A DNA stretch of 64,000 nucleotides from Agathobacter sp. (GTDB taxonomy: Bacteria > Bacillota > Clostridia > Lachnospirales > Lachnospiraceae). The DNA lies in assembly GCA_017409825.1 (NCBI GenBank), contig JAFQRZ010000016.1, positions 81,353-145,352 of the forward strand, written 5' to 3'. Shown here piece after piece: positions 1 through 64,000 of the stretch. The notes beneath the pieces were generated by a model that ran no database searches, was not told where the DNA came from, and saw nothing but the letters and a program-made list of their open reading frames with translations. The position numbers and the translations under genes were made by a program. Position 1 is the stretch's first letter. Each line of letters opens with the position of its first letter.

Positions 1-672
1 GCTAGAGAAAGCTATCTCTTTTACTTCTACACCAAGCTGCTTTTTCCAGTGTTCTTTTAACAATGCATTGACTGGAGAAACCATGCGCTCCGATGCATAA
101 GCCAGTTGGTCATAGCGAATGCCAACCTCTCCTAACTCTCCTATTACTGTGACCAAAGCTTTTACAAATTCCTCTTCCATCGGTATCGGATCATCCTGCT
201 TCTTCGATTTCAGATAGTATACGAGAGGTTCTCCCATACCTATGGTAAATGTTCCTGATCCTTGCAATGTAATATCAATATTATATTCTGCATCATGGAA
301 AGCCACATCATTAAAGGTAAAGCTATGCTTTGTTCCCTGTTCAAAACTCAAAATCTGTGCTGTCACAGTTTCTACCGCTTCGACTGCAAATTCATCTGGA
401 AACTCCTCGCGAATTCCTGCAATTCTTTCTGCTGTTTCTAGCGATAGCATATTTGCCTCTACCGCATCGTGATAAATATAGCCTCCTGGTATTACTGCAC
501 AATCAACGATTTTTCCATCACTTAGTAACAAAAGTGTCTGATTTTCTGCAAGCACGATACGTGTTCCATTTTCCAGATTTCCACTTGGAAGATTATTGCA
601 AAATATATAATTCTCCCATATTTCCTCTATCATACCACAAGCTTTTTCTGGTATCGCATAAATCAATCCCAT
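1..672 (-). CDS. SPFH-domain protein, 3' end cut by window edge
   Basis: The first 224 codons of a reading frame that runs off the left edge without a stop. The translation begins MGLIYAIPEKACGMIEEIW and closely follows the 394-aa SPFH protein at 966-2150: the same MGLI start, a WENYIF/WEDYIY motif, a GGY-YH motif and the same spacing to the YDQL/YDQM region. It is therefore a paralogue in the same operon. The family (SPFH, 'virion core protein'-like, YdjI type) forms membrane-associated oligomeric scaffolds. Start chosen at the ATG with AGGAGA 8 nt upstream. A C-terminal zinc ribbon like that of the paralogue cannot be judged because it would lie outside the window. Confidence 0.82.
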   Translation of the reverse strand, partial: MGLIYAIPEKACGMIEEIWENYIFCNNLPSGNLENGTRIVLAENQTLLLLSDGKIVDCAVIPGGYIYHDAVEANMLSLETAERIAGIREEFPDEFAVEAVETVTAQILSFEQGTKHSFTFNDVAFHDAEYNIDITLQGSGTFTIGMGEPLVYYLKSKKQDDPIPMEEEFVKALVTVIGELGEVGIRYDQLAYASERMVSPVNALLKEHWKKQLGVEVKEIAFSS

Positions 673-689
673 AACATTTCTCCTAAATC

Positions 690-938
690 TTAACCGATTT
701 TATTTCCACAACCTGCACAGAACTTATCTCCGGATGTTAGTTTGCTGCCACAATTTGGACAGAAATTTGGAGTCGCACCCATGGCGGTATTCTGTGTAAA
801 ATGCTGCGACTGAGACTGCTGATAATTCTGTGCTCCTTGATTTGCATTGTTATTTTCATTTTTCTTTTTTCTTGTAAAAAACCATGCCACAAGACCTACA
901 ACTAATATTATTAACCAATAACCTCCACCTGTTTCCAT
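690..938 (-). CDS. small membrane protein with C-terminal zinc ribbon
   Basis: An 82-aa protein. One hydrophobic segment (about residues 7-21) is followed by a short basic stretch (RKKK), a Gln/Asn-rich linker, and a C-terminal double CxxC zinc ribbon (CPNCG near residue 60, CAGCG near residue 75). The topology suggests a short N-terminal anchor with the zinc ribbon in the cytoplasm. It lies between two SPFH genes, with 17 nt to the downstream gene and 27 nt to the upstream one, and AAGGAGAAGG precedes its ATG, so it belongs to the same operon. It is probably an accessory or anchoring subunit of the SPFH scaffold; that role is inferred from position. No enzymatic motif. Confidence 0.75.
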   Translation of the reverse strand: METGGGYWLIILVVGLVAWFFTRKKKNENNNANQGAQNYQQSQSQHFTQNTAMGATPNFCPNCGSKLTSGDKFCAGCGNKIG

Positions 939-965
939 AACCTTCTCCTTTATAATAGTCTTATT

Positions 966-2150
966 TTATATCTGCTGTCCACAATTTGGACAGAACTTAA
1001 AGTTCGCCATTTCTGCTGGAATTTTAAATCCACATGCCTTGCATTCCTTTTGTTCTGGGCATTTGGAACCACACTGTGGGCAAAATGTCATGTGATTTAC
1101 CATACCACAGCTACAAGTCCATGTGTTTGCATCCGAAGCTGCAGGCTTTGGTTGTGCTTGTGGTTCCTCACGCATCAGTTCTGCCACATTTACATTTGCA
1201 GATTGCTGTGCCATGTTCATTCCCATAAATCCGTTTACAGCACCGAAGGTGTTTTCTGCCGCAGCCTCCATTGCATTTGCCTGTGCCGCACCTACTCTCG
1301 CTCCCAACATGGATTTGTTTCCAGAGTAAACTCTCGACTCCTGTAAATCACGAATCTTATCAATGCTTTCTTCGTCTGGCAAGATATTGCTAAATGCAAC
1401 CGTCTGCACCTCAATACCACGTTCTTTTCTCCACGACTCACTAAGCTGTCCACGTAAAATACGAACTAATTCTTCTGTCTTTAAAGACATCTGGTCATAG
1501 TGAACCCCCTCATTTGCGAGCTGTCCCAATACTGGAAGCATTGCATTCTGCATCTCTGCCTTTAACTGCGTCTCGATCTGCTGTTTCATAAATACCTCTG
1601 TCACGTTTCCGCACACATTGGCATAAAAAAGCAAAGGGTCTGCAATCTTATAACTATATACACCAAAGCCTTTCAGCAGAATAGTCATATTAAATTCCGC
1701 ATCACGATACGGCACATTTCCAAAACCAAATCGGTTGTTCATAATCTCCTTTGTATTTACGAAATATACTCTCTGGTCATTGGTTGCCTGACCTCCAAAT
1801 GCAAATCTCGCCTTTAAGCCCTCAAAGGTAACCTTTAAATTCTCACCAAATTCCCCACAGAACAACGATGGTTCCGTCTGACTATGATATTCATAACCAC
1901 CCTGCTCCGCTGTAAAATCAATGATTCTTCCATTCTCTACAACGATTATCATCTGCCCTGCGTTAACCGCAATACGGCTTCCCTCTGTAATTACATTATC
2001 ATTTGGATTCTTCCCTGCACCGCCCGATGAACGAGCATGTCCTTTTTTTACTAAAGTGTTTGCATCCAAAGCATCACAATATATGTAATCTTCCCATAAA
2101 TCGCTGATATATGAAAAATATGTATCAGCTACTGATCTTATTAATCCCAT
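966..2150 (-). CDS. SPFH-domain protein with C-terminal zinc ribbons
   Basis: A 394-aa protein. The N-terminal two thirds (about 1-290) form an SPFH/band-7 domain of the 'virion core protein' (YdjI-like) class. A Gln/Ala-rich linker of about 40 residues follows, then a tail with four CxxC or CxC knuckles (CSCG, CPQCG, CKACG, CPNCG), enough for two zinc ribbons. The family makes large membrane-bound oligomers linked to envelope stress. No transmembrane helix is visible, so membrane contact probably goes through the SPFH domain or the small anchored zinc-ribbon neighbours. AGGAGGAG lies 5 nt before the ATG. It sits in the middle of a five-gene operon and is a paralogue of the gene at 1-672. Confidence 0.85.
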   Translation of the reverse strand: MGLIRSVADTYFSYISDLWEDYIYCDALDANTLVKKGHARSSGGAGKNPNDNVITEGSRIAVNAGQMIIVVENGRIIDFTAEQGGYEYHSQTEPSLFCGEFGENLKVTFEGLKARFAFGGQATNDQRVYFVNTKEIMNNRFGFGNVPYRDAEFNMTILLKGFGVYSYKIADPLLFYANVCGNVTEVFMKQQIETQLKAEMQNAMLPVLGQLANEGVHYDQMSLKTEELVRILRGQLSESWRKERGIEVQTVAFSNILPDEESIDKIRDLQESRVYSGNKSMLGARVGAAQANAMEAAAENTFGAVNGFMGMNMAQQSANVNVAELMREEPQAQPKPAASDANTWTCSCGMVNHMTFCPQCGSKCPEQKECKACGFKIPAEMANFKFCPNCGQQI

Positions 2151-2188
2151 TTTGCTCCTCCTGCTATTATTCTATCTTCCGAATCATT

Positions 2189-3160
2189 CTATTTCCAAAA
2201 AACACAACAATGACTAGCATCTGACTTGGTATTCGTTCTGAGGCATGTTTTAGATGGTCGACTATAATAACCACAAGTCCAACATTCTTGCGTTGTTGAA
2301 TTACATGACCAGTCTACATGTTTGCTATAAAACAAATCTCCCATAGCCTGATTTTTCTCTTGGTTAATCTTTCGTAATTTTTCCTGACGCTCACGCTCAA
2401 TCTGCATATTGCGTTCATGATATTCTTGCTGCTGTTTTGAGTATTCTTCTAGTCTTCGTCTCTGTTCCTCTAACTTCTCCATATTTTCAGATTGAATACT
2501 ACCATCTATCAAACCACAAATATACACCGATAATCGTAGATTATGTTTTTTCGCACCATTCGCAATCTGCTCTGGTGTCAATTTCATCATGTTGTCAATT
2601 TTACCAGTAAAACTATTTGTCACACCTTGTAAAATTCCAGGTACTTTATCTTTCCAAACACTTTGTCTGTTAGTGTTCGCAATATTCCAAAATGTATAAT
2701 ATGCATTATAAACTTCTGCTGCCTTTGTAACTAGAATCTGAGTTTGCTCCTGCTTTGACTGTGGAATATCAAATCCAATTCCATCAGAAGGATATGGCGT
2801 ATCACAGTAAGGACACACTTTCTCCCCCTTTTCGTATGGAGCACCGCATAAATAACATTCTGTTATTTTCTTTGCTTGTGAGGCCTGTGGATTTTCAAAC
2901 GCATCTTCTATCCTTTCCAATTCGAGCAACAATTGCTCATACCTGTTTTGCTGTTGTAAACAGATTTCACAATTTTGACCTATCGGACAGAGTCTTTCAC
3001 AGTACTTTCCTGGTTTAGGCTGTGACTCCTTTTCTTCCTGTATCTTCTTCGCATCATTTAAAAACATGTTCCCCAAGATTCCATACTGCGACAAACCTAC
3101 AATTCCTGTATCAACTTTTGATAAATCAACATTTGATGCAATAAAATCCTTTAATCCCAT
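2189..3160 (-). CDS. Cys-rich coiled-coil zinc-ribbon protein, unknown function
   Basis: A 323-aa protein, not recognised as a named family. It has a Cys-rich stretch (CERLCPIGQNCEIC, about residues 80-95), a zinc ribbon (CYLCG...CPYC, about 120-142), a Glu/Arg/Gln-rich segment predicted as coiled coil (about 225-275) and a Cys-rich C-terminus (CWTCGYYS...CLRT...HCC). There is no signal peptide or membrane helix. The start at MGLKDFIAS is preferred over an in-frame Met eight codons upstream because GAGGAGAAGG lies just before it. Even so it slightly precedes the stop of the upstream gene at 3175, so the two are probably translationally coupled. Position suggests a cytoplasmic partner of the SPFH proteins; that is inference. 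Confidence 0.7.
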   Translation of the reverse strand: MGLKDFIASNVDLSKVDTGIVGLSQYGILGNMFLNDAKKIQEEKESQPKPGKYCERLCPIGQNCEICLQQQNRYEQLLLELERIEDAFENPQASQAKKITECYLCGAPYEKGEKVCPYCDTPYPSDGIGFDIPQSKQEQTQILVTKAAEVYNAYYTFWNIANTNRQSVWKDKVPGILQGVTNSFTGKIDNMMKLTPEQIANGAKKHNLRLSVYICGLIDGSIQSENMEKLEEQRRRLEEYSKQQQEYHERNMQIERERQEKLRKINQEKNQAMGDLFYSKHVDWSCNSTTQECWTCGYYSRPSKTCLRTNTKSDASHCCVFWK

Positions 3161-3174
3161 AACCTTCTCCTCTA

Positions 3175-3633
3175 TCAATGACATTGTTCACAAGCATAAT
3201 AACCTTCTTGTATTGCTGCATTTATATTGTAAACAATGATTGACCAACTACCATCTTCTGCTTTCCACAGGCTACAATCATAGGTATGATAAACCTTTGC
3301 ATTGCTCTTACCATCTATGATAACTACATAATCATTCATAAACTCAACCTGTTCTTCATATCTAGACGCCTTTCGTTCTAGAGTCTGATTTTTTCTCAAT
3401 TGATACTCATATAAGTTATTCATATCTTCATATTCAGTGACCTTTGCACCATATAGAACTCCTAACAAAATACAAACGACCAATAACACACCGCTTGCTA
3501 TTTTCCATATCTTATTGGAATCAGCATTCGTATCTTTTTTCTCCGATTTCTCAGTTATAACCTTCCCACCACATGAAGCGCAAAACAAATCATTATCATT
3601 TAATTCGAACCCGCAATTATTACATTTCCTCAT
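3175..3633 (-). CDS. zinc-ribbon membrane protein with C-terminal YHTYDC/CEQC motif
   Basis: A 152-aa protein. An N-terminal zinc ribbon (CNNCGFEL...CASCGGK, residues 4-21) is followed by a Lys-rich linker, one transmembrane helix (about 43-63) and a coiled-coil-like stretch. The C-terminus carries YHTYDC...GYYACEQCH. The pattern Y-H-T-x2-C ... G-Y-x2-C-x2-C resembles the small metal-binding motif found at the ends of various secreted or nuclease-associated proteins. The start is fixed by AAGGAGG 8 nt upstream of the ATG. It is the first gene of the SPFH/zinc-ribbon operon. The function is unknown; the sequence only shows two putative metal sites on opposite sides of a membrane segment. Confidence 0.72.
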   Translation of the reverse strand: MRKCNNCGFELNDNDLFCASCGGKVITEKSEKKDTNADSNKIWKIASGVLLVVCILLGVLYGAKVTEYEDMNNLYEYQLRKNQTLERKASRYEEQVEFMNDYVVIIDGKSNAKVYHTYDCSLWKAEDGSWSIIVYNINAAIQEGYYACEQCH

Positions 3634-3655
3634 AACATATTCCTCCTTATAACAA

Positions 3656-3705
3656 AAAACACATAGAATTTAACTGGACTAATCCAGCTAAATTCTATGT
3701 GTTTT
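3656..3705 (-). terminator. long hairpin with T-run in the leader of the zinc-ribbon operon
   Basis: A nearly perfect inverted repeat (arm AAAACACATAGAATTTA, then CTGG/CCAG near a small loop), followed on the minus strand by TTTTTTG. It lies about 23 nt upstream of the first start codon of the operon. It can therefore be a 5' leader attenuator or a terminator for transcripts arriving from upstream. The near-symmetry would also work on the plus strand. Confidence 0.6.
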
Positions 3706-3727
3706 ATACTTTGACATTAAAATAAAA

Positions 3728-3765
3728 GCAGATACTATCTGCTGTGCTGTGCTGTGCTATGCTGT
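3728..3765. repeat. small palindrome and GCTGT tandem repeat
   Basis: The 15-nt hairpin GCAGATACTATCTGC (3728-3742) runs into five 5-nt units, GCTGT three times, then GCTAT, then GCTGT (3741-3765). The tract could change length by slippage. It lies in the non-coding gap between the Rpn gene and the zinc-ribbon operon. No function is visible. Confidence 0.6.
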
Positions 3766-3859
3766 TAGCAATTATCCTTTCTTTCATTTCTCCTGTCAAC
3801 TCCTTATTTAGTAAGAAAAATATAACATATTTTATATTATATTACAAGTTTTGCCACTT

Positions 3860-3895
3860 AAAAAGCAATTCCGCATACATCGCAGAATTGCTTTT
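3860..3895 (-). terminator. intrinsic terminator after Rpn-family gene
   Basis: Stem AAAAGCAATTC / GAATTGCTTTT with a 13-nt loop, followed on the minus strand by a run of five T. It begins 15 nt past the stop codon at 3910. The same stem sequence recurs after the GH13 gene at 7001-7038. Confidence 0.75.
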
Positions 3896-3909
3896 CTTGT
3901 TTCACCTAT

Positions 3910-4776
3910 TTACAAATATTTCTTTGCCTCTTCTATATCTAAGTTATATTCTTCTGTAATTAAAGATAAAATCTCTTCATCTGTTTTTTCAAGTTTACGA
4001 AGCATATTAACAGAGGAGTATATCCCTTCTTGTCGTCCCTCTTCTATTCCTTCCTCTTTTCCTTGATTAAACAATCTATCCGCCACTTCACACATCGTTT
4101 TCACCTCTTTCTTTTTATGATACAATACCCTCTCATATTTATGATCGCCTGACATAACCGCCAACAGTTTCAATACTGCATCTACATGCTCTATTTCACG
4201 TTCATCATTGGGGATATAATTCTTATTCTTCCTTTTCTGCACAAAGAAATTCGCCACAATCCCAAAGTCGCTCTTAAACATCGCTAATTGTTCATCTGTA
4301 AGCCATGCTACTTCAATAATATGAACCTTATAGTCATTTATATACTCATCAAGCCCCTCTGGAATCGTTATACATTCTTTAATGGACTTATATTCATTCC
4401 ATCTTCTATCTACACCAAAGTATAACACAAGAGAAACTACTGGTACAATGTTTTTTCTTTTATCTAGTAGCTGTCCTCGATACGATGCACCATCATAGCC
4501 CATGATACGAAATGGCATATTCTTATCAATCTTAACTTGATTTTCAATTCCATACATCGCGATTGCAATATTTTCTTTCTTCCAGTATTTTGCGACATCA
4601 CGTTCTTCTTCATGCAATTTTCCATCCTCTGCTTTATACTGTGCATGTACCAACGCATTATCTAAATCATCTGGTTTAACTACCTCCTCTCCATCATACA
4701 CACATACATTCACGATGTCTGCGAATACATCATTGTAATCTACTAAGATTTTTTCTGATATATCCTTTTGTCCCAT
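3910..4776 (-). CDS. Rpn-family recombination-promoting nuclease / putative transposase
   Basis: A 288-aa PD-(D/E)XK-type protein of the Rpn/YhgA-like family. Family landmarks are GIENQ (about residue 74), MPFRIMGYDGASY (about 86-98), VSLVLYFG (about 112-119) and a Glu-rich EEGIEEGRQEG segment before the C-terminal helix. Members cleave DNA and have been linked to RecA-independent recombination; many gut Clostridia carry several copies. The start at MGQKD is chosen because AGGAAGG sits just upstream; an in-frame Met seven codons earlier has no such site. Length is normal, so it looks intact. It stands alone between two hairpins and may be a self-contained mobile or selfish gene. Confidence 0.82.
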   Translation of the reverse strand: MGQKDISEKILVDYNDVFADIVNVCVYDGEEVVKPDDLDNALVHAQYKAEDGKLHEEERDVAKYWKKENIAIAMYGIENQVKIDKNMPFRIMGYDGASYRGQLLDKRKNIVPVVSLVLYFGVDRRWNEYKSIKECITIPEGLDEYINDYKVHIIEVAWLTDEQLAMFKSDFGIVANFFVQKRKNKNYIPNDEREIEHVDAVLKLLAVMSGDHKYERVLYHKKKEVKTMCEVADRLFNQGKEEGIEEGRQEGIYSSVNMLRKLEKTDEEILSLITEEYNLDIEEAKKYL

Positions 4777-5169
4777 AAACCTTCCTTTCTCTTGCAAGGT
4801 TCTTCTGTAAGAATTATATATCTTATATTCAACAAATAACTTTATACTCTAATTCCTAATCTTGGATAATTCTCTGAAATGAAAATGATATCTAAACACA
4901 TCAATATGCTTTTAGATACTGATAACTTGATATCTAACAAAACATTTTTGTCAGACATGGATGCTTCCTGCATCCGAACTATTAAAATAACTTTAAGCTC
5001 TCTACACAATTCCCACAGATATTCTCTCACAAGGAGTTATCTGTTGATATACGCATTATAATTATATATTTTATCAAATGCAAGTTTATCACTATTTTAT
5101 CCAAAATCTTGTGAACCCTATACAAAATGGCACCGCCCAATTTGGGCGATGCCACTAAATTTTGAAAAA
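4777..5169. other. AT-rich intergenic stretch, no supported gene
   Basis: About 390 nt without a convincing gene. The region at 4885-4940 has three related AT-rich words (TGATATCTAA, TTAGATACTGATA, TTGATATCTAA). The TGATATC part resembles the sites in front of the SPFH-Arc operon at 6946-6964. A GATGCxxxxxGCATC hairpin lies near 4960. A 62-codon frame at 4842-5030 on the minus strand has no ribosome binding site and no recognisable product. Confidence 0.4.
5128..5154 (-). terminator. intrinsic terminator of SPFH-Arc operon
   Basis: GC-rich hairpin with stem TGGCAxCGCCCA / TGGGCGxTGCCA, followed on the minus strand by TTTTG. It starts 16 nt past the stop at 5170. Confidence 0.75.
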
Positions 5170-5691
5170 TTATTCACGGAACAAACGATAAAATACTTCA
5201 TACAGGAAAAACTCAATCAATAGCAGAATGACTGCTACGACAAGATAAAAGCCTGCTAATATCGCCATTCCCTGATTCGAACCGAGCAAAATACTTATTG
5301 CACTTGTCTTCTCTATAAAGGAACCATTCTCGGAGAGTGAGCGGTCGTATGATTTGTCAAATTTAGCTCTTTCGATGATTCTTACTGGAAACTTCTCTAA
5401 TCGCGCCACTCGACGTTCGCCATCTTCATTCTGATAGGTAACATAATAGTCCCTATATTCTTCTACCGATAAAATTTCACAGTTTTCAAAATATGCTTGT
5501 TTCTGCAATCCTTCCTTAGAAACATCCGTAATGTTATAAATTAAGGTGTTTTGTACCAAAACAACCGCAACAATATTCAAGATAAAAACTATTGTCCACA
5601 TGATAATCATCAGCGGTGACTTTAATTGTTTCGGAAACATTCTGCGAAGAATTGCCCCAGGATTGGTAGCTAAATATAATCCATTAGACAT
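5170..5691 (-). CDS. membrane protein of SPFH-Arc operon, unknown function
   Basis: A 173-aa protein, family not recognised. It has one membrane helix near the N-terminus (about 28-48), an extracytoplasmic or soluble stretch of about 85 residues and a second hydrophobic hairpin near the C-terminus (about 140-165). The start at MSNGLYLAT is chosen because AAGGAG lies 9 nt upstream; the in-frame Met codons further upstream lie inside or before that site. The ATG overlaps the end of the Arc gene, indicating translational coupling. It is the last gene of the three-gene operon SPFH - Arc - membrane protein, so it probably works with the SPFH scaffold. Confidence 0.68.
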   Translation of the reverse strand: MSNGLYLATNPGAILRRMFPKQLKSPLMIIMWTIVFILNIVAVVLVQNTLIYNITDVSKEGLQKQAYFENCEILSVEEYRDYYVTYQNEDGERRVARLEKFPVRIIERAKFDKSYDRSLSENGSFIEKTSAISILLGSNQGMAILAGFYLVVAVILLLIEFFLYEVFYRLFRE

Positions 5692-5692
5692 C

Positions 5693-5914
5693 CTACTCAT
5701 CTCCTTCCGCATTCAAAAAATCCAAATCAAACGTTTTATCCAATTCCGTCGACACATATCCGCCATTTTTCTTTCGTTGTTTCACACATTCGGTCAACAG
5801 GTATTCTATCTGCCCGTTTACCGAGCGAAAGTCATCCTCTGCCCAAGCTGCGATGGCATTATATAACTTAGCAGAAAGACGAAGCGGAACCTGTTTTTTC
5901 TGATTATCTGCCAT
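5693..5914 (-). CDS. Arc-type ribbon-helix-helix DNA-binding protein
   Basis: A 73-aa protein. Residues 8-50 match an Arc/MetJ-type ribbon-helix-helix: the strand KKQVPLRLSAKLYNAI is followed by two helices (AAWAEDDFRSVNGQIEYLL). The acidic C-terminus is not needed for the fold. Such proteins bind DNA as dimers on short tandem sites and usually repress their own operon. Here the operon leader carries two TGATATCA palindromes 11 bp apart (6946-6964), a spacing that suits two adjacent dimers, so autoregulation is the likely role. It starts 3 nt after the SPFH stop codon. No toxin is recognisable next to it. Confidence 0.78.
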   Translation of the reverse strand: MADNQKKQVPLRLSAKLYNAIAAWAEDDFRSVNGQIEYLLTECVKQRKKNGGYVSTELDKTFDLDFLNAEGDE

Positions 5915-5917
5915 ACA

Positions 5918-6910
5918 CTAGTACAAACTTCCTGAATTTACAATTGGCTGAGCCTCTTTGTTGCCACAGAGCACAACCAAAAGGTTAGAAACCATCGCTG
6001 CTTTTCTTTCCTCATCCAATTCTACTGTATTTTTCTCACTCAGTCGTTCCAATGCCATCTCTACCATGCCTACTGCACCATCTACGATTAACTTTCTCGC
6101 ATCTACAACTGCTGCTGCCTGCTGGCGCTGAAGCATTGCTGCTGCGATTTCTGGAGCATAAGCTAAGTAGGTAATGCGTGCATCTACGATTTCAAGACCA
6201 GCTTCCTGCACGCGAGCCTGAATCTCTTCTTTGATCCGGTTTGCAACCACATCACTAGAACCTCTAAGACTTCCATCATCTGCAAGTCCATCACCCGTTG
6301 TATCTACATCTGGAGCTGCATCATAAGGGTAAATACGAACAATGTTTCGAAGTGCACTATCACACTGTAAAGACAAGAATTCTTTGTAATTATCTACGTT
6401 AAATGCTGCTTTTGCCGTATCTACCACACGCCACATAACCGCAATACCGATTTCCACAGGGTTACCTAGGCAGTCATTGATTTTCTGCTTATTATTGCTA
6501 AGTGTCATAATCTTAAGACTCATACGATTTCCAGTTTCTACAGCAACTACCTTTTCGCTCGTACTTACGTCTCCACTCTGCTTCAAAGATGTATGTGCCG
6601 CAGGATTTACTGCTGCACAAAGCGGATTTACAAAATAAAATCCTTCCCCTTTTAAAGTACCATAATATTCACCGAACAACGTGAGTACCAATGCTTCCTG
6701 TGGTTTTAGCACCTTGAGCCCTGCAAAGCAAACACAAATGAAAATAATCACGGCAATTGACAGCAGTATTGCCGCAACGCCAACTACACCACCTGCTGTT
6801 TCTGACAGGATGATACCTCCAACAAATCCTACTACTGCTAAAATTAATCCAACGATTAATATGAGCATCATTGCTAAACCATTCTTTTTATTTGTTAAAA
6901 CTTTTTCCAT
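5918..6910 (-). CDS. membrane-anchored SPFH/band-7 protein
   Basis: A 330-aa protein. Two transmembrane helices (about 12-34 and 40-65) form an N-terminal hairpin. They are followed by a band-7 domain with the usual LKPQEALVLTLFGEY start, a central region rich in paired charged residues, and AAAMLQRQQAAAVVDAR (about 255-275) typical of stomatin/slipin-type SPFH. Members form membrane microdomain scaffolds. It is the first gene of an operon with an Arc repressor and a small membrane protein. It differs from the two zinc-ribbon-linked SPFH genes at the left edge, which lack N-terminal helices. AAGGAGG lies 7 nt before the ATG. Confidence 0.85.
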   Translation of the reverse strand: MEKVLTNKKNGLAMMLILIVGLILAVVGFVGGIILSETAGGVVGVAAILLSIAVIIFICVCFAGLKVLKPQEALVLTLFGEYYGTLKGEGFYFVNPLCAAVNPAAHTSLKQSGDVSTSEKVVAVETGNRMSLKIMTLSNNKQKINDCLGNPVEIGIAVMWRVVDTAKAAFNVDNYKEFLSLQCDSALRNIVRIYPYDAAPDVDTTGDGLADDGSLRGSSDVVANRIKEEIQARVQEAGLEIVDARITYLAYAPEIAAAMLQRQQAAAVVDARKLIVDGAVGMVEMALERLSEKNTVELDEERKAAMVSNLLVVLCGNKEAQPIVNSGSLY

Positions 6911-6945
6911 AAACGATACCTCCTTACTTCTTTTGGTATATTTAT

Positions 6946-6964
6946 GATATCATTTTGATATCAA
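6946..6964 (-). promoter_or_regulatory. two TGATATCA sites, likely Arc operator
   Basis: Two identical 8-bp palindromes TGATATCA separated by TTT, centre to centre 11 bp, placed about 36 nt upstream of the SPFH start codon. The one-helical-turn spacing fits binding of two ribbon-helix-helix dimers on one face of DNA. Confidence 0.6.
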
Positions 6965-7000
6965 TTCGTCAACTACAAGATATGACTTGTTTGCATACAA

Positions 7001-7038
7001 AAAAGCAATTCCACATCTATATGCAGAATTGCTTTTTG
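7001..7038 (-). terminator. intrinsic terminator of GH13 gene
   Basis: Stem AAAAAGCAATTC / GAATTGCTTTTT with a short AT-rich loop and a T-run in minus orientation, 40 nt past the stop at 7078. The stem sequence is the same as that of the hairpin at 3860-3895. Confidence 0.75.
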
Positions 7039-7077
7039 AATATACGTATTTCTTTTACAGTCAGATATAAATACCTA

Positions 7078-8829
7078 TTAATTAAAACTTCTCACCCAGT
7101 TCATCAGCGAGCCGTGATGCACATTAATATCTACCGTTCGCTTCATCTCTTCGGTTACTGGACCATTTTTCGCCATTTTTGCAAGGATACATGCCTGAAG
7201 CTCTTCGATAGACATTTCTTCATAAGGCTTATTTAAATCGAGAACCTTTGGTTCTTTCGCAGTTTCCTCTACTTCTGGAAGTTTCTCTTCCTGCGCCTGT
7301 GCAGCTTCTGTCACTTCGTCGAGAACTGATTTCTCTGTAGTTTCTGGTTCAGACACCTCTTCCACCACAGCTTCTACCGCTGGCTCTGCTTCCTTCATCG
7401 GTTCCGCTACAGTCTCAACCACTGGCACTTCCACTTTCGCAGGTGCTTCTTCTACCACTGTCTCAACCGTTTCAAATTTCCCTTCTACTACATCTGGCAC
7501 CCAGATTTCACCGGAATTGCCAGCGATTTCTGCCGAGAAGCCACCACCAGAAACTGTGATTGTCTTGCCAGATAGTACACCTGTATAGGTGCCGTCTGGA
7601 ACACCTCCATGCATCGTACATGCGTTATCATCGTTATTTACCATTACGACTACAGTTGACCCTTCATAGCTTCTAGAGAAGGTATACTGTCTCGTGGTTA
7701 GATTCTGCTCTTTGTAATCTCCAAAACTTAAAGCCTTTACCTGCTGACGCATATTGCCCAATGCTGTGATAAACTTCAAGTATGCGTTCTCTTCCATCGC
7801 AGAAGTCCAATCCTCGTAAATCATCTCTGGACGAAGCGGAGCATCTGCATCGGCACCACGACCTTTTTTACCTTCGATACCAAACTCAGAACCATAATAA
7901 ATGGAAGGCACACCAGGTAAGGTATATAATAAAATATGCACTGGAACAAAGCCCTTAGGTGTGGAAAGCTTTGACATGATACGCTCTACATCGTGATTAT
8001 CTACGAAATTGTAAAGCTTGAATACTCCGCCACACATATCATTGAGTCGCTTTACCGTATGTGCAATTTCAAAGAAATTGTGGTCGTTATATCCAGAGTA
8101 AAGTGCTTTATGAAGGTGATAATTCGTTACAGAATGTAAGGTATCTGCATTTGCCCAGCGAATGTAATCACCATGGATTACTTCACCCATGAGCCAGAAA
8201 TCTGGCTTTACTTCATTTGCGGTACGACGAAGTGCTTTCATGAAATCAAAATCCAATACATCTGCCGCATCCAAACGGATACCGTCCACATCAAATTCGT
8301 CTACCCAGAAACGAATTACATCACAGATATAATTGATAACTTCTGGATTCTTCTGATTTAGTTTTACGAGCAAGTCGTATCCGCCCCAGTTTTCATATCC
8401 GAAACCATCGTTATAGGAATTATTTCCCCAGAAATTCACATTGCAGTACCAATCTTTATATCTAGAGTTTTCTCTATTTTCTTTTAAATCTTTAAATGCA
8501 AAGAAATCACGACCTGTATGGTTAAATACACCATCAAAGATTACTTTCACACCCTGTTTGTGGCACTCTGCCACGAAGTTTTTCAAAGTCTCATTTGTTC
8601 CGAGACGGCTATCCAATTTCTTATAATCGGTCGTCTCATACCCATGTCCTACTGATTCGAACAATGGTCCAATATAAATCGCATTACATCCGATATTTTT
8701 AATATGCGAAATCCAAGGTAAGATTTGATTCAATCTCTCCACTGGTTCTCCGTATTCATTCTGTTTTGGTGCCCCCGTCATTCCAAGGGGATAAATATGA
8801 TAAAATATTGCCTCATCATACCACGCCAT
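7078..8829 (-). CDS. GH13 alpha-amylase-family enzyme with acidic C-terminal extension
   Basis: A 583-aa protein. The (beta/alpha)8 domain (about 1-360) shows the GH13 catalytic set: GIRLDAAD (nucleophile Asp), LMGEVIHG (acid/base Glu) and FVDNHDVER. The substrate class looks like neopullulanase/cyclomaltodextrinase or intracellular maltodextrin hydrolase. There is no signal peptide, so it acts in the cytoplasm. A beta domain follows, then about 90 residues rich in Glu, Val, Pro and Ala, then a conserved-looking tail with KPYEEMSIEELQ and HHGSLMNWV. The ATG with AGGAGG 8 nt upstream is preferred over an in-frame TTG two codons earlier. It lies downstream of glgB on the same strand and probably trims or recycles glycogen. 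Confidence 0.85.
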   Translation of the reverse strand: MAWYDEAIFYHIYPLGMTGAPKQNEYGEPVERLNQILPWISHIKNIGCNAIYIGPLFESVGHGYETTDYKKLDSRLGTNETLKNFVAECHKQGVKVIFDGVFNHTGRDFFAFKDLKENRENSRYKDWYCNVNFWGNNSYNDGFGYENWGGYDLLVKLNQKNPEVINYICDVIRFWVDEFDVDGIRLDAADVLDFDFMKALRRTANEVKPDFWLMGEVIHGDYIRWANADTLHSVTNYHLHKALYSGYNDHNFFEIAHTVKRLNDMCGGVFKLYNFVDNHDVERIMSKLSTPKGFVPVHILLYTLPGVPSIYYGSEFGIEGKKGRGADADAPLRPEMIYEDWTSAMEENAYLKFITALGNMRQQVKALSFGDYKEQNLTTRQYTFSRSYEGSTVVVMVNNDDNACTMHGGVPDGTYTGVLSGKTITVSGGGFSAEIAGNSGEIWVPDVVEGKFETVETVVEEAPAKVEVPVVETVAEPMKEAEPAVEAVVEEVSEPETTEKSVLDEVTEAAQAQEEKLPEVEETAKEPKVLDLNKPYEEMSIEELQACILAKMAKNGPVTEEMKRTVDINVHHGSLMNWVRSFN

Positions 8830-8958
8830 TTTCAAGTCCTCCTAGTTGCTGTAATTGAGCATTTTTATAAACACTTCCTATAAAAATACACTTGTATATC
8901 ATACACGAAATCCACATGAAAGACAACTTGTATTTGCCCATTTTTCCAAATCACAGTC

Positions 8959-10749
8959 TTACTCTCTTACCAAAAGGTATTCTGCAGAATATGGAGCTAA
9001 ATGTATCGTAAATACAGGCTCATCTTCATCTAGTACAAGCAATTTTTGCCCCTCTTTTTCATCGAAATTCTCTTGGCTGCTACTGAAAATTCGTTCCAGT
9101 TTCTTTGCATCCTTGACTTCAAATGCATAATCTTCCACCTCTTTGTCTGAAAAATTGAATATCGCAACGATTCGTTCTTTCAAAGAGGTTCGTTCAAATG
9201 CATATACACACTTTTCCTCCTGGTGGCAATCAATCCACTGAAAGCCTGCCTGCTCATAATCTTTTTGCCACAATGCAGAATGTTCTAGATACAAATGATT
9301 TAGTGCCTTCATATAATCATGGAACTCATCGTGGATTGGATACTGCAAAATATCCCAATCCTGCTCTCGTTTTTCATCCCATTCACGCAACTGACCGATT
9401 TCATTTCCCATGAAATTGAGTTTCTTCCCGGGATGGGCATACATATACATATAAAAGGCTCTTGCCTGTGGAAACTTTTCCTCGTATTCTCCACTCATTT
9501 TCTGCATAATGGTCGCTTTGCCATGCACCACTTCATCATGTGACAATGGCAGCAAAAATCTGTCATCATAATAATACATCATAGAAAAGGTCAGCTTATG
9601 ATAATTCTCGCTACGATATTTTGCATTGATGCGACAATAATCCAATGTATCGTTCATCCATCCCATATCCCATTTATAATCAAAGCCCAAACCACCTTCT
9701 GCTACAGATTTCGTCACTTTAGGAAATGAAGTCGAATCCTCAGCCGCCAAAAGAATCGTTGGGTGCATCGCTTTTAAGCCCTGATTCATATAACGCAAAA
9801 ATTCTACCGCATTTTGATTGACTCCACGTGCTGGATCTCCCTGCCAGTAAATCGCTCGACTGATGGCATCCATACGTAAACCATCCATATGGAATTCTTC
9901 TATCCAATAATTCGCCACTGACTGCAGAAAGCTACGCACTTCTCCGCGCGAATGCATGAAATTGCAGCTCCCCCATTCACTGACACCTACTGCACTATGT
10001 GGATACTCAAACAATGCCGAGCCATCATAATTTGCCAAGCCATAATCATCCACGGCAAAGTGCACAGGAACGAAATCCATGATGACACCGATTCCATTTT
10101 GGTGACATTTATCTACAAAATACTTAAGCTGTTCCGCCGTTCCATATCTTGATGTAGGACTAAAGAAGCCTGTGCTTTGATATCCCCAGGATTCATCACA
10201 TGGGTACTCATTGAGTGGCATAATCTCCAAATAGTTGTAGCCCATTTCCTTCAAATATGGAATCAAAATATCTGCCATTTCCGCATAGCTATACCATGCA
10301 TCACTTTCCTCCGATGGCTTACGGAACGAACCGAAATGTACCTCATAAATATTAAGTGGCTTATCTTTGCAGTCACTTCGTTTTGCCATCCATGCATCAT
10401 CGGAAAATACATATCGCATTTCTCGTATGATAGAGGCATTGTTTGGACGAAGCTCCATTCCAAACCCATACGGATCACAATGATCCAAACAGCGACCGTC
10501 CCGCCCATAAATACGATACTTGTACATCATCCCTGCTTTTGCCTCTGCAACCTTAATTTCCCAGAAATTCCCATCATGAACTCTGTTCATCTTCTGTTCC
10601 TGCCATCCGTTGAATTCTCCAATCAAAGAAATCCCTACCGCATTTGGGGCAAAAGTACGAAATACGACTCCTCCATCTGGCTCCACATGTGCTCCAAGAT
10701 ATTTGTGTGCATCAAATATTTTTCCCGTATAAAATCCGTAAAAATCCAT
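8959..10749 (-). CDS. glgB: 1,4-alpha-glucan branching enzyme
   Basis: A 596-aa GH13 branching enzyme that makes alpha-1,6 branches in glycogen. An N-terminal CBM48-like domain (GVVFRTFAPNA, IGEFNGW) is followed by the catalytic barrel with GLRMDAISRAIYW (nucleophile Asp), LLAAEDST (acid/base Glu) and LPLSHDEVVHGK (transition-state Asp), then a C-terminal beta domain. The length is typical of short bacterial GlgB lacking the extra N-terminal module. Start at MDFYGFYTG because GGAGG lies 5 nt upstream; the in-frame ATG eight codons earlier lacks a site. It probably functions with the GH13 gene downstream and with glgP at 57413. Confidence 0.93.
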   Translation of the reverse strand: MDFYGFYTGKIFDAHKYLGAHVEPDGGVVFRTFAPNAVGISLIGEFNGWQEQKMNRVHDGNFWEIKVAEAKAGMMYKYRIYGRDGRCLDHCDPYGFGMELRPNNASIIREMRYVFSDDAWMAKRSDCKDKPLNIYEVHFGSFRKPSEESDAWYSYAEMADILIPYLKEMGYNYLEIMPLNEYPCDESWGYQSTGFFSPTSRYGTAEQLKYFVDKCHQNGIGVIMDFVPVHFAVDDYGLANYDGSALFEYPHSAVGVSEWGSCNFMHSRGEVRSFLQSVANYWIEEFHMDGLRMDAISRAIYWQGDPARGVNQNAVEFLRYMNQGLKAMHPTILLAAEDSTSFPKVTKSVAEGGLGFDYKWDMGWMNDTLDYCRINAKYRSENYHKLTFSMMYYYDDRFLLPLSHDEVVHGKATIMQKMSGEYEEKFPQARAFYMYMYAHPGKKLNFMGNEIGQLREWDEKREQDWDILQYPIHDEFHDYMKALNHLYLEHSALWQKDYEQAGFQWIDCHQEEKCVYAFERTSLKERIVAIFNFSDKEVEDYAFEVKDAKKLERIFSSSQENFDEKEGQKLLVLDEDEPVFTIHLAPYSAEYLLVRE

Positions 10750-10825
10750 TTCTTCCTCCAAAATAATAGACATTAGTTGTTTTTCTCGTTATACTATATG
10801 TAACAAATTTATCACGAAATATCCA

Positions 10826-10877
10826 CCAACGATTTCCGACAAAAGACGGATAACCAACGATAGTTGGAAATCGTCGG
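10826..10877 (+). promoter_or_regulatory. inverted repeat upstream of TetR remnant, likely former operator
   Basis: The 15-nt word CCAACGATTTCCGAC (10826-10840) is repeated in inverted form at 10863-10877 with two mismatches, ending 16 nt before the start codon of the TetR remnant. A smaller palindrome, CCAAC...GTTGG, lies inside it. TetR genes usually carry operators of this kind in front of themselves. Confidence 0.45.
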
Positions 10878-10893
10878 TTTCTGAGGTAAACAC

Positions 10894-11042
10894 ATGGACA
10901 TCCGAATCGAGAAAACACAAAAAGCAATCAAAAATGCCTTCATGGAGCCCATTATGCATATATCAATAACCCACACATTCCACCAGAACGACTGATTTCT
11001 ATTATCGAAAATATCGTAAGGACCTTGCAACCGCTCTACTAA
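10894..11042 (+). pseudogene. TetR-family regulator remnant, internal deletion and frameshift
   Basis: A well-placed start (GAGG 7 nt before ATG) opens with MDIRIEKTQKAIKNAFME, the typical N-terminus of TetR-like regulators from Clostridia. Instead of the rest of the HTH, the frame ends 16 codons later. In another frame the sequence NNPHIPPERLISIIENIV, then RTLQPLY and a stop, reads like the C-terminal helix of the same family. A full gene would be about 180-200 codons, so most of the middle, including the recognition helix, is lost. The operator-like inverted repeat upstream and the terminator just after survive. Identification rests on short end pieces, hence moderate confidence. Confidence 0.55.
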
Positions 11043-11068
11043 AAAGCGGGGACAAAAGTCCCCGCTTT
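11043..11068 (-). terminator. intrinsic terminator of NAD operon
   Basis: Stem AAAGCGGGGAC / GTCCCCGCTTT with AAAA loop and T-rich tail on the minus strand, directly after the niaR stop. On the plus strand it also follows the TetR remnant, so it can act in both directions. Confidence 0.85.
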
Positions 11069-11071
11069 CTT

Positions 11072-11617
11072 TTAGCTCCAGAAATCCACTGGCTCATAAT
11101 CCTGTAACTTTGCCAAAAAACCTTTTTCCTCCAGTTCCTTTTGTATCATATCTAGAACCTGTTCATCCTCTGCCACAATGGTATGATAATGATAATTTGA
11201 AGTTAGATTCATGAGATTCGTTGATTTTCCAGTTGAAATATCTTCCATATATTTGCGTACATCTCTACGTGATTTGATATTCATTTCTGCTTTGATAACA
11301 CCATAAACCTTATGATATACAAATACATCCTCTACTTTTGCACCATAATCAACATAAAGATTGAGTTCTTCTTCCACCTGCTCATTCGTATGAATTACCT
11401 TAAACACACGACTCGCTTTTGAGGCTTCTTGCATAACATATCCACGATTCGTTGCAATAATGTCGAATCCATTTGCACGAAGTAATGCAATATCCTGCAC
11501 CACCACCTGTCTGCTCACCTCAAACTTCTTTGCTAAGTCTGTTCCGGCTACAGGAGTTGTACTTTCGTTCAAAATATTTCGAATCTGTTCTCTTCTTTCC
11601 TGTCCACTAAGTGCCAT
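11072..11617 (-). CDS. niaR: niacin-responsive NAD biosynthesis repressor
   Basis: A 181-aa protein with an N-terminal winged helix (about 8-60; TDLAKKFEVSRQVVVQDIALLR) followed by a 3H domain (about 80-175) with the His residues that name the family, including NYHYHT. NiaR (YrxA/NadR of Firmicutes) represses NAD synthesis and niacin uptake genes when nicotinic acid is bound. It is the last gene of the nadA-nadB-nadC-niaR operon, 15 nt after nadC, which fits feedback on its own transcript. A matching box overlaps the nadA promoter (14759-14795). Confidence 0.9.
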   Translation of the reverse strand: MALSGQERREQIRNILNESTTPVAGTDLAKKFEVSRQVVVQDIALLRANGFDIIATNRGYVMQEASKASRVFKVIHTNEQVEEELNLYVDYGAKVEDVFVYHKVYGVIKAEMNIKSRRDVRKYMEDISTGKSTNLMNLTSNYHYHTIVAEDEQVLDMIQKELEEKGFLAKLQDYEPVDFWS

Positions 11618-11632
11618 TTCGAGATACCTTTC

Positions 11633-12487
11633 TTATACTGCGTGTAAATTTTTTAGTGAAATATCCATAATTGGTGCAGAATGTGTCAATGCACCACTTG
11701 ATATATAGTCTACACCAAGATCCGTAAGTTTTGCAATATTTTCTCGTGTAACATTTCCAGAAACCTCAACTTCTGCTCTTCCAGCGATAAACTCCAGTGC
11801 CTCCTTCAACTGTTCATGGTTCATGTTATCTAACATGATAATGTCTGCACCTGCCTCTACCGCTTCCTTCACCATTTCAAGTGACTCTACTTCTACTTCA
11901 ATCTTTCGTACAAATGGTGCATATTCCTTTGCCATTCTAATCGCTTCTTTCACACCTCCTGCTGCTCCAATGTGATTATCCTTTAGCAACACCCCATCGG
12001 ACAGATTATATCTGTGGTTATTTCCACCACCTGTTCTTACCGCATATTTTTCGAAAATACGATTGTTTGGTGTTGTCTTTCTTGTGTCCAACAATTTTGT
12101 ATTCGAACCATTCAAAAGTTCAGCTACCTGATGTGTATATGTAGCGATTCCACTCATTCTCTGCAGGTAATTCAGTGCAGTACGTTCACCACATAAAAGT
12201 ACGCGAATATCCCCACGCAATTTTCCCATAAGCTGCCCTGCTTTTACTTCTTCACCATCCTCAACATAAAATTCTGCCGTTGTTGCATCATCCAGCAATG
12301 TGAATACTCTCTCAAACACCTGTAATCCACAAACAACCCCATCCTGTTTACAAATCAAGTCCACCTCACCTAACTGCTGTTTTTTCATTACGCAATTAGA
12401 AGATACATCCTCACTTGAAATATCTTCTTTTAAAGCACTTAAAATCAGCGGGTCCACATTTAATCTTAAAGTTACCTGGTCGAACAT
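11633..12487 (-). CDS. nadC: quinolinate phosphoribosyltransferase (decarboxylating)
   Basis: A 284-aa enzyme that converts quinolinate and PRPP to nicotinate mononucleotide, CO2 and pyrophosphate, the third step of de novo NAD synthesis. Family motifs: LNYLQRMSGIAT (about 105-116), LDTRKTTPNNR (about 134-144), GGGNNHRYNLSDGVLLKDNHI (about 152-172), EVEVESLE, and IMLDNMN near residue 215. The active-site basic residues are present and the length is typical. Third gene of the nad operon, between nadB and niaR. Confidence 0.95.
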   Translation of the reverse strand: MFDQVTLRLNVDPLILSALKEDISSEDVSSNCVMKKQQLGEVDLICKQDGVVCGLQVFERVFTLLDDATTAEFYVEDGEEVKAGQLMGKLRGDIRVLLCGERTALNYLQRMSGIATYTHQVAELLNGSNTKLLDTRKTTPNNRIFEKYAVRTGGGNNHRYNLSDGVLLKDNHIGAAGGVKEAIRMAKEYAPFVRKIEVEVESLEMVKEAVEAGADIIMLDNMNHEQLKEALEFIAGRAEVEVSGNVTRENIAKLTDLGVDYISSGALTHSAPIMDISLKNLHAV

Positions 12488-12528
12488 ATTTATCTCCTCT
12501 TTTCTATTATATTATTTTTAGCTATTTC

Positions 12529-13818
12529 TTAATCCTTAGTTGTATGTAACACTTGTTCTAAAACCAATTTTCGGTATTCTTGCTGCAATGCTTCGACATT
12601 CTTATAGTGGTCCAAATCTACTGTGTCCCAAGCCTTTTCGTTCTTCGGTACTATAACATCATCCATCTGCTCCGCAATATGAAGTGCTGCACGTTTTGCA
12701 AACACCAGGCTTTCTAGCAATGAATTACTCGCCAAACGATTTTTCCCATGCACACCATTGCATGCAGCTTCGCCAATGGCATATAGCTGTTGCATGCTTG
12801 TCTTGCTATCATGATCCACCTGAATGCCCCCCATAAAATAATGTTGAGCTGGAACAACCGGAATACATTCTTTTGTCACATCATACCCCATTTTCCTACA
12901 ATACTCAACAATGTTTGGGAAGTGTTCCTCTAATTCCTGTTTTGGGATTGGCCGTAAATCCTCCCAAACATATTCTGTTTTATCCTTTTCCATTTGCTTC
13001 CATATCTCCTTTGTAAGCAAATCTCTTGGAAGCAACTCGTCAACAAAGCGGTTTCCAGCTTTATCTCGGAGTACAGCGCCCTCTCCGCGTACCGATTCCG
13101 AAATCAGAAAACTTCTATCATCTTTTGCGTAAAAGGTAGTTGGATGAATTTGCACATACTCCATATCTTTTAATGAAATCCCATGCTTGATGGCGATTGC
13201 ATGTGCATCTCCCGTTATATGTTTAAAATTTGTAGAATGGGCATATAGTCCGCCAATTCCCCCCGTAGCCATTACGGTAACCTGTGCTTCAATCACAGCA
13301 ATGCTACCGTCTTCTTTTTGAACCACAGCTCCATAGCAAACATTATCTTCTTCCACAATATCGAGCATAGTTGTATGCTCTAAAATCACAATATTTTTTT
13401 GTTGTCTCACTTTGGCAAGCAAGGTACTTGTAATCTCCTTCCCCGTTGTATCTTCGTGATACAAAATTCTCTTTTGGGAATGCGCACCTTCTTTGGTAAA
13501 AGCGAGTTCTCCATTTTTTTCTCTTTGAAAATTTGCCCCATACGAAATCAAATCATCTACGACATCCCTTGATGAACGAATCATGATTTCTACCGTAGAC
13601 TTATCATTTTCATAATGCCCTGCCTTTAATGTATCATCAAAGAAGGCAGCAAAATCGGACTCATCTCTTAGCATACAGATTCCACCCTGTGCCAAAAATG
13701 AGTCACTTTGTTCTATCTCTGATTTTGTAATGATTAAAATCTGCTTATCTTTTGGAAGATGTAATGCACAATACAGTCCTGCACAGCCACTCCCTACAAT
13801 CAATATATCTGTTTTCAT
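12529..13818 (-). CDS. nadB: L-aspartate oxidase
   Basis: A 429-aa FAD enzyme oxidising L-aspartate to iminoaspartate, which NadA then uses. The N-terminal dinucleotide-binding motif GSGCAGLYCAL (about 8-18), the SFLAQGGI loop near residue 40, the HPTTFYA and RGEGAVLRD segments and the flavin-site ending GKNRLASNSLLESLVFAKRAA (about 365-385) are all visible. It is shorter than the E. coli enzyme because the C-terminal helical domain is reduced, as in many Clostridia. In an anaerobe the electron acceptor is probably fumarate rather than oxygen; that is family knowledge. It starts 4 nt after the nadA stop. Confidence 0.93.
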   Translation of the reverse strand: MKTDILIVGSGCAGLYCALHLPKDKQILIITKSEIEQSDSFLAQGGICMLRDESDFAAFFDDTLKAGHYENDKSTVEIMIRSSRDVVDDLISYGANFQREKNGELAFTKEGAHSQKRILYHEDTTGKEITSTLLAKVRQQKNIVILEHTTMLDIVEEDNVCYGAVVQKEDGSIAVIEAQVTVMATGGIGGLYAHSTNFKHITGDAHAIAIKHGISLKDMEYVQIHPTTFYAKDDRSFLISESVRGEGAVLRDKAGNRFVDELLPRDLLTKEIWKQMEKDKTEYVWEDLRPIPKQELEEHFPNIVEYCRKMGYDVTKECIPVVPAQHYFMGGIQVDHDSKTSMQQLYAIGEAACNGVHGKNRLASNSLLESLVFAKRAALHIAEQMDDVIVPKNEKAWDTVDLDHYKNVEALQQEYRKLVLEQVLHTTKD

Positions 13819-13822
13819 TTTC

Positions 13823-14722
13823 CTACTTCGCCAGCTCTAACATCCGTTCCAACGGACGTAATGCACTCTTTCTCATTTTATCTGGAACTTTTACGACATT
13901 AGTTTCGTGCTCTAATACATCTAGTACTTTTTCCAATGTTATCATTTTCATATCTGCACAAATCGGTGGTTGTCGCAAGGTATAAAAGGATTTTTCTGGA
14001 TTTTGTTTTTTCAATTCATAACACACACCGATTTCTGTCCCAATGATATATTCATTTCCGTCATCCTTTGAAACGTAATCTATAATACCTGAGGTACTTC
14101 CTATGTAATCTGCTTCGGCAAGCACCTCTTTTTTACATTCTGGATGCACTAAAAACTTTGCCTTTGGATATTTTTGCTTTGCATCTAAAACTTCCTGCTT
14201 CGTCATCGCAGCATGAATTGGACAATACCCCTCATTCAAAATCACATTTTTCTCTGGAACCTGTTCCTTTACATAGCTTCCTAAATTTCCATCTGGAATA
14301 AAATAAATGTTTTGGTTTGGAAGGGCTTTTACAACCTTTATTGCATTTGCAGAAGTAACACAAACATCTGCGCATGCTTTCACTTCTGCAGTGGAATTAA
14401 TATAACAGACCACCGCTATATCATCATATTCAGCACGAAGCTTGTCTATTTTTTGATAATCAACCATGTGTGCCATCGCACAGTCCGCCGCTTTATCCGG
14501 CATTAAGACTTTTTTCTCTGGATTCATAATCGCTGCACTTTCTCCCATAAAGGCCACGCCGCAAAAAACAATGATTTTTGCATCCGTATCTTTCGCTATC
14601 TTGCTCAAATAGAAAGAATCTCCCACATAATCCGCAATCTCCTGTACGTCGTCCGGGACATAGTAATGGGCCAAAATAACAGCATTCTTCTCTTTCTTTA
14701 ACCAGTTAATCTTATCCATCAT
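13823..14722 (-). CDS. nadA: quinolinate synthase
   Basis: A 299-aa [4Fe-4S] enzyme condensing iminoaspartate with dihydroxyacetone phosphate to quinolinate. It shows the NadA signature AVILAHYYVPDDVQEIADYVGDS at about 14-36, cluster cysteines in VVCYINSTAEVKACAD (about 103-118), VHPECKKEV (about 193-201) and the C-terminal LRQPPICADM, with GSTSGIIDY and GTEIGV between. First gene of the nad operon. Two adjacent ATG codons could start it; the first is given. The promoter TTGTCA-17-TATAAT lies upstream and overlaps a NiaR-like box. Confidence 0.95.
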   Translation of the reverse strand: MMDKINWLKKEKNAVILAHYYVPDDVQEIADYVGDSFYLSKIAKDTDAKIIVFCGVAFMGESAAIMNPEKKVLMPDKAADCAMAHMVDYQKIDKLRAEYDDIAVVCYINSTAEVKACADVCVTSANAIKVVKALPNQNIYFIPDGNLGSYVKEQVPEKNVILNEGYCPIHAAMTKQEVLDAKQKYPKAKFLVHPECKKEVLAEADYIGSTSGIIDYVSKDDGNEYIIGTEIGVCYELKKQNPEKSFYTLRQPPICADMKMITLEKVLDVLEHETNVVKVPDKMRKSALRPLERMLELAK

Positions 14723-14758
14723 CTACCTTGTATCCTCCATCTAATATCGACAACAGGC

Positions 14759-14795
14759 ATTATAGCACCTTTGTTTACATGTGACAAGACAGTTG
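14759..14795 (-). promoter_or_regulatory. nadA promoter overlapping NiaR-like box
   Basis: On the minus strand the -35 TTGTCA and -10 TATAAT are separated by 17 nt. The -35 lies inside CTGTCTTGTCACATGT (about 14778-14793), which resembles the TGTCTTGACA-type NiaR operator of Firmicutes. With niaR as last gene of the operon this gives a closed feedback loop. Confidence 0.7.
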
Positions 14796-14823
14796 CTCTA
14801 TTTTTTGTAAAGTTTAGTGTAAA

Positions 14824-14853
14824 AAAAGACCTGAGTAAATACTCAGGTCTTTT
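14824..14853 (-). terminator. intrinsic terminator after UPF0210 gene
   Basis: Perfect stem AAAAGACCTGAGTA / TACTCAGGTCTTTT followed by further T on the minus strand, 28 nt past the stop at 14881. It separates the housekeeping run from the nad operon. Confidence 0.88.
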
Positions 14854-14880
14854 GCATCCCGTTCATTTATAGCTAACACT

Positions 14881-16245
14881 TTAATTCTTAAACGAATGTA
14901 CTGGTGCAGGAATTCTGCCCTTTCTATTTACGAAATCATCACAAGAGAACTGATTTACCGGCATAACTGGTGCATAACCCAGCAAGCCACCAAACTCAAC
15001 CACTTCTCCAACACCCTTTCCGATAACCGGAATCACACGAACGGCAGTCGTCTTTTGGTTAATCATACCAATTGCCATTTCATCTGCGATGATACCAGAA
15101 ATCGTGGTCGCCTTGGTATCTCCAGGAATCGCAATCATATCCAAACCTACGGAACATACACAGGTCATCGCTTCTAATTTCTCGAGAGTGAGTGCACCTG
15201 CTACAACTGCATCAATCATTCCCTGATCTTCACTGACTGGAATGAACGCACCACTAAGTCCGCCGACATAAGAAGAGGCCATGATGCCGCCCTTCTTTAC
15301 CTGGTCATTCAGGAGCGCAAGTGCGGCTGTCGTACCTGGAGCCCCAGCGTATTCCAAACCGATTTCACAAAGGATATCTGCTACACTATCGCCCACTGCT
15401 GGAGTAGGAGCCAAAGAAAGATCGATAATGCCAAATGGAATACCAAGTTTCGCAGAAGCTTCTTTCGCTACAAGCTGTCCTACACGAGTTACCTTAAATG
15501 CGGTCTTCTTAATCGTTTCACAAAGCACTTCAAAGCTTTCACCACGTACTTTTTCCAATGCTGTCTTTACTACACCCGGTCCTGAAACGCCGACATTGAT
15601 AATCGCATCCGCTTCTGTCACACCATGGAATGCTCCCGCCATAAATGGGTTGTCATCTGGCGCATTACAAAATACAACGAATTTTGCACAGCCCAAAGAA
15701 TCATTTTCCTTGGTAAGCTCTGCGGTCTCTTTAATCATTTCCCCAATGAGGCGAACTGCATCCATATTGATACCAGTTTTGGTTGATCCTACATTTACAG
15801 AACTACATACGAGCTCCGTAGAAGCAAGTGCCTGTGGAATCGAACGAATCAGATTCTCTTCTGCAGGAGTCATACCTTTTGACACCAATGCGGAATATCC
15901 ACCGATAAAGTTGATACCTACTGTGTGTGCAGCTCTGTCCAATGTTTTCGCGATTGTCACGAAGTCTTCTGGTGTTTTACAAGCTGCACCACCAACCAAT
16001 GCAATTGGGGTAACAGAAATACGCTTATTTACGATTGGAATACAGTAATCTCTCTCGATTTCCTGTCCCACCTTCACCAAGTCCTTGGCTACTGTTGTAA
16101 TTTTGTTATAAATATTTTCGTTTAATTTATCCAAATCAGAATCGATACAATCCAAAAGGCTGATACCGATGGTAATCGTACGCACATCGAGGTTTTCCTT
16201 TTCAATCATATGATTGGTTTCGATTACTTCCCAGTTACTAATCAT
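14881..16245 (-). CDS. PFL-family protein, UPF0210 (DUF711)
   Basis: A 454-aa protein of the UPF0210 family, recognisable from [14 protein letters not shown] near the N-terminus, [23 protein letters not shown], the long glycine-rich TKTGINMDA region and the closing [13 protein letters not shown]. Structural homologues are distantly related to glycyl-radical folds, hence 'PFL family', but the glycyl-radical loop is absent and no activity is established. It almost always sits next to a UPF0237 ACT protein, as here with 10 nt between the genes, which suggests a ligand-sensing pair. Confidence 0.9.
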
Positions 16246-16255
16246 GTCATTTCTC

Positions 16256-16534
16256 CTAAATTCTGTGCATCATTTCAAAGATTTCTTCACGCTGGCATTT
16301 TACAGAAACACCAATGTCCTGTCCCACATTTTCCAAATCGCTAGAAAGGTCGGCAAATTCCTTCTCTGAGTTTGATAAATCAACAATCATCATCATGTTA
16401 AAATATCCAGATACAATTGTCTGAGAAATATCTAAAATATTGATTCCATTCTCCGCAAGATAGGTACATACCTTCGCAATAATACCTACGGTATCTTTAC
16501 CTAATACTGTGATAATTACTTTCTTGTTTTCCAT
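16256..16534 (-). CDS. ACT-domain protein, UPF0237
   Basis: A 92-aa protein made of one ACT domain plus a short second half: [33 protein letters not shown] is the usual ligand-binding start, and [10 protein letters not shown] the third strand. It is related to GcvR-type amino-acid sensors. The ligand is unknown. It is co-transcribed with the UPF0210 gene immediately downstream, the usual arrangement. Normal length. Confidence 0.92.
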
Positions 16535-16546
16535 CGTCGTTCTCCT

Positions 16547-17347
16547 TTACACTCGAATCATTGGTGAAATACTATCTCGCTTCGCAACATACATTGGAAA
16601 ATCATCCGCTTTATAAGGATTCTCGCCCATCGTGACTTCCAATCGTACGGCTTCATACGCCAATTCTTCATAATTATTTTCTTTACTCAAATGCCCTAAT
16701 ACAACGGTCCCAAACTTATCGTGGAGTAGCTCACAAAGAAGCTGTCCACTCCTTTCATTGGATAAATGTCCTCGGTCACCCAAAATACGCTGCTTGAGGG
16801 GATATGGATAAATCCCTGTCTGGAGCATTTTCACATCATGGTTCGCTTCCAACAATAAAGCATCCAGCCCCTGCAATTCATCCACAATCGCCTGATTATA
16901 ATTCCCAAGGTCAGTCACTACTGCCATGCTCTTGTCCTCATGCACCACCTTATAGGCAACTGGATCCGCCGCATCATGGGAAATCGAAATTGGATGAAAC
17001 AGTAATTCTCCAATTGAAAAACGTTTCCCTGGCTTAATCACCTGAAATAAATCCGCATCTATTTTCCCAACGGATTTGGTGTTTAAAATAGCGTTCACGG
17101 TTTTTTCTGTGGCAAAAATCGGAATTCCATAGCGTCTTGCCAAAACTCCCAGCCCTGCAATATGGTCGATATGCTCATGCGTCACTAAAATTCCCTGCAT
17201 TTCGCTGGTTTTCAGGTCAATCTCATTCAAACCACTTTCAATTCGCTTGCCACTGACACCCGCATCAATCAGCACGTGGGTATTGTCACTGCCTACACAA
17301 ATACAATTCCCACTGCTACCACTGGCAATCGCACATAATTCTAACAT
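16547..17347 (-). CDS. walJ: MBL-fold hydrolase, WalJ/YycJ-like
   Basis: A 266-aa metallo-beta-lactamase-fold protein. ASGSSGNC near residue 8 and LIDAGVSGKRI near 27 are characteristic of YycJ/WalJ; the metal ligands are in THEHIDHIAG (about 56-65), with ISHDAADP and GHLSNERSG later. In Bacillus the homologue belongs to the walRK operon and acts as a 5'-3' exonuclease tied to DNA replication and envelope control. Here it is with coaE-ftsA and polA instead of walRK, so the symbol is by family, not by context. It starts 6 nt after the coaE-ftsA gene. Confidence 0.82.
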   Translation of the reverse strand: MLELCAIASGSSGNCICVGSDNTHVLIDAGVSGKRIESGLNEIDLKTSEMQGILVTHEHIDHIAGLGVLARRYGIPIFATEKTVNAILNTKSVGKIDADLFQVIKPGKRFSIGELLFHPISISHDAADPVAYKVVHEDKSMAVVTDLGNYNQAIVDELQGLDALLLEANHDVKMLQTGIYPYPLKQRILGDRGHLSNERSGQLLCELLHDKFGTVVLGHLSKENNYEELAYEAVRLEVTMGENPYKADDFPMYVAKRDSISPMIRV

Positions 17348-17353
17348 AATCTA

Positions 17354-20167
17354 CTAATTCTCTTTCCAATACAGATCCACCTGATCACCATCATGAAGCG
17401 CCTCAGAAAATGCTGCATCCTTGCCATTGACAAGAGTTGCAATCGCACGTCCGCCTCCCGCAGTTAAATCAAATGTGATTCTGTCAAAAATATCTACAAA
17501 AATATAATCCTTTTTGCCAGTCATTCTTACTGGTTCCCCATTCACATAAACGGTAATTCCATCCTCTACTAACTTTGGTTCTGGTGCAGCACCAAACATC
17601 TGAGCCGCAGCATTTTTAAGTGCATCGATGTCGCCCTCTTCTGCAAAATCTTCCACTGGATCGTAGCTTGCCTGTTCTGGATTATACTCACTTACATTCG
17701 CATTTTCATTGGACAGGTTCGCAACACCTTCTGGCAAATGCATCACTGGCTTTTCATAAGGTTCATCTGCTACACCGAAGGAAAGTACTGTCCATTCGAT
17801 GGAGAAGTTCTCATATACCAATGTGCCAAAATCTGCTTCTCTATTATTTACCAAAATATCATGGTCTGTGTCAACTTCTACATCCATAAATTCAGCCACC
17901 TGACCTACGGTATAGAAGTTTCTTGTTTCGATGACATCTCCATCCTGAATCTCATAAGAGCCTGGTTCTAAGCTGCCATTTACCTGCACGAATTTTGGAC
18001 AGGTAATCATTTTACCATTTACTACGAAGCCAACCGTGTCATTGTTAAACTCTTCCAAATCTGCCACTGTATAAACAGCATCTGCACCGGAAGTAGATGG
18101 TTCAATATAAATCTCGCAGTTTGGTTCCAAAGGAGTATTAATGTTGGCTGGTCTGCCATTAATCGTAACCACTGCAGACTCCCCTGCTTCACCTCTCGCA
18201 ATACGAGATGCACCATTTACCGTAAAGTTAATGGCTTTTCCACGTTTTGGGAAAATCTGCTCATTTGGAAACTCTGCTGCCATAGCAGCATCTACAACGG
18301 TCAAATGATTGTTATCATAAAGCTTCAACAATTCGCCATTGAAACGAACCATAATGAAGTTGTTTCTCTGCTCATAATAATTCATGCAAATACCAATTGG
18401 AGTAACCAAAAGTGGGTCCTTCTTGATATCTTCCTGCTCGAAAATCACTTCCCTCAAAACTTCTTCGCCACGGAGAGCTACACGCTCTTTTACGATGCCA
18501 AGGTATTCTGCTAATTTTTCGGTAAAACCGTGGATTTTGCCACCGCCACCAACAACAAAGCAGGCACTTACTGATTTGTCGCCATTCAAATGACGAATCT
18601 TTTCTGAAATTTCCTTGGTAATCTTATCTACCGTAGGAGCAACCACTTCCCACAGCTCTTCCGCTGGAATAGTATGTGGAATACTCATAATATCCTCGTA
18701 TGTAATCTCGTCCGCCTCGGTAGACTGCAGCTTCATAGACTCTGCCATCTTAAAGTCTACCAGATAGTGCTGCACGATAACCTCGGTTAGCTCATCTCCA
18801 GCATGAGGAATCATGCCGTATGCGATAATACTTCCATCTTTCGTAATCGAAATATCGGATGTACCAGCACCAACGTCCACAAGGGCAATGTTCAACATAC
18901 GGAAGTTTTCTGGAATAGCTACGTTAATCGCAGCGATAGGCTCGAGTGTCATATTCGCAACACTAAGTTCTGCCTGACCAACTGCAGAGTACAAACCGTC
19001 GACAACGTCTTCTGGCAAGAATGTTACGATAATATCACAACCGATGAAGTCTGCCTTGTGTCCTTCCAAGCTAATGAAGATTTCGTCATTCAAATAATAT
19101 TTTACTACAGAATAACCTACACAATAAAATTTGTACTTCGTATCATTTTTCTGCTTTAATTCTTCCTGTGCTTTGTCCACACCAAGCAGATGCAAGGTAT
19201 GAATATCTTCTCCCTGCACAATCGTTTCTTCCGGATATTCCAACTCTACATGAGTGGTAACCGTTTTAAGCACACGACCAGCGGCAGCGATACACACTTC
19301 GGAAAGTGGTGCCTCCATCTGCCGCTCTAATTCTTCTTTTACCGCCTTTACCGTACGAGCCACACGACCAATGTCATGAATCTGTCCGTCCAGCATCGCT
19401 CTGGTTTCATGCTGTTTGATATACTGTGCAACTACGGTAAAATTTTCATCCTCTGTACGATATCCTACGGTACCTACAACGTTTCTCGTACCGATATCAA
19501 GACCAAATACATGTTCCATCTGCTTACTCCTTAAAGCTTTTTCTATCTGTTGGTAGGTTTCCTCCAAATCGCCATTGTTGTCAATGGTAACCGAAGTTGC
19601 CGACCGAAATTCCGTTTCACTCAACTGACTTGCGAAAATATGATCGATTTTCTCGTCGGAATACCCTCTGGATTCCTTTAAACGAGCACGACGATTTTCC
19701 TCACTGGTATAAATATACCAAAGTTCGTCACAAATTTCATCATATTTCTCTTCAATTAATAAAGCTGCTTCCAAAACCAGAAGCTCAAGCTGCCCCTTCT
19801 CACATTCCTCCTGATATGCCAAGCGTACATATTCCTTTACGGCAGGATGCACAATGGCATTCAGTTTCTCACGTTTTTCTTCATCTGAGAAAATCACCTG
19901 TGCCAGCTTACCGCGATGAAATGGCGGATTTTCATTATATTCCTTGAAGCTGACGCCCGCCGTCCCTCGGAAGTTTCCTATCTCTTCATAAATATCCTCG
20001 CCTGCAAAAGCCTCCACAATCTGATTATAGCAGTCTGTGCCTGGCTCCATAAGCTCATGTGCGATTTCATCTGCCAGCATAACTTTGGTTTTCGGTTTAT
20101 TCGCCAGGTAAGATAGGATGGCAGATTTTCCGGCTCCTACCCCACCTGTAATTCCTATAAATTTCAT
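17354..20167 (-). CDS. coaE: dephospho-CoA kinase joined in frame to FtsA-like ATPase
   Basis: One uninterrupted frame of 937 codons. Residues 1-205 are CoaE, the last step of coenzyme A synthesis: P-loop GGVGAGKS at 8-15, the LADEIAH lid region, the HPAVKEY region and LEAALLIEE. From residue 217 (MEHVFGLDIGTRNVVGTV) an FtsA-like actin-fold protein of 721 residues begins, with the phosphate motif LVDVGAGTSDISI and the adenosine motif VVGGGGKIHG, then about 300 extra residues of beta-rich repeats. Directly before that Met lies AAGGAG with 7 nt spacing, a full internal ribosome binding site. The products may therefore be a fusion, or two proteins with the second started internally. Separate genes are the rule elsewhere. 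Confidence 0.85.
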   Translation of the reverse strand: MKFIGITGGVGAGKSAILSYLANKPKTKVMLADEIAHELMEPGTDCYNQIVEAFAGEDIYEEIGNFRGTAGVSFKEYNENPPFHRGKLAQVIFSDEEKREKLNAIVHPAVKEYVRLAYQEECEKGQLELLVLEAALLIEEKYDEICDELWYIYTSEENRRARLKESRGYSDEKIDHIFASQLSETEFRSATSVTIDNNGDLEETYQQIEKALRSKQMEHVFGLDIGTRNVVGTVGYRTEDENFTVVAQYIKQHETRAMLDGQIHDIGRVARTVKAVKEELERQMEAPLSEVCIAAAGRVLKTVTTHVELEYPEETIVQGEDIHTLHLLGVDKAQEELKQKNDTKYKFYCVGYSVVKYYLNDEIFISLEGHKADFIGCDIIVTFLPEDVVDGLYSAVGQAELSVANMTLEPIAAINVAIPENFRMLNIALVDVGAGTSDISITKDGSIIAYGMIPHAGDELTEVIVQHYLVDFKMAESMKLQSTEADEITYEDIMSIPHTIPAEELWEVVAPTVDKITKEISEKIRHLNGDKSVSACFVVGGGGKIHGFTEKLAEYLGIVKERVALRGEEVLREVIFEQEDIKKDPLLVTPIGICMNYYEQRNNFIMVRFNGELLKLYDNNHLTVVDAAMAAEFPNEQIFPKRGKAINFTVNGASRIARGEAGESAVVTINGRPANINTPLEPNCEIYIEPSTSGADAVYTVADLEEFNNDTVGFVVNGKMITCPKFVQVNGSLEPGSYEIQDGDVIETRNFYTVGQVAEFMDVEVDTDHDILVNNREADFGTLVYENFSIEWTVLSFGVADEPYEKPVMHLPEGVANLSNENANVSEYNPEQASYDPVEDFAEEGDIDALKNAAAQMFGAAPEPKLVEDGITVYVNGEPVRMTGKKDYIFVDIFDRITFDLTAGGGRAIATLVNGKDAAFSEALHDGDQVDLYWKEN

Positions 20168-20202
20168 ATAGCTCCTGTCTTGGGTCTAACCCATAACATC
20201 AT

Positions 20203-22917
20203 TTAATGTGCATCATACCAGTTACTCCCCCACGCAGTTCCCACTTCTAATGGAACCGAAAGGCTTGCGACCTGATGCATTTCCTCTTCCAATAATGCAA
20301 TCACTGCATCTTTTTCTGCTCCCTTGGTTTCGATGAGAAGTTCATCGTGCACCTGCAAAATCAACCGTGATTCGTAGCCCTCTTTGATAAGTCTGTCATG
20401 TACACGAATCATCGCAATCTTAATAATATCTGCGGCAGTTCCCTGAATCGGAGCATTCATCGCCACACGCTCCCCAAACTGACGCTGCATGAAGTTGCTA
20501 GACGAAAGCTCTGGAATCGGTCTAATACGTCCATAAATGGTCGTCGTCTTACCTGTTTCCTTTGCATCTGCAACTGTCTGATCGATAAATTCCTTAATCT
20601 TTGGATAGGTTTCAAAATAACGGTCGATATATTCCTGTGCTTCTTTTCTACTGATATCCAAATCCTGACTCAGTCCAAACGCACTGATGCCATATACGAT
20701 ACCGAAATTTACTGCCTTCGCATTGCGTCGAAGCAATGGAGTTACCTCTTCAAATGGCACATGGAATACCTGCGAAGCTGTAGTACTGTGAATATCCTGT
20801 CCGCTATTATATGCCTCAATCAGTTTTTCGTCCCCTGACATATGTGCCAGAATACGCAGCTCAATCTGCGAATAATCTGAGTCAACAAACACATTGCCTG
20901 ACATTGGGTGGAAAACCTTACGAATCAGTCTTCCGAGTTCAATACGAATCGGAATATTCTGCAGGTTAGGCTCAGTACTACTTAAACGTCCTGTTGCTGT
21001 AATCGTCTGGTTAAAGCTGGTATGGATTTTGCCATCTGCTTCTACAAAGTTCTGCAGCCCGTCTGCGTAGGTCGATTTCAGCTTGCTTAAGGTTCTATAT
21101 TCTAAAATATCGGAAACGATTGGATATTCCCCTGCAAGTTTTTCTAACACATCTGCCGATGTGGAATATCCCGTCTTGGTTTTCTTTCCATTCGGAAGTC
21201 CTAACTTCTCAAAAAGAATCACACCTAATTGTTTTGGCGAATTGATATTGAACTCCTCGCCTGCTGCCTCGTGAATTTTTTGTTCCAATTCCACGATTGA
21301 GCCTTCAAGCTTCGCACCATATTCCTTTAATGCAGCGGCATCCATACAGATACCCTCTTTTTCCATATCATAAAGCACGAATACCAATGGCATTTCCACA
21401 TCATAGAAAAGCTCATCCATGCCTTGCTCTTTCAAGCTTTCTGCAATAATAGGCATCGCCTTCCATGCGATATATGCTTTGTAACACGCCAGCTTGCATT
21501 CGTCTTCCTTCAAATCCTTTTCCGTAGGTACCATAAGCCCTACATAATCCTTGGCAATATCATCATGTGGATACTCACCCTTCAACGGATTCAAAAGATA
21601 TGCTCCGATAGTCACGTCAAAATAGTGCTTTCTATCTGCAATATAGGCATCCCACTGGTTTACAAAATCAAAGTCTTTTCCATACTCTATCAATGCCAAC
21701 TGGGTTTTTAAATCCATGGCAATCCAGGTCTTAACATCTGCCTGTTTCATTTTTTCCAACAGATAGCTACTACTTACGTCGCGCCCTGTGGAAATATAAT
21801 AAATATCCTCTTCTCCATACGCTAATGCTAACGCAGAAAAGGTATTGGTCTCTGTCATTGCAAATAAACTAATCTGTCCATCTGCCTCGATATTTTCACC
21901 TGCGTGCTCGGAAGGCACGATAGTAAATGCCACATCTTTGCCTTTGATTGCTGCAAAAATACGGTCTACTTCTTTGGTATTACGAACCGATGCAAAATGC
22001 TCCTCTGCATTGTTCTTTGGGGCATCTACTGCAAATCTGCCAAGCAGATTCTTAAATTCCAATTCCTTACAAAGAAGATATGCATCCTCCGTATAAAGAG
22101 ATTCGATACTTTCCAAACGCGCCTTTTCAAAGGTAAAGGATACCGGTTCTTCTGTAACTGGTGCATTGGTAATGATGGTTGCAAGTTCCTTGCTCATCAC
22201 CGCCTGCTCCCAGTATTCTACAATATTGTTTGCTGCACGAGGTGGCTTTACCTCAGCCGCATGTGCATGTACTTCTTCGATGGATTTGTATTTTTCGATG
22301 AGGGCAGATGCTGTCTTTTCGCCGATTCCCGGAACCCCTGGAATATTATCCGAGGTATCGCCCATCAATGCTTTCACATCGATAAATTCCTTCGGTGTCA
22401 CAAGGTATCGTTCTACGACATCCTTGGCATAGTAATTCTCGATTTCAGTTCCCGTTTTCTTGGTCTTTGGAATACGAATCTGTACATGGTCAGTCGCAAG
22501 CTGTAGCAAATCTCTATCCCCAGAAACGATGGATACCTCCATGCCCTGTGCCTCACCCATTACAGAAATGGTTCCCAACAAATCATCCGCTTCATATCCT
22601 GGCAATTCCACGATTGGTACACCCATTTTGGTAAGCATATCCTTCATCACTGGAACCTGCTGGCGAAGCTCATCCGCCATCGGCTTACGCGTTCCCTTGT
22701 AGCCGTCAAACATATTGTGGCGGAAGGTTGGTGCTTTTACGTCGAAAGCTACTGCCAAATAATTCGGTTTTTCCTCTTCCAAAATCTTAAACAAAATATT
22801 CAAGAAACCATATACCGCATTGGTGTGCAGCCCTTGCGCATTCGTCAGGTCTGGCAAACCAAAAAATGCTCGGTTCAAAATACTATGTCCATCAATCAAT
22901 ACAAGCTTTTCACTCAT
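20203..22917 (-). CDS. polA: DNA polymerase I
   Basis: A 904-aa family A polymerase for repair and Okazaki fragment maturation. The N-terminal 5'-3' exonuclease (about 1-290) has LIDGHSILNRAFF and the acidic clusters AFDVKAPTFR, EADDLLG and DTSDNIPGVPG. The middle domain (about 310-500) keeps the 3'-5' exonuclease fold but lacks the acidic DxE motif, so proofreading is probably lost, as in Bacillus. The polymerase domain has motif A DYSQIELRIL, motif B RRNAKAVNFGIVYG and motif C QVHDELLIE. Length is normal. It starts 36 nt downstream of the pepP stop and 35 nt upstream of coaE. Confidence 0.96.
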   Translation of the reverse strand: MSEKLVLIDGHSILNRAFFGLPDLTNAQGLHTNAVYGFLNILFKILEEEKPNYLAVAFDVKAPTFRHNMFDGYKGTRKPMADELRQQVPVMKDMLTKMGVPIVELPGYEADDLLGTISVMGEAQGMEVSIVSGDRDLLQLATDHVQIRIPKTKKTGTEIENYYAKDVVERYLVTPKEFIDVKALMGDTSDNIPGVPGIGEKTASALIEKYKSIEEVHAHAAEVKPPRAANNIVEYWEQAVMSKELATIITNAPVTEEPVSFTFEKARLESIESLYTEDAYLLCKELEFKNLLGRFAVDAPKNNAEEHFASVRNTKEVDRIFAAIKGKDVAFTIVPSEHAGENIEADGQISLFAMTETNTFSALALAYGEEDIYYISTGRDVSSSYLLEKMKQADVKTWIAMDLKTQLALIEYGKDFDFVNQWDAYIADRKHYFDVTIGAYLLNPLKGEYPHDDIAKDYVGLMVPTEKDLKEDECKLACYKAYIAWKAMPIIAESLKEQGMDELFYDVEMPLVFVLYDMEKEGICMDAAALKEYGAKLEGSIVELEQKIHEAAGEEFNINSPKQLGVILFEKLGLPNGKKTKTGYSTSADVLEKLAGEYPIVSDILEYRTLSKLKSTYADGLQNFVEADGKIHTSFNQTITATGRLSSTEPNLQNIPIRIELGRLIRKVFHPMSGNVFVDSDYSQIELRILAHMSGDEKLIEAYNSGQDIHSTTASQVFHVPFEEVTPLLRRNAKAVNFGIVYGISAFGLSQDLDISRKEAQEYIDRYFETYPKIKEFIDQTVADAKETGKTTTIYGRIRPIPELSSSNFMQRQFGERVAMNAPIQGTAADIIKIAMIRVHDRLIKEGYESRLILQVHDELLIETKGAEKDAVIALLEEEMHQVASLSVPLEVGTAWGSNWYDAH

Positions 22918-22953
22918 AATTCGTTCCCTTTCTTTGGGGACTTCCCCACACCA

Positions 22954-24732
22954 TTAAATTGCTCTGGTGTATTCCTTCAACCATGCTGCCTCTTCTGCAG
23001 TCAAATATGGTGAAATCTTTTCAAATACCGCTTTGTGGTATTCATTCAAATATCTCTTTTCCGTTTCATTCATCTGGCTTGCATCTACTGCGTCCAAATC
23101 AAATGGTACAAAGGTCAGATTTTCAAAATACATAAACTGACCATATTCGTTCTTTTCTCCCTTGCGACAAACCAGTTCATTTTCCAAGCGGATTCCATAC
23201 GCACCCTCGATATAGATACCCGGTTCATCCGTTGTAATCATGCCTTCTTCCAATGTAGCCGCATAACCTTTGCGACCCCAGTGGAAACCATTTGGTCCTT
23301 CATGTACATTCAGCACATGACCCACTCCATGCCCTGTACCATGCTTATAATCTAAGTTTGCTTCCCAAAGTGGCTGACGAGCCAGCACATCCAAATTCAT
23401 GCCGCTACATCCATACAGGAATCTAGCATTTGCAAGATTTAAATTCGAACGAAGCACGCGAGTAAAATCGCTCTTCATTTCCTGTGTCACAGGTCCTACG
23501 GCAAAGGTTCTGGTAATGTCCGTGGTTCCTTCCAAATACTGTCCACCCGAATCCACAAGAAGCAAGCCTTCTGGCTGGATTTCGACATCCGTTTCCGGTG
23601 TCGCACCATAGTGAATAATTGCACCATGCTCTGCATATCCACAAATCGTATCGAAGCTTAGCTCAAAGGCTCCCTGCTCTTTTCGCAGTGTTTCCAAATA
23701 ATCCGAAGCAGAGATTTCTGTCATTGCAGTCTTACCTACATTGGTCTTCAACCAATACATAAACTTACACATCGCAACTGCATCTTTGATATGTGCAGTT
23801 CTTGTATTTTCCAGCTCTACTTCATTCTTCTGCGCTTTCATAAGAGTAGATGGGTTTGCTTCATCAATTACCGTTACTCCCTCTGGAATACTATTGCAGA
23901 TGCGGTAATTTACCACTGATTTATTCATAAGAACCGTACTTTCTGCACGAATCTCTTTTACATAGTCATAAAAACTATCGTATGGTCTGGTAGTAATATT
24001 ATTTGCTTTTAAATATGCAGATAATTCATCGGTAATAACCTCTTCCTGCACAAACCAGATACATTCGTCCTTCGTAAGCGCAAGGTAAGATAACACCACT
24101 GGCACACAGTGAATGTCATTTCCACGTACATTCAAAATCCACGCAATATCATAAAGGGATGTCAAAAGATGTACATCTGCCCCCTTTTCTTCCATCACCT
24201 TGCGAATATCTGCCAGCTTCGTAACGGTACCTTTTCCTGTATAGGTAATGTCCAACATACGAACTGGTTCTGCAGAAAGCTCTGGTCTATCTGTCCAAAT
24301 GATATCCACCAAGTCTTCTTCGACTGCAAGTGTTCCGTTTTTCTTCGCTACGAGTTCTTCTAATTTTTTACCCCAGGCACTATTTACCACGCGGCCATCA
24401 AAACCAAGTGTCTGTCCCTCTGCCAAAGTCTTTTCGATATATTCATCTACTGTCGGAACGCCTTCTTCTCCCATCTTGTAAAGTGTTACGGTAGAATCCT
24501 GAAGCTGATTGACAGCCTGAATAAAATATCTGGCATCCGTCCAAAGCCCCGCTTCTTTCATTGTAATCACAGCAACCCCAGCAGAGCCAGTGAATCCTGT
24601 CATATATTTTCTGGCAGTGAAATATTCTCCCACATACTCTGATTCATGGAAATCAGCGGTAGGTACAATATAAATCGCGATATTTCTTTTTGCCATCTCA
24701 TTTCTTAATGCTTGTAATCTTGTTGGAATCAT
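22954..24732 (-). CDS. pepP: Xaa-Pro aminopeptidase, M24B (aminopeptidase P)
   Basis: A 592-aa metallopeptidase releasing N-terminal residues next to proline. It has two creatinase-type N-terminal domains (about 1-310) and the M24 catalytic domain. The metal ligands can be seen: LVDSGGQYLEGTTDITRTF (two Asp), HGTGHGVGHVLNVHEG (His), TTDEPGIYIE (Glu) and IRLENEL (Glu). The length fits the large cytosolic M24B type. The frame is open further upstream but that part runs through a terminator; the start at MIPTRLQAL has AAGGAG in front and is chosen. A short leader with two copies of TTTCGCCTGCG (24755-24765, 24770-24780) precedes it. Confidence 0.92.
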   Translation of the reverse strand: MIPTRLQALRNEMAKRNIAIYIVPTADFHESEYVGEYFTARKYMTGFTGSAGVAVITMKEAGLWTDARYFIQAVNQLQDSTVTLYKMGEEGVPTVDEYIEKTLAEGQTLGFDGRVVNSAWGKKLEELVAKKNGTLAVEEDLVDIIWTDRPELSAEPVRMLDITYTGKGTVTKLADIRKVMEEKGADVHLLTSLYDIAWILNVRGNDIHCVPVVLSYLALTKDECIWFVQEEVITDELSAYLKANNITTRPYDSFYDYVKEIRAESTVLMNKSVVNYRICNSIPEGVTVIDEANPSTLMKAQKNEVELENTRTAHIKDAVAMCKFMYWLKTNVGKTAMTEISASDYLETLRKEQGAFELSFDTICGYAEHGAIIHYGATPETDVEIQPEGLLLVDSGGQYLEGTTDITRTFAVGPVTQEMKSDFTRVLRSNLNLANARFLYGCSGMNLDVLARQPLWEANLDYKHGTGHGVGHVLNVHEGPNGFHWGRKGYAATLEEGMITTDEPGIYIEGAYGIRLENELVCRKGEKNEYGQFMYFENLTFVPFDLDAVDASQMNETEKRYLNEYHKAVFEKISPYLTAEEAAWLKEYTRAI

Positions 24733-24800
24733 ACTCAATCTCCTTAAACTTTCGTTTCGCCTGCGTAACTTTCGCCTGCGAGCGATGTGGCTAAACAAAT

Positions 24801-24843
24801 AAAAATAGCCATCTTGTATTATCTCACAAAAGATGGCTATTTT
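24801..24843 (-). terminator. intrinsic terminator
   Basis: Stem AAAATAGCCATCTT / AAGATGGCTATTTT with a loop of about 13 nt. On the minus strand it follows the small gene at 24887-25180 and precedes the pepP leader. Confidence 0.8.
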
Positions 24844-24886
24844 CAATAAATCCCGTTGGATTTTCTATGTTCTTTTTCAAAAAGAT

Positions 24887-25180
24887 TTATTCGTCAATCT
24901 GCTGGTAACGTTTCCAAATTTTGTCTGCACCACATACATGCTTGGTTCCGTCTTCATCAATAACGATGTAATCGTTTACACCGATAAATTCTCTACCTCG
25001 ACGATTCAAAATAAATGGACATACCACATAGCCGTCTTCACGATTAATCTTAAGTAGCGAATCCGTCACAATCCATTCTCTGGTAACAATTTCAGAAAAG
25101 AGTTCAAAACCATCTTCTAAACCTTTTCCAACTTCGTACTTCTGCACATCAGCCTTAAGCTCTACTCTTTTACACTTCAT
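24887..25180 (-). CDS. small hypothetical protein
   Basis: A 97-aa cytoplasmic protein, family not recognised. The central part (VVCPFILNRRGREFIGVNDYIVIDEDG) reads as a small beta barrel with a G-x-N-D-Y-I-V-I-D motif, reminiscent of short phage-related or 'PGDYG'-like domains. The C-terminus KHVCGADKIWKRYQQ is typical of many small Lachnospiraceae proteins of unknown role. Start at MKCKRVELK because GGAGGG lies 8 nt upstream; an in-frame Met five codons earlier overlaps that site. It has its own terminator and stands alone between pepP and a large palindrome. Confidence 0.6.
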   Translation of the reverse strand: MKCKRVELKADVQKYEVGKGLEDGFELFSEIVTREWIVTDSLLKINREDGYVVCPFILNRRGREFIGVNDYIVIDEDGTKHVCGADKIWKRYQQIDE

Positions 25181-25279
25181 AGTTTCACCCTCCATATCTT
25201 ATAATCCCATAAACCTAATTGCTTGGATTTATTATAACACATTTGCGGGCTTCTGACAATTTATCTTGCCATTTTAAAA

Positions 25280-25372
25280 CTCATCTTGCTGGAATTTCGA
25301 TTTGCCCTCGCCTTTTCCAAGGATTCGAAATAAATATTAGGCGAGGACGAATCGAAATTCCAGCAAGATGAG
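25280..25372. repeat. 33-bp inverted repeat with 27-nt loop
   Basis: The arms 25280-25312 and 25340-25372 match in 31 of 33 positions (CTCATCTTGCTGGAATTTCG and its complement lie at the outer side). The right arm ends 3 nt before the stop codon of the 38-aa gene at 25375. The long paired stem exceeds a normal terminator. It lacks the conserved motifs of the larger palindromes found elsewhere in this window. It may end transcription of the small gene, or be the footprint of a palindromic element. Confidence 0.7.
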
Positions 25373-25374
25373 CT

Positions 25375-25491
25375 TTACGAATTGAAATCTATTTCCTCAA
25401 AAGTTTCTCTATAATCCTGCTCATCTGCAAACAAAAGATATTCTCCATCTACAAATCCCATATATCCACTATCAATTACATATCCTTTCAT
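25375..25491 (-). CDS. 38-aa conserved-looking small protein
   Basis: A tiny gene, below the size most callers accept. The translation begins MKGYVIDSGYMGFVDGEYLL and ends ETFEEIDFNS. A perfect TAGGAGG lies 7 nt before the ATG. The GYMGxVDGxYxLFAxExDY pattern recalls very small proteins seen repeatedly in Clostridia, often near mobile or regulatory genes; this is from memory, not a search. It is acidic, with no membrane segment. The function is unknown. It stands alone between the palindrome at 25280-25372 and the terminator of the DUF4097 gene. Confidence 0.6.
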   Translation of the reverse strand: MKGYVIDSGYMGFVDGEYLLFADEQDYRETFEEIDFNS

Positions 25492-25565
25492 GTTGCGTCC
25501 TCCTATCATCAATTCCTGTATTTCCTTCTGACAATAGGATTATCCGATATATGGTGGACAATAAA

Positions 25566-25588
25566 AAGGACACCTTTACGGTGCCCTT
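25566..25588 (-). terminator. intrinsic terminator overlapping DUF4097 stop codon
   Basis: Stem AAGGGCACC / GGTGTCCTT with loop GTAAA and TTTATT tail on the minus strand. The stem includes part of the stop codon at 25587-25589, so translation termination and hairpin formation are closely linked. Confidence 0.75.
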
Positions 25589-26456
25589 ACTCCTGAAATT
25601 TAATTCTTACTTCACCAATACCACACTCAACATTGATTTCCTTGGATGCTCCATCGTTCTTTACATTCTGTTCTGCACCGAGGCCACCATAAGAAGCTTT
25701 TCCGACTACTACATTGCCAATTCCACATTCCACATTGTAGTTATAGTCTTCTTGAACACCGTTCAAGGCTATATTTACCTGACCAATTCCAGCTTCCACG
25801 TCCAGTTTCTCTATTTCAAGCTGTACTGCGGTTGCCTGACCTGCTCCTACCTCCAACTCCAATTTCTTCGCTGTAATCTTGGAAATATCCGCCTGGCCAG
25901 CCCCTACCGTGATGTTTAACTTATCTGCAAGGAGGTCTTTTATATCTGCCTTGCTTGCACCGATTTCCAGCTCAACATCCTCAAACTGCATCTCTTGTGG
26001 GATCAAAATCGTTAGACTCCTATCCTCCACATCATCCAAATCCACATGAATATCGGTTTCATCTCGAATCACAAGTGTACCATTCTTTACTCGAACCTTC
26101 AATTTTGGAATATTCTTCTGTGTTACCTGAATATACTCTACATCATCGTAACGAATCTCCAAGATACCTGCAGCAAATTCGATATCCATGCTAGAGACAC
26201 TCTCTTTAATTTCACCAGCAGATGTCTCGCCATCCACTTCTTCTGTGCTTAAAATATCACTTCCCAACTCATCTTTCCAATCATCCTCAAATGAAATATG
26301 CAAATCCCCCTCGTCAAAAGAAAAATGTCCATCTTGTATCAACTTTACAAAATGCTCCGTCGTAAGTCCCATACCAAAGGCTACGACCACACAAATCAAT
26401 CCAATTGACGCCAGCACACCGGCAATAATCAACATAACTTTCGTGAATTTTTTCAT
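25587..26456 (-). CDS. DUF4097-family membrane-anchored beta-helix protein
   Basis: A 289-aa protein. One transmembrane helix at the N-terminus (about 8-30) is followed by a linker and a DUF4097-type repetitive beta region (about 85-289), in which a short unit recurs (DVELEIGASKADI, LNITVGAGQADI, LELEVGAGQATA, LDVEAGIGQVNI, NVECGIGNV, NVECGIGEV). The repeats predict a right-handed beta helix on the outer face of the membrane. Such proteins commonly stand downstream of a PadR regulator and a DUF1700 protein. Here the ATG overlaps the DUF1700 stop, so the three genes are coupled. The role is probably in envelope stress, without direct proof. Confidence 0.85.
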   Translation of the reverse strand: MKKFTKVMLIIAGVLASIGLICVVVAFGMGLTTEHFVKLIQDGHFSFDEGDLHISFEDDWKDELGSDILSTEEVDGETSAGEIKESVSSMDIEFAAGILEIRYDDVEYIQVTQKNIPKLKVRVKNGTLVIRDETDIHVDLDDVEDRSLTILIPQEMQFEDVELEIGASKADIKDLLADKLNITVGAGQADISKITAKKLELEVGAGQATAVQLEIEKLDVEAGIGQVNIALNGVQEDYNYNVECGIGNVVVGKASYGGLGAEQNVKNDGASKEINVECGIGEVRIKFQE

Positions 26457-27169
26457 ATTTCATTCCCTCCTTCGTTACGATGGAATAAACCCTTGATCCA
26501 AGCAACCAAGGCCTTGATTGCTTTTGGAATCCAAATGCCAACACCCCAGATACATGGCAGAGCCAGCAAAATACCAATCGCTGCTAAAATTGCACCAACG
26601 CCAATACTTACCAAACCATCCACTGGACTTACCATAAGACACGCAATGCCACCAATTACACAAGCAATGCCACCTACCACAAGTCCGATTGCAGCTCCAA
26701 TCAAACCTACGATAATACCAAACAATGCTCCAATGCAACCGACCAGTCCACCGAACAAACCAGCCACGATTCCAATCCAAAGTGGGAATGTAAGGATTAA
26801 TACAATGATAAGCAAGACCTTCGTGGATGTAGGCATCCCTTGCTTTTCAGTAGTCGTGGTCTGTGAAGTATAGGTGTTTGTATGCTGTTGTTCGTAGTTT
26901 TTCTTCTCCTCTTTATGTCCCTCATTGCATTCCGCCTCTGGACTCGAATAATCCTGTCTCACACTCTGACTAGCCTCTCTCTGCACATCCTCAAGTATCG
27001 TCTGTGCTACCTGTTCTGGACTGCCGAGTTCCTGAATCACCTGATATTCATTCTCCACACCAGCCTCATCAAAATAATCGTTATAATATGCTAACGCATC
27101 TGCTCTTTCATTTTCTGGAATGCCACGCAATAGATATTCCAGTTTTTCCATAAATTCCTGTCGATTCAT
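26453..27169 (-). CDS. DUF1700 membrane protein
   Basis: A 238-aa protein. Its N-terminal 60 residues match the DUF1700 helical domain (MNRQEFMEKLEYLLRGIPEN, then YYNDYFDEAG and VIQELGSPEQVAQTIL). A polar linker rich in Gln and Thr follows, then a long glycine-rich membrane region with at least four helices (about 115-225). The family accompanies PadR regulators in Firmicutes and is thought to act as a membrane partner or anti-regulator. It starts 3 nt after padR and overlaps the DUF4097 gene by 4 nt. Confidence 0.85.
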   Translation of the reverse strand: MNRQEFMEKLEYLLRGIPENERADALAYYNDYFDEAGVENEYQVIQELGSPEQVAQTILEDVQREASQSVRQDYSSPEAECNEGHKEEKKNYEQQHTNTYTSQTTTTEKQGMPTSTKVLLIIVLILTFPLWIGIVAGLFGGLVGCIGALFGIIVGLIGAAIGLVVGGIACVIGGIACLMVSPVDGLVSIGVGAILAAIGILLALPCIWGVGIWIPKAIKALVAWIKGLFHRNEGGNEI

Positions 27170-27171
27170 AA

Positions 27172-27489
27172 CTAATTTCCTCCTTCGAACAATGTATTAA
27201 TTTTCGAAGTATAATTCTTCCACTCAATTTTGTAGAGATGAAGCTGTGCTTCTCCCTTTTCCGTCAACTTATAATATCTGCGATTTCGCCCCGCATACTC
27301 CATATCGTAAACCTCTAGGCATTCATCCTTCTGCAGTCTTCGAAGCACTGGATACAAGGTAGACTCTGACACTTCCAAAATCTGCCGCACATCCTGGGTA
27401 ATCTTATACCCGTATGTCCCCTGCTCCTCCTGAGAAACCACCGCAAGTACAATCGCATCCAAAAGTGCTGCACCTGTGTTAAAAACCAT
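27172..27489 (-). CDS. PadR-family transcriptional regulator
   Basis: A 105-aa winged-helix protein of the short PadR class (PadR-s2 size). The N-terminal helix LLDAIVLAVVSQEEQGTYGY, the recognition region SESTLYPVLRRLQKDECL and the wing AGRNRRYYKLTEKGEAQL are all clear. It probably represses its own operon until a membrane or small-molecule signal is met: two perfect palindromes lie in its promoter (27536-27595). AGGAG lies 7 nt before the ATG. First gene of padR-DUF1700-DUF4097. Confidence 0.92.
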   Translation of the reverse strand: MVFNTGAALLDAIVLAVVSQEEQGTYGYKITQDVRQILEVSESTLYPVLRRLQKDECLEVYDMEYAGRNRRYYKLTEKGEAQLHLYKIEWKNYTSKINTLFEGGN

Positions 27490-27535
27490 ATTCTCTCTCC
27501 TGTTTCTTCTATCAAAACCATACTATATTTTTCTC

Positions 27536-27595
27536 AATATTATACACTGTATAATATTATATTAATACTATATGACATATAATATTATATGTCAA
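27536..27595 (-). promoter_or_regulatory. padR promoter with two palindromic operators
   Basis: On the minus strand: -35 TTGACA (27590-27595), 17-nt spacer, -10 TATAGT (27567-27572). A perfect 22-bp palindrome (half site TGACATATAAT) fills 27573-27594, the whole spacer and most of the -35. A second perfect palindrome (half site AATATTATACA, 1-nt centre) lies at 27536-27558 just downstream of the -10. Their placement implies autorepression. Confidence 0.78.
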
Positions 27596-27635
27596 CCCCT
27601 TTGTAAAACTTCGTTACGCTTATTTTGACACAAAA

Positions 27636-27662
27636 AACCGGCAGTCCTTTCAAACCGCCGGC
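27636..27662 (-). terminator. intrinsic terminator after OLD-like ATPase gene
   Basis: Stem AGCCGGC / GCCGGTT with a loop of about 15 nt and TTTTTT tail on the minus strand, 11 nt past the stop at 27674. Confidence 0.7.
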
Positions 27663-27673
27663 TACTAAGTCTC

Positions 27674-29530
27674 TTATATGTGTTTTTTTCTACTATCAAA
27701 GTACACGAATTTATCTACCGCATCCAAGATATCCGCAAAATCCTCTCGCGGTGCAAGTTCTAAATACTTCTCCAAAACCTCCGCTTCCTGCTCTTTCCAT
27801 GGGCCATAGAAAATGTCATAGAGATTATGACCTCGCATATGTATCTTAAATAGTTCGAAATTTTCTTTCAAATCCTCGATCGATGCTATCTCTTTTCCGA
27901 CAGCTTCTGCAAAACATTTGCCACTCTTGATACGATGAAGATACTGTTTCCATTTCGCCCACAACGTCTGCCAAAAAGCCTCTTCACTTTCTACCACACC
28001 AATCTGTGCCATAACCGCAGGATTTAAGAAGTAATTTTCAAACGAATAATACTTCAAAATCAATACATTTTCACGCTTAACACGAGGAAGCTTATCGATA
28101 TCCTGGGTATTTCTCTCGCTATAATATTTGCACAACTGCCCCGCTAGTTCTTCCGGGTCCTTACCATCGCCATCTCGAATCATCAAAAACTGCTCACGTA
28201 AATAAAGCTGATTCATATACTTCAAATTCGCATAGGTCTTGATATTCGTACAGCTATTGGTGGTAATAATAGAAATACGAGACAAGTTCCCATCTTCGTC
28301 CTGCACCTCAGAATAATACTTATTCAAAAGCAATGGCAATCTGGACTTATCCTGCTTGCCTTCCACGATGAACACGAAATCTACATTCAAGAAATCATTC
28401 GCACTATATCCCAAATCATTTAAAACATCATCAATATCTGCATTTTGTCTTGCAACAGAATATCCCTCTTTGTCCATCACCATCTGGCAAATCTGACCTC
28501 GCGTAAAGTTCGCTACCATATTTGGTGAATGGGTCGTAAAAATCACCTGATTTTTCTTCGATAGCTTGTACAAAATTTCTGCCGCTGCCTTCTGCAACGA
28601 AGGATGCAAAAACAGTTCTGGATACTCCACCACAATAATACTTGGCATGCAGGTTTGGTCCTCAATATAGGTTTCCAAAAGAGAGAGCATATAAATGCTC
28701 TTCATACCATTTCCCAACTGTTCCACTGGACTCAAATGCTTCGAGCGTTCGTGCCATGCCTCCACATCCACATGGAACATTTCATCCACATCACAGGATA
28801 AGTGGTACGAGATATCCTCTACGCCACCATTCTTGTGATAGTTCGCATTCACCTTCTGCGAAAAATCACTCATATTAATCTGATACATCTTGTATTCCAA
28901 AAGACGTGCCGTCTCATGCAGTGCCAGTTCTTCGGGACGTTTCTTGTTAATTAAACCGATACAATTAAAGCAATGATTGCACGTTCTCGCCGCATCAAAC
29001 ATACAGGAGTTGTTCTTCATCTGAATCAAATCCTCAGACTTCTGGAACAAAAGTAAATCATCCTGGAAAGAAGCCAAATTTCGCGTCGTATCAATAAAAT
29101 GCAACTTTGGAAGCACATCTTTGATATAACGATTGTTCTTGTGTGTTCCATCCTCGTAACGTACCTTGCCATTGTGATTAAAGGAGCAAACAAAACTCAA
29201 CTCCCCATCCACATAAGACGGCAGCTTTTCGCAAAACTCCTTCTTCCACAGCTCAAATCGCTTGTACTGGCTGACAATTCCACGGTCATGGAACATCTGC
29301 AAATCTTCTTCCGAAATCGAAAGCACCATCGCAATCTCGATATTCTGCTTCTTCTCGTTAAAGTGCTTTTCTCCTACGAGAAAATCTCCAGTCACCGCAC
29401 GAATGGCATCCAACACTACAGTTTTACCTGTGTTGTTCTTCCCGACAAGAATTAAAGCACTTTCCATATCATGGATTTCCAGCTCACGTATTGACTTAAA
29501 ATTTTTAATTCCCAAATACTTTATCTGCAT
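27674..29530 (-). CDS. OLD-like ATPase with C-terminal Toprim nuclease domain
   Basis: A 618-aa protein. The ABC-type ATPase has Walker A GKNNTGKT at 31-38, the signature region PVEQLGNGMKS near 270, Walker B IIVVEYPELFLHP (the Asp position replaced by Tyr-Pro-Glu context) and the switch His in TTHSPNM. A Toprim domain follows (about 375-500): EGKQDKSR provides the Glu, IRDGDGKD the DxD pair. A Cys cluster CNHCFNC lies inside the ATPase part (about 183-189). OLD-family proteins (Old, GajA) are nucleases that work in phage defence. No GajB-type helicase or reverse transcriptase is near, so it is not a standard Gabija or retron. It is the third gene of a three-gene operon. Confidence 0.8.
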   Translation of the reverse strand: MQIKYLGIKNFKSIRELEIHDMESALILVGKNNTGKTVVLDAIRAVTGDFLVGEKHFNEKKQNIEIAMVLSISEEDLQMFHDRGIVSQYKRFELWKKEFCEKLPSYVDGELSFVCSFNHNGKVRYEDGTHKNNRYIKDVLPKLHFIDTTRNLASFQDDLLLFQKSEDLIQMKNNSCMFDAARTCNHCFNCIGLINKKRPEELALHETARLLEYKMYQINMSDFSQKVNANYHKNGGVEDISYHLSCDVDEMFHVDVEAWHERSKHLSPVEQLGNGMKSIYMLSLLETYIEDQTCMPSIIVVEYPELFLHPSLQKAAAEILYKLSKKNQVIFTTHSPNMVANFTRGQICQMVMDKEGYSVARQNADIDDVLNDLGYSANDFLNVDFVFIVEGKQDKSRLPLLLNKYYSEVQDEDGNLSRISIITTNSCTNIKTYANLKYMNQLYLREQFLMIRDGDGKDPEELAGQLCKYYSERNTQDIDKLPRVKRENVLILKYYSFENYFLNPAVMAQIGVVESEEAFWQTLWAKWKQYLHRIKSGKCFAEAVGKEIASIEDLKENFELFKIHMRGHNLYDIFYGPWKEQEAEVLEKYLELAPREDFADILDAVDKFVYFDSRKKHI

Positions 29531-29538
29531 AATCTTCT

Positions 29539-30189
29539 TTATTTCAATCCAAATAATACTTCATTTGCTAGCTTCGCAGTCACTGCATCACCATAATTTG
29601 CAATAAAAATCTCTACGATTGCGATACCGCTCTTCTCACAAAGTTCCTTTACAAACGCATTTACCTTTTTCTTCTTCTCTAACGGCTTACATTCTGGTGC
29701 TTTCTCAAGCATATCCATATATGCGCAGAAATGCTCCCAAATCATTGGAGAAAGGTCTTCTTTTCGTTTCTTCTCTACTTTTTTCACAGCACACACAGGA
29801 AGCTTATATCCATCATACCAGCGCTCATTCTGTGGCTCATCTGGTAAACTACTATACTTTTCTACGACCTCTGCCATAGGTGCTGCATCGATTGGATGAA
29901 ACTGTGTGTCAAACACTTCCACACGATAAATATAATGTCCTTTTTCACGATGACGATTGTAATAATAAATCGGCATATCCTTTTCAAATGGAGTAATAAT
30001 CAGACTCTGCATGTCCCATCCACCAAGCAAGCGCTTCATCTCAACTGTAGCAACACGTCCTAAGCCCTTCATATTATATGCACTCATGCGAAAGGTAGCC
30101 CCATCGATTACTACCTTTTCAAACACGCCAATATCCTGCGTCTTACATGCATATTTCGATTTAATTTCTTCTACCATTCTCTGAATCAT
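29539..30189 (-). CDS. hypothetical protein, possible bilin-reductase (FDBR) fold, partner of OLD-like ATPase
   Basis: A 216-aa soluble protein without an obvious annotation. Its layout recalls ferredoxin-dependent bilin reductases: FRMSAYNMKGLGRVATVEMK (about 32-51), a hydrophobic strand MQSLIITPFEKDMPIYYY (about 58-75; the family has similar M-x-P-x-x-DLPI text), a strand ending VEVFDTQ, a Pro-rich middle, a helical part, and NYGDAVTAKLANEVLFGL at the C-terminus, where the family has AFGE...VLFD. This is a pattern judgement only. Bilin reductases of this type are not expected beside a nuclease, so the alternative is an unrelated partner of the ATPase. GAGG lies 9 nt before the ATG; 8 nt separate it from the ATPase gene. 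Confidence 0.5.
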   Translation of the reverse strand: MIQRMVEEIKSKYACKTQDIGVFEKVVIDGATFRMSAYNMKGLGRVATVEMKRLLGGWDMQSLIITPFEKDMPIYYYNRHREKGHYIYRVEVFDTQFHPIDAAPMAEVVEKYSSLPDEPQNERWYDGYKLPVCAVKKVEKKRKEDLSPMIWEHFCAYMDMLEKAPECKPLEKKKKVNAFVKELCEKSGIAIVEIFIANYGDAVTAKLANEVLFGLK

Positions 30190-30204
30190 TGTACTACCTC
30201 AAAA

Positions 30205-30348
30205 CTAATTATTTCTTTTTTTCACAAACATGGACATAAACATAATCAGTCCACATACAAATGCGGTTGAAATATCTTTAAAAATAAAATATCCTAAAAC
30301 GCCAAACACAACACCTAATAACAAGCCTTTAACAATTTTCTCTACCAC
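30205..30348 (-). CDS. 47-aa membrane peptide, first gene of the OLD operon
   Basis: A GTG start with GGAGG 7 nt upstream opens a 47-codon frame: MVEKIVKGLLLGVVFGVLGY, a second hydrophobic segment around FVCGLIMFMSMF, and a basic tail KKRNN. Two short membrane helices or one kinked hairpin are predicted. The stop lies 15 nt before the start of the 216-aa gene. It is therefore the likely first gene of membrane peptide - 216-aa protein - OLD-like ATPase. Small membrane peptides are found as effectors in some defence operons; nothing in this sequence proves that role. Confidence 0.6.
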   Translation of the reverse strand: MVEKIVKGLLLGVVFGVLGYFIFKDISTAFVCGLIMFMSMFVKKRNN

Positions 30349-30440
30349 GATTTTTCCTCCATATTTTATACAATCTTATAGAATACTATACCACATTTCT
30401 TACGATATATCTACCGCATTCCCTTGAATTTCCGCATAAA

Positions 30441-30473
30441 AATAAGAGAGACTGCCGAAGCAATCTCTCTTAT
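30441..30473 (-). terminator. intrinsic terminator of GPH transporter gene
   Basis: Stem ATAAGAGAGA / TCTCTCTTAT with a 12-nt loop, then TTTTTA on the minus strand, 34 nt past the stop at 30507. Confidence 0.8.
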
Positions 30474-30506
30474 CTATGTAATCTTTAAAAATGAACTTTT
30501 CAAAAA

Positions 30507-31922
30507 TTAGTTATTTGCATGACGAGCTTCAAGTTCTTCGTTCATCTTAGCAAGAGATTTCTTGTCTAAGTTGTAGATTAAGCCTAAGCCTACGAACTGA
30601 AGTACTGCTGATACTAAGTAAGCAACAGCAACGAAGTATCTGATGTTTGTAGCAACTTCCATAGTCTGGTCAGCTTTTAATGTGTTATCGTAACCGATGA
30701 ATGGTAAAGCCATGATTACGAGACAGATAGAAGGACCAGCACCCTGTGCTAACTTACGGAAGAATGAATGTAATGAGTATACAGTACCTTCTTCACGTTT
30801 ACCGAATTTCCATTCAGCATAGTCGATAGCATCACCCATCATAGACCATGATACTGTTGAGTAGATACCCATACCTAAGCTGTTTACTAACTGACATGCT
30901 ACATAGATAATCATACCAGTTCCATTTGGTCCGATTGGAAGTACACATAATCCAACACAAGCGATGATAGATACGATAGAACCAACTGTTGCAAGCTCTT
31001 TCTTACCAAATTTAGCAACCATCTTACGAGCAAGTGGTGTAAATAAAATAATTGGTAACATAGCGAACATTGATACAAGACCCTGGATAGATGCGTTCTG
31101 GAAGTAAGCCTGGAACATTACCTGTACACCAGTTGCAGCACCCTGCATACCAAGGAACATACCCATAGCTGCTACTGTAGCACCTACAGCTGGACGGTTC
31201 TTCATGAAGTTGCCCATAGCCTGAACTACATTGAATTTTTCCTGTTCTTCGTTGCACTGTACATATTCATCACAACGGATAACTGTTGTACGAATCATGA
31301 ACTGGAATGCAACAAAACCTGCTAAACCAAGAGCTAAAGCTGCCCAGAATACTACTTCACCTTTGATGTTGTCGTTTTCATCATAGATGAGCATTGGGAT
31401 AATAGCCATACAAAGCATGTTACCAACCATAGATCCTACTGAACGCCAAGCTGATAATGAAGCACGATCGCCTGGGTCTTTAGAGATAAGTGATAACAAT
31501 GAACCATAAGGAACGTTTGCAATTGTGTAGAATGCATCCCAAAGAATATATCCTACGATGAAGAGAACGTTCTTAAGCATTGCAGGAGCCTGTGGGAATG
31601 GTAAGAAGCAGAATGCACCTGCGAATAAAAGTCCGATAGAACCTACCCAGATGTATGTTAAGAATTTGCCTCTCTTGTACTGACGTTTGTCAGCGTCAAC
31701 GATAGAACCAATCAATGGATCGTTGATAGCATCCCAAACCTGTACGATTAAAAGTAAGATTGCATATGTGTTTGTATCGATGCCCATGAACTGGTTCCAG
31801 AAAAGAGCCAAGTAACCTTTGAGCGCGAATGACATATTACAACCAAAGTCACCAGCAGCGTATGATAAGCTGTCAAGCATACCAAATTTACGATACTGTT
31901 TTGTTTCAGTGTTGTTACTCAT
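30507..31922 (-). CDS. GPH-family sugar:cation symporter
   Basis: A 471-aa integral membrane protein with about 12 helices of the glycoside-pentoside-hexuronide (MelB-like) family. Landmarks: YAAGDFGCNMSFAL at the start, VWDAINDPLIGSIVDADKRQ with the conserved Asp pair of the cation site, ANVPYGSLLS in helix 4 and the central cytoplasmic loop. The sugar cannot be told from sequence. It is divergently transcribed from an AraC regulator at 32108, which is probably its activator, with paired direct repeats between them. No glycosidase is adjacent, so import of a free sugar or glycoside processed elsewhere is likely. Confidence 0.87.
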   Translation of the reverse strand: MSNNTETKQYRKFGMLDSLSYAAGDFGCNMSFALKGYLALFWNQFMGIDTNTYAILLLIVQVWDAINDPLIGSIVDADKRQYKRGKFLTYIWVGSIGLLFAGAFCFLPFPQAPAMLKNVLFIVGYILWDAFYTIANVPYGSLLSLISKDPGDRASLSAWRSVGSMVGNMLCMAIIPMLIYDENDNIKGEVVFWAALALGLAGFVAFQFMIRTTVIRCDEYVQCNEEQEKFNVVQAMGNFMKNRPAVGATVAAMGMFLGMQGAATGVQVMFQAYFQNASIQGLVSMFAMLPIILFTPLARKMVAKFGKKELATVGSIVSIIACVGLCVLPIGPNGTGMIIYVACQLVNSLGMGIYSTVSWSMMGDAIDYAEWKFGKREEGTVYSLHSFFRKLAQGAGPSICLVIMALPFIGYDNTLKADQTMEVATNIRYFVAVAYLVSAVLQFVGLGLIYNLDKKSLAKMNEELEARHANN

Positions 31923-32003
31923 CGATATTTACCTCCTTAGCATATTTTTTAAAGTCGATGTACACTTTGAATAAATAATACCATAACAAGCCGAAAGGCA
32001 ATA

Positions 32004-32035
32004 GTATTTTTTTTATGATTATCGTATTTTTTTTA
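32004..32035. promoter_or_regulatory. two direct repeats 20 bp apart, likely AraC-type operator
   Basis: The word GTATTTTTTTTA occurs at 32004-32015 and 32024-32035, exactly 20 bp apart, two helical turns, in the 185-nt gap between the GPH gene and the divergent AraC gene. AraC-family activators bind direct half sites with this spacing next to the -35 of the target, here the transporter. Confidence 0.6.
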
Positions 32036-32107
32036 GGTTTTATGTATACTAGCTAAAAAAAATATGATATAATTCTAAAAAAAACATAAACAGAAAGTTG
32101 GACAAAG

Positions 32108-33385
32108 ATGGACCGTAACACTCACTACCAATCCGAATTTTCATTTGTAAAAAAATGCCTGGATTATCACAGAATCACATATCATACCTATTCTCTTACA
32201 GAACAGGCCGTACATATCGAAGATTTAGGAATACGACATGCGCTTGGGTTCACACTTCAAAACCTAGACAATGTGAAAGATTTATTTTTGAAGAGCATAC
32301 ATCCGAATACCCTCAGCTATTTGACAGACGAGCTATCCTGTCACTATATCGTACTGCCTTTGCCCGGCGAGACATTAGATAAAATATTTGTCGTGGGACC
32401 TTATATTACTGCTGACGAAAAGGACAACATTTATACTTTTATGAACCAGCCCAACATCGCAGCACCATGGATACCGATTTTGAAAAACTACTATTTCCAA
32501 ATCTGTAGTCTGACAACGGAGGAAGCCATTGATGCCTTGATTCATACATTGGCAGATTATATCTGGGGTGCTGGAAACTATTCCAAAAATTACTATGAAA
32601 ACGGACTTCCCGAAAACATCACAACGCTTTCCATGCCACAGGATCCGCAACGCCGTTTGGATCTTTTTACCAATATTGAACTGATTGAGACACTGTATTC
32701 CAGCGAAAACGAATTGGCCAATGCAATTTCTCACGGACAAATTACCAAAGCAAGGGCAATCTTTAGCAATCTGCCTTTGAGTGGATTCAAATACGAAGCA
32801 GAACCTTTGCGAAACCTAAAAAACTTCTCGATTATCAGTAATACGATTTTTCGAAAAGCCGCAGAACAGGGAGGTGTGCATCCATTGTACGTAGACCAAC
32901 TTTCCACTACATTTATGGCACGTATTGAAGAACTGACCCGTTCCGACAACGTGTTTGATCTGTGGACCGAAATGCTCCAACGCTACTGTTCCCTCGTAAA
33001 CAACCACAATACGCGAAGCTATTCCCTGCCGATACAGAAGGTCATTACCCGAATCAATTTCGACATCACTGCTGATTTAAGTCTGAAAACCACTGCTGAA
33101 TATTTAAAGATTAATGCCAGTTATTTATCTAATTTATTCAAAAAAGAAACGGGTTACACATTGACAAACTATGTAAATAAGAAGAGAATGGAACATGCAG
33201 CCTTCCTTTTGTCGACGACTGCACTCTCCGTCTCCACCATTGCACAGCAATGTGGAGTTCTGGATGATAATTATTTTATCAAGCTTTTCAAACGACAATA
33301 TCAACTGACGCCTTCTCAATATCGAGAAACTATCAGTCATGAGGTGCATAAGAATGATTATATTACCGAAAAAAGAACACTTTAA
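32108..33385 (+). CDS. AraC-family transcriptional regulator
   Basis: A 425-aa protein. The C-terminal about 100 residues form the double HTH of the family (LKTTAEYLKINASYLSNLFKKETG, then VSTIAQQCGVLDDNYFIKLFKRQYQLTPSQYR). The N-terminal about 310 residues lack a typical cupin and show a GAF/PAS-like effector layout as in many Lachnospiraceae regulators. It is divergent to the GPH transporter, so it probably senses the transported sugar or a metabolite and activates uptake. The MATE gene begins inside its last codons, so both are co-transcribed. Confidence 0.85.
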   Translation: MDRNTHYQSEFSFVKKCLDYHRITYHTYSLTEQAVHIEDLGIRHALGFTLQNLDNVKDLFLKSIHPNTLSYLTDELSCHYIVLPLPGETLDKIFVVGPYITADEKDNIYTFMNQPNIAAPWIPILKNYYFQICSLTTEEAIDALIHTLADYIWGAGNYSKNYYENGLPENITTLSMPQDPQRRLDLFTNIELIETLYSSENELANAISHGQITKARAIFSNLPLSGFKYEAEPLRNLKNFSIISNTIFRKAAEQGGVHPLYVDQLSTTFMARIEELTRSDNVFDLWTEMLQRYCSLVNNHNTRSYSLPIQKVITRINFDITADLSLKTTAEYLKINASYLSNLFKKETGYTLTNYVNKKRMEHAAFLLSTTALSVSTIAQQCGVLDDNYFIKLFKRQYQLTPSQYRETISHEVHKNDYITEKRTL

Positions 33386-34706
33386 AACCTGTTTTACGAT
33401 GGCATGGCCTTCTATCCTGGAATCCTTTTTCATGGCATTTGCCGGACTTCTAGATTCCCTTATGGTTAGCTCCCTAGGACCATCCGCAGTAGCTGCAATC
33501 GGACTTACGGCTCAGCCAAAATTCATCGCGCTATCTATATTTATTGCATTGAACGTATCAATTTCCGCGTTGGTTGCACGTAGACGTGGCGAAGGACGCC
33601 GCGAAGATGCGAATCAGATCGTCATGACTGCTCTTTTATTCGCCTTGATTACCGTTGGCGTGATTAGCACTATTTTTCTGACGAATATTGATGCTATCTT
33701 AACCCTTTGCGGAACCAATGCTGACACCCACGAAGATGCCGTTACCTACTTGTCTATCATTATGGGCGGTATCGTTTTCAACGTCATTCAGATGTCCATC
33801 AACTCCGCACAGCGTGGTTCTGGCAATACCAAAATCACGATGCGCACTAATATGGTTTCCAATGCCATCAATGTCTTCGGCAACTGGGTGCTTATCGGCG
33901 GTCATCTCGGCTTCCCAGCGTTAGGAGTACGTGGTGCAGCGCTTGCTACCGTATTTGGCTCTCTGGTTGCGAGTGTGATGAGTATCATTTCTATTTTAGG
34001 AAAAGACACTTTTATCAGTATTCCATTTATGATTCGCGAACGCATCCGACCAGCATGGGCAGCATTTAAAAACATTCTTCATGTTGGTTACAGCATTTTC
34101 TTCGAACAATTACTGATGCGTATCGGGTTTATGGCAACAGCCCTTATGGCTGCCAACCAAGGCACCGATGCTATGGCAGCACATCAGGTTTCCATGAACC
34201 TTATGTCACTCGCCTTCTCTTTTGGCGATGGCTTACAAGCCGCTGCTGTTGCCCTTATCGGACACAGTCTCGGGGCTCAAAAGCCAGACCTTGCAAAAGA
34301 ATACGGCTCCACCTGCCGATTCATGGGACTTAGCATTTCCATCATCCTCGGCTTCGTATATATGCTCGGCGGCCGAACTCTGTTTGGTCTCTTTTTCCCA
34401 AAAGAACCGGATATCGTCGATATATGTGTACATATCTCCTATGTCATCATTGTGACGATTCTCTTCCAGATTTCCCAGGTTATCTACATGGGATGCCTGC
34501 GAGGTGCTGGCGATACGAAATACACGGCTATGTGCTCCATGCTGAGTGTAACGGTTATCCGAACCGTATTCTCTTATGTATGCTGTTATATCTTCCATTG
34601 GGGAATCATCGGAATTTGGATGGGAATCTTAGCTGACCAGGTTTCCAGATATATTTGTGCAAGCACCCGCTTCAAGCAAGGCAAGTGGGTCAACATAAAA
34701 ATATAA
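33354..34706 (+). CDS. MATE-family efflux transporter
   Basis: A 450-aa protein with 12 predicted helices of the multi antimicrobial extrusion type: an N-terminal half beginning MAWPSILESFFMAFAGLLDS and a second half with the repeat-related GYSIFFEQLLMRIGFM. It exports cationic drugs or metabolites using Na+ or H+. The start at MIILPKKEH is preferred since GAGG lies 9 nt upstream; the in-frame Met five codons earlier overlaps it. It overlaps the AraC gene by 32 nt. A terminator follows at 34711. Confidence 0.9.
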   Translation: MIILPKKEHFKTCFTMAWPSILESFFMAFAGLLDSLMVSSLGPSAVAAIGLTAQPKFIALSIFIALNVSISALVARRRGEGRREDANQIVMTALLFALITVGVISTIFLTNIDAILTLCGTNADTHEDAVTYLSIIMGGIVFNVIQMSINSAQRGSGNTKITMRTNMVSNAINVFGNWVLIGGHLGFPALGVRGAALATVFGSLVASVMSIISILGKDTFISIPFMIRERIRPAWAAFKNILHVGYSIFFEQLLMRIGFMATALMAANQGTDAMAAHQVSMNLMSLAFSFGDGLQAAAVALIGHSLGAQKPDLAKEYGSTCRFMGLSISIILGFVYMLGGRTLFGLFFPKEPDIVDICVHISYVIIVTILFQISQVIYMGCLRGAGDTKYTAMCSMLSVTVIRTVFSYVCCYIFHWGIIGIWMGILADQVSRYICASTRFKQGKWVNIKI

Positions 34707-34710
34707 AAAT

Positions 34711-34746
34711 AAGACCGCTGCAAATATCAATTTGCGGCGGTCCTTG
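34711..34746 (+). terminator. intrinsic terminator after MATE gene
   Basis: Stem GACCGCTGCAAAT / ATTTGCGGCGGTC with one mismatch and loop ATCA, followed by CCTTGTTTTATT. The GCAAAT...ATTTGC part of the stem recurs in hairpins at 38037, 40776 and, less exactly, 55016. Confidence 0.8.
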
Positions 34747-34748
34747 TT

Positions 34749-34910
34749 TTATTCATCTATTTCGGTATCACTTACCATTTCCGTATTTGGTTTTTCGGTA
34801 TTATTTTCTGGTGCATAACGCACAAAACCATCAATAATTGTAAATAATAACACACCTAATAAAAGTGCTCCAGTCGCAATCAATCTATTGCGATATTCCT
34901 TTGGCATCAT
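34749..34910 (-). CDS. small single-pass membrane protein
   Basis: A 53-aa frame starting MMPKEYRNRLIATGALLLGV, with one membrane helix (about 9-26) followed by an acidic, Asn/Thr-rich tail ending in DTEIDE. AAGG lies close to the two adjacent ATG codons (34910 and 34907), so either may be used. It stands alone between the convergent MATE gene and yolD-like gene; its stop falls beside the MATE terminator. Family not recognised. Confidence 0.55.
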   Translation of the reverse strand: MMPKEYRNRLIATGALLLGVLLFTIIDGFVRYAPENNTEKPNTEMVSDTEIDE

Positions 34911-35005
34911 ATCCTTCTTTTCCTTTCAATTACTACACGAAGTTTCTATAAATTACGTAATGATTATTATATCACACTTGCTAGTTTCTGTAAACATCCG
35001 CAGAA

Positions 35006-35323
35006 TTATTCCTCTGCTATCTTTTCTCCTGACAGCTCATAGATATCTTCAAATGCAATCTTGGTATTTACCACCTTAAGCACTCGCGCATCTGCATCCA
35101 ATCGCGAAACCATTCCTTCCAGCTTGATATACTCATCTTTACAAAAATAAACGACGGTGATGATATCATTTCTCTGAATCTGATGTAATTTAAAATCCAG
35201 CTCTGCTTTTTTCTCTTCTGATAATTCGATTTTCTCAACAACAATTTTCTCTTTCGCGCGCAGTGCTTCCTCGTAGCCTTTGACCGCTGCAAAAGGCACG
35301 AATTGTTTCGCTCTGTTATCCAT
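35006..35323 (-). CDS. YolD-like protein
   Basis: A 105-aa protein of the YolD-like family: DNRAKQFVPFAAVKGYEEALRAKE at the start, then a small beta domain (NDIITVVYFCKDEYIKLEGMV). Members accompany Y-family polymerases of the UvrX/YqjW group in Firmicutes and are thought to regulate or assist them. The start at MDNRAKQ has GGAGG 6 nt upstream and overlaps the last codons of the polymerase gene by 8 nt, so translation is coupled. The pair is under the LexA box at 36686. Confidence 0.87.
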   Translation of the reverse strand: MDNRAKQFVPFAAVKGYEEALRAKEKIVVEKIELSEEKKAELDFKLHQIQRNDIITVVYFCKDEYIKLEGMVSRLDADARVLKVVNTKIAFEDIYELSGEKIAEE

Positions 35324-36629
35324 TGGAACCTCCATTTACATATACCGTCTTTTCCACAACTGTACCACCGGATTTGTGTCCGCCAGTTTGCTGGTTTCGT
35401 TCCATCGTGGTAGCCCCCTCTTCCAAATTCATACCCTTTAGAATCGCATTCTTACCAAATTTCTTCTTAATATCAATCATAGCACGCTGCATTTTTCGTT
35501 CCCTCTCCAGCTCTGCCGGATCAATAAACAAATCATACTGCTGATATGCCTCATCAATAACATTGTTAAACGAAAGGTTCACGCGGCGAATCCCCATATT
35601 TTTCGGAATGATACGCTCATATAACTGCTCCACATAAGGTATCATCGTCTTCGCAGAGCTGGTCGTAATCGGAAGTGTCGTGGTTCCTCGTGCCATCGGA
35701 AGCTCCAACCGATTTTCAAACCCAATTTGCAAAGAAATCGAATCCGTTACCAAGCCCTTGTCCACCAAATCCAGACAAAGCAAATCCGTCATCTCTTTTA
35801 CAATTAAACACCCTTCCTCATGCGTACTTTCACATCCAAGCACCTGTCCACTCGTAAGACTATTGTGTTTCGGTTTGTATGCCTTAATCTCTGCTATCGT
35901 CGTAGGTTCCTTGCCCCATGCATGGTCAATAAGGAGCTCTGCATCCACGCCAATCAAGCTGTATAAAACCGCTTCCTTCGCCATCGCAATATCTTTCATC
36001 GTATAAATGCCATGCCGTTCCAATCGCTTCGCAATCCCTGCTCCCACGCGCCAAAAATCCGTAATCGGCTTGTGGTTCCACAAGGTCTTTTTATATAATT
36101 CTTCATTTAAGAACGCAGTATTCCCCTTGATATGCTTGGCAGAAATGTCCAAAGCCACCTTCGCCAGGTACATATTCGTACCAATCCCACACGTGGCAGT
36201 AATCCCTGTACTTTTCAGCACATCCTCCATAATAAGTGCGGCAAGCTCTGCTGCACTCATCTGATACATGCCGAGGTAATCCGTCACATCCATAAATACC
36301 TCATCGATGGAATAGACATGAATATCCTCTTTCGCAATATATTTTAAATAAATGGCATAAATATCCGCCGACACATCAATATATCTCTGCATACGCGGTG
36401 GTGCCATGATGTATTCTAAATTCTCTGGGATTTCAAAAACACGACAGCGGTTTTTAATTCCCAGCTTTTTCATAGCAGGAGAAATCGCTAGACATATCGT
36501 TTTCTGTGTACGTTCCGGATCTGCCACCACAAGCTTCGTCGTCAGTGGGTCCAAATTGCGATCTGCACATTCTACGGATGCATAAAAGGATTTTAAATCA
36601 ATACAGATATACATGCGTTCTTTTTCCAT
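35316..36629 (-). CDS. Y-family DNA polymerase, UvrX/UmuC-like
   Basis: A 437-aa error-prone polymerase for lesion bypass. Palm residues: CIDLKSFYASVE (Asp near residue 8) and SIDEVFMDVTD (Asp-Glu near 105). Fingers, the helix-hairpin-helix region (VGAGIAKRLERHGIYTM) and the little-finger domain follow. The C-terminus carries a short Gly/Thr-rich tail. The protein belongs to the group found with YolD (YqjW/UvrX of Bacillus). The ATG giving MEKERM with AGGAGG 9 nt upstream is chosen; another in-frame ATG three codons earlier abuts that site. Divergent to dinB from a shared LexA box, so it is SOS-induced. Confidence 0.9.
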   Translation of the reverse strand: MEKERMYICIDLKSFYASVECADRNLDPLTTKLVVADPERTQKTICLAISPAMKKLGIKNRCRVFEIPENLEYIMAPPRMQRYIDVSADIYAIYLKYIAKEDIHVYSIDEVFMDVTDYLGMYQMSAAELAALIMEDVLKSTGITATCGIGTNMYLAKVALDISAKHIKGNTAFLNEELYKKTLWNHKPITDFWRVGAGIAKRLERHGIYTMKDIAMAKEAVLYSLIGVDAELLIDHAWGKEPTTIAEIKAYKPKHNSLTSGQVLGCESTHEEGCLIVKEMTDLLCLDLVDKGLVTDSISLQIGFENRLELPMARGTTTLPITTSSAKTMIPYVEQLYERIIPKNMGIRRVNLSFNNVIDEAYQQYDLFIDPAELERERKMQRAMIDIKKKFGKNAILKGMNLEEGATTMERNQQTGGHKSGGTVVEKTVYVNGGSNG

Positions 36630-36685
36630 TTTACACATCCTCCTTTACAATTATCTACAGATTTGATATACTTATTATATATTAT

Positions 36686-36699
36686 CGAACAGACGTTCG
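36686..36699. promoter_or_regulatory. LexA (SOS) box between two polymerase genes
   Basis: CGAACAGACGTTCG fits the Gram-positive SOS consensus CGAAC-N4-GTTCG exactly. It lies 57 nt from the UvrX-like start and 14 nt from the dinB start, so a single repressor site can control both divergent genes. Confidence 0.88.
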
Positions 36700-36712
36700 C
36701 AAGAGGTTATTT

Positions 36713-37987
36713 ATGGAACGAGTCATTTTTCACATTGATGTAAATAGTGCTTTCCTTTCCTGGGAAGCGACATATCGTATGCGTGAATTAGGGGAAACAG
36801 AAGATTTGCGTCTGCTTCCATGCGTAGTTGGCGGCTCCGAGGAATCCCGTCACGGCATTGTATTGGCCAAATCCGAATCTGCCAAGAAATACGGCGTTAC
36901 CACTGGCGAGCCCCTTGTCGATGCTCGTCGCAAATGTCCTGGGCTTCGTACCGTTCCTGCGAACTTTCCTATCTATGTTAAATATTCCAATGCCATGATG
37001 AAAATATTAGAGGATTACTCCCCGGATATCGAACAATATTCCATTGACGAATCCTTCATTGATATGACAGGCACTCAGAATTTATTTGGCCCACCGCTCG
37101 AAATCGCACACAAGATTAAAGACCGCATCTACGAAGAGCTGGGGTTTACCGTAAATGTCGGTATTTCTACCAACAAATTACTGGCCAAGATGGCTTCTGA
37201 CTTTAAAAAACCGAACCTCGTACATACGCTTTTCCCAGAAGAGGTTCCTACCAAAATGTGGCCGCTTCCCGTTTCAGAGCTATTTTTCGTCGGCCGTCAG
37301 ACCACCAAGCGCCTACACGCACTTGGCATCTTCACGATTGGCGATTTAGCCCAAACAGATAAGAAGGTTATCGTCGATAACCTAAAAGGTCATGGAGAAG
37401 TTATCTGGGAATTTGCCAATGGAATCGGTGACAGCATGGATGATGTTGCAAACAAGAATCGCAAGCCTGCCAACAAAGGCTATAGCAACGAAACCACCAT
37501 CGCGTTTGATGTTACCGATGCCGCACTTGCCAAGGAAATCCTGCTCTCGCTTACGGAAACTGTGGCTACCCGTGTGCGCGCAGACAAGTCCTATATCTCG
37601 GTTGTCTCGGTATATTTCGTGGATAATGAATTCCACCACACCTCACGACAAATGACCTTGGATTCTGCGACCAATGTAACGAACGAAATCTATCATCACG
37701 TCTGCACCCTTTTCGACCAGCTTTGGAATGGCAGACCAATTCGCCTTTTAGGCGTCCAAACAAGCAAAGCCACTTCGGAAAGCAACCGCCAGTTTTCACT
37801 ATTTGAAAAACAAAATGTAGAGAAACTATCGAAACTAGATGCTGCCATAGACCAGATTCGCAACAAATACGGTGAAGACTCTGTGATGCGTGCATCCTTT
37901 GTCAAAACCGAAGAACATAAAGAAGGCCCCCGTCATATGACTGGAGGCCTAAATAAAGCAAAACGCGATTCCGCTCTTTTACAGTGA
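36713..37987 (+). CDS. dinB: DNA polymerase IV-type Y-family polymerase
   Basis: A 424-aa translesion polymerase. The first strand FHIDVNSAFLSWEA carries the first catalytic Asp; QYSIDESFIDMTG carries the Asp-Glu pair. The rest follows Pol IV, with NVGISTNKLLAKMASDFKKP, an HhH motif (FFVGRQTTKRLHALGI) and a little finger ending in QFSLF, a beta-clamp-binding-like motif. The first strand reads HIDVNSAF rather than the usual DMDAFYA, a form common in Clostridia. The frame is open further upstream, but the chosen ATG has AGAGG 6 nt before it and follows the LexA box. The gene's stop lies inside the large palindrome. Confidence 0.9.
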   Translation: MERVIFHIDVNSAFLSWEATYRMRELGETEDLRLLPCVVGGSEESRHGIVLAKSESAKKYGVTTGEPLVDARRKCPGLRTVPANFPIYVKYSNAMMKILEDYSPDIEQYSIDESFIDMTGTQNLFGPPLEIAHKIKDRIYEELGFTVNVGISTNKLLAKMASDFKKPNLVHTLFPEEVPTKMWPLPVSELFFVGRQTTKRLHALGIFTIGDLAQTDKKVIVDNLKGHGEVIWEFANGIGDSMDDVANKNRKPANKGYSNETTIAFDVTDAALAKEILLSLTETVATRVRADKSYISVVSVYFVDNEFHHTSRQMTLDSATNVTNEIYHHVCTLFDQLWNGRPIRLLGVQTSKATSESNRQFSLFEKQNVEKLSKLDAAIDQIRNKYGEDSVMRASFVKTEEHKEGPRHMTGGLNKAKRDSALLQ

Positions 37988-38626
37988 TGATTTAGTGAAG
38001 AATTGCTCTTTTCCACAATATAAGAAAAGGGGCTGTTGCAAATATTTATTTGTCGACCCCTTATTTTTATATTTCGATATATATATGTCTCTATTTTACA
38101 GATGCACTTCCTCTCAGTTAAGAAAAACGCTAATTTCTAAGAAACACACTTCCTGCTTCTATGATTTATTCTGTCTGTCAAAAGTTTTACACTCTGCACC
38201 ACTTTGTGCGTGTGCAAAAGGACACCCTTGCGAGGATTTCGTCGTTTCTCTTATGTGGGCAGGATTATAAAATGTCATGAGCCATGCAAACTGTTCGACG
38301 CACCGTTCTTGTGCGGAGTTTTTGCATGGCTCATGTAATATCACCTTTATAAGACTGCCCACATTAGAGAAACAGAAATTTGAGAACGGTGTCTGTTGCA
38401 CATCGTACAAAGTGGTGCAGAGTGTAAAAGCTATGACAGACACAAAACTTAAGCAGGAAGTGTGTTTTAAGAAATTTAAGCGTTTTCCTTAAAGGTTCGA
38501 AAATGCATCTGTAAAATAGAGACATATATATTTCAAGACATGAAGAAAGGGCGTCGACAAATAAATATTTGCAACAGCCCCTTTTCGTAGTATATAGAAA
38601 AACTCAATTCTTCACTAGATCATCAC
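37984..38626. repeat. 640-bp palindromic element B between dinB and mraY-like gene
   Basis: The entire space between two convergent genes is an imperfect palindrome. Matching arm blocks, outer to inner, are GTGATGAT(T/C)TAGTGAAGAATTG, AAAAGGGGCTGTTGCAAATA, ATATATATGTCTCTATTTTA, AAACACACTTCCTGCTT, TTTTACACTCTGCACCAC, TGTGGGCAG and CATGAGCCATGCAAA, closing on a small central hairpin near 38305. The outermost block holds the dinB stop on the left and the mraY-like stop on the right. The outer motifs ATAAGAAAAGG (left) and CGTAGTATATAGAAAA (38586-38601) link it to elements C, D, E and F, but the core shared by those is missing. Short frames inside are by-products of the symmetry. Confidence 0.85.
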
Positions 38627-39577
38627 CGCATAAATCGCAGCTACCGATACGATAATCTGAATAATCGCAAAGCGGAATACCACCTGTGCATTGGACCAAT
38701 CTTTATTCTTACGAACATGGTCGTGAAGAGGTGTTCTGGTATTCTTTAAGATATGTATCTTAAGGAATCGTAATAATGCCACTTTCACGAGTCCCAAACC
38801 ACCATCTAAGATAAATACGATGGCAAAGAGCAGGTACATCAAAGGACTACCTGATTTTAATGCTACGATAGCAAGGAAAATACCCATTGCGCGGGAACCT
38901 GCATCACCCATCAAAAGCTTGCTTGGTGTTGCATTGTACCAAAGGTATCCCAAAAGTGATACTGCAAATAATAAAATCAAGAAGTTAAAGTCATCTTCCA
39001 CGCCCATAATTGTATTCAGTGCGAAGAAAGATACCATACTGATAATCGCAAGTGTTCCCGACAAACCATCAACACCATCCGTACAGTTGGTTACGTTGAT
39101 TGCAGCCCAAACCAGAATAACGGTAAGAATTGCAAACAGTACTGGTGGAATCGTAACAGTAATTCCCAATAAAGCGATTACGATTGTAGAAGTGTTATAA
39201 TGAAGATATACCAGTGCAACTACAACTGCTACTGCTAAATCCAAAAATCCTTTTAAATATTCACCCCATGGCTTTTCTGCCGCATCATCGAAATATCCAG
39301 TCAGCATTTCCACAATAATAAGCACCAGATAAATTGCGATTTCCATGTTCATCTGCGCAAACAAAACTGCTGCGATAGCAAACGTAAATACAAAGATAAG
39401 ACCCGCACCTCTTGGTTTTCCTGCAGAAAGCTTTCCATCGTGTGCAAAATCACGCCCCATATCCCTTGGCAGGAACTTTTCAAATTTGGCAATCGCAACA
39501 CAAGTCAATGCAAAAGCAAACAATATACCAATAAATGCTACCACTGAAAAATCAATTCCATTGATTAAGTTAATCAT
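38615..39577 (-). CDS. mraY: MraY/WecA-family phospho-sugar transferase
   Basis: A 320-aa membrane protein with about 9-10 helices. It belongs to the polyprenyl-phosphate N-acetylhexosamine-1-phosphate transferase superfamily. Key motifs: GYFDDAAEKPWG (Asp-Asp near residue 95), NVTNCTDGVDGLSG (about 165-178), LLMGDAGSRAMG (about 219-230) and TPLHDHVRKNKDW (about 285-297). The last form, with HDH, fits MraY more than WecA. MraY makes lipid I in peptidoglycan synthesis. No mur genes are near, so it may be a second copy with a different sugar. The terminal codons form part of palindrome B. Confidence 0.8.
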   Translation of the reverse strand: MINLINGIDFSVVAFIGILFAFALTCVAIAKFEKFLPRDMGRDFAHDGKLSAGKPRGAGLIFVFTFAIAAVLFAQMNMEIAIYLVLIIVEMLTGYFDDAAEKPWGEYLKGFLDLAVAVVVALVYLHYNTSTIVIALLGITVTIPPVLFAILTVILVWAAINVTNCTDGVDGLSGTLAIISMVSFFALNTIMGVEDDFNFLILLFAVSLLGYLWYNATPSKLLMGDAGSRAMGIFLAIVALKSGSPLMYLLFAIVFILDGGLGLVKVALLRFLKIHILKNTRTPLHDHVRKNKDWSNAQVVFRFAIIQIIVSVAAIYAVMI

Positions 39578-39713
39578 ATTTTGTTCTCCTTTATGTATAC
39601 TACCTTTATTATAGTTATCCCAAGAAAAAAAGTAAAGTTATACTTGCTTTTTTCCTATTTTGTGGTAATATCATATTAACGCTTTAACGCACGAAAGTGA
39701 GGTATGTAAAATC

Positions 39714-40685
39714 ATGGCGCAAAAAGGTAATTTAATGACCGCCCGTCCAGACATTCGCGTACTGGATGCCACCCTTCGCGATGGAGGTTTGGTAAATAAT
39801 TTTTATTTTTCAGATGAATTCGTTAGTGCTCTTTACCGTGCAAACGTAAAGGCCGGCGTTGACTATATGGAATTTGGATATAAGGCTTCTAAGGAGCTTT
39901 TCGATGCAAACAAATTTGGCAAATGGAAATTCTGTGACGAAGCAGATATCCGTGCCATCGTAGGTGACAACAAATCCGATATGAAAATTGCTGTTATGGC
40001 GGATGTCGGACGTTGCGACTATAAAAATGATATTCTTCCTAAGTCAGAAAGTGTCATTGATATGATTCGTGTTGCGACTTATGTGCACCAAATGCCTGCC
40101 GCTATCGATATGATTGAAGACTGCAAGGCCAAAGGCTACGAAGTAGTCTGCAACATTATGGCGATTTCCAATGCCAAAGAAGCGGATTTGGAACAGGCAC
40201 TTGAAATGGTGGCCAGCAGTAGTGCTGACGGTATCTACATCGTCGATAGCTACGGCTCGCTCTATCCAGAACAGATTCGTGACATCGCTGACAAATACAC
40301 CGAAATCGCGGAAAAACATGGAAAATATGTCGGTATGCACGCTCACAACAACCAGCAGCTTGCCTTCGCAAACACAATCGAGGCGACAGCTCGTGGTGTC
40401 AGCTACTTGGATGCTACCATGATGTCCATTGGACGTGGTGCTGGTAACTGTGCAATGGAACTGCTCATCAGTTTCCTGAAAAATCCGAAATATAACATTT
40501 TCCCTGTGATGAAATTCATCGAGGAATATATGATTCCACTCAAGGAATCTGGCCTTGTATGGGGCTATGACATCCCATACCTGTTAACCGGAAGATTGAA
40601 TCAGCATCCTTCTTCTGCCATTGATTACATGAAAGAAGAACGTACTGATTACACAAACTTCTATACCGATTTATTAGATAAGTAA
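39714..40685 (+). CDS. DRE-TIM metallolyase (aldolase-like)
   Basis: A 323-aa TIM-barrel protein of the HMGL-like family (4-hydroxy-2-oxovalerate aldolase, HMG-CoA lyase, isopropylmalate/homocitrate synthases). The metal/catalytic motif VLDATLRDGGLVNN (about 15-28), the YIVDSYGSLYP strand and GMHAHNNQQLAFAN (metal His pair, about 207-220) are present. The C-terminal extension of isopropylmalate synthases is lacking, so a retro-aldol or aldolase activity is more likely. The substrate is not predictable. GAGG precedes the ATG by 11 nt. It stands alone; its terminator is at 40724. Confidence 0.8.
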   Translation: MAQKGNLMTARPDIRVLDATLRDGGLVNNFYFSDEFVSALYRANVKAGVDYMEFGYKASKELFDANKFGKWKFCDEADIRAIVGDNKSDMKIAVMADVGRCDYKNDILPKSESVIDMIRVATYVHQMPAAIDMIEDCKAKGYEVVCNIMAISNAKEADLEQALEMVASSSADGIYIVDSYGSLYPEQIRDIADKYTEIAEKHGKYVGMHAHNNQQLAFANTIEATARGVSYLDATMMSIGRGAGNCAMELLISFLKNPKYNIFPVMKFIEEYMIPLKESGLVWGYDIPYLLTGRLNQHPSSAIDYMKEERTDYTNFYTDLLDK

Positions 40686-40723
40686 AAGTAAACAACTTTT
40701 CATTTATATGTACTCCTTTATAC

Positions 40724-40762
40724 AAGAAAAGCTGGTGGGCGTTATGCCTATCAGCTTTTCTT
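40724..40762 (+). terminator. intrinsic terminator after aldolase gene
   Basis: The stem AAGAAAAGCTGGTGGGC pairs with GCCTATCAGCTTTTCTT (two G-T pairs) around loop GTTAT, followed by a T/A-rich tail. Confidence 0.8.
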
Positions 40763-40775
40763 CATTATATAATTA

Positions 40776-40814
40776 CGAGGGTGGTCGCAAATATCTATTT
40801 GCCGACCACCCTCG
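40776..40814. repeat. perfect hairpin with GCAAATAT loop region
   Basis: CGAGGGTGGTCGCAAATA pairs with its complement around TC at the centre (one bulge at CCG). It lies 14 nt past the nrdG stop and lacks a good T-run, so it is a weak terminator at best. It shares GTCGCAAATATCTATTTG with the hairpins at 34711, 38037 and 55016. Confidence 0.6.
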
Positions 40815-40827
40815 TGATTTCCATATT

Positions 40828-41349
40828 CTAATCCATATACAAGACTACTTCACCGGTCTTTCGTGTCTCTTTCATATCCATCACTCTCTGGTTACGGCTT
40901 CCACGGAATTTCAAAGTCAAATCCTTCTGCTCTGCGATAAATGGTCCATCCACCAAAACATCCAGCATGGAAAGAAGTTCATCTGTCGCTTCACAATACT
41001 TCCTGCCACCTGGAATTAAATCTTGGTCATAAATATATCCTGTAAATGCCCAGATATCCTTGTTGGGATACTGCGCTTTTACTTTTCGTACAAACTTCAC
41101 CAGCTCCACCTGATTTTCGGGTTCAAATGGCTCTCCTCCAAGAAGTGTCAGCCCCTGCACATAAGCTGGCGCAAGAGAATCTAAAATCTCCTGCTGCACC
41201 TTTTCATCAAAAGCTTCTCCATAATTAAAATCCCAGGTATGTGGCTGAAAGCAATCCTTACAATGATTGCGGCAGCCAGATACAAACAAAACTGTTCTGC
41301 ATCCTAGTCCATTCGCAATATCCGTATATTTTATTCCTGCGTAATTCAT
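40828..41349 (-). CDS. nrdG: anaerobic ribonucleotide reductase activating protein
   Basis: A 173-aa radical SAM enzyme that installs the glycyl radical on NrdD. The cluster motif CRNHCKDC lies at about 26-33 (CxxxCxxC), preceded by RTVLFVSG and followed by LTLLGGEPFEPEN, typical of NrdG. Length is normal. It sits downstream of nrdD on the same strand but is separated from it by palindromic element C (41414-41643), which may lower its expression relative to nrdD. Confidence 0.93.
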   Translation of the reverse strand: MNYAGIKYTDIANGLGCRTVLFVSGCRNHCKDCFQPHTWDFNYGEAFDEKVQQEILDSLAPAYVQGLTLLGGEPFEPENQVELVKFVRKVKAQYPNKDIWAFTGYIYDQDLIPGGRKYCEATDELLSMLDVLVDGPFIAEQKDLTLKFRGSRNQRVMDMKETRKTGEVVLYMD

Positions 41350-41413
41350 ATTATCTTCCTCATTTCATCCATTTTAGGTATCTCATAATATATAGACGTT
41401 ATATAAAATTACA

Positions 41414-41643
41414 GAAAGTATTTTTCTCTGTAGTTTATTTCACAGAGTAAGAGACGGGCTATATTATATATTAGATGAACACTGTTAGCGGCCGTCGTTA
41501 CTTAATGAGCGGCGATGCAAATCGTCGCGAATTTAGTAACGCAACGAGTCCGCTTTCAAGCGCAAGTCGTGTGTGAAGCTAATATATAATATAGCCCGTC
41601 TCGTAGTATTTAGAAATACAAATTACAGATGCAATACTCTTTC
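41414..41643. repeat. palindromic element C between nrdD and nrdG
   Basis: Perfect 24-bp arms 41451-41474 and 41579-41602 (GAGACGGGCTATATTATATA at the outer side) enclose a core at 41485-41575: GTTAGCGGCCGTCGTTACTT, an apical hairpin GCGGCGAT-GCAA-ATCGTCGC, TTTAGTAACGCAACGAG, and GCAAGTCGTGT. Outer motifs are GTAAGAGACG on the left and CGTAGTATTTAGAAAT (41602-41617) on the right. Further out, the left flank (from 41414: GAAAGTATTTTTCTCTGTAG) is a diverged inverted copy of the nrdD 3' end including its stop region. The core is shared with elements D, E and F. It could end or attenuate transcription between nrdD and nrdG. Confidence 0.85.
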
Positions 41644-43809
41644 TTTAATTTCCTGTGTACGTCCCTGATTCCAGAACTGTGTTCCAATATATCCACAAGT
41701 ACGACGAGCTACACTCATCTGATCCTGGTCTCGGTTACCGCAGTTTGGACATTCCCAAACGAGTTTTCCTGAGCCTTCTTCGGAAACGATCTGGATTTCT
41801 CCGTCAAAACCACATTTCTGGCAGTAGTCACTCTTGGTATTAAGTTCTGCGTACATGATGTTGTCATAGATGTACTGCATTACGGAAAGTACAGCTTCGA
41901 TGTTGTTCTGCATATTTGGAACTTCTACATAACTGATAGCTCCACCTGGAGACAATTCCTGGAACTGAGCTTCGAATTTGAGCTTGTCAAACGCATTCAT
42001 TTCTTCTGTTACATGAACATGATAGCTGTTTGTAATGTAGTTACGGTCTGTAACACCTTCGATAACGCCGAAACGTTTCTGTAAGCATTTTGCAAATTTG
42101 TAGGTGGTAGATTCCAATGGAGTTCCGTATAAACTGAAGTCCATATTGTTTTCTGCTTTCCATTTTTTACATGCTTCATTGAGCTTTCTCATAACAGCAA
42201 GACCAAATGGAGTACCTACTTCTGGATCTGTGTGAGATACACCTTTCATATAGCGTACACATTCATTTAAGCCTGCATAGCCAAGTGAAATGGTTGAGTA
42301 TCCACCGAATAATAATTTATCAAGCTTTTCGCCTTTTTCCAAACGTGCCAATGCACCATTCTGCCAAAGGATTGGAGCTACGTCAGATGGTGTGCCAAGG
42401 AGACGTTTGTGTCTGCACATAAGGGCACGGTAGCAAAGCTCAAGTCTTTCATCCATGATTTCCCAGAATTTCTTTTCATCACCTTCGGATGAACAAGCAA
42501 CGTCAACAAGGTTAAGTGTTACAACACCCTGATTGAAACGACCATAGTATTTTGGCTGGTTGGTTTCTGGATCAACATAAGGTGTTAAGAAGCTACGGCA
42601 TCCCATACAGGTATAGCAATGACCTTCGCCATTTTTGTCCACCTTAAGTTCTAACATTTTCTTTTCAGAAATATAGTCTGGAACCATACGCTTTGCTGTA
42701 CATTTTGCAGCAAGCTTGGTAAGTTCCCAATATTTTGTGCCTTCACGAATGTTATCTTCTTCTAATACATAGATGAGTTTAGGGAATGCAGGTGTAATGT
42801 AAACACCTTTTTCATTCTTAACACCCTGAATTCTCTGATGAAGCATTTCTTCAATAATTGCAGCAAGGTCCGCCTTGGTCTGTTCATCTTTGGCTTCATT
42901 TAAATACATGAATACAGTAATGAATGGTGCCTGTCCATTTGTAGTCATAAGTGTAATGACCTGATACTGAATCATCTGTACACCACGATTGATTTCTTCT
43001 TTTACACGGAGCTCAGCAACATCGTTTACCATTTGTTCTGTATATTCAATACCAATTGCTTCGAATTCCGCTTTTACTGACTGACGGAATTTTTCACGGC
43101 TAACCTGTACAAAAGGTGCAAGATGCGTAAGTGAAATACTCTGTCCACCATACTGTGAGCTGGCAATCTGTGCAATCGCCTGTGTAGCAATGTTACAAGC
43201 TGTAGAAAAGCTCTTTGGTGGGTCAATCATGGTTTCACTGATAACAGTGCCATTCTGAAGCATATCTTCTAAGTTTACTAAACAGCAGTTGTGCATGTGC
43301 TGTGCAAAATAATCTGCATCATGGAAATGAATCAAACCTTTTTCATGTGCTTCTACTACATCTTCTGGAAGTAAGAAACGTTTGGTAATATCCTTACTTA
43401 CTTCACCTGCCATATAGTCACGCTGAACACTGTTCACCGTAGGATTCTTGTTGGAATTTTCCTGTTTTACTTCTTCGTTATTGCACTCTAACAAGCTAAG
43501 AATCTGTTCATCGGTAGAGTTTGATTTACGAACCAATGCTCTTTTATAACGATATGTAATGTAGTTACGAGCCACATTAAATGCGCGGTGATTCATCAAC
43601 TGGTTTTCTACCATATCCTGAATTTCTTCTACGCTAGGAGAACGTTTCATGTTTTCACATGCATTTTCTACGTTTCTTGCAATTTCTTCAATGGTCTTAT
43701 CTGATAGTTTTTCATAATCCAATACGGATTCGTTTGCTTTGATGATAGCAGCTACGATTTTCTCTACGTCAAATACTACTTCGCTACCACTTCTTTTAAT
43801 AATCTTCAT
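41623..43809 (-). CDS. nrdD: anaerobic ribonucleoside-triphosphate reductase
   Basis: A 728-aa class III reductase making dNTPs without oxygen. The N-terminal ATP-cone (KIIKRSGSEVVFDVEKI, about 1-90) senses ATP/dATP. The glycyl-radical barrel follows, and near the C-terminus is the four-cysteine zinc site (CQKCGF...CPNCGNRD) and RRTCGYIGTQFWNQGR with the radical Gly. The ATG at MKIIKRSG with GGAGG 10 nt upstream is the real start; 42 further upstream codons are open but cover the promoter. Its last codons take part in palindrome C. Confidence 0.95.
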   Translation of the reverse strand: MKIIKRSGSEVVFDVEKIVAAIIKANESVLDYEKLSDKTIEEIARNVENACENMKRSPSVEEIQDMVENQLMNHRAFNVARNYITYRYKRALVRKSNSTDEQILSLLECNNEEVKQENSNKNPTVNSVQRDYMAGEVSKDITKRFLLPEDVVEAHEKGLIHFHDADYFAQHMHNCCLVNLEDMLQNGTVISETMIDPPKSFSTACNIATQAIAQIASSQYGGQSISLTHLAPFVQVSREKFRQSVKAEFEAIGIEYTEQMVNDVAELRVKEEINRGVQMIQYQVITLMTTNGQAPFITVFMYLNEAKDEQTKADLAAIIEEMLHQRIQGVKNEKGVYITPAFPKLIYVLEEDNIREGTKYWELTKLAAKCTAKRMVPDYISEKKMLELKVDKNGEGHCYTCMGCRSFLTPYVDPETNQPKYYGRFNQGVVTLNLVDVACSSEGDEKKFWEIMDERLELCYRALMCRHKRLLGTPSDVAPILWQNGALARLEKGEKLDKLLFGGYSTISLGYAGLNECVRYMKGVSHTDPEVGTPFGLAVMRKLNEACKKWKAENNMDFSLYGTPLESTTYKFAKCLQKRFGVIEGVTDRNYITNSYHVHVTEEMNAFDKLKFEAQFQELSPGGAISYVEVPNMQNNIEAVLSVMQYIYDNIMYAELNTKSDYCQKCGFDGEIQIVSEEGSGKLVWECPNCGNRDQDQMSVARRTCGYIGTQFWNQGRTQEIKERVLHL

Positions 43810-43903
43810 TCGTTTCTCTCCTCCACTAATTTTGTATCCCCAAGCAAAGATTGCTGGAACTTCGGTTTCTTCGGCAACCTCCGCCATTGTTATCGTGCTT
43901 TTT

Positions 43904-43931
43904 ATTATACAAGATATAGTGGTTTTGTCAA
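43904..43931 (-). promoter_or_regulatory. nrdD promoter with NrdR-like box
   Basis: On the minus strand TTGACA (43926-43931), 16-nt spacer and TATAAT (43904-43909). Within the spacer, CCACTATATCTTGT (43909-43922) resembles the NrdR box (ACACTATATxTTGT). Only one clear copy is seen; NrdR normally uses two. Confidence 0.65.
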
Positions 43932-43983
43932 CTTCCAAAAACTAGGACTTGTGGTTCGCTTTAGTCTGCGAAAGCATGAAAAA

Positions 43984-44010
43984 ACGCCGAAAAATCAAGG
44001 TTTTCGGCGT
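43984..44010 (-). terminator. intrinsic terminator after MarR gene
   Basis: Stem ACGCCGAAAA / TTTTCGGCGT with a 7-nt loop and TTTTTT tail on the minus strand, 46 nt past the stop at 44057. Confidence 0.85.
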
Positions 44011-44056
44011 CTCTTCATCAATATGAACAAATTTTAATGGAAAAATTTGTATAGTT

Positions 44057-44530
44057 TTATTTGGTGTTTTCTTCTACTAAATCTACTATATTTTGTGTCA
44101 ATCGGTCCAGGTACTCACGAAATCTAGTGATTTCCTCTTCTGTGAAGCCTTTTGTCATACCTTCTTCCAATCGCACCACATTGGCACGTGCCACATCATT
44201 AAATTGAATGCCTTTTTCTGTCATCTGCAATTTCTTGAGTCTTGCATCCTTTTCCATCGGAATACGGCAAATCAATCCATCCTTTTCCATCACCTTTAAA
44301 ATATTGGTCGCGGTCGCACCGGAGATTGCAAATGCTGCTTCTAAATCCTTCTGAAACACATCCTCTCCTTCATGTGCACGCAAATAGTGAAGTGTCGCAC
44401 ACTGCATTCGAGTAGGCTCAACTCCTGCCTTTTCCCATGAGGTGTGAAAATATTTATCAATATTGTTGTGAACAATACGAACCTTGTGTCCAAGATTCTG
44501 ACTCATTTCCTTATTCTGCATTCTGGTCAC
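44057..44530 (-). CDS. MarR-family transcriptional regulator
   Basis: A 157-aa winged-helix regulator. The HTH lies at about 60-85 (FQKDLEAAFAISGATATNILKVMEKDGLI), the wing is RIPMEKDARLKKLQMTEKG, and N- and C-terminal helices form the dimer. The start is uncertain: an in-frame Met at codon 4 is equally possible, as no strong site precedes either. It overlaps the second ABC gene by 20 nt and is the last gene of the operon. A MarR-type palindrome sits in the operon promoter (48228-48256), so it likely represses the transporter until the exported compound binds. Confidence 0.88.
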   Translation of the reverse strand: MTRMQNKEMSQNLGHKVRIVHNNIDKYFHTSWEKAGVEPTRMQCATLHYLRAHEGEDVFQKDLEAAFAISGATATNILKVMEKDGLICRIPMEKDARLKKLQMTEKGIQFNDVARANVVRLEEGMTKGFTEEEITRFREYLDRLTQNIVDLVEENTK

Positions 44531-46421
44531 CAGCTTTCATACCTGTGTAGAGCTGATAATACTTGCCCTGCTCTGTGATAAGTTCCTCGTGGCTGCCACG
44601 CTCAATGATACGTCCCTGTTCCAAAACCATGATACAGTCACTGTTTCGAATGGTGGAAAGTCTATGCGCGATAACAAATGTGGTACGTCCATGCATCAAT
44701 TTATCCATACCATCCTGTACGATACGTTCGGTACGCGTATCAATCGAGCTAGTCGCTTCATCCAAAATCAGTACTGGTGGGTCTGCAATCGCTGCTCTTG
44801 CAATCGCAAGGAGCTGTCTCTGTCCCTGGCTTAAGTTTGCACCATCTCCAGTTAAAACGGTATCATAACCATCTGGAAGCTGACGAATAAAAGTATCTGC
44901 ATTCGCAAGCTTTGCTGCTGCTATAACCTCTTCATCGGTCGCATCTAATTTACCATAACGAATATTATTTCGAACCGTATCCGTAAACAAATGCGTATCC
45001 TGCAATACGATACCAAGCGAACGACGCAAGTCTGCTTTCTTTATTTTGTTAATGTTAATACCATCATAACGAATCTTTCCATCCTGAATATCGTAAAAAC
45101 GATTAATCAGGTTTGTAATCGTGGTTTTGCCTGCACCAGTCGACCCAACAAAGGCGATTTTCTGACCTGGCGTAGCAAACATCTTGATATCATGAAGCAC
45201 GATTTTTTCTGGCACATAACCAAAGTCTACACCATCAAATACCACATCACCTAACAACTCATGGTAGGTAATCGTACCATCATCTTTGTGAGGATGCTTC
45301 CATGCCCAACGTCCCGTACGCTCATCGGTTTCTACCAATTCGCCGTTTTCTTCTTTAACATTGACCAAGGTTACATAACCCTCATCGGTTTCTGGTTCTT
45401 CATCAAGCAGTGCAAAAATACGTTCACAGCCAGCAAGTGCCATGATGATACTATTCATCTGCTGTACTACCTGGTTGATTGGCTGATTAAAGCTCTTGTT
45501 GAAGGTTAAAAAGCTTGCCAATTTACCAAGTGTAAATCCTCCGAAGCCTGCGAGTGCCAAAAGTGCACCAACCATCGTACAAAGCACATATCCAATATGT
45601 CCGATGTTATTGTTAATCGGTCCCATACATCCAGAATAGAAGTTCGCATTTACCGAACTGTCATACAACTGTTCATTTAACTTGTTAAATGCTTCGATAT
45701 TTTCATCTTCGTGGGTGAATACCTTAACTACCTTCTGACCAGAAAGCATTTCTTCCACGAAACCATTCAATGCACCCAAATCCTTCTGACGTGCTAAGAA
45801 ATATCGGCTGGAATATCCAGCGAAATGTTTCGATACAATTACGCTTACCACAACTACCGCAACAGAAAGCAGTGTCAGTGGAATACTCAAAATACACATA
45901 TTGATAAATACGGTCACAATGGTAATCACCGAGTTAACCATCTGTGGAATACTCTGACTTACCATCTGGCGAAGTGTATCAATATCGTTGGTATAAATCG
46001 ACATAATGTCTCCGTGGGCATGTGTATCAAAATAGCGAATCGGTAAATCCTGCATGTGATTGAACAATTCTTCTCGCATATCACGGATGCTGCCCTGTGA
46101 TACATAAATCAACACCTTCTGCTGTACAAATGCCGCTACTACGCCCAATGCATAGAAAATAGCGACACGTCCCATCGCTCCGAGCAATGGTCCATAATCT
46201 GGATTTGCTACGCCAATCATAGGGGCGATATAGTCGTCAATCAATGTCTGCATAAAGAGTGTTCCCTGTACACTACAGAATACAGATGTAAAAATACAAA
46301 TGAGTACGACAACATAATGTATCAAATAACGAGAGAAGATAAACTTCATCAGGCGGCTTAAAAGCTTACCTGGATTGCTAATTTTAGGAACTGGTCCTCT
46401 AGGTCCTCTTCCTGGTGCCAT
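44511..46421 (-). CDS. ABC exporter half, heterodimer partner 2
   Basis: A 636-aa protein with six membrane helices followed by an ATPase. Walker A GSTGAGKT, signature LSQGQRQLL (canonical SGGQ replaced by SQGQ), Walker B VLILDEATSSID and switch IAHRLSTI are present. About 40 extra residues between membrane and ATPase domains (TGRWAWKHPHKDDGTITYHE region) are typical of this subfamily. It starts at the TAATG overlap with the first subunit. Together they form a type IV heterodimeric multidrug-type exporter. Confidence 0.9.
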   Translation of the reverse strand: MAPGRGPRGPVPKISNPGKLLSRLMKFIFSRYLIHYVVVLICIFTSVFCSVQGTLFMQTLIDDYIAPMIGVANPDYGPLLGAMGRVAIFYALGVVAAFVQQKVLIYVSQGSIRDMREELFNHMQDLPIRYFDTHAHGDIMSIYTNDIDTLRQMVSQSIPQMVNSVITIVTVFINMCILSIPLTLLSVAVVVVSVIVSKHFAGYSSRYFLARQKDLGALNGFVEEMLSGQKVVKVFTHEDENIEAFNKLNEQLYDSSVNANFYSGCMGPINNNIGHIGYVLCTMVGALLALAGFGGFTLGKLASFLTFNKSFNQPINQVVQQMNSIIMALAGCERIFALLDEEPETDEGYVTLVNVKEENGELVETDERTGRWAWKHPHKDDGTITYHELLGDVVFDGVDFGYVPEKIVLHDIKMFATPGQKIAFVGSTGAGKTTITNLINRFYDIQDGKIRYDGININKIKKADLRRSLGIVLQDTHLFTDTVRNNIRYGKLDATDEEVIAAAKLANADTFIRQLPDGYDTVLTGDGANLSQGQRQLLAIARAAIADPPVLILDEATSSIDTRTERIVQDGMDKLMHGRTTFVIAHRLSTIRNSDCIMVLEQGRIIERGSHEELITEQGKYYQLYTGMKAGDQNAE

Positions 46422-48175
46422 TAGTTGTCACCTCCTTCGTCGAAGTCACCGCTGCCATGTACCTGTGCCTCATATACATCACGATAAATTGCATTGGTTT
46501 CTAATAATTCTTCATGGGTTCCAAAGCCATCGACTCTACCATCCTCTAACACGATAATCTTATCTGCTTCCTGTACGGAAGAAATACGCTGTGCGATGAT
46601 AAGCTTGGTCGTTCCTGGAATCGCAGTCTTAAATGCTGCACGAATCTTTGCATCCGTTGCAGTATCAACCGCACTCGTACTGTCGTCCAAAATAAGCACC
46701 TTAGGCTTTTTCAGCAGTGCTCTGGCAATACAAAGTCTCTGCTTCTGTCCACCAGATACATTCGTTCCGCCCTGCTCAATGTGTGTATTATATTTGTCTG
46801 GGAAGGTCTCAATAAATTCATCTGCACATGCCATCTTACATGCCTCGATGCATTCCGCTTCCGTCGCGTTCGCATTTCCCCAGCGAAGGTTATCTAAAAT
46901 ACTTCCGGAGAACAATACATTCTGCTGCAGTACAACCGCTACTTCATTACGAAGGGTTTCAAGGTCATACTCTCTAACATCTTTTCCACCTACATAAACC
47001 GTGCCTTCGTTGACATCATATAATCGGCTAATCATATTTACTAATGTCGATTTCGAGCTACCGGTTCCACCGATAATGCCAATCATCTGACCAGACTGAA
47101 TTTCCAAATTGATGTTGTCAAGCACTGGTGCTTCAGAATGCTCGGAATAACGGAAGGTTACATTTTCAAAACGAATGCTTCCATCTGCCACTTCCATCAC
47201 TGGATTTGCAGGATTGGTGATCGTTGCTTTCTCTTCTAATACTTCGCAAATACGCTGACCACTCGCTACACTCATGGAAGACATAACGAAAATCATCGCA
47301 AGCATCATGAGGTTCATGAGGATATTCATACAATAAGTAAGAAGCGCCATAAGGTCACCCGTTTCCAAGTCACCTACTACGATAAACTGTGCACCAAACC
47401 AGCTAATCAGAAGGATACATGAATATACCGTAAACTGCATCAGTGGATTGTTCCAGATAACGATATTCTCCGCTTTTACAAAGGTATCGTAAATATCCTG
47501 TGCTGCCTTATGGAAACGTCCTTTTTCGTGTTCGCCACGTACAAACGCCTTAACTACACGAATCGCAGATACGTTTTCCTGTACACTTTCATTTAATTTG
47601 TCGTATTTCTTGAAGGATTCCTGGAAATATTTCATTGCCTTGCTCGCAATCGTAACCAGGGCAAATCCCAAAATAATAACCGCTACTAAATAAACCGTCG
47701 CAAGCTTTGGACTGATAAAAAAGCTCATCGCCATCGCACAAATCAAACTGGCTGGAGCTCTCATGCAGATACGAAGCAGCATCATATAGGACATCTGAAT
47801 ATTTCCTACATCTGTCGTAATACGCGTAATCAAACTTGATGTGCTAAACTTATCAATGTTTGCAAACGAGAAAGTCTGAATATTTTCAAACATCGCCTTC
47901 TTTAAATTCTTTCCAAATCCCATCGCTGCAATGGAACCATATTTCGCACCACCTACACCAAAGGCTAACGAACATAATGCCATCACAACCATGATAATAC
48001 CGGTCACAAATACGTGAGTCGTATTGCCCTTATTGATACCCTCATTTACGATGGATGCCATCAGCAGTGGAATAATCGTTTCCATCAACACTTCACCAAT
48101 CATAAGAATTGGGGTAATGATCGAAGGCTTCTTGTACTCTTTGATGTAAGCGGCCAAAGTCTTAATCATGTTCAT
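46421..48175 (-). CDS. ABC exporter half, heterodimer partner 1
   Basis: A 584-aa protein with six membrane helices (about 20-300) and an ATPase: Walker A GGTGSSKST, signature VSGGQKQRL, Walker B VLILDDSTSAVD (Asp after the Walker Asp instead of the catalytic Glu) and the switch position IAQRISSV (Gln instead of His). Loss of the Glu and His makes its own composite site degenerate, the pattern of BmrC/TM287-type heterodimers, where the partner supplies the active site. First gene of the three-gene operon; GGAAG lies 9 nt before the ATG. Confidence 0.9.
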   Translation of the reverse strand: MNMIKTLAAYIKEYKKPSIITPILMIGEVLMETIIPLLMASIVNEGINKGNTTHVFVTGIIMVVMALCSLAFGVGGAKYGSIAAMGFGKNLKKAMFENIQTFSFANIDKFSTSSLITRITTDVGNIQMSYMMLLRICMRAPASLICAMAMSFFISPKLATVYLVAVIILGFALVTIASKAMKYFQESFKKYDKLNESVQENVSAIRVVKAFVRGEHEKGRFHKAAQDIYDTFVKAENIVIWNNPLMQFTVYSCILLISWFGAQFIVVGDLETGDLMALLTYCMNILMNLMMLAMIFVMSSMSVASGQRICEVLEEKATITNPANPVMEVADGSIRFENVTFRYSEHSEAPVLDNINLEIQSGQMIGIIGGTGSSKSTLVNMISRLYDVNEGTVYVGGKDVREYDLETLRNEVAVVLQQNVLFSGSILDNLRWGNANATEAECIEACKMACADEFIETFPDKYNTHIEQGGTNVSGGQKQRLCIARALLKKPKVLILDDSTSAVDTATDAKIRAAFKTAIPGTTKLIIAQRISSVQEADKIIVLEDGRVDGFGTHEELLETNAIYRDVYEAQVHGSGDFDEGGDN

Positions 48176-48227
48176 GTATGTATCTTCCTTTCTTTTCCTT
48201 TTTTGCTAACTTTGAGGCAAACAAAAA

Positions 48228-48289
48228 CTTAGCCAGCTAAAAGTTAGCTTGCTAAGTAATATTATATGCGTATGAATCAGCAGTGTCAA
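48228..48289 (-). promoter_or_regulatory. ABC operon promoter with MarR-type palindrome
   Basis: On the minus strand TTGACA (48284-48289), 17-nt spacer, TATAAT (48261-48266), then a 29-bp inverted repeat (48228-48256; half site CTTAGCxAGCTAA, 12 of 14 positions paired) starting 4 nt after the -10. A repressor bound there would block the promoter. Confidence 0.75.
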
Positions 48290-48328
48290 TTATGTAGTAT
48301 AAAATTTATAGTTTATTTAGAAATAAAA

Positions 48329-48350
48329 AGAGGAAGCCTCTGCTTCCTCT
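48329..48350 (-). terminator. intrinsic terminator after alpha/beta hydrolase gene
   Basis: Perfect stem AGAGGAAGC / GCTTCCTCT with 4-nt loop and TTTTTATTT tail on the minus strand, 8 nt past the stop at 48359. Confidence 0.88.
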
Positions 48351-48358
48351 CGCATATT

Positions 48359-49462
48359 TTAATCATTTAATAATAACTGCAGGAATTGCTCCACCTCATC
48401 CCACGCCTTCTTTGCTTCTGGTATAAGCTTCCCTGACAACTGGAACACATGGAACATGTCATCATAAATACTGAGACGAACTTCTACACCTGCAATGTCT
48501 GCCATACTGGCTGCCGTAATGGAATCACTTAAAAGCATTTCGGTAGAACCAACCTGAATCAGCATCGGCGGAAACTGACGGAAATTTCCATAAATCGGTG
48601 AAATATATGGCTCCTTCTTATCATGTTTCCCTGGATAATCATTGATATAAATCATACTTTCCTTGGTATTTCCGAATAATGGATCCAATTCATAATTTAA
48701 GGTATAGGACTCCCCGCTTGCAGTCAAATCCGTCCAAGGCGACATGGCCACAATCCCACACGGAAGCGGCATATCGTGGTCACGAAGATACATCGTAAGT
48801 GCCATCGCAAGTCCACCACCTGCAGAATCCCCCGCCAAAATGATTTGCTCACCCGACCAGCCATGGTCCAAAAGCCACTGATAGCTTGCAAGTGCATCCT
48901 CTAAGGCCGCTGGATATGGATGCTCTGGGGCTACACGATAATCCGGACTAAGTACGCAGATACCATCTCCTGCATCACAATAATATGTTGCGACATTATA
49001 ATACGTGTTATAAATCGCTCCAATATATCCTCCACCGTGAAGCTGTAAAATCACTTTCGAAAAGTTCGGATTCTCCTTGCGAGATAATAGTTTCATGGAG
49101 AAATTTTCCAAATCAAAATGCGTCATATTGTACGCATCTGGAACCTTCCATTCTAACTCAATCTTATCATAATTCTTGCGAAGCTCACCCATTTTGATTT
49201 TCTTGCCGATTTCCAAATCATTGGTAAAACGATACATCAAATCACTAAGCACACGCCCCGCTGCAGTACTTTCTTCCTGTACAAACCCAGAGAATTCTTC
49301 GATTTCATCTATTTCCTCCGGCTCTGTATCTACAGTCTTATTGACCTCCTCCATAAACTGAGCCAGATTCTGCAAAACGGACTCCTGTTTCTTTTTGGAT
49401 TCTTTTCTTATACTTTCTCGTACTTCTCTTTCTTCTTTTTTCACTTTTCTCTTATTTGCCAT
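48359..49462 (-). CDS. alpha/beta hydrolase, HSL-type esterase
   Basis: A 367-aa serine hydrolase. After about 110 residues of a charged, coiled N-terminal extension, the core has the oxyanion motif LHGGGYIGA (about 143-151), the nucleophile in LAGDSAGGGLAM (about 217-228) and the catalytic His in YDDMFHVFQ (about 339-347). This is the hormone-sensitive-lipase family with HGGG. It is likely cytoplasmic and acts on short-chain esters. It follows the acyltransferase and DUF6320 genes, so the group may make and turn over an acylated compound. No product can be named. Confidence 0.85.
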   Translation of the reverse strand: MANKRKVKKEEREVRESIRKESKKKQESVLQNLAQFMEEVNKTVDTEPEEIDEIEEFSGFVQEESTAAGRVLSDLMYRFTNDLEIGKKIKMGELRKNYDKIELEWKVPDAYNMTHFDLENFSMKLLSRKENPNFSKVILQLHGGGYIGAIYNTYYNVATYYCDAGDGICVLSPDYRVAPEHPYPAALEDALASYQWLLDHGWSGEQIILAGDSAGGGLAMALTMYLRDHDMPLPCGIVAMSPWTDLTASGESYTLNYELDPLFGNTKESMIYINDYPGKHDKKEPYISPIYGNFRQFPPMLIQVGSTEMLLSDSITAASMADIAGVEVRLSIYDDMFHVFQLSGKLIPEAKKAWDEVEQFLQLLLND

Positions 49463-49497
49463 GTTATCCCTTATTTCCCTCTATAACAAATAATCCT

Positions 49498-50166
49498 TTA
49501 TACATGGAAGCGTCTCTTCAACTCTTCTCTTGCCTTTCTATCGCCGATAATCACGGTTCCTACAAACATCAAAATCGTAAACACCTGCACCCCAAACGCA
49601 TAGTATGGGAATGTAATGATATCCAGCCACATCAAAATCAGCATCACGCCACATGCCACCAATGCCGTCAATTGGTCAATCAAATAACTATGCCAGTTTC
49701 TTCGATTGATAAAAAGCATCAAAATGATGAGCGCAATGTCCCACAGAAGAATCGCTGTTGGCATCGCAAAATTCACACCCCAGCCATGATTTCCTGTAAG
49801 CAAATCCGCTTCAATCAAAAATGCCATACCAATGATAATGGTCCAAACGATTTTCGCCATATAGGAGGATTTTCCTAGAATGGTCAATCGTAACAGCACA
49901 TTGGCAAAAATAATCACCAGTCCTGCCGTAAAGCTCCACAAAAATGCTGGGTCTGTCGTATAGTCAATGATAAATAACACGACCCAAAGTGCAATGGATG
50001 CAAACAAAAATATATTCTCTAGAAACTGATATTTTCTTCTTGCTATACGGGCATTCGGATATAAATCTTCTTTTTCATTTCCATCCCACTCCAACACATT
50101 GTTACAAAGTGGGCATTTATCTGTTTTATCAAGGATGTCTACCTTGCACATTTTACATCTACTCAT
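49498..50166 (-). CDS. DUF6320-type zinc-ribbon membrane protein
   Basis: A 222-aa protein. An N-terminal zinc ribbon (CKMCKVDILDKTDKCPLC, residues 4-21) is followed by a linker and six predicted membrane helices. It resembles the DUF6320 family. The start at MSRCKMC is chosen because GGGGTG lies 4 nt upstream; it overlaps the 3' end of the acyltransferase gene by 8 nt. It is co-transcribed between the acyltransferase and the alpha/beta hydrolase, an arrangement that I recall from other Lachnospiraceae. The role is unknown, probably membrane support for the acyltransferase. Confidence 0.68.
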   Translation of the reverse strand: MSRCKMCKVDILDKTDKCPLCNNVLEWDGNEKEDLYPNARIARRKYQFLENIFLFASIALWVVLFIIDYTTDPAFLWSFTAGLVIIFANVLLRLTILGKSSYMAKIVWTIIIGMAFLIEADLLTGNHGWGVNFAMPTAILLWDIALIILMLFINRRNWHSYLIDQLTALVACGVMLILMWLDIITFPYYAFGVQVFTILMFVGTVIIGDRKAREELKRRFHV

Positions 50167-51484
50167 AATACACCCCGTTTGTCTCAATCTGAACCGTTAC
50201 ACCATCCGCAGCAATCTTGCGGAAAAACTCTCTCTGCACCGATGTATCCGAGAAAATGGAGCTAAAGGTAAACACCAGTGTATCCTGATAAGAATTTATC
50301 GTCCCTTTTAACGACTGCCCTTTGGACATCGCGATAAAAGACCGAAACATCTTTACATGAGGTTCATAAAGTGGGTCTAACTTTACAAAACCGACATTGG
50401 TAATCGTAGTCGTATTTGCCAAAGCAGAACGATTATATACAAAACGCATCACCAAATTCTTGATGACCAATGGAACCATACGAAGAAGCTTATTCTTCTG
50501 GTTTGAAACTGTCGCAGAGAACAATTCCTCGAGATTATCCTTTTGAATCTGGCTCTTTAAACTCTTTTGAATAATCGCAAGTACATCCTCAAAACTATAT
50601 TCCTTTTCCGTTGGATGAAATTCCGCTGACACCATCGTAAAGAAATTCTTGGTAGTATTTGAATTAAAGTATGGTCTCAAATTTACTGGAACTGCGATAC
50701 GAATTGGTTTCTTAGAAGGCTCTCTATGCAGGCACTGAATGTATGTCGCCCATGCAAATACCGCAACCAAATATTCGTTAATTGACACTCCATATTGCTT
50801 CGTTACTACCTTAAGCTCTGGAATATTGATTAACCCATGCATAACTCCAAATTCGCCCTTTGGCAGCTTCTTTAGCTTAATCAAATATGCCTTTGCGGTC
50901 TCGTAGCCTCGTTTGAAGCCCTTTTTATAGTTCTTTTCAAAGCTATCCTCGGTGTTCAAAGACGTATCATCACTCAACTTATCTTCTACCTGACTTCGAA
51001 TTTCTGGATGTGTCAGACGAAGATACTGATATACCAATTCCTTCGCAAACGTCATACCACCCATACCATCCGTCAATACATGAAATACTTCTAGATTGAT
51101 GCGACATTTATAATAAGATACGTTGAACAAATAGCTGTTATTCTTATTTGGCTGAATATAGCGACACGGAAAAAGCTCCTCTTCCTTTACGCGAGGGGCT
51201 GGTTTATTATTTTCTTCAAAGAAATACCAAAACACGCCCATGCGAAGACGCACGTTAAACACATTGAATTTCGGCAGCACGATATCCAATGCCTGCTGCA
51301 AGAGTTCTGGCTGAATTTCTTCATCCAATTCAATGCTGATACGATAGGTATTGGTCATGCCCTCCCCAGCAATTACTGGAAAAATCAATGCCGTATTATC
51401 CAGCTTGTCCCAGCGAAGTGTTTTCTTGCTGGTTTCTTTGATTTTCTGCTTTTTCTCTTTTTTCGCTAACTGTTTTTCATTCAT
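50159..51484 (-). CDS. condensation/alcohol-acetyltransferase-like protein
   Basis: A 441-aa protein of the CoA-dependent acyltransferase superfamily. The catalytic region reads FHVLTDGMGGM (about 134-144), matching HxxxDG, and the second half carries the usual channel region NTTKNFFTMVSAEF. The N-terminal about 25 residues are strongly basic. It could acylate an alcohol or sugar, as in alcohol acetyltransferases or polyketide-associated proteins (PapA-like). It precedes DUF6320 and the HSL esterase in one transcription unit, and follows hflX by 23 nt. Confidence 0.75.
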   Translation of the reverse strand: MNEKQLAKKEKKQKIKETSKKTLRWDKLDNTALIFPVIAGEGMTNTYRISIELDEEIQPELLQQALDIVLPKFNVFNVRLRMGVFWYFFEENNKPAPRVKEEELFPCRYIQPNKNNSYLFNVSYYKCRINLEVFHVLTDGMGGMTFAKELVYQYLRLTHPEIRSQVEDKLSDDTSLNTEDSFEKNYKKGFKRGYETAKAYLIKLKKLPKGEFGVMHGLINIPELKVVTKQYGVSINEYLVAVFAWATYIQCLHREPSKKPIRIAVPVNLRPYFNSNTTKNFFTMVSAEFHPTEKEYSFEDVLAIIQKSLKSQIQKDNLEELFSATVSNQKNKLLRMVPLVIKNLVMRFVYNRSALANTTTITNVGFVKLDPLYEPHVKMFRSFIAMSKGQSLKGTINSYQDTLVFTFSSIFSDTSVQREFFRKIAADGVTVQIETNGVYYE

Positions 51485-51507
51485 AAACTAAACCCAATTC
51501 ATTATTT

Positions 51508-52755
51508 TTAATCCAGTTTTCCGTAAACCTCCATCGGAACATACGCTTTAATGGCGATACCTTCTGCCACATATTCCTCCGATATGAGTTCTCCTTGTTT
51601 ACGAATCAACTGTATAATTCCCGCATTATTGTAAGAAATTACGCGCTCGATATAAATTTTATCCTCACGAAGCATTTCCTCTAACACTGCTTTGACTTCC
51701 TCCAAACCATCATTTTTCGCCGCAGAAATAGCAAGCACCTTATCTGCACGAAAATCCTGCATTGGTTCGTCGTCCGTTCTTAAATCCTGTTTATTAAACA
51801 GGGTTACAATTTTCTTATCCTTTACCCCAAGATTATCTAGAGTTTCATACACGATATACATCTGCTTATCGCGCTGTGGGTTGGATGCATCCACCACATG
51901 GAAAATAATATCCGCGTATTTCGCTTCTTCCAAGGTACTCTTAAATGCTTCAATCAGATGATGTGGAAGCTTACGAATAAATCCTACAGTATCTGTTAAA
52001 AGCACTTCCTGTCGATTGGCAAGTTCTAACACTCTGGTCGTTGGATCCAAGGTAGCAAAAAGCTTATCCTCTTCTAAAACCGCTGCATCTGTCATGTGGT
52101 TGAGTAAGGTGGATTTACCAGCATTGGTATATCCAACGATAGCTACGACTGGCACATTCTGTTTTTCACGTTTCGCTCTAGTGATATCACGATGCTTTAC
52201 AACCTCTGCCAGTTCACGACGAAGCTGTGCAATACGATCATTAATGAGTCGTCTGTCCATCTCCAGCTTCTTTTCCCCTGGTCCACGCGTTCCGATACCA
52301 CCACCAAGACGTGACATAGAGCGACCCAAGCCGGTCAAACGGCTGAGACGATATTTCAACTGTGCCAACTCTACCTGAATCTTACCTTCATTCGTAGAAG
52401 CTCTTGCCGCAAAAATATCCAAAATGATGAGCGTTCGGTCCATAACCTTGGTATCCAAAAGCTGCTCTAAATTTTTCAGTTGTGCAGGAGATAGTTCATC
52501 ATCACACACAATTCCGGTCGCACCCGTTTCTTCTAACAGTTCTGCAATCTCTGTTACCTTACCCGTTCCCACATAGGTTCCTGGATGTATTTTCTCTCTC
52601 TTCTGAATCAGTGTCCCTACAACCACAGCCCCTGCAGTTTTTACCAAATCTGCAAGTTCTGTCAAAGAATCCTCTGCATCGTCACCGTCCTGTTCACTGA
52701 CACCGACCAGAATGACCTTCTCCTCAATATCTTTTATTTCAAACGTTTCCGCCAT
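51508..52755 (-). CDS. hflX: GTPase HflX
   Basis: A 415-aa ribosome-splitting GTPase. The N-terminal HflX domain contains GTYVGTGKV and DDELSPAQLKNLE; the glycine-rich linker SRLGGGIGTRGPGEKKLE lies at about 153-170. The G domain has G1 GYTNAGKST, G3 DTVGFI and G4 NKQD. It rescues stalled 70S ribosomes under heat or antibiotic stress. Normal length, start conventional. It lies between the TPR lipoprotein and the acyltransferase. Confidence 0.94.
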   Translation of the reverse strand: MAETFEIKDIEEKVILVGVSEQDGDDAEDSLTELADLVKTAGAVVVGTLIQKREKIHPGTYVGTGKVTEIAELLEETGATGIVCDDELSPAQLKNLEQLLDTKVMDRTLIILDIFAARASTNEGKIQVELAQLKYRLSRLTGLGRSMSRLGGGIGTRGPGEKKLEMDRRLINDRIAQLRRELAEVVKHRDITRAKREKQNVPVVAIVGYTNAGKSTLLNHMTDAAVLEEDKLFATLDPTTRVLELANRQEVLLTDTVGFIRKLPHHLIEAFKSTLEEAKYADIIFHVVDASNPQRDKQMYIVYETLDNLGVKDKKIVTLFNKQDLRTDDEPMQDFRADKVLAISAAKNDGLEEVKAVLEEMLREDKIYIERVISYNNAGIIQLIRKQGELISEEYVAEGIAIKAYVPMEVYGKLD

Positions 52756-52768
52756 ATACGATTCCTTC

Positions 52769-53815
52769 TTAATTCTTCTCAGACTCTTTCTCCGTATCCT
52801 CTGTTTCTTCGGTCTTTTCCGTATCTTCTGTCTTTTCGCTATCCTCAGTTACATTTCCAGGAATTCTGGTTTCTAAGAATGTAAGCTCTCGCTTCGCCTC
52901 TTCATCATCTGGATACGCCTCTACATATTTTTGCATCACCTCTAATGCAGAAGCAAAATCCAGTTTCTGCTCATACGCGATTACCAAGGTCTTCATAATA
53001 ATCTGCTTGTTTGGGACCTTTTCTAATTCCAGTGCAGACTTCAAGCACGAAATCGCCATATCGAAATTTGCTTTTCCTAATTCATCATTTGCAATCTGGA
53101 AAAGTGTATAAGAATCTGTCTCTCCACTCTCCAAATATGACTTCATATTACTCTGCGAAGATGCCTCATCGCCCATAATCGAATAGATTTCAGCAAGATA
53201 ATAGAATGACTTCTTCTCTTTTCCTTTTGCCGCTTCCTCTAACAAGGAAAGTGCCTTCTTATTTTCTCCCAACAAGAAATTGATACGGCCTTTCTGCATT
53301 TTGTCGTATGCAGAATCGCCCTTAATTTCCAAGGCCTGATTCAAATAATCCTGCGCTTCCTTCTCTTTGCCATTTGCCGTCAATGCTTCATAGACACCAA
53401 TGTAAAGGTCGTAATCCTTGCTCTCCTGCTCAATTGCAGCAGCATAATCCTTTAATGCCTTCTCCTCTTCACCTAAACTATAGTATAGGTTTCCACGCAA
53501 AAAATATGCCTTTGCATTTTCATTGTAATCCACAATAGCAGTATAGGTTTCCAGCGCACCTTCCGCATCTTCTAACATATACTGAGCTTCCGCCTTATAG
53601 AAACAGATATCCATTTCAATATCATTCACTTTCCCCAGCGACAAGTCCAAAGCTTCCTGAAATTTCTCCAAGGCTTCTTCATATTTGCCATTTTCCATAA
53701 GGGTAATTCCCTCTAATCGCAAGCTCTGCTGCTCTTCTTTTCGTTCACTACCACAGCCTGTACACAAAACCAGTGCCAAAACTCCGACTGCTACCATATA
53801 AACTATTTTCTTCAT
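52769..53815 (-). CDS. TPR-repeat lipoprotein
   Basis: A 348-aa exported lipoprotein. The signal peptide MKKIVYMVAVGVLALVLCTG ends in the lipobox LCTGC. At least seven TPR-like units follow (ALEKFQEALDLS, ALETYTAIVDYN, ALKDYAAAIEQE and others) and a Glu/Thr-rich tail at the C-terminus (DSEKTEDTEKTEETEDTEKE). The start at MKKIVYM has AAGGAG 10 nt upstream. It is a probable docking scaffold on the outer face of the membrane. First gene before hflX; no specific partner visible. Confidence 0.85.
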   Translation of the reverse strand: MKKIVYMVAVGVLALVLCTGCGSERKEEQQSLRLEGITLMENGKYEEALEKFQEALDLSLGKVNDIEMDICFYKAEAQYMLEDAEGALETYTAIVDYNENAKAYFLRGNLYYSLGEEEKALKDYAAAIEQESKDYDLYIGVYEALTANGKEKEAQDYLNQALEIKGDSAYDKMQKGRINFLLGENKKALSLLEEAAKGKEKKSFYYLAEIYSIMGDEASSQSNMKSYLESGETDSYTLFQIANDELGKANFDMAISCLKSALELEKVPNKQIIMKTLVIAYEQKLDFASALEVMQKYVEAYPDDEEAKRELTFLETRIPGNVTEDSEKTEDTEKTEETEDTEKESEKN

Positions 53816-53984
53816 CTCTAAATTTCTCCTTCGCATACACTGCCCCAATTTATATTATGTTTTATCATATCATATTTAGCGGTTATTGTGAACAAAAAAA
53901 GCTCTCTGTATTCTTCTTTTTTACATATTGGCATGCTATAATATCTTTTAGATACATAGTAATGTTTTTGGGGGAGAATTTACA

Positions 53985-54989
53985 ATGAATCACGAGATTA
54001 AGAAAAAAACAAAACTTTTGAAGCCAAATGGACAGCTTGCAGAAAAAGGCTATGCCACCCGTATGCATTTTATTTATAACAAGGAGTTTGTCAAACCAGG
54101 TCCGATGCCATTAAAGGAATGGAATTTCTATCAGTTCCACTGTGGCAAATATTCTCTGCAATTTACTTTGGGACACCTGACCTATATTGGTCAAATGGCA
54201 GTCACTCTTATTGATTTAGAAACTGGAGAAAAATGGAGTTACAGTACAATAAAACCCCTCTTTGTTCCAGAACTAGACCTTAACCCAGAAAAACCAAGTG
54301 TATGTGAATATAAAAACGAAGAATGCCATCTTCGTTTTACCGTCAAGGATTCAAAACGCATCCTTGCACTCAAGGGCCATAGCAAGGACTATGATACCAT
54401 AGAAGTAAAGCTTGTCGTAGAAAACGACCCTGCAAACGAAAAAATGGTTATCGCAACCCCATTTGAAAAACCAACACAATTTTACCTCAATTATAAAGAA
54501 AACTACTATAAAGCCGTTGGTAGCATCTGCTTCGGCGAGAAAAAGGTATATTTTCACGATGCCACAGGTCTTATCGACTGGGGACGTGGTGTATGGCCTT
54601 ATTCCCACGAATGGTACTGGGGCAGCCTAACCTCGCATATCGATGGCGTTCCATTTGGGCTCAACATCGGCTGGGGCTTTGGCGATACCCGCCACGCCAC
54701 TGAAAATATGTATTTCTACAACAAAAAAGCCTACAAAGTAGGCAAATTAATTGGCGAATGGGATGACAATGACCTCATGGCAGTGAAACACTTCCATGAC
54801 AAGGAACACAAACTCCAGCTTACTTTCACCCCTACCTTCGACCACTATACCTGCAATGAATTTGTCGTGGTAGATACCCACTGTCATCAGGTATATGGAC
54901 TTTTCTCTGGAACCATTGAAACCGAAGATGGCACGAAAGAATTTGTGGATATGTTAGGATTTATCGAACATGCGGTGAATCGCTGGTAA
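53985..54989 (+). CDS. DUF2804 domain protein
   Basis: A 334-aa protein covering the whole DUF2804 family, with KTKLLKPNGQLAEKGYATRM at the start, DWGRGVWPYSHEWYWGSL in the middle (about 199-216) and FGLNIGWGFGDTRHATENMYF (about 223-243). The predicted lipocalin-like beta-barrel has no known reaction. No signal peptide. It stands alone on the plus strand with TATAAT at about 53938 as a possible -10 and GGGGGAG 8 nt before the ATG; a strong hairpin follows. Confidence 0.85.
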   Translation: MNHEIKKKTKLLKPNGQLAEKGYATRMHFIYNKEFVKPGPMPLKEWNFYQFHCGKYSLQFTLGHLTYIGQMAVTLIDLETGEKWSYSTIKPLFVPELDLNPEKPSVCEYKNEECHLRFTVKDSKRILALKGHSKDYDTIEVKLVVENDPANEKMVIATPFEKPTQFYLNYKENYYKAVGSICFGEKKVYFHDATGLIDWGRGVWPYSHEWYWGSLTSHIDGVPFGLNIGWGFGDTRHATENMYFYNKKAYKVGKLIGEWDDNDLMAVKHFHDKEHKLQLTFTPTFDHYTCNEFVVVDTHCHQVYGLFSGTIETEDGTKEFVDMLGFIEHAVNRW

Positions 54990-55015
54990 TATTACAGTCA
55001 ATCAACTCCAAAATA

Positions 55016-55057
55016 AGGGGGGCGTCGACAAACTATCAATTTGTCGACGCCCCCTTA
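55016..55057. terminator. bidirectional terminator hairpin
   Basis: A perfect 19-bp stem (AAGGGGGGCGTCGACAAA on the outer side) with a short loop between the convergent DUF2804 and serpin genes. T-rich on one side and A-rich on the other, it can stop both. The GTCGACAAA...TTTGTCGAC part resembles the loop region of the hairpins at 38037 and 40776. Confidence 0.82.
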
Positions 55058-55067
55058 AAATTTATGT

Positions 55068-56489
55068 TTATCCCTTAGGGTTATTTACGCACCCTGTAAA
55101 GAGTGGAATATTCTCATTTGTGATTACAAATAAAAATGGTCTATCCAGTACAAAATCGATGATTTCTTTCGGTGGTTCTGCCGCACCTGCACCTGGAAAT
55201 TCGATATAGGTCGCTGCCTTAACCCCTTCTTCATCAATCTGTACACGAACCGATTGGTTTGCTCCCGTTAGCCAAATTGGAGAATCCGAGGTAAGATTCG
55301 TAAATTCAGCCTCATATTCTGTAAAAACTTTTGTCACTCCCATTGCTTTTAAGCCATCACTCAAATCTAACGTAGAGGCTACATCAAACTTTGGAACAGA
55401 AAAATTGACCTTCATGTATTTTTTGTTCTCCCACTTATTGGACAGAAGCATATCCATATAAGTTCCATTATTTAAGACATCCTCTGTTGTCATTCCTTCA
55501 TCTGGAAGGATAAACCACATGTGACATCCATTTTTCAGCCACATATTTACTGCACTAAAATTCTCACCCCAGTAATAATTCATGTGGTACAATTCTTTGT
55601 TCATGTACTCCGCCTGAATATCTCCATTCGGCGTATGAAATACACTATCTGTATTATTTCTTTCTGAAAACTCATCCGACCATCTCGCCTGAAAATACAA
55701 AGTAGAATATAATGCCAGGATAGTTTCTGGTGACAACTGAATATTCTTCGTGCTGTTGCTTAAAAACTTTCCAGTGTTATTATTAATCCATGCCGCGATA
55801 TCCTTATTCGTCTGATTGCTTCCCAAATCTCCCTGATATACGGAGGCATAATAGTGATATCCCAGTGCATCCATTGCCTCCTGGTTATACTCTAATCCCT
55901 TTTCTAACCACAAGGAATTTGCAAGCACACAAATCTCATTCGACCGGTTCTGATATACACTTTCCCATACGGCACTGACTTGTTTCCGGAGTTCATCATT
56001 ATCTTCTACATCAAAGATATCCAAAATCTGTTGTCTTGTCTCACCTTCGGTCAGCTCTGTAGCCATGGCCAAGCCAATGTAGGCATTGATTGGTGACCAG
56101 ATCTTGTTCTCGTTCTGCTCAGTCTGAAGGAACTGTCGATTCCCATCTACAAAAAACGAATACAAACCTGACATAGCCACATCTGCATTTTCATTTCGTG
56201 CCGCCACCTGTGCATCCCATGCCTCCACATCTGCTCGCCATTCTTCGCGGTCTTCATAATCATCCAAGTCTGGATGTTCTGGAAGTCTTGGCTCCGAAGC
56301 TTCTGCGACCGTATATGCCATAATCATAGAAGGAGCATTTAAAATATTTAATCCGACTACTATCACAAGTGCTGCCGCCACTGCAACCTTCCAAAATGTT
56401 CGTTTTCTTTTCTTTGGAGGATTTTCTGCCTCCTCAATATGCTTATCACTGATTTCTTCTAAAGCAGTTAATATTTTCTCATGCCTCAT
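55068..56489 (-). CDS. membrane-anchored serpin fused to sigma-operon N-terminus
   Basis: A 473-aa protein. The first about 40 residues (MRHEKILTALEEISDKHIEE) look like the cytoplasmic part of ECF anti-sigma proteins. One membrane helix follows (about 33-52), an acidic linker, then a serpin domain (about 95-473): NKIWSPINAYIGLAMA, the DxxxxYSTLYFQARW strand, and the hinge DEEGVKAAT leading into a reactive loop IEFPGAGAAEPPKE before FVLDRPFLFVI. Counting from the hinge, P1-P1' falls at Ala-Ala, which suggests elastase-like targets. It sits exactly where an anti-sigma factor would, overlapping the sigma gene by 11 nt. Confidence 0.85.
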   Translation of the reverse strand: MRHEKILTALEEISDKHIEEAENPPKKRKRTFWKVAVAAALVIVVGLNILNAPSMIMAYTVAEASEPRLPEHPDLDDYEDREEWRADVEAWDAQVAARNENADVAMSGLYSFFVDGNRQFLQTEQNENKIWSPINAYIGLAMATELTEGETRQQILDIFDVEDNDELRKQVSAVWESVYQNRSNEICVLANSLWLEKGLEYNQEAMDALGYHYYASVYQGDLGSNQTNKDIAAWINNNTGKFLSNSTKNIQLSPETILALYSTLYFQARWSDEFSERNNTDSVFHTPNGDIQAEYMNKELYHMNYYWGENFSAVNMWLKNGCHMWFILPDEGMTTEDVLNNGTYMDMLLSNKWENKKYMKVNFSVPKFDVASTLDLSDGLKAMGVTKVFTEYEAEFTNLTSDSPIWLTGANQSVRVQIDEEGVKAATYIEFPGAGAAEPPKEIIDFVLDRPFLFVITNENIPLFTGCVNNPKG

Positions 56490-57039
56490 ACGGATATCCC
56501 TCCTTTTTCAGATATTCTTTCAAACTGTTTCTCATTCGGTTTAATCGGACAGAAACTGCATTCTCTTGCATTTTAAGTTCTCTTGCGATATCCCCTACGG
56601 AATCACCATACCAATAACGTCTTATAAAAATATATCGACTTTCTCTTGATTTTGATGCAAGAAATCGATCTATGGCACGCCCCAATTCCCTCGCATCGAT
56701 AATCTGTTCCATACTTTCTGCTGGCAAACAGCCATTTAGCTCCTCCAACGAAACATCGTATCGACTATTTCTCTTCTGTGCAGTATCTCTGCGCAATCTC
56801 TTTAGTGCTGTATTTCTTCCAGTACGATATACATACGGAGCCAAAGGATCTGGTGATACAGGTGGAATCGCATTCCAGAGAGCAAAATAAGTATCGTTGG
56901 TACATTCTTCCGCATCCGACTGATTTCCCAAGATATTATAAGCAATCCGATGTAACTGCTTGCCGAATCTTACACTCAATTCACTGATTGCATTCTCTGC
57001 CCTTGCAAATAAAAGTTTGACAATCTGTCTATCTTCCAT
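56479..57039 (-). CDS. ECF-type RNA polymerase sigma factor
   Basis: A 186-aa sigma-70 family protein. Region 2 (about 20-90) has FGKQLHRIAYNILGNQSDAEEC and APYVYRTGRNTALK; region 4 (about 125-180) has FIRRYWYGDSVGDIARELKMQENAVSVRLNRMR. No regulator of the usual kind is downstream; the serpin membrane protein takes that place. The start at MEDRQIV has GGGGG 7 nt upstream and is preferred to earlier in-frame Met codons. Such sigma factors often control their own operon, but no repeated promoter motif could be confirmed here. Confidence 0.88.
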   Translation of the reverse strand: MEDRQIVKLLFARAENAISELSVRFGKQLHRIAYNILGNQSDAEECTNDTYFALWNAIPPVSPDPLAPYVYRTGRNTALKRLRRDTAQKRNSRYDVSLEELNGCLPAESMEQIIDARELGRAIDRFLASKSRESRYIFIRRYWYGDSVGDIARELKMQENAVSVRLNRMRNSLKEYLKKEGYPYEA

Positions 57040-57201
57040 TTTCATTCCCCCTTTCACCTATATTCACCCTTTTTATACCTATAATCTTACATAATTTTTC
57101 ATACAAAATGAAGAAGGATTTTGATAAAAATTTTGATTTTCTATACACTACGAAATCAACCCTTATATTTTTAAAGTCTGGACACACTCTACCGAACCAT
57201 G

Positions 57202-57428
57202 CTGGAAGATAAGTAGTTAAGTTCTTCCAAAAAGTAAGAAAAGCGGACGATGTATATATATAATATTGGACCATTAGCGGCCCGTCGTTACTTAGCGAAT
57301 GGCGATAAAATCGTCATGAGGTTAGTAACGCAACGAGGACGCTATGAGCGAAAGTCGTGTCCATATTTATATATATACATCGTCCGCTTTTCGTAGTATT
57401 TCGAAAACCTAACTACTTAAGTTTCCAG
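57202..57428. repeat. palindromic element D between sigma operon and glgP
   Basis: Long arms 57239-57271 and 57359-57391 (AAAAGCGGACGATGTATATA outer side) surround a core at 57272-57358 (ATTAGCGGCCCGTCGTTACT, apical hairpin GGCGAT-AAA-ATCGTC, GTTAGTAACGCAACGAG, AAAGTCGTGT). Outer motifs: GTAAGAAAAGCGG on the left, CGTAGTATTTCGAAAA (57392-57407) on the right. Still further out, CTGGAAxxxAAGTAGTTAAG on the left mirrors the last codons and the stop of glgP. A lone copy of the right-end motif, in reverse, lies at 57137-57152. The element is directly downstream of glgP and can act as its terminator. Confidence 0.85.
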
Positions 57429-59665
57429 ATGTCTTTGTTGTACTGCGCGATTGTACGGTCAGATGAGAAGAAACCAGCTTTTGAAATATTTACCAGCATT
57501 TTCTTAGCCCATTCTTCTCTGTTTTCATAATCTGCATATACTTTTTCGCGAGTTTCTACATAATCTGCAAAGTCTGGGAATGTCATAAACCAGTCTTTGT
57601 TTAAAAGTTCGTTGTAGAGACGATATAAGCATTCGTCATCACCAAAACGTCTTACGTCATCACTTACGATGAAGTCTACTGCACGTTTCAATCTTTCGTC
57701 TGCTTCATAGTAATCTCTTGAACAGTAATCGCCACGTTCATATCTGTCGATAACCGTCTGTGAATCTTCACCAAAGGTATAGATATTATCTTTGCCTACT
57801 AATTCAGCGATTTCTACGTTAGCACCGTCCATAGTACCAAGTGTTACAGCACCATTTAACATAAACTTCATGTTACCAGTACCAGAAGCTTCCTTAGAAG
57901 CAAGAGAAATCTGTTCTGATACGTCACATGCAGGGATTAATTTTTCTGCTAATGTAACATTGTAGTTTTCTACCATGTAAATGTTAAGGTATGGACGTAC
58001 ATGTGGATCGTTGTTGATTACATGCTGTAAAGCTAAAATCAAGTGAATAATATCCTTCGCGATTGTATAAGCAGGAGCTGCTTTTGCACCAAAAATAACA
58101 GTGATTGGCTTGCTTGGGATGTTACCAGCTTTGATTTCGAAGTATTTGTGGATTACATAAAGTACGTTAAGCTGCTGTCTCTTGTATTCGTGGAGACGTT
58201 TTACCTGGATATCGAAGATAGAATCTTTGTTTAAGTGGAGATTCTGTGTCTTTGCAAGGTATGCTACTGCAGCTTCCTTCTTGCTTTCTTTGATTGCAAG
58301 GATGTTGTTTAATACTTCTGTATCATCTACAAATTTACCTAATTTTTCTAATTTGCTTGCATCCTTCTTCCATTCGTCACCAATAAGGCTGGTTACATAG
58401 CTTGAAAGCTCTGGGTTACATTCCATGAACCAACGACGGAATGTGATACCATTGGTCTTATTGTTGAATTTCTTTGGATACAGCTTGTAGAAGTTATTAA
58501 GTTCTGTGTTCTTTAAAATTTCTGTATGAAGATATGCTACACCATTTACACTGAAGCCATAGTGAATATCCATATGAGCCATGTGTACCAAACCATCTTT
58601 GATGATATATGTTGTTTCATCTTTTACTTTTTCCTTGATACGGTTATCAAGCTCACGGATGATTGGCATAAGCTGTGGCACTGCTTTTTCTAAGAAGTGC
58701 ATTGGCCATTTTTCCAAAGCTTCTGCAAGGATTGTATGGTTTGTATAAGCACATACCTTAGATACAATCTTGATTGCATCGTTCATGAGGATTCCTCTTT
58801 CGCCCATCTGACGGATGAGTTCTGGAATAATCATAGAAGGATGTGTATCGTTAATCTGGATTACTGCATAATCAGCTAAGTCATAGATATTTGAGCCTTT
58901 TGCTACTGCTTCATCCAAGATGAGGTGAGCCGCATTGCTTACCATGAAGTACTGCTGATATACACGAAGGAGTCTACCTTGTTCGTCAGAATCGTCTGGA
59001 TACAAGAAAAGGGTGAGGTTCTTCATAATGTCTTCTTTATCAAAGTGGATGGTATCTTCTACGATACGTTCATCTACAGATTCGATATCAAATAAATGAA
59101 GTTTTGTTGTACGGTTGTTGTAACCACATACATCGATGTCATACATACGAGACCATACACGCATACCACCGAAGTCGATTGGATAGCAAACTTCTGTCTT
59201 ATTAAGCCAGCTGTTATCTGTAATCCATGGATTTGGAGTTTCTTTCTGTTTACCCCAGTCAAATACCTGTTTGAAAAGACCATAGTGATAATTAAGACCT
59301 ACACCATCGCCATTCATGCCAAGTGTTGCCATAGAGTCAAGGAAACAAGCTGCCAAACGACCAAGACCACCATTACCAAGTGATGGTTCTAATTCGATTT
59401 CCTCGATTTCAGCCAATGATTTTCCAGCATCTTCCAAAGTTTTCTTAACTTCGTCATAGATGCCAAGGTTTATTAAGTTGTTCGATAATAATTTACCAAT
59501 TAAGAATTCTGCAGAAACATAGTATACTTTTTTCTTACCTTCATTGCTTTCTTTTTCATGAGCAAGTTCTTTTGTCATTTCAAGAAGTGCAATGTAGAGT
59601 TCTTCGTTTGAACATTCTGCAACAGATTTGTTCCATTTTGTTTCTACTACTTTTGTTAAATTCAT
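57413..59665 (-). CDS. glgP: glycogen/starch phosphorylase
   Basis: A 750-aa GT35 enzyme releasing glucose-1-phosphate from alpha-glucans. Motifs: [18 protein letters not shown] (about 103-120), [11 protein letters not shown], the glycogen-handling [16 protein letters not shown] and the PLP region [15 protein letters not shown] with Lys, followed by [10 protein letters not shown]. Shorter than animal or E. coli enzymes, as usual in Clostridia. The ATG at MNLTKVVE with AGGAGGG about 10 nt upstream is chosen; 30 open codons before it have no site. It completes the glycogen cycle with glgB and the GH13 enzyme. Stop codon lies in palindrome D. Confidence 0.94.
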
Positions 59666-59774
59666 TTTCTTTTCCCTCCTAAAATAGGCATTTTTTAAAG
59701 AACACAGTGTTAGTATATGTAAAATTCTATCATTTTTCTTGTAATATAGTGGCATAATATGGTACTATTCTATC

Positions 59775-60644
59775 ATGAACATTTTAGAGTATGAGAACTA
59801 TCAGGAGAAAAAAAGCCATGTAGATGCGTCATTTCCGTACAATACTTTGCTTTGCTCCATACCGTTAGACTTTCGCAACGTTCCTTTACACTGGCACGAT
59901 GAAATGGAGATCATCTATATCAAAAAGGGACACGGATATGTAACTGTGGATTTCAAGCAATACAAGGTTTCAGGTAGTACAATTGTGCTTATCCTACCAG
60001 GACAATTGCACTCGATCGAACAATTCGACGACCTTTCCATGGAATACGAGAACATCATTTTCAATGTTGGTATGCTGCTTCCTCGTACCGAAGATACCAG
60101 CAGTACGGGATTTTTGCGCCCATTTTTAAATGGACAGATTACCGTACCAAGTGTGTATTCCATCGTATCTGAGCATTACAAGGCCCTCTCTTCCTGTCTG
60201 GATGCCTGCGATGAAATCTGCAAAACCAAACCGGAAGGCTATGATTTATATATCAAAGGAAAACTCTTTGAATTCTTTTATATCCTAAGCAATCGCTGCC
60301 GGAACGAAAAAAATCCAAGGACCACAAAGTCCCTGGATAAAATGAAAATCATATTAAAATTTGTAGAAAACAGCTATATGCACAAAATAATGGTGGCTGA
60401 AATCGCAGACCGTGTAGACTTTTCAGAATCCCACTTCATGCGCTATTTCAAAGAAAATATGGGCACTTCTTTCGTCGACTACCTGCGTGATTACCGCCTT
60501 ACTATGGCTGCACGCCTGCTTTTGGTGTCAGATGATACGGTCCTTAGCATTGCGGAAGAGGTTGGCTTTGATAATCTTTCCTACTTCAACCGAGCGTTTA
60601 AGAAGAAATATGGGGTGACACCTAGAGAGTATCGAAATAACTAG
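59775..60644 (+). CDS. AraC-family regulator with cupin sensor
   Basis: A 289-aa protein. The N-terminal cupin (VPLHWHDEMEIIYIKKGHGYV, with the metal-like HWH) senses a sugar or similar ligand; the C-terminal double HTH (about 195-289; MVAEIADRVDFSESHFMRYFKE and LSIAEEVGFDNLSYFNRAFKK) binds DNA. It is divergent to glgP with 109 nt between start codons, so it probably controls glgP or its own gene in response to carbohydrate. No direct repeat of half sites stands out in the gap. Confidence 0.88.
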   Translation: MNILEYENYQEKKSHVDASFPYNTLLCSIPLDFRNVPLHWHDEMEIIYIKKGHGYVTVDFKQYKVSGSTIVLILPGQLHSIEQFDDLSMEYENIIFNVGMLLPRTEDTSSTGFLRPFLNGQITVPSVYSIVSEHYKALSSCLDACDEICKTKPEGYDLYIKGKLFEFFYILSNRCRNEKNPRTTKSLDKMKIILKFVENSYMHKIMVAEIADRVDFSESHFMRYFKENMGTSFVDYLRDYRLTMAARLLLVSDDTVLSIAEEVGFDNLSYFNRAFKKKYGVTPREYRNN

Positions 60645-60653
60645 CTCACTAAT

Positions 60654-61811
60654 CTATTTCTTTCTCGCCTTACGTTCCATCATATAAAATATTACTATAA
60701 TACCCAATGCCCATGCAGCAGTATAAACCAAATATTCTGGATACCAGTATTCATATTTGTATGGACTCACTCCATTATCGTATCCCCACCCCACCGAATG
60801 TATTTGTGAGAGAAGAAAAGCACTTGGTAATAACAGAATATTCCTTACCCCATAAAAAATGAACTTCTTTCTATTCTCTTTTTCTTTTGTAATACCTGCA
60901 ATTGCAGATATCACATTTGCTAATAGCAAGCATATCGCTATTACCGCTGTGATGACCTCTACTATCATATCTTCTGGTGATGGTTCAAAATATGGTGCAA
61001 AGAAAAACAGTGCTGCATACAAAAGAAGTGTTCCAATCTGTATACGATTCATATTCTTAAACAATTCCACATGAACAATCTCTTCTTGGATTGTTTTATC
61101 TTCTTTTTTAGCCCCAGTTATCCATGTGACATATTTGCCTTTTAGAAGCCAATAGCCCGCCGTTAAAATTACTATTACACATGCAATACCTGTATATTCT
61201 GGCATCATATAGGTGAATAATAAATAAAACGTAAAAACAACAGCCGCAATCAAATAATATATTAAATATGAAAAATCTCCTAAATACTTGTCATATTTTT
61301 TTACTAATGCAGCATCTGCGTTCTCAAACATTTCACTATCCAATCTAATATCTCTCATTTGTGCAACTGCAATTGTAACCATTATAAATGCCACTATTTG
61401 CGACAAAATCAAAATGACCCAGCAAATTACCTCTGGAACATCCGGACTAGGTGCCAGCACAAACGGCATAACAAATCCCACAACTACCAAGGCTAATGCA
61501 ATCCACAGGATAATTCTATATTTGGAAATCTCACGCTGAATCAGTGATTTTACCTGCTTCTCAACCTTTGCCTCTCTTTTATCTACCTGTTCCGAATATG
61601 TAATGCGTTCCCCTTTTAATAGTTCATCACAGGTCACACCCAAAATTTCTGCCAATGCAGGAATCAAGGTGATATCGGGTGCAGACTCATCTCTCTCCCA
61701 ACGGCTCACTGCTTTATTTGATACATTCAGTTTGTCGGCTAATTCCTGCTGTGTCAAACCATTTGCTTTTCGAAGCACAGCTATAAATTGTCCAATTGTT
61801 TTCTTTTCCAT
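60654..61811 (-). CDS. XRE-type HTH regulator with membrane domain
   Basis: A 385-aa protein. Residues 6-60 form an XRE-like HTH (FIAVLRKANGLTQQELADKLNVSNKAVSRWE). A Lys/Glu helix follows, then a long membrane region with about seven to eight helices grouped in pairs (about 108-385). One-component membrane-bound repressors of this type are common in Lachnospiraceae; the signal and target are unknown. The start at MEKKTIGQF with GGAGG 7 nt upstream is preferred to an earlier Met eleven codons upstream. Convergent with the AraC gene, 9 nt apart. Confidence 0.85.
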   Translation of the reverse strand: MEKKTIGQFIAVLRKANGLTQQELADKLNVSNKAVSRWERDESAPDITLIPALAEILGVTCDELLKGERITYSEQVDKREAKVEKQVKSLIQREISKYRIILWIALALVVVGFVMPFVLAPSPDVPEVICWVILILSQIVAFIMVTIAVAQMRDIRLDSEMFENADAALVKKYDKYLGDFSYLIYYLIAAVVFTFYLLFTYMMPEYTGIACVIVILTAGYWLLKGKYVTWITGAKKEDKTIQEEIVHVELFKNMNRIQIGTLLLYAALFFFAPYFEPSPEDMIVEVITAVIAICLLLANVISAIAGITKEKENRKKFIFYGVRNILLLPSAFLLSQIHSVGWGYDNGVSPYKYEYWYPEYLVYTAAWALGIIVIFYMMERKARKK

Positions 61812-61935
61812 CCCTCTGCCTCCATGATGTTTTTCTACCATCATTTTGCAAAATTCTCGCCCAAAATGACACCCTGCAAAGCGGAAATATGTCTCGCATA
61901 GCGAGATTTCCCTTATATATTGCCTTAAAAAGCAC

Positions 61936-62451
61936 CTAATATAACACTAAATACCCCAAAATTGCAGCTCCAATAGCTACTACCATCCCTGCCACTACAT
62001 CACTGATGTAATGCACGCCTGATACCACACGCACCACTGCAAGAAGTATCGATATTCCAAGAAATATACATCCTAACCAGCTCCATGGTGACATAAATAC
62101 AAAGGTCATGGCAATCATGGTCGCGGAAAAAACATGACGACTCGGAAACGAATTGCCCTTTGTATCCTTCTTAATCACTGGCGGAACCTCAAATTTCTCG
62201 TAAGGTCTAGGTCTATTTACCACACTACGAAAAACAGATAAAAGCACAAAGCTTATCGCAGGCACAAACAATGCTCGCCAGAAGCTAAAATAACTACTAT
62301 ATTTTCCATAAAAGAAAAGATACACGAGAAGTACTGGATATGCCAAGTACATCACTCCCGTGCATAATTTGTTCGCTATATGTATCCCCTTAGCCAAGTC
62401 GGGATTCTCTCGAAATGGCTGGGTCATTTTGATATACGTTTCTTTTTTCAT
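61936..62451 (-). CDS. PAP2-superfamily membrane phosphatase
   Basis: A 171-aa integral membrane protein with about five helices. The three phosphatase signatures are visible: SVVNRPRPYE (RP of motif 1), SFPSRH (motif 2, with Arg instead of the usual Gly) and RVVSGVHYISDVVAG (motif 3 with the His and Asp). Substrates of the family include phosphatidic acid and undecaprenyl diphosphate, so a part in lipid recycling is likely. No partner gene is adjacent. Confidence 0.85.
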   Translation of the reverse strand: MKKETYIKMTQPFRENPDLAKGIHIANKLCTGVMYLAYPVLLVYLFFYGKYSSYFSFWRALFVPAISFVLLSVFRSVVNRPRPYEKFEVPPVIKKDTKGNSFPSRHVFSATMIAMTFVFMSPWSWLGCIFLGISILLAVVRVVSGVHYISDVVAGMVVAIGAAILGYLVLY

Positions 62452-62489
62452 TCGTCAATTCCTCACTCGCATTTCCATGCTTTTCTATA

Positions 62490-62861
62490 TTAAGGATTTG
62501 TTCTGTTATTATTTCCATTTCCTAAATTATCTACACCATCACGAATGGCATCCCCTGTATCCTTGATACTGTCCATCAAGTTACGTCCTGCGTCCTCTAA
62601 ATCACTGCCAGAAGGATTGCCGTTCTGAGTGCCGTTGTTATTCATGCCACCATTTCCTGTGCCATTATTCTCTGTACCAGCACCATTGTTATTCATGCCA
62701 CCATTGTTCATACCATTATTGGTATCATTAACATCTTTATTGGTTTCATCCTCATAAGGTGCCTCTGTACCATTGTTCTCGTTTCCACCACATGCGGTAA
62801 GACATAAGCTTCCTGCCATTAAAATAGCACATAAAATCAAAAGTTTGTTTTTCTTCATCAT
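62490..62861 (-). CDS. Asn/Gly-rich lipoprotein
   Basis: A 123-aa exported lipoprotein. The signal peptide (MMKKNKLLILCAILMAGSLC) ends in the lipobox LTAC at Cys-24. Then comes an Asn/Gly/Met low-complexity stretch with repeated NNGGMNNNG units (about 50-80) and a short C-terminal helix LMDSIKDTGDAIRDGVDNLG. The helix recalls small stress-response or sporulation-type lipoproteins seen in Clostridia. Two adjacent Met codons are possible starts. It lies just after the TetR gene with 49 nt between. Confidence 0.72.
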   Translation of the reverse strand: MMKKNKLLILCAILMAGSLCLTACGGNENNGTEAPYEDETNKDVNDTNNGMNNGGMNNNGAGTENNGTGNGGMNNNGTQNGNPSGSDLEDAGRNLMDSIKDTGDAIRDGVDNLGNGNNNRTNP

Positions 62862-62910
62862 ACAAATCTCCTTTTCTTTTTGAAATTAGTATGATGCATT
62901 CTGCAAAAAA

Positions 62911-63435
62911 TTATTCGTATAAAAGGTTTTCCAAAAGATAAATGAAAAATCGGCAATTCGCCTCACCAGACTGCAGCAATGCCATAATATTCGTAAAAAC
63001 ATAGTCACAGAAATTTTCTGGCTGGAATTCCATGTTCCAAATGGAATTATTTACCTTTTCATCTTCTTTTAAAATCTGCATCAAAAGTGCAATAGTAGCC
63101 TCCTTCGGAATTTTCCCTTCCAAATCACGCACCCAGCTACCATCGTACGGTGTCATTTTGGCATACAAATAGCTATAATACCACTCCAAAAACTGCGTAA
63201 AGCTCATACCATGATGATATAATCGCTCCTGATCGGAAAAAATATTGTTCCAGAACACTTCAGCCATAGCTGTTACCAAAGATTCCTTATCTGGATAATA
63301 ATTGTATACTGAGCCAACAGCAATCCCACAGGCAGACGCAAGCTTACGAATACTCAGCTTGTCTACCCCTTCTTTTTTTGCAATTAGCAATGCTTTTTCT
63401 AAAATTAAATCTGTAGATGTAACACGATGATTCAT
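62911..63435 (-). CDS. TetR/AcrR-family transcriptional regulator
   Basis: A 174-aa protein with an N-terminal HTH (about 22-50; KLSIRKLASACGIAVGSVYNYYPDKESLV) typical of the family, followed by an all-helical ligand domain that is somewhat shorter than usual. No transporter is next to it; the closest gene downstream is the Asn-rich lipoprotein. Upstream lies only palindromic sequence. The signal and target are unknown. Confidence 0.88.
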   Translation of the reverse strand: MNHRVTSTDLILEKALLIAKKEGVDKLSIRKLASACGIAVGSVYNYYPDKESLVTAMAEVFWNNIFSDQERLYHHGMSFTQFLEWYYSYLYAKMTPYDGSWVRDLEGKIPKEATIALLMQILKEDEKVNNSIWNMEFQPENFCDYVFTNIMALLQSGEANCRFFIYLLENLLYE

Positions 63436-63572
63436 AATTCTCCCCTATAAGTTATCCACTTATCCACAATCTTGCCAACAGGAATTGTTGAACATAGTTC
63501 ATCATATCACTCTACGTTGTTTTTTTCAAGAATTATCCAAAATTACTTTTACTAACGACATAAGATTTCCGC

Positions 63573-63813
63573 AAATTCCGATTTAGTTACGAATTGAGTT
63601 TTTCGACAAACTACGAAACGAGGCATTTGTATATATAAAATTCAGACACGTTTGCACTCTTCGCCAGCTCGTTGCGTTACTAAGTTCGTATCAAGTTGAC
63701 ACTTGCTACTCACTAAGTAACGACGGCAGCTCGAAAGGTCTGATATTTATATATACAAATGCCTCGCTTCTTACTCTATGGATATTCCCCAATTCGTAAC
63801 TAAATCGGAATTT
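63573..63813. repeat. palindromic element E (reverse orientation)
   Basis: Outer arms AAATTCCGATTTAGTTACGA (63573 on) and its complement up to 63813; inner arms 63619-63647 and 63738-63766 (CGAGGCATTTGTATATATAA on the left). The core at 63648-63737, read on the minus strand, gives CCGTCGTTACTTAGTGAG, an apical hairpin AGCAAGT-GTCA-ACTTGAT, then CTTAGTAACGCAACGAGC. The right-end motif is present in reverse at 63600-63615. It is therefore the same family as C and D but flipped. It fills the 560-nt gene-free end of the window together with element F. Confidence 0.85.
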
Positions 63814-63907
63814 CTCTATAGAGGAGCCAAGTCGCATATTTACTGGCAAATTAGGTTTGTCTATATTGTATCTACAATTTCGAGAAGATGGACTCGGTTA
63901 GTTCCTC

Positions 63908-64000
63908 AAAAAGTAAGAAAAGCACAGGGAGCATATATAAAAGGGGACCATTAGTGGCCCGTCGTTACTTAATGAACAGACCACAGTTTGTGGGCTGTGA
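63908..64000. repeat. palindromic element F, cut by window edge
   Basis: The left half of another copy: AAAAAGTAAGAAAAGCACAG, an AT-rich arm (GCATATATAAAAGGGGAC), then the core start CATTAGTGGCCCGTCGTTAC and an apical hairpin ACAGACCACA-gt-TTGTGGGCTGT. The matching right half lies beyond the window. It has the orientation of C and D. Between E and F (63814-63907) no gene is seen. Confidence 0.75.

Follow-up and report, generated by a model that had tools for sequence, protein, structure and literature searches.

Palindromic Elements in the Window

The stretch of Agathobacter DNA analyzed here (64,000 nucleotides, referred to as the window) carries several large palindromic elements, and the question that they raise is whether their structure is maintained as RNA, as DNA, or as both. 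The initial annotation had listed four copies, C, D, E (reversed) and F, and had proposed selection on structure, either as RNA or as a DNA cruciform used for mobility. All four are present at the places claimed and belong to one real repeat family. Element C (41414..41643, plus strand; model match 41444-41618) is a single copy located between nrdD (41623-43938, minus strand), the stop codon of which is overlapped by the right arm of the element, and nrdG (40828-41349, minus strand). Element D (57202..57428, plus strand; model match 57231-57408) is likewise single and is neighbored by a gene of the glycogen phosphorylase family (57413-59755, minus strand) and an ECF-sigma-like gene (56479-57057, minus strand). 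Its parts, all given for the plus strand, comprise a left outer arm (57202..57229) that pairs with a right outer arm (57400..57428) holding the stop codon of the adjoining phosphorylase gene, a basal stem termed stem1 (57239..57263 paired with 57367..57391), the conserved core P3-P5 with a GA/GA internal loop and an apical hairpin (57279..57347), and a mini hairpin GC-GAAA-GU with a GNRA tetraloop (57348..57355). The sequence of stem1 is specific to copy D, and its length is near-constant across the genome. Folding of element D yielded z = -11.5 for the plus strand and -11.4 for the minus strand, with 0 of 200 shuffles equally good.

Elements E (63573..63813, minus strand; model match 63599-63777) and F (63908..64000, plus strand) form the left and right members of an inverted pair, F being truncated by the end of its contig at window base 64000; the window takes up positions 81353-145352 of contig C8, which is 145352 nt long. 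Fuller copies of F occupy contig ends on C6, C9, and C16 of the same genome. E/F is thus a composite of two inverted elements, the members of which are found again at other contig ends. A host-side arm outside E (63541..63572) has its inverted partner beyond F on contig C6, and the E/F unit therefore resides within a longer palindrome. The composite nature of E/F, the near-constant length of the basal stem and the GNRA mini hairpin go beyond what had been noted earlier.

A Repeat Family Without an Rfam Counterpart

With regard to copy number, the core pattern CGTCGTTACTT..TTAGTAACGCAACGAG occurs at 15 exact sites in the Agathobacter genome vs. 0 in the control, and TTAGTAACGCAACGAG with up to two mismatches at 31 sites vs. 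four. A covariance model built from 18 copies and run against this genome gave 68 matches at E ≤ 1, the first 29 of which (E ≤ 1e-14) were counted as full or near-full elements, while the remaining 39 comprise degenerate or short hairpins, copies truncated at contig ends, and palindromes echoed on the reverse strand. The search for further copies that had been proposed was therefore successful, with 29 strong matches, and the copies resemble each other in the core, beyond low-complexity arms. Elements are about 190-240 bp in size and, in accordance with the definition of MITEs, short, multi-copy and non-coding. Conserved unpaired outer ends (GTAAG on the left, CGTAGT on the right) were found as described, and the same is true for the covarying basal and apical stems, with conserved internal loops alternating with helices whose sequences are unrelated between copies, yet paired inside each copy. 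From GTAAG to ACC, the basal stem spans 29-31 nt in nearly all parsed copies of this genome; a promoter as reason for the fixed length was weighed by eye only and dropped.

The statement that the elements do not correspond to any named RNA family is borne out for Rfam 15. At gathering threshold, the whole window gave 0 matches and 17 element-bearing loci gave a single one, TwoAYGGAY in L081 (1253-1414), located beside the element and outside it, while E-value searches with three elements returned chance-level matches only. Identity with an Rfam family was rejected on these searches. A full-text literature search, with most subscription journals outside its coverage, contained no such Lachnospiraceae family among the matches listed.

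RNA-Like Core and DNA-Like Outer Stems

In a sequence-only alignment of 55 cores, paired cells amounted to 96.6% vs. 83.3 ± 0.6% upon shuffling, and the covariation score was 0.412 vs. 0.163 ± 0.009 for shuffled and at most 0.138 for slid alignments. Covariation, for which we used our own scoring in place of the R-scape test suggested earlier, hence exceeds both shuffled and shifted controls. Of 67 cores parsed for GNRA, 66 have such a loop and only L153, where the hairpin is lost, does not; without loop restriction, 108 out of 123 elements could be parsed and 101 of these feature GNRA. In the main core helix, G.U exceeds A.C by 20:1 on 55 cores and by 21:1 on all 67, while a structure-fitted alignment gave a weaker bias of 88 G.U (41 of them from one near-invariant pair) vs. 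21 A.C. Restriction of a loop to GNRA and an excess of G.U over A.C are expected of one-strand RNA, not of DNA. Judged by its sequences, i.e., by GNRA loops, one-sided wobble and covariation, selection on the core seems to act on an RNA from one strand.

The outer parts present a different picture. Wobble pairs in the arms and outer stems of the Agathobacter genome are distributed without strand bias (21 vs. 26), which also applies to stem1 alone (6 vs. 7). The arms are palindromic and specific to each copy, and the outer stems alter in concert between sister species. With no strand preference and with concerted change, the outer stems are more like DNA palindromes. One and the same element seems to split into stems maintained at the level of DNA and helices maintained at the level of RNA.

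These observations bear on the proposal of a purely DNA-level palindromic MITE without RNA role. Its stems would stay paired, and would change together, through quasi-palindrome (hairpin-templated) correction and through selection favoring the recognition of cruciforms or single strands in transposition. Well-paired outer stems devoid of strand bias are in line with this proposal, as are the sister-species sites, the absence of orientation bias relative to co-directional genes and the transposon ends and duplications of genome G299, all described below. On the other hand, it does not account for a mini-hairpin loop restricted to GNRA and for core-helix G.U:A.C ratios of 20:1 to 21:1. We consider it possible, but doubtful.

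Comparison With a Sister Species

In the sister species, represented by genome G1032, E/F is missing from its site and only a short palindrome is present. The right flank of this site in G1032 aligns to Agathobacter contig C6 over 1421 columns, 1191 of them identical, and two control flanks gave no such match to that contig. The arms at this site differ on both sides between the sister species and have kept their self-complementarity. At the C site, the G1032 copy differs in its stem and belongs to another core subfamily, with flanks that are similar. Both sites agree with maintenance at DNA level.

An orthologous copy of element D exists in G1032. Its basal stem and core differ in two apical-loop bases and nothing else, loop 1 has one change per side and the left arm has several; identity in the flanking alignments is 93% (element included) and 89%. 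Near-identity of basal stem and core in such surroundings is compatible with an RNA domesticated for regulation or protection (as terminator, 3'-UTR stabilizer or insulator) that has lost its mobility in most hosts. Against this speaks the orthologue of the copy at C4:91073, which has lost its core in G1032, and at least some copies are therefore dispensable. The presence/absence of E/F, amplification, and target duplications (see below) furthermore point to mobility.

Gene Neighborhood, Orientation, and Pairs

A domesticated RNA would also agree with the placement of the elements, which are mainly located downstream of genes, some of them within or adjoining existing palindromes. For 126 elements, ORFs were called to the left and to the right; the gene setting is convergent in 33, co-directional in 85 and divergent in eight of these. 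However, both orientations are equally common relative to co-directional neighbor genes (42 vs. 43), arguing against cis action of an RNA on host transcripts; a UTR element with one direction of transcription was rejected on the same grounds. Taken together, we regard domestication as unlikely. An ORF is located at a distance of up to 60 nt from the right end in 96 of the 126 cases and from the left end in 36, numbers that are confounded by inverted pairs. That 0 elements were found inside a long ORF is uninformative, as an ORF would be interrupted by the element itself and ORF calling was crude.

All 23 opposite-strand neighbor pairs counted have left end facing left end. Of 15 pair intervals examined, 11 are without an ORF of at least 75 aa, L175 contains one short ORF, and the longer intervals in L144, L146, and L158 contain ORFs that by eye resemble ordinary host genes. 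Based on this ORF content, a gene inside element pairs was rejected.

Mobility and Range Across Genomes

The related genome G299 contains a 189-bp version of the element with an 18-bp terminal inverted repeat (TIR). Allowing up to two mismatches, this TIR, CAATGTCATTAAGTTAAG, is found at 125 forward and 136 reverse sites (control: 0 and 1), indicating a large recent amplification. Target duplications of 10 bp (at most one mismatch) flank 35 of 49 readable copies, 30 of them exactly, while shuffled flanks gave a mean of 2.6 and a maximum of eight. The same TIR is present at four of 23 DDE_Tnp_1 loci of G299, two of which have an exact 10-bp duplication; three of the four (L252, L255, and L256) were scanned and score above the NCBIfam cut-off for the IS4 family. 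A second arm type shows a 10-bp duplication in L153 and, by eye, also in L155. The automatic duplication test on elements from other genomes was positive in one of 61. On this sequence evidence, which stems mainly from G299 and not from the Agathobacter genome, the element family is MITE-like and mobile.

In the Agathobacter genome, no target duplications were seen by eye. Its arms have a mean best match to IS4-type ends of 10.3 of 18 positions vs. 9.9 for shuffled arms, and IS4 ends were rejected as arm source because this similarity is not above shuffled level. For the same reason, a role of the single IS4 transposase of this genome as mobilizer is unsupported.

Counting the Agathobacter genome, the order-level sample of 392 genomes contains 70 with matches (from 37 of 173 genera) and the phylum-level sample of 398 contains five. 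The core is conserved over dozens of genera. A virus-borne element was rejected upon 0 matches in viral contigs to one exact core pattern, the sole pattern used.

Both halves of the original proposal thus find support, albeit in different parts: the core is RNA-like (GNRA loops, one-sided wobble and covariation), and the ends of the relative in G299 are transposon-like (inverted repeats and 10-bp target duplications). The elements are probably MITE-like non-coding mobile elements with an RNA-like core that are mobilized in trans. Their architecture consists of outer arms, which in G299 are transposon ends, a near-perfect basal stem of near-fixed length and a conserved core of helices and internal loops with a GNRA hairpin, apparently read on one strand. 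IS4-type or other DDE transposases would act on the arms and mobilize the element in trans, and arms would be exchanged between lineages with retention of the core, either because its plus-strand RNA fold is needed by the element or because it makes insertion tolerable. The outer stems would be kept paired at DNA level by transposon-end function and hairpin-templated correction, not by RNA selection.

A folded plus-strand RNA may also be required for mobility itself, as guide, template or transposase cofactor. A core that is constant across different arm types would fit, and RNA-like constraint on this core without orientation bias toward host genes looks as if selection works via propagation of the element. 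However, no linked reverse transcriptase or guide-dependent nuclease stood out in the spacers read, and DNA transposition explains both the fixed 10-bp duplications and the matching IS4 ends of G299, rendering such a dependence highly unlikely. A broader notion is a selfish, family-wide element with interchangeable transposon ends that relies for its fitness on a structured RNA of its own acting in propagation, where the RNA domain may for example bind transposase or a host factor; this we put forward as doubtful.

Returning to the favored trans-mobilized element, if its core were a functional RNA, a mobile element would be disseminating an RNA domain without Rfam 15 match through much of one bacterial family of gut and rumen, the family being assigned from named contigs. 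Copies in many genera, the amplification in G299 and the sister-species sites render the role of a MITE-borne RNA structure testable, be it selection for propagation, for host tolerance, or none.

Comparison With Known Systems

IS4-family insertion sequences of G299 share the terminal repeats (four loci) and the 10-bp target duplications (two loci) with the element; unlike the element, the four copies examined lack the core. REP palindromes are described as often neighboring each other in inverted orientation, usually on the 3' side of genes, and as having unpaired GTAG/CGTC tags (PMC3733652). Nearby palindromes of opposite orientation, mostly 3' of genes, and unpaired tags are shared traits, whereas REP units measure 20-40 bp and the elements studied here about 190-240 bp. 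Bcr10 and bcr18 are reported to be interspersed repeats with conserved secondary structure that are transcribed within 5' UTRs (PMC3446304); the likeness, drawn by description only, lies in interspersion and conserved structure, and these repeats are reported from the Bacillus cereus group.

MITEs are characterized as 70-300 bp long, with TIRs of 15-30 bp and no coding capacity (PMC3733652). Terminal inverted repeats take the form of the 18-bp TIR in G299 and of palindromic copy-specific arms in the Agathobacter genome, while target duplications of fixed length were found in G299 only; an autonomous relative with matching ends is present in G299, whereas arm similarity in the Agathobacter genome equals the shuffled control. 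As bacterial MITEs, e.g., bcr1 of the Bacillus cereus group, ERIC, NEMIS, RUP, and EFAR, the elements are short, non-coding, palindromic, hairpin-forming intergenic repeats with terminal inverted repeats. Unlike those MITEs, as far as their descriptions go, they combine copy-specific stems of near-fixed length and pairs in which left ends face each other with a core that has retained its internal loops, its GNRA hairpin and its one-strand wobble across dozens of genera.

Copies and architecture of the palindromic elements

The palindromic elements C (41414–41643, forward strand), D (57202–57428, forward), E (63573–63813, reverse) and F (63908–64000, forward) belong to a mobile palindrome family that is real and widespread. 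All four lie where the initial annotation had located them, and its proposal of one repeat family with further copies is borne out by the genome: a pattern for the core matched exactly at 15 places vs. none in a reversed control, and a half-core pattern with up to two mismatches matched at 31 places vs. four. The covariance-model search that had been suggested in addition was performed with a model built from 18 copies of the same genome (45 consensus pairs, 30 of them with at least one double change) and returned 68 matches at E ≤ 1. The first 29 of these were counted as full or near-full elements, the remaining 39 being reverse-strand echoes, fragments at contig ends and short hairpins; element F, itself a fragment at a contig end, is absent from the match list.

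From the outside inward, the element consists of a palindromic arm with a sequence particular to each copy, a conserved asymmetric loop (in this genome GTAAG on the left and CGTAGT on the right), a near-perfectly paired, copy-specific basal stem (stem1) of near-constant length (29–31 nt between GTAAG and ACC in almost every copy parsed), a short helix that varies, a mini hairpin whose loop is of the GNRA type, a conserved stem in which GTCGTTACTTA pairs with TTAGTAACG here and GTCGGTACTTA pairs with TTAGTACCG elsewhere, an internal GA/GA loop and, at the apex, a variable hairpin. Some copies have the strands of the GA/GA loop swapped (GCGA..TGAG in place of TGAG..CGA), as expected if a folded module and not a linear sequence is recognized. 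One copy of this genome (L068, contig C7, 32372–32500) is missing the apical part of the core while the basal stem is still present, as if a deletion had occurred between two TTAG repeats. In C and D the right arm overlaps the stop codon of a neighbouring gene (nrdD and a phosphorylase gene, respectively), which makes the left arm, itself non-coding, complementary to the end of that coding gene.

Adjacent copies on opposite strands and at most 700 bp apart face each other with their left ends in all eight pairs of this genome and in all 15 pairs from other genomes, several of which stem from one genome; two further neighbouring copies are arranged in tandem. Among 126 elements flanked on both sides by called ORFs (crude calls, several loci per genome), neighbouring genes were co-directional on the strand of the element in 42 cases and on the opposite strand in 43, while 33 elements lie between converging and eight between diverging genes.

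Distribution among genomes

At E ≤ 1e-3, the own-genome model found matches in 56 of 299 genomes sampled from the taxonomic family, and 29 loci read from other genomes in this search have the core in common. A core model built from 55 elements detected matches in 70 of the 392 genomes of the order sample, spread over 37 of its 173 genera, with all matches listed falling into the same taxonomic family, and in five of 398 genomes of the phylum sample, four from the same family and one (G657) from outside the class. All genome counts include the genome of the window; the order and phylum searches used stricter filters and scored at most nine candidates per genome. No match was obtained in these filtered searches for the same-genus genomes G292 (family and order samples) and G1017 (order sample). 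Among the matches listed, contigs with the exact core pattern belong, by genome, mostly to Lachnospiraceae metagenome-assembled genomes and isolates, other names being Clostridia bacterium, Eubacteriaceae, Eubacterium, Lachnoclostridium and Agathobacter, and from these names we infer that Lachnospiraceae is the family carrying the elements. G657, which belongs to the same phylum, contains at least nine matches (loci L280, L285, L290), suggesting transfer between classes or contamination.

Evidence for a probable RNA core

Of 67 listed cores, 55 were aligned on sequence alone, after removal of near-duplicates (L049, L050, L054, L059, L064, one copy of L063), of overlong-framed or divergent cores (L075, L090, L099, L133), of one copy of L061 and of L153, which is devoid of the mini hairpin. 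The 19 consensus pairs were formed in 96.6% of cells vs. 83.3 ± 0.6% after shuffling, and the covariation score was 0.412 vs. 0.163 ± 0.009 for shuffled and at most 0.138 for slid alignments. In the main helix (16 pairs) mismatches comprised 20 G.U and a single A.C (binomial p 2e-5, a guide only as the sequences are related); realignment of all 67 cores yielded 21 to 1. Other counts were weaker or contrary. Structure-fitted rows from other genomes, an alignment that leans to G.U, gave 88 G.U (41 in one nearly invariant pair) vs. 21 A.C for the core and 41 vs. 14 for stem1, while the own-genome copies gave 30 (18 in one invariant pair) vs. 5 for the core, 6 vs. 7 for stem1 and 21 vs. 26 for arms plus stems.

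With the loop unrestricted, the mini hairpin was parsed in 108 of 123 elements and carried GNRA in 101; the seven other parses were wrong registers with a GNRA hairpin directly after, and among the 15 unparsed elements GNRA was recognized by eye in 13 and the hairpin was lost in two (L153, L155). A GNRA-seeking parse found it in 66 of 67 cores, missing L153. Loops are GAAA, GAGA, GCAA, GGGA, GGAA and GCGA, with varying closing pairs. The purine at the third place of a GNRA loop is a mark of RNA. We therefore take the core to be a putative plus-strand RNA under selection, and the outer stems to be presumptive DNA palindromes.

Comparison with a sister species

The congeneric species G1032 contains element D: its basal stem and core differ solely by two apical-loop bases, loop 1 has one changed base on each side, and the left arm has several changes; alignments flanking this site show 93% (element included) and 89% identity. 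Its C site is occupied by an element from another subfamily, with a different basal stem and arm that are again self-complementary. The G1032 orthologue (L339) of the own-genome copy at C4:91073 (L042) has lost most of its core, and the surroundings have diverged, the basal stem being unchanged. The E/F inverted pair is absent from its site in G1032, where the left flank can be aligned to the window as far as ~63570 and the right flank to contig C6 of our genome (1191 identical columns out of 1421, with a score of 1913 vs. 49 and 146 for two control flanks from other contig ends), so that C6 and the contig of the window, C8, join at F. Between these flanks G1032 has an inverted repeat of ~20 bp that may be the old target or a remnant. 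At the E/F site the arms of the two genomes differ left and right but are self-complementary within each genome, which implies concerted change and speaks for a process at the DNA level in the outer stems.

Mobility

A 189-bp version is strongly amplified in the related genome G299 (Clostridia bacterium B91_16_CH_BP), where the element ends CAATGTCATTAAGTTAAG occur with up to two mismatches at 125 forward and 136 reverse places (control, 0 and 1). Flanks were readable for 49 complete copies: 30 exhibit an exact 10-bp direct repeat, five a 10-bp repeat with a single mismatch, one a 10-bp repeat with two mismatches, five an exact 9-bp repeat and eight none; when flanks were exchanged between copies, 10-bp repeats with at most one mismatch numbered 2.6 on average and 8 at most. 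Of the 23 DDE_Tnp_1 loci of G299, four are insertion sequences of ~1.7 kb with ends like those of the 189-bp element, two of them with exact 10-bp duplications and none of the four with the core. Three of the four transposases (those scanned) as well as the own-genome transposase passed the NCBIfam IS4-family cut-off. For G299, and limited to it, the natural interpretation is trans-mobilization by an IS4-type transposase. In the own genome target duplications were looked for by eye and none was seen, and the similarity of its arms to IS4-type ends does not exceed that of shuffled sequence; an automatic test on 61 elements from other genomes found one duplication, and a second one outside G299 (L155) was read by eye.

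Insertions of the 189-bp element in G299 often adjoin GTAAC(A/T) motifs (L099–L174, L216–L251), and many sit within other short palindromic repeats, e.g., GTTACTATTCACGGC..GCCGTGAATAGTAAC, which turn up repeatedly among the loci read. IS4-type elements (L253, L255, L256, L252, L275) feature a hairpin shortly upstream of the transposase start; its sequence differs between elements (e.g., GGCCGCTCTCGCTGC..GCGAGAGCGGCC), and it is reminiscent of a leader or attenuator structure.

Relation to known families

In agreement with the initial annotation, which recognized no named RNA family, the window is free of Rfam 15 matches at gathering thresholds. The same holds within the elements of 17 loci, and E-value searches with three elements gave chance matches only. 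The single match in these 17 loci, a TwoAYGGAY RNA (RF01731, L081:1253–1414), lies ~90 bp from an element, beside and not inside it. The family was thus found neither in Rfam 15 nor among the titles that the literature searches listed. Its core is structured and probably an RNA. The element works in a MITE-like manner, and in G299 it is a MITE by definition; the most likely reading, taken as one combined statement with chances somewhat better than even, is a MITE for which the RNA of its core is important. Compared with MITEs as portrayed in PMC3733652, the element adds an RNA-like core kept across genera, a copy-specific stem of fixed length and left-facing pairs.
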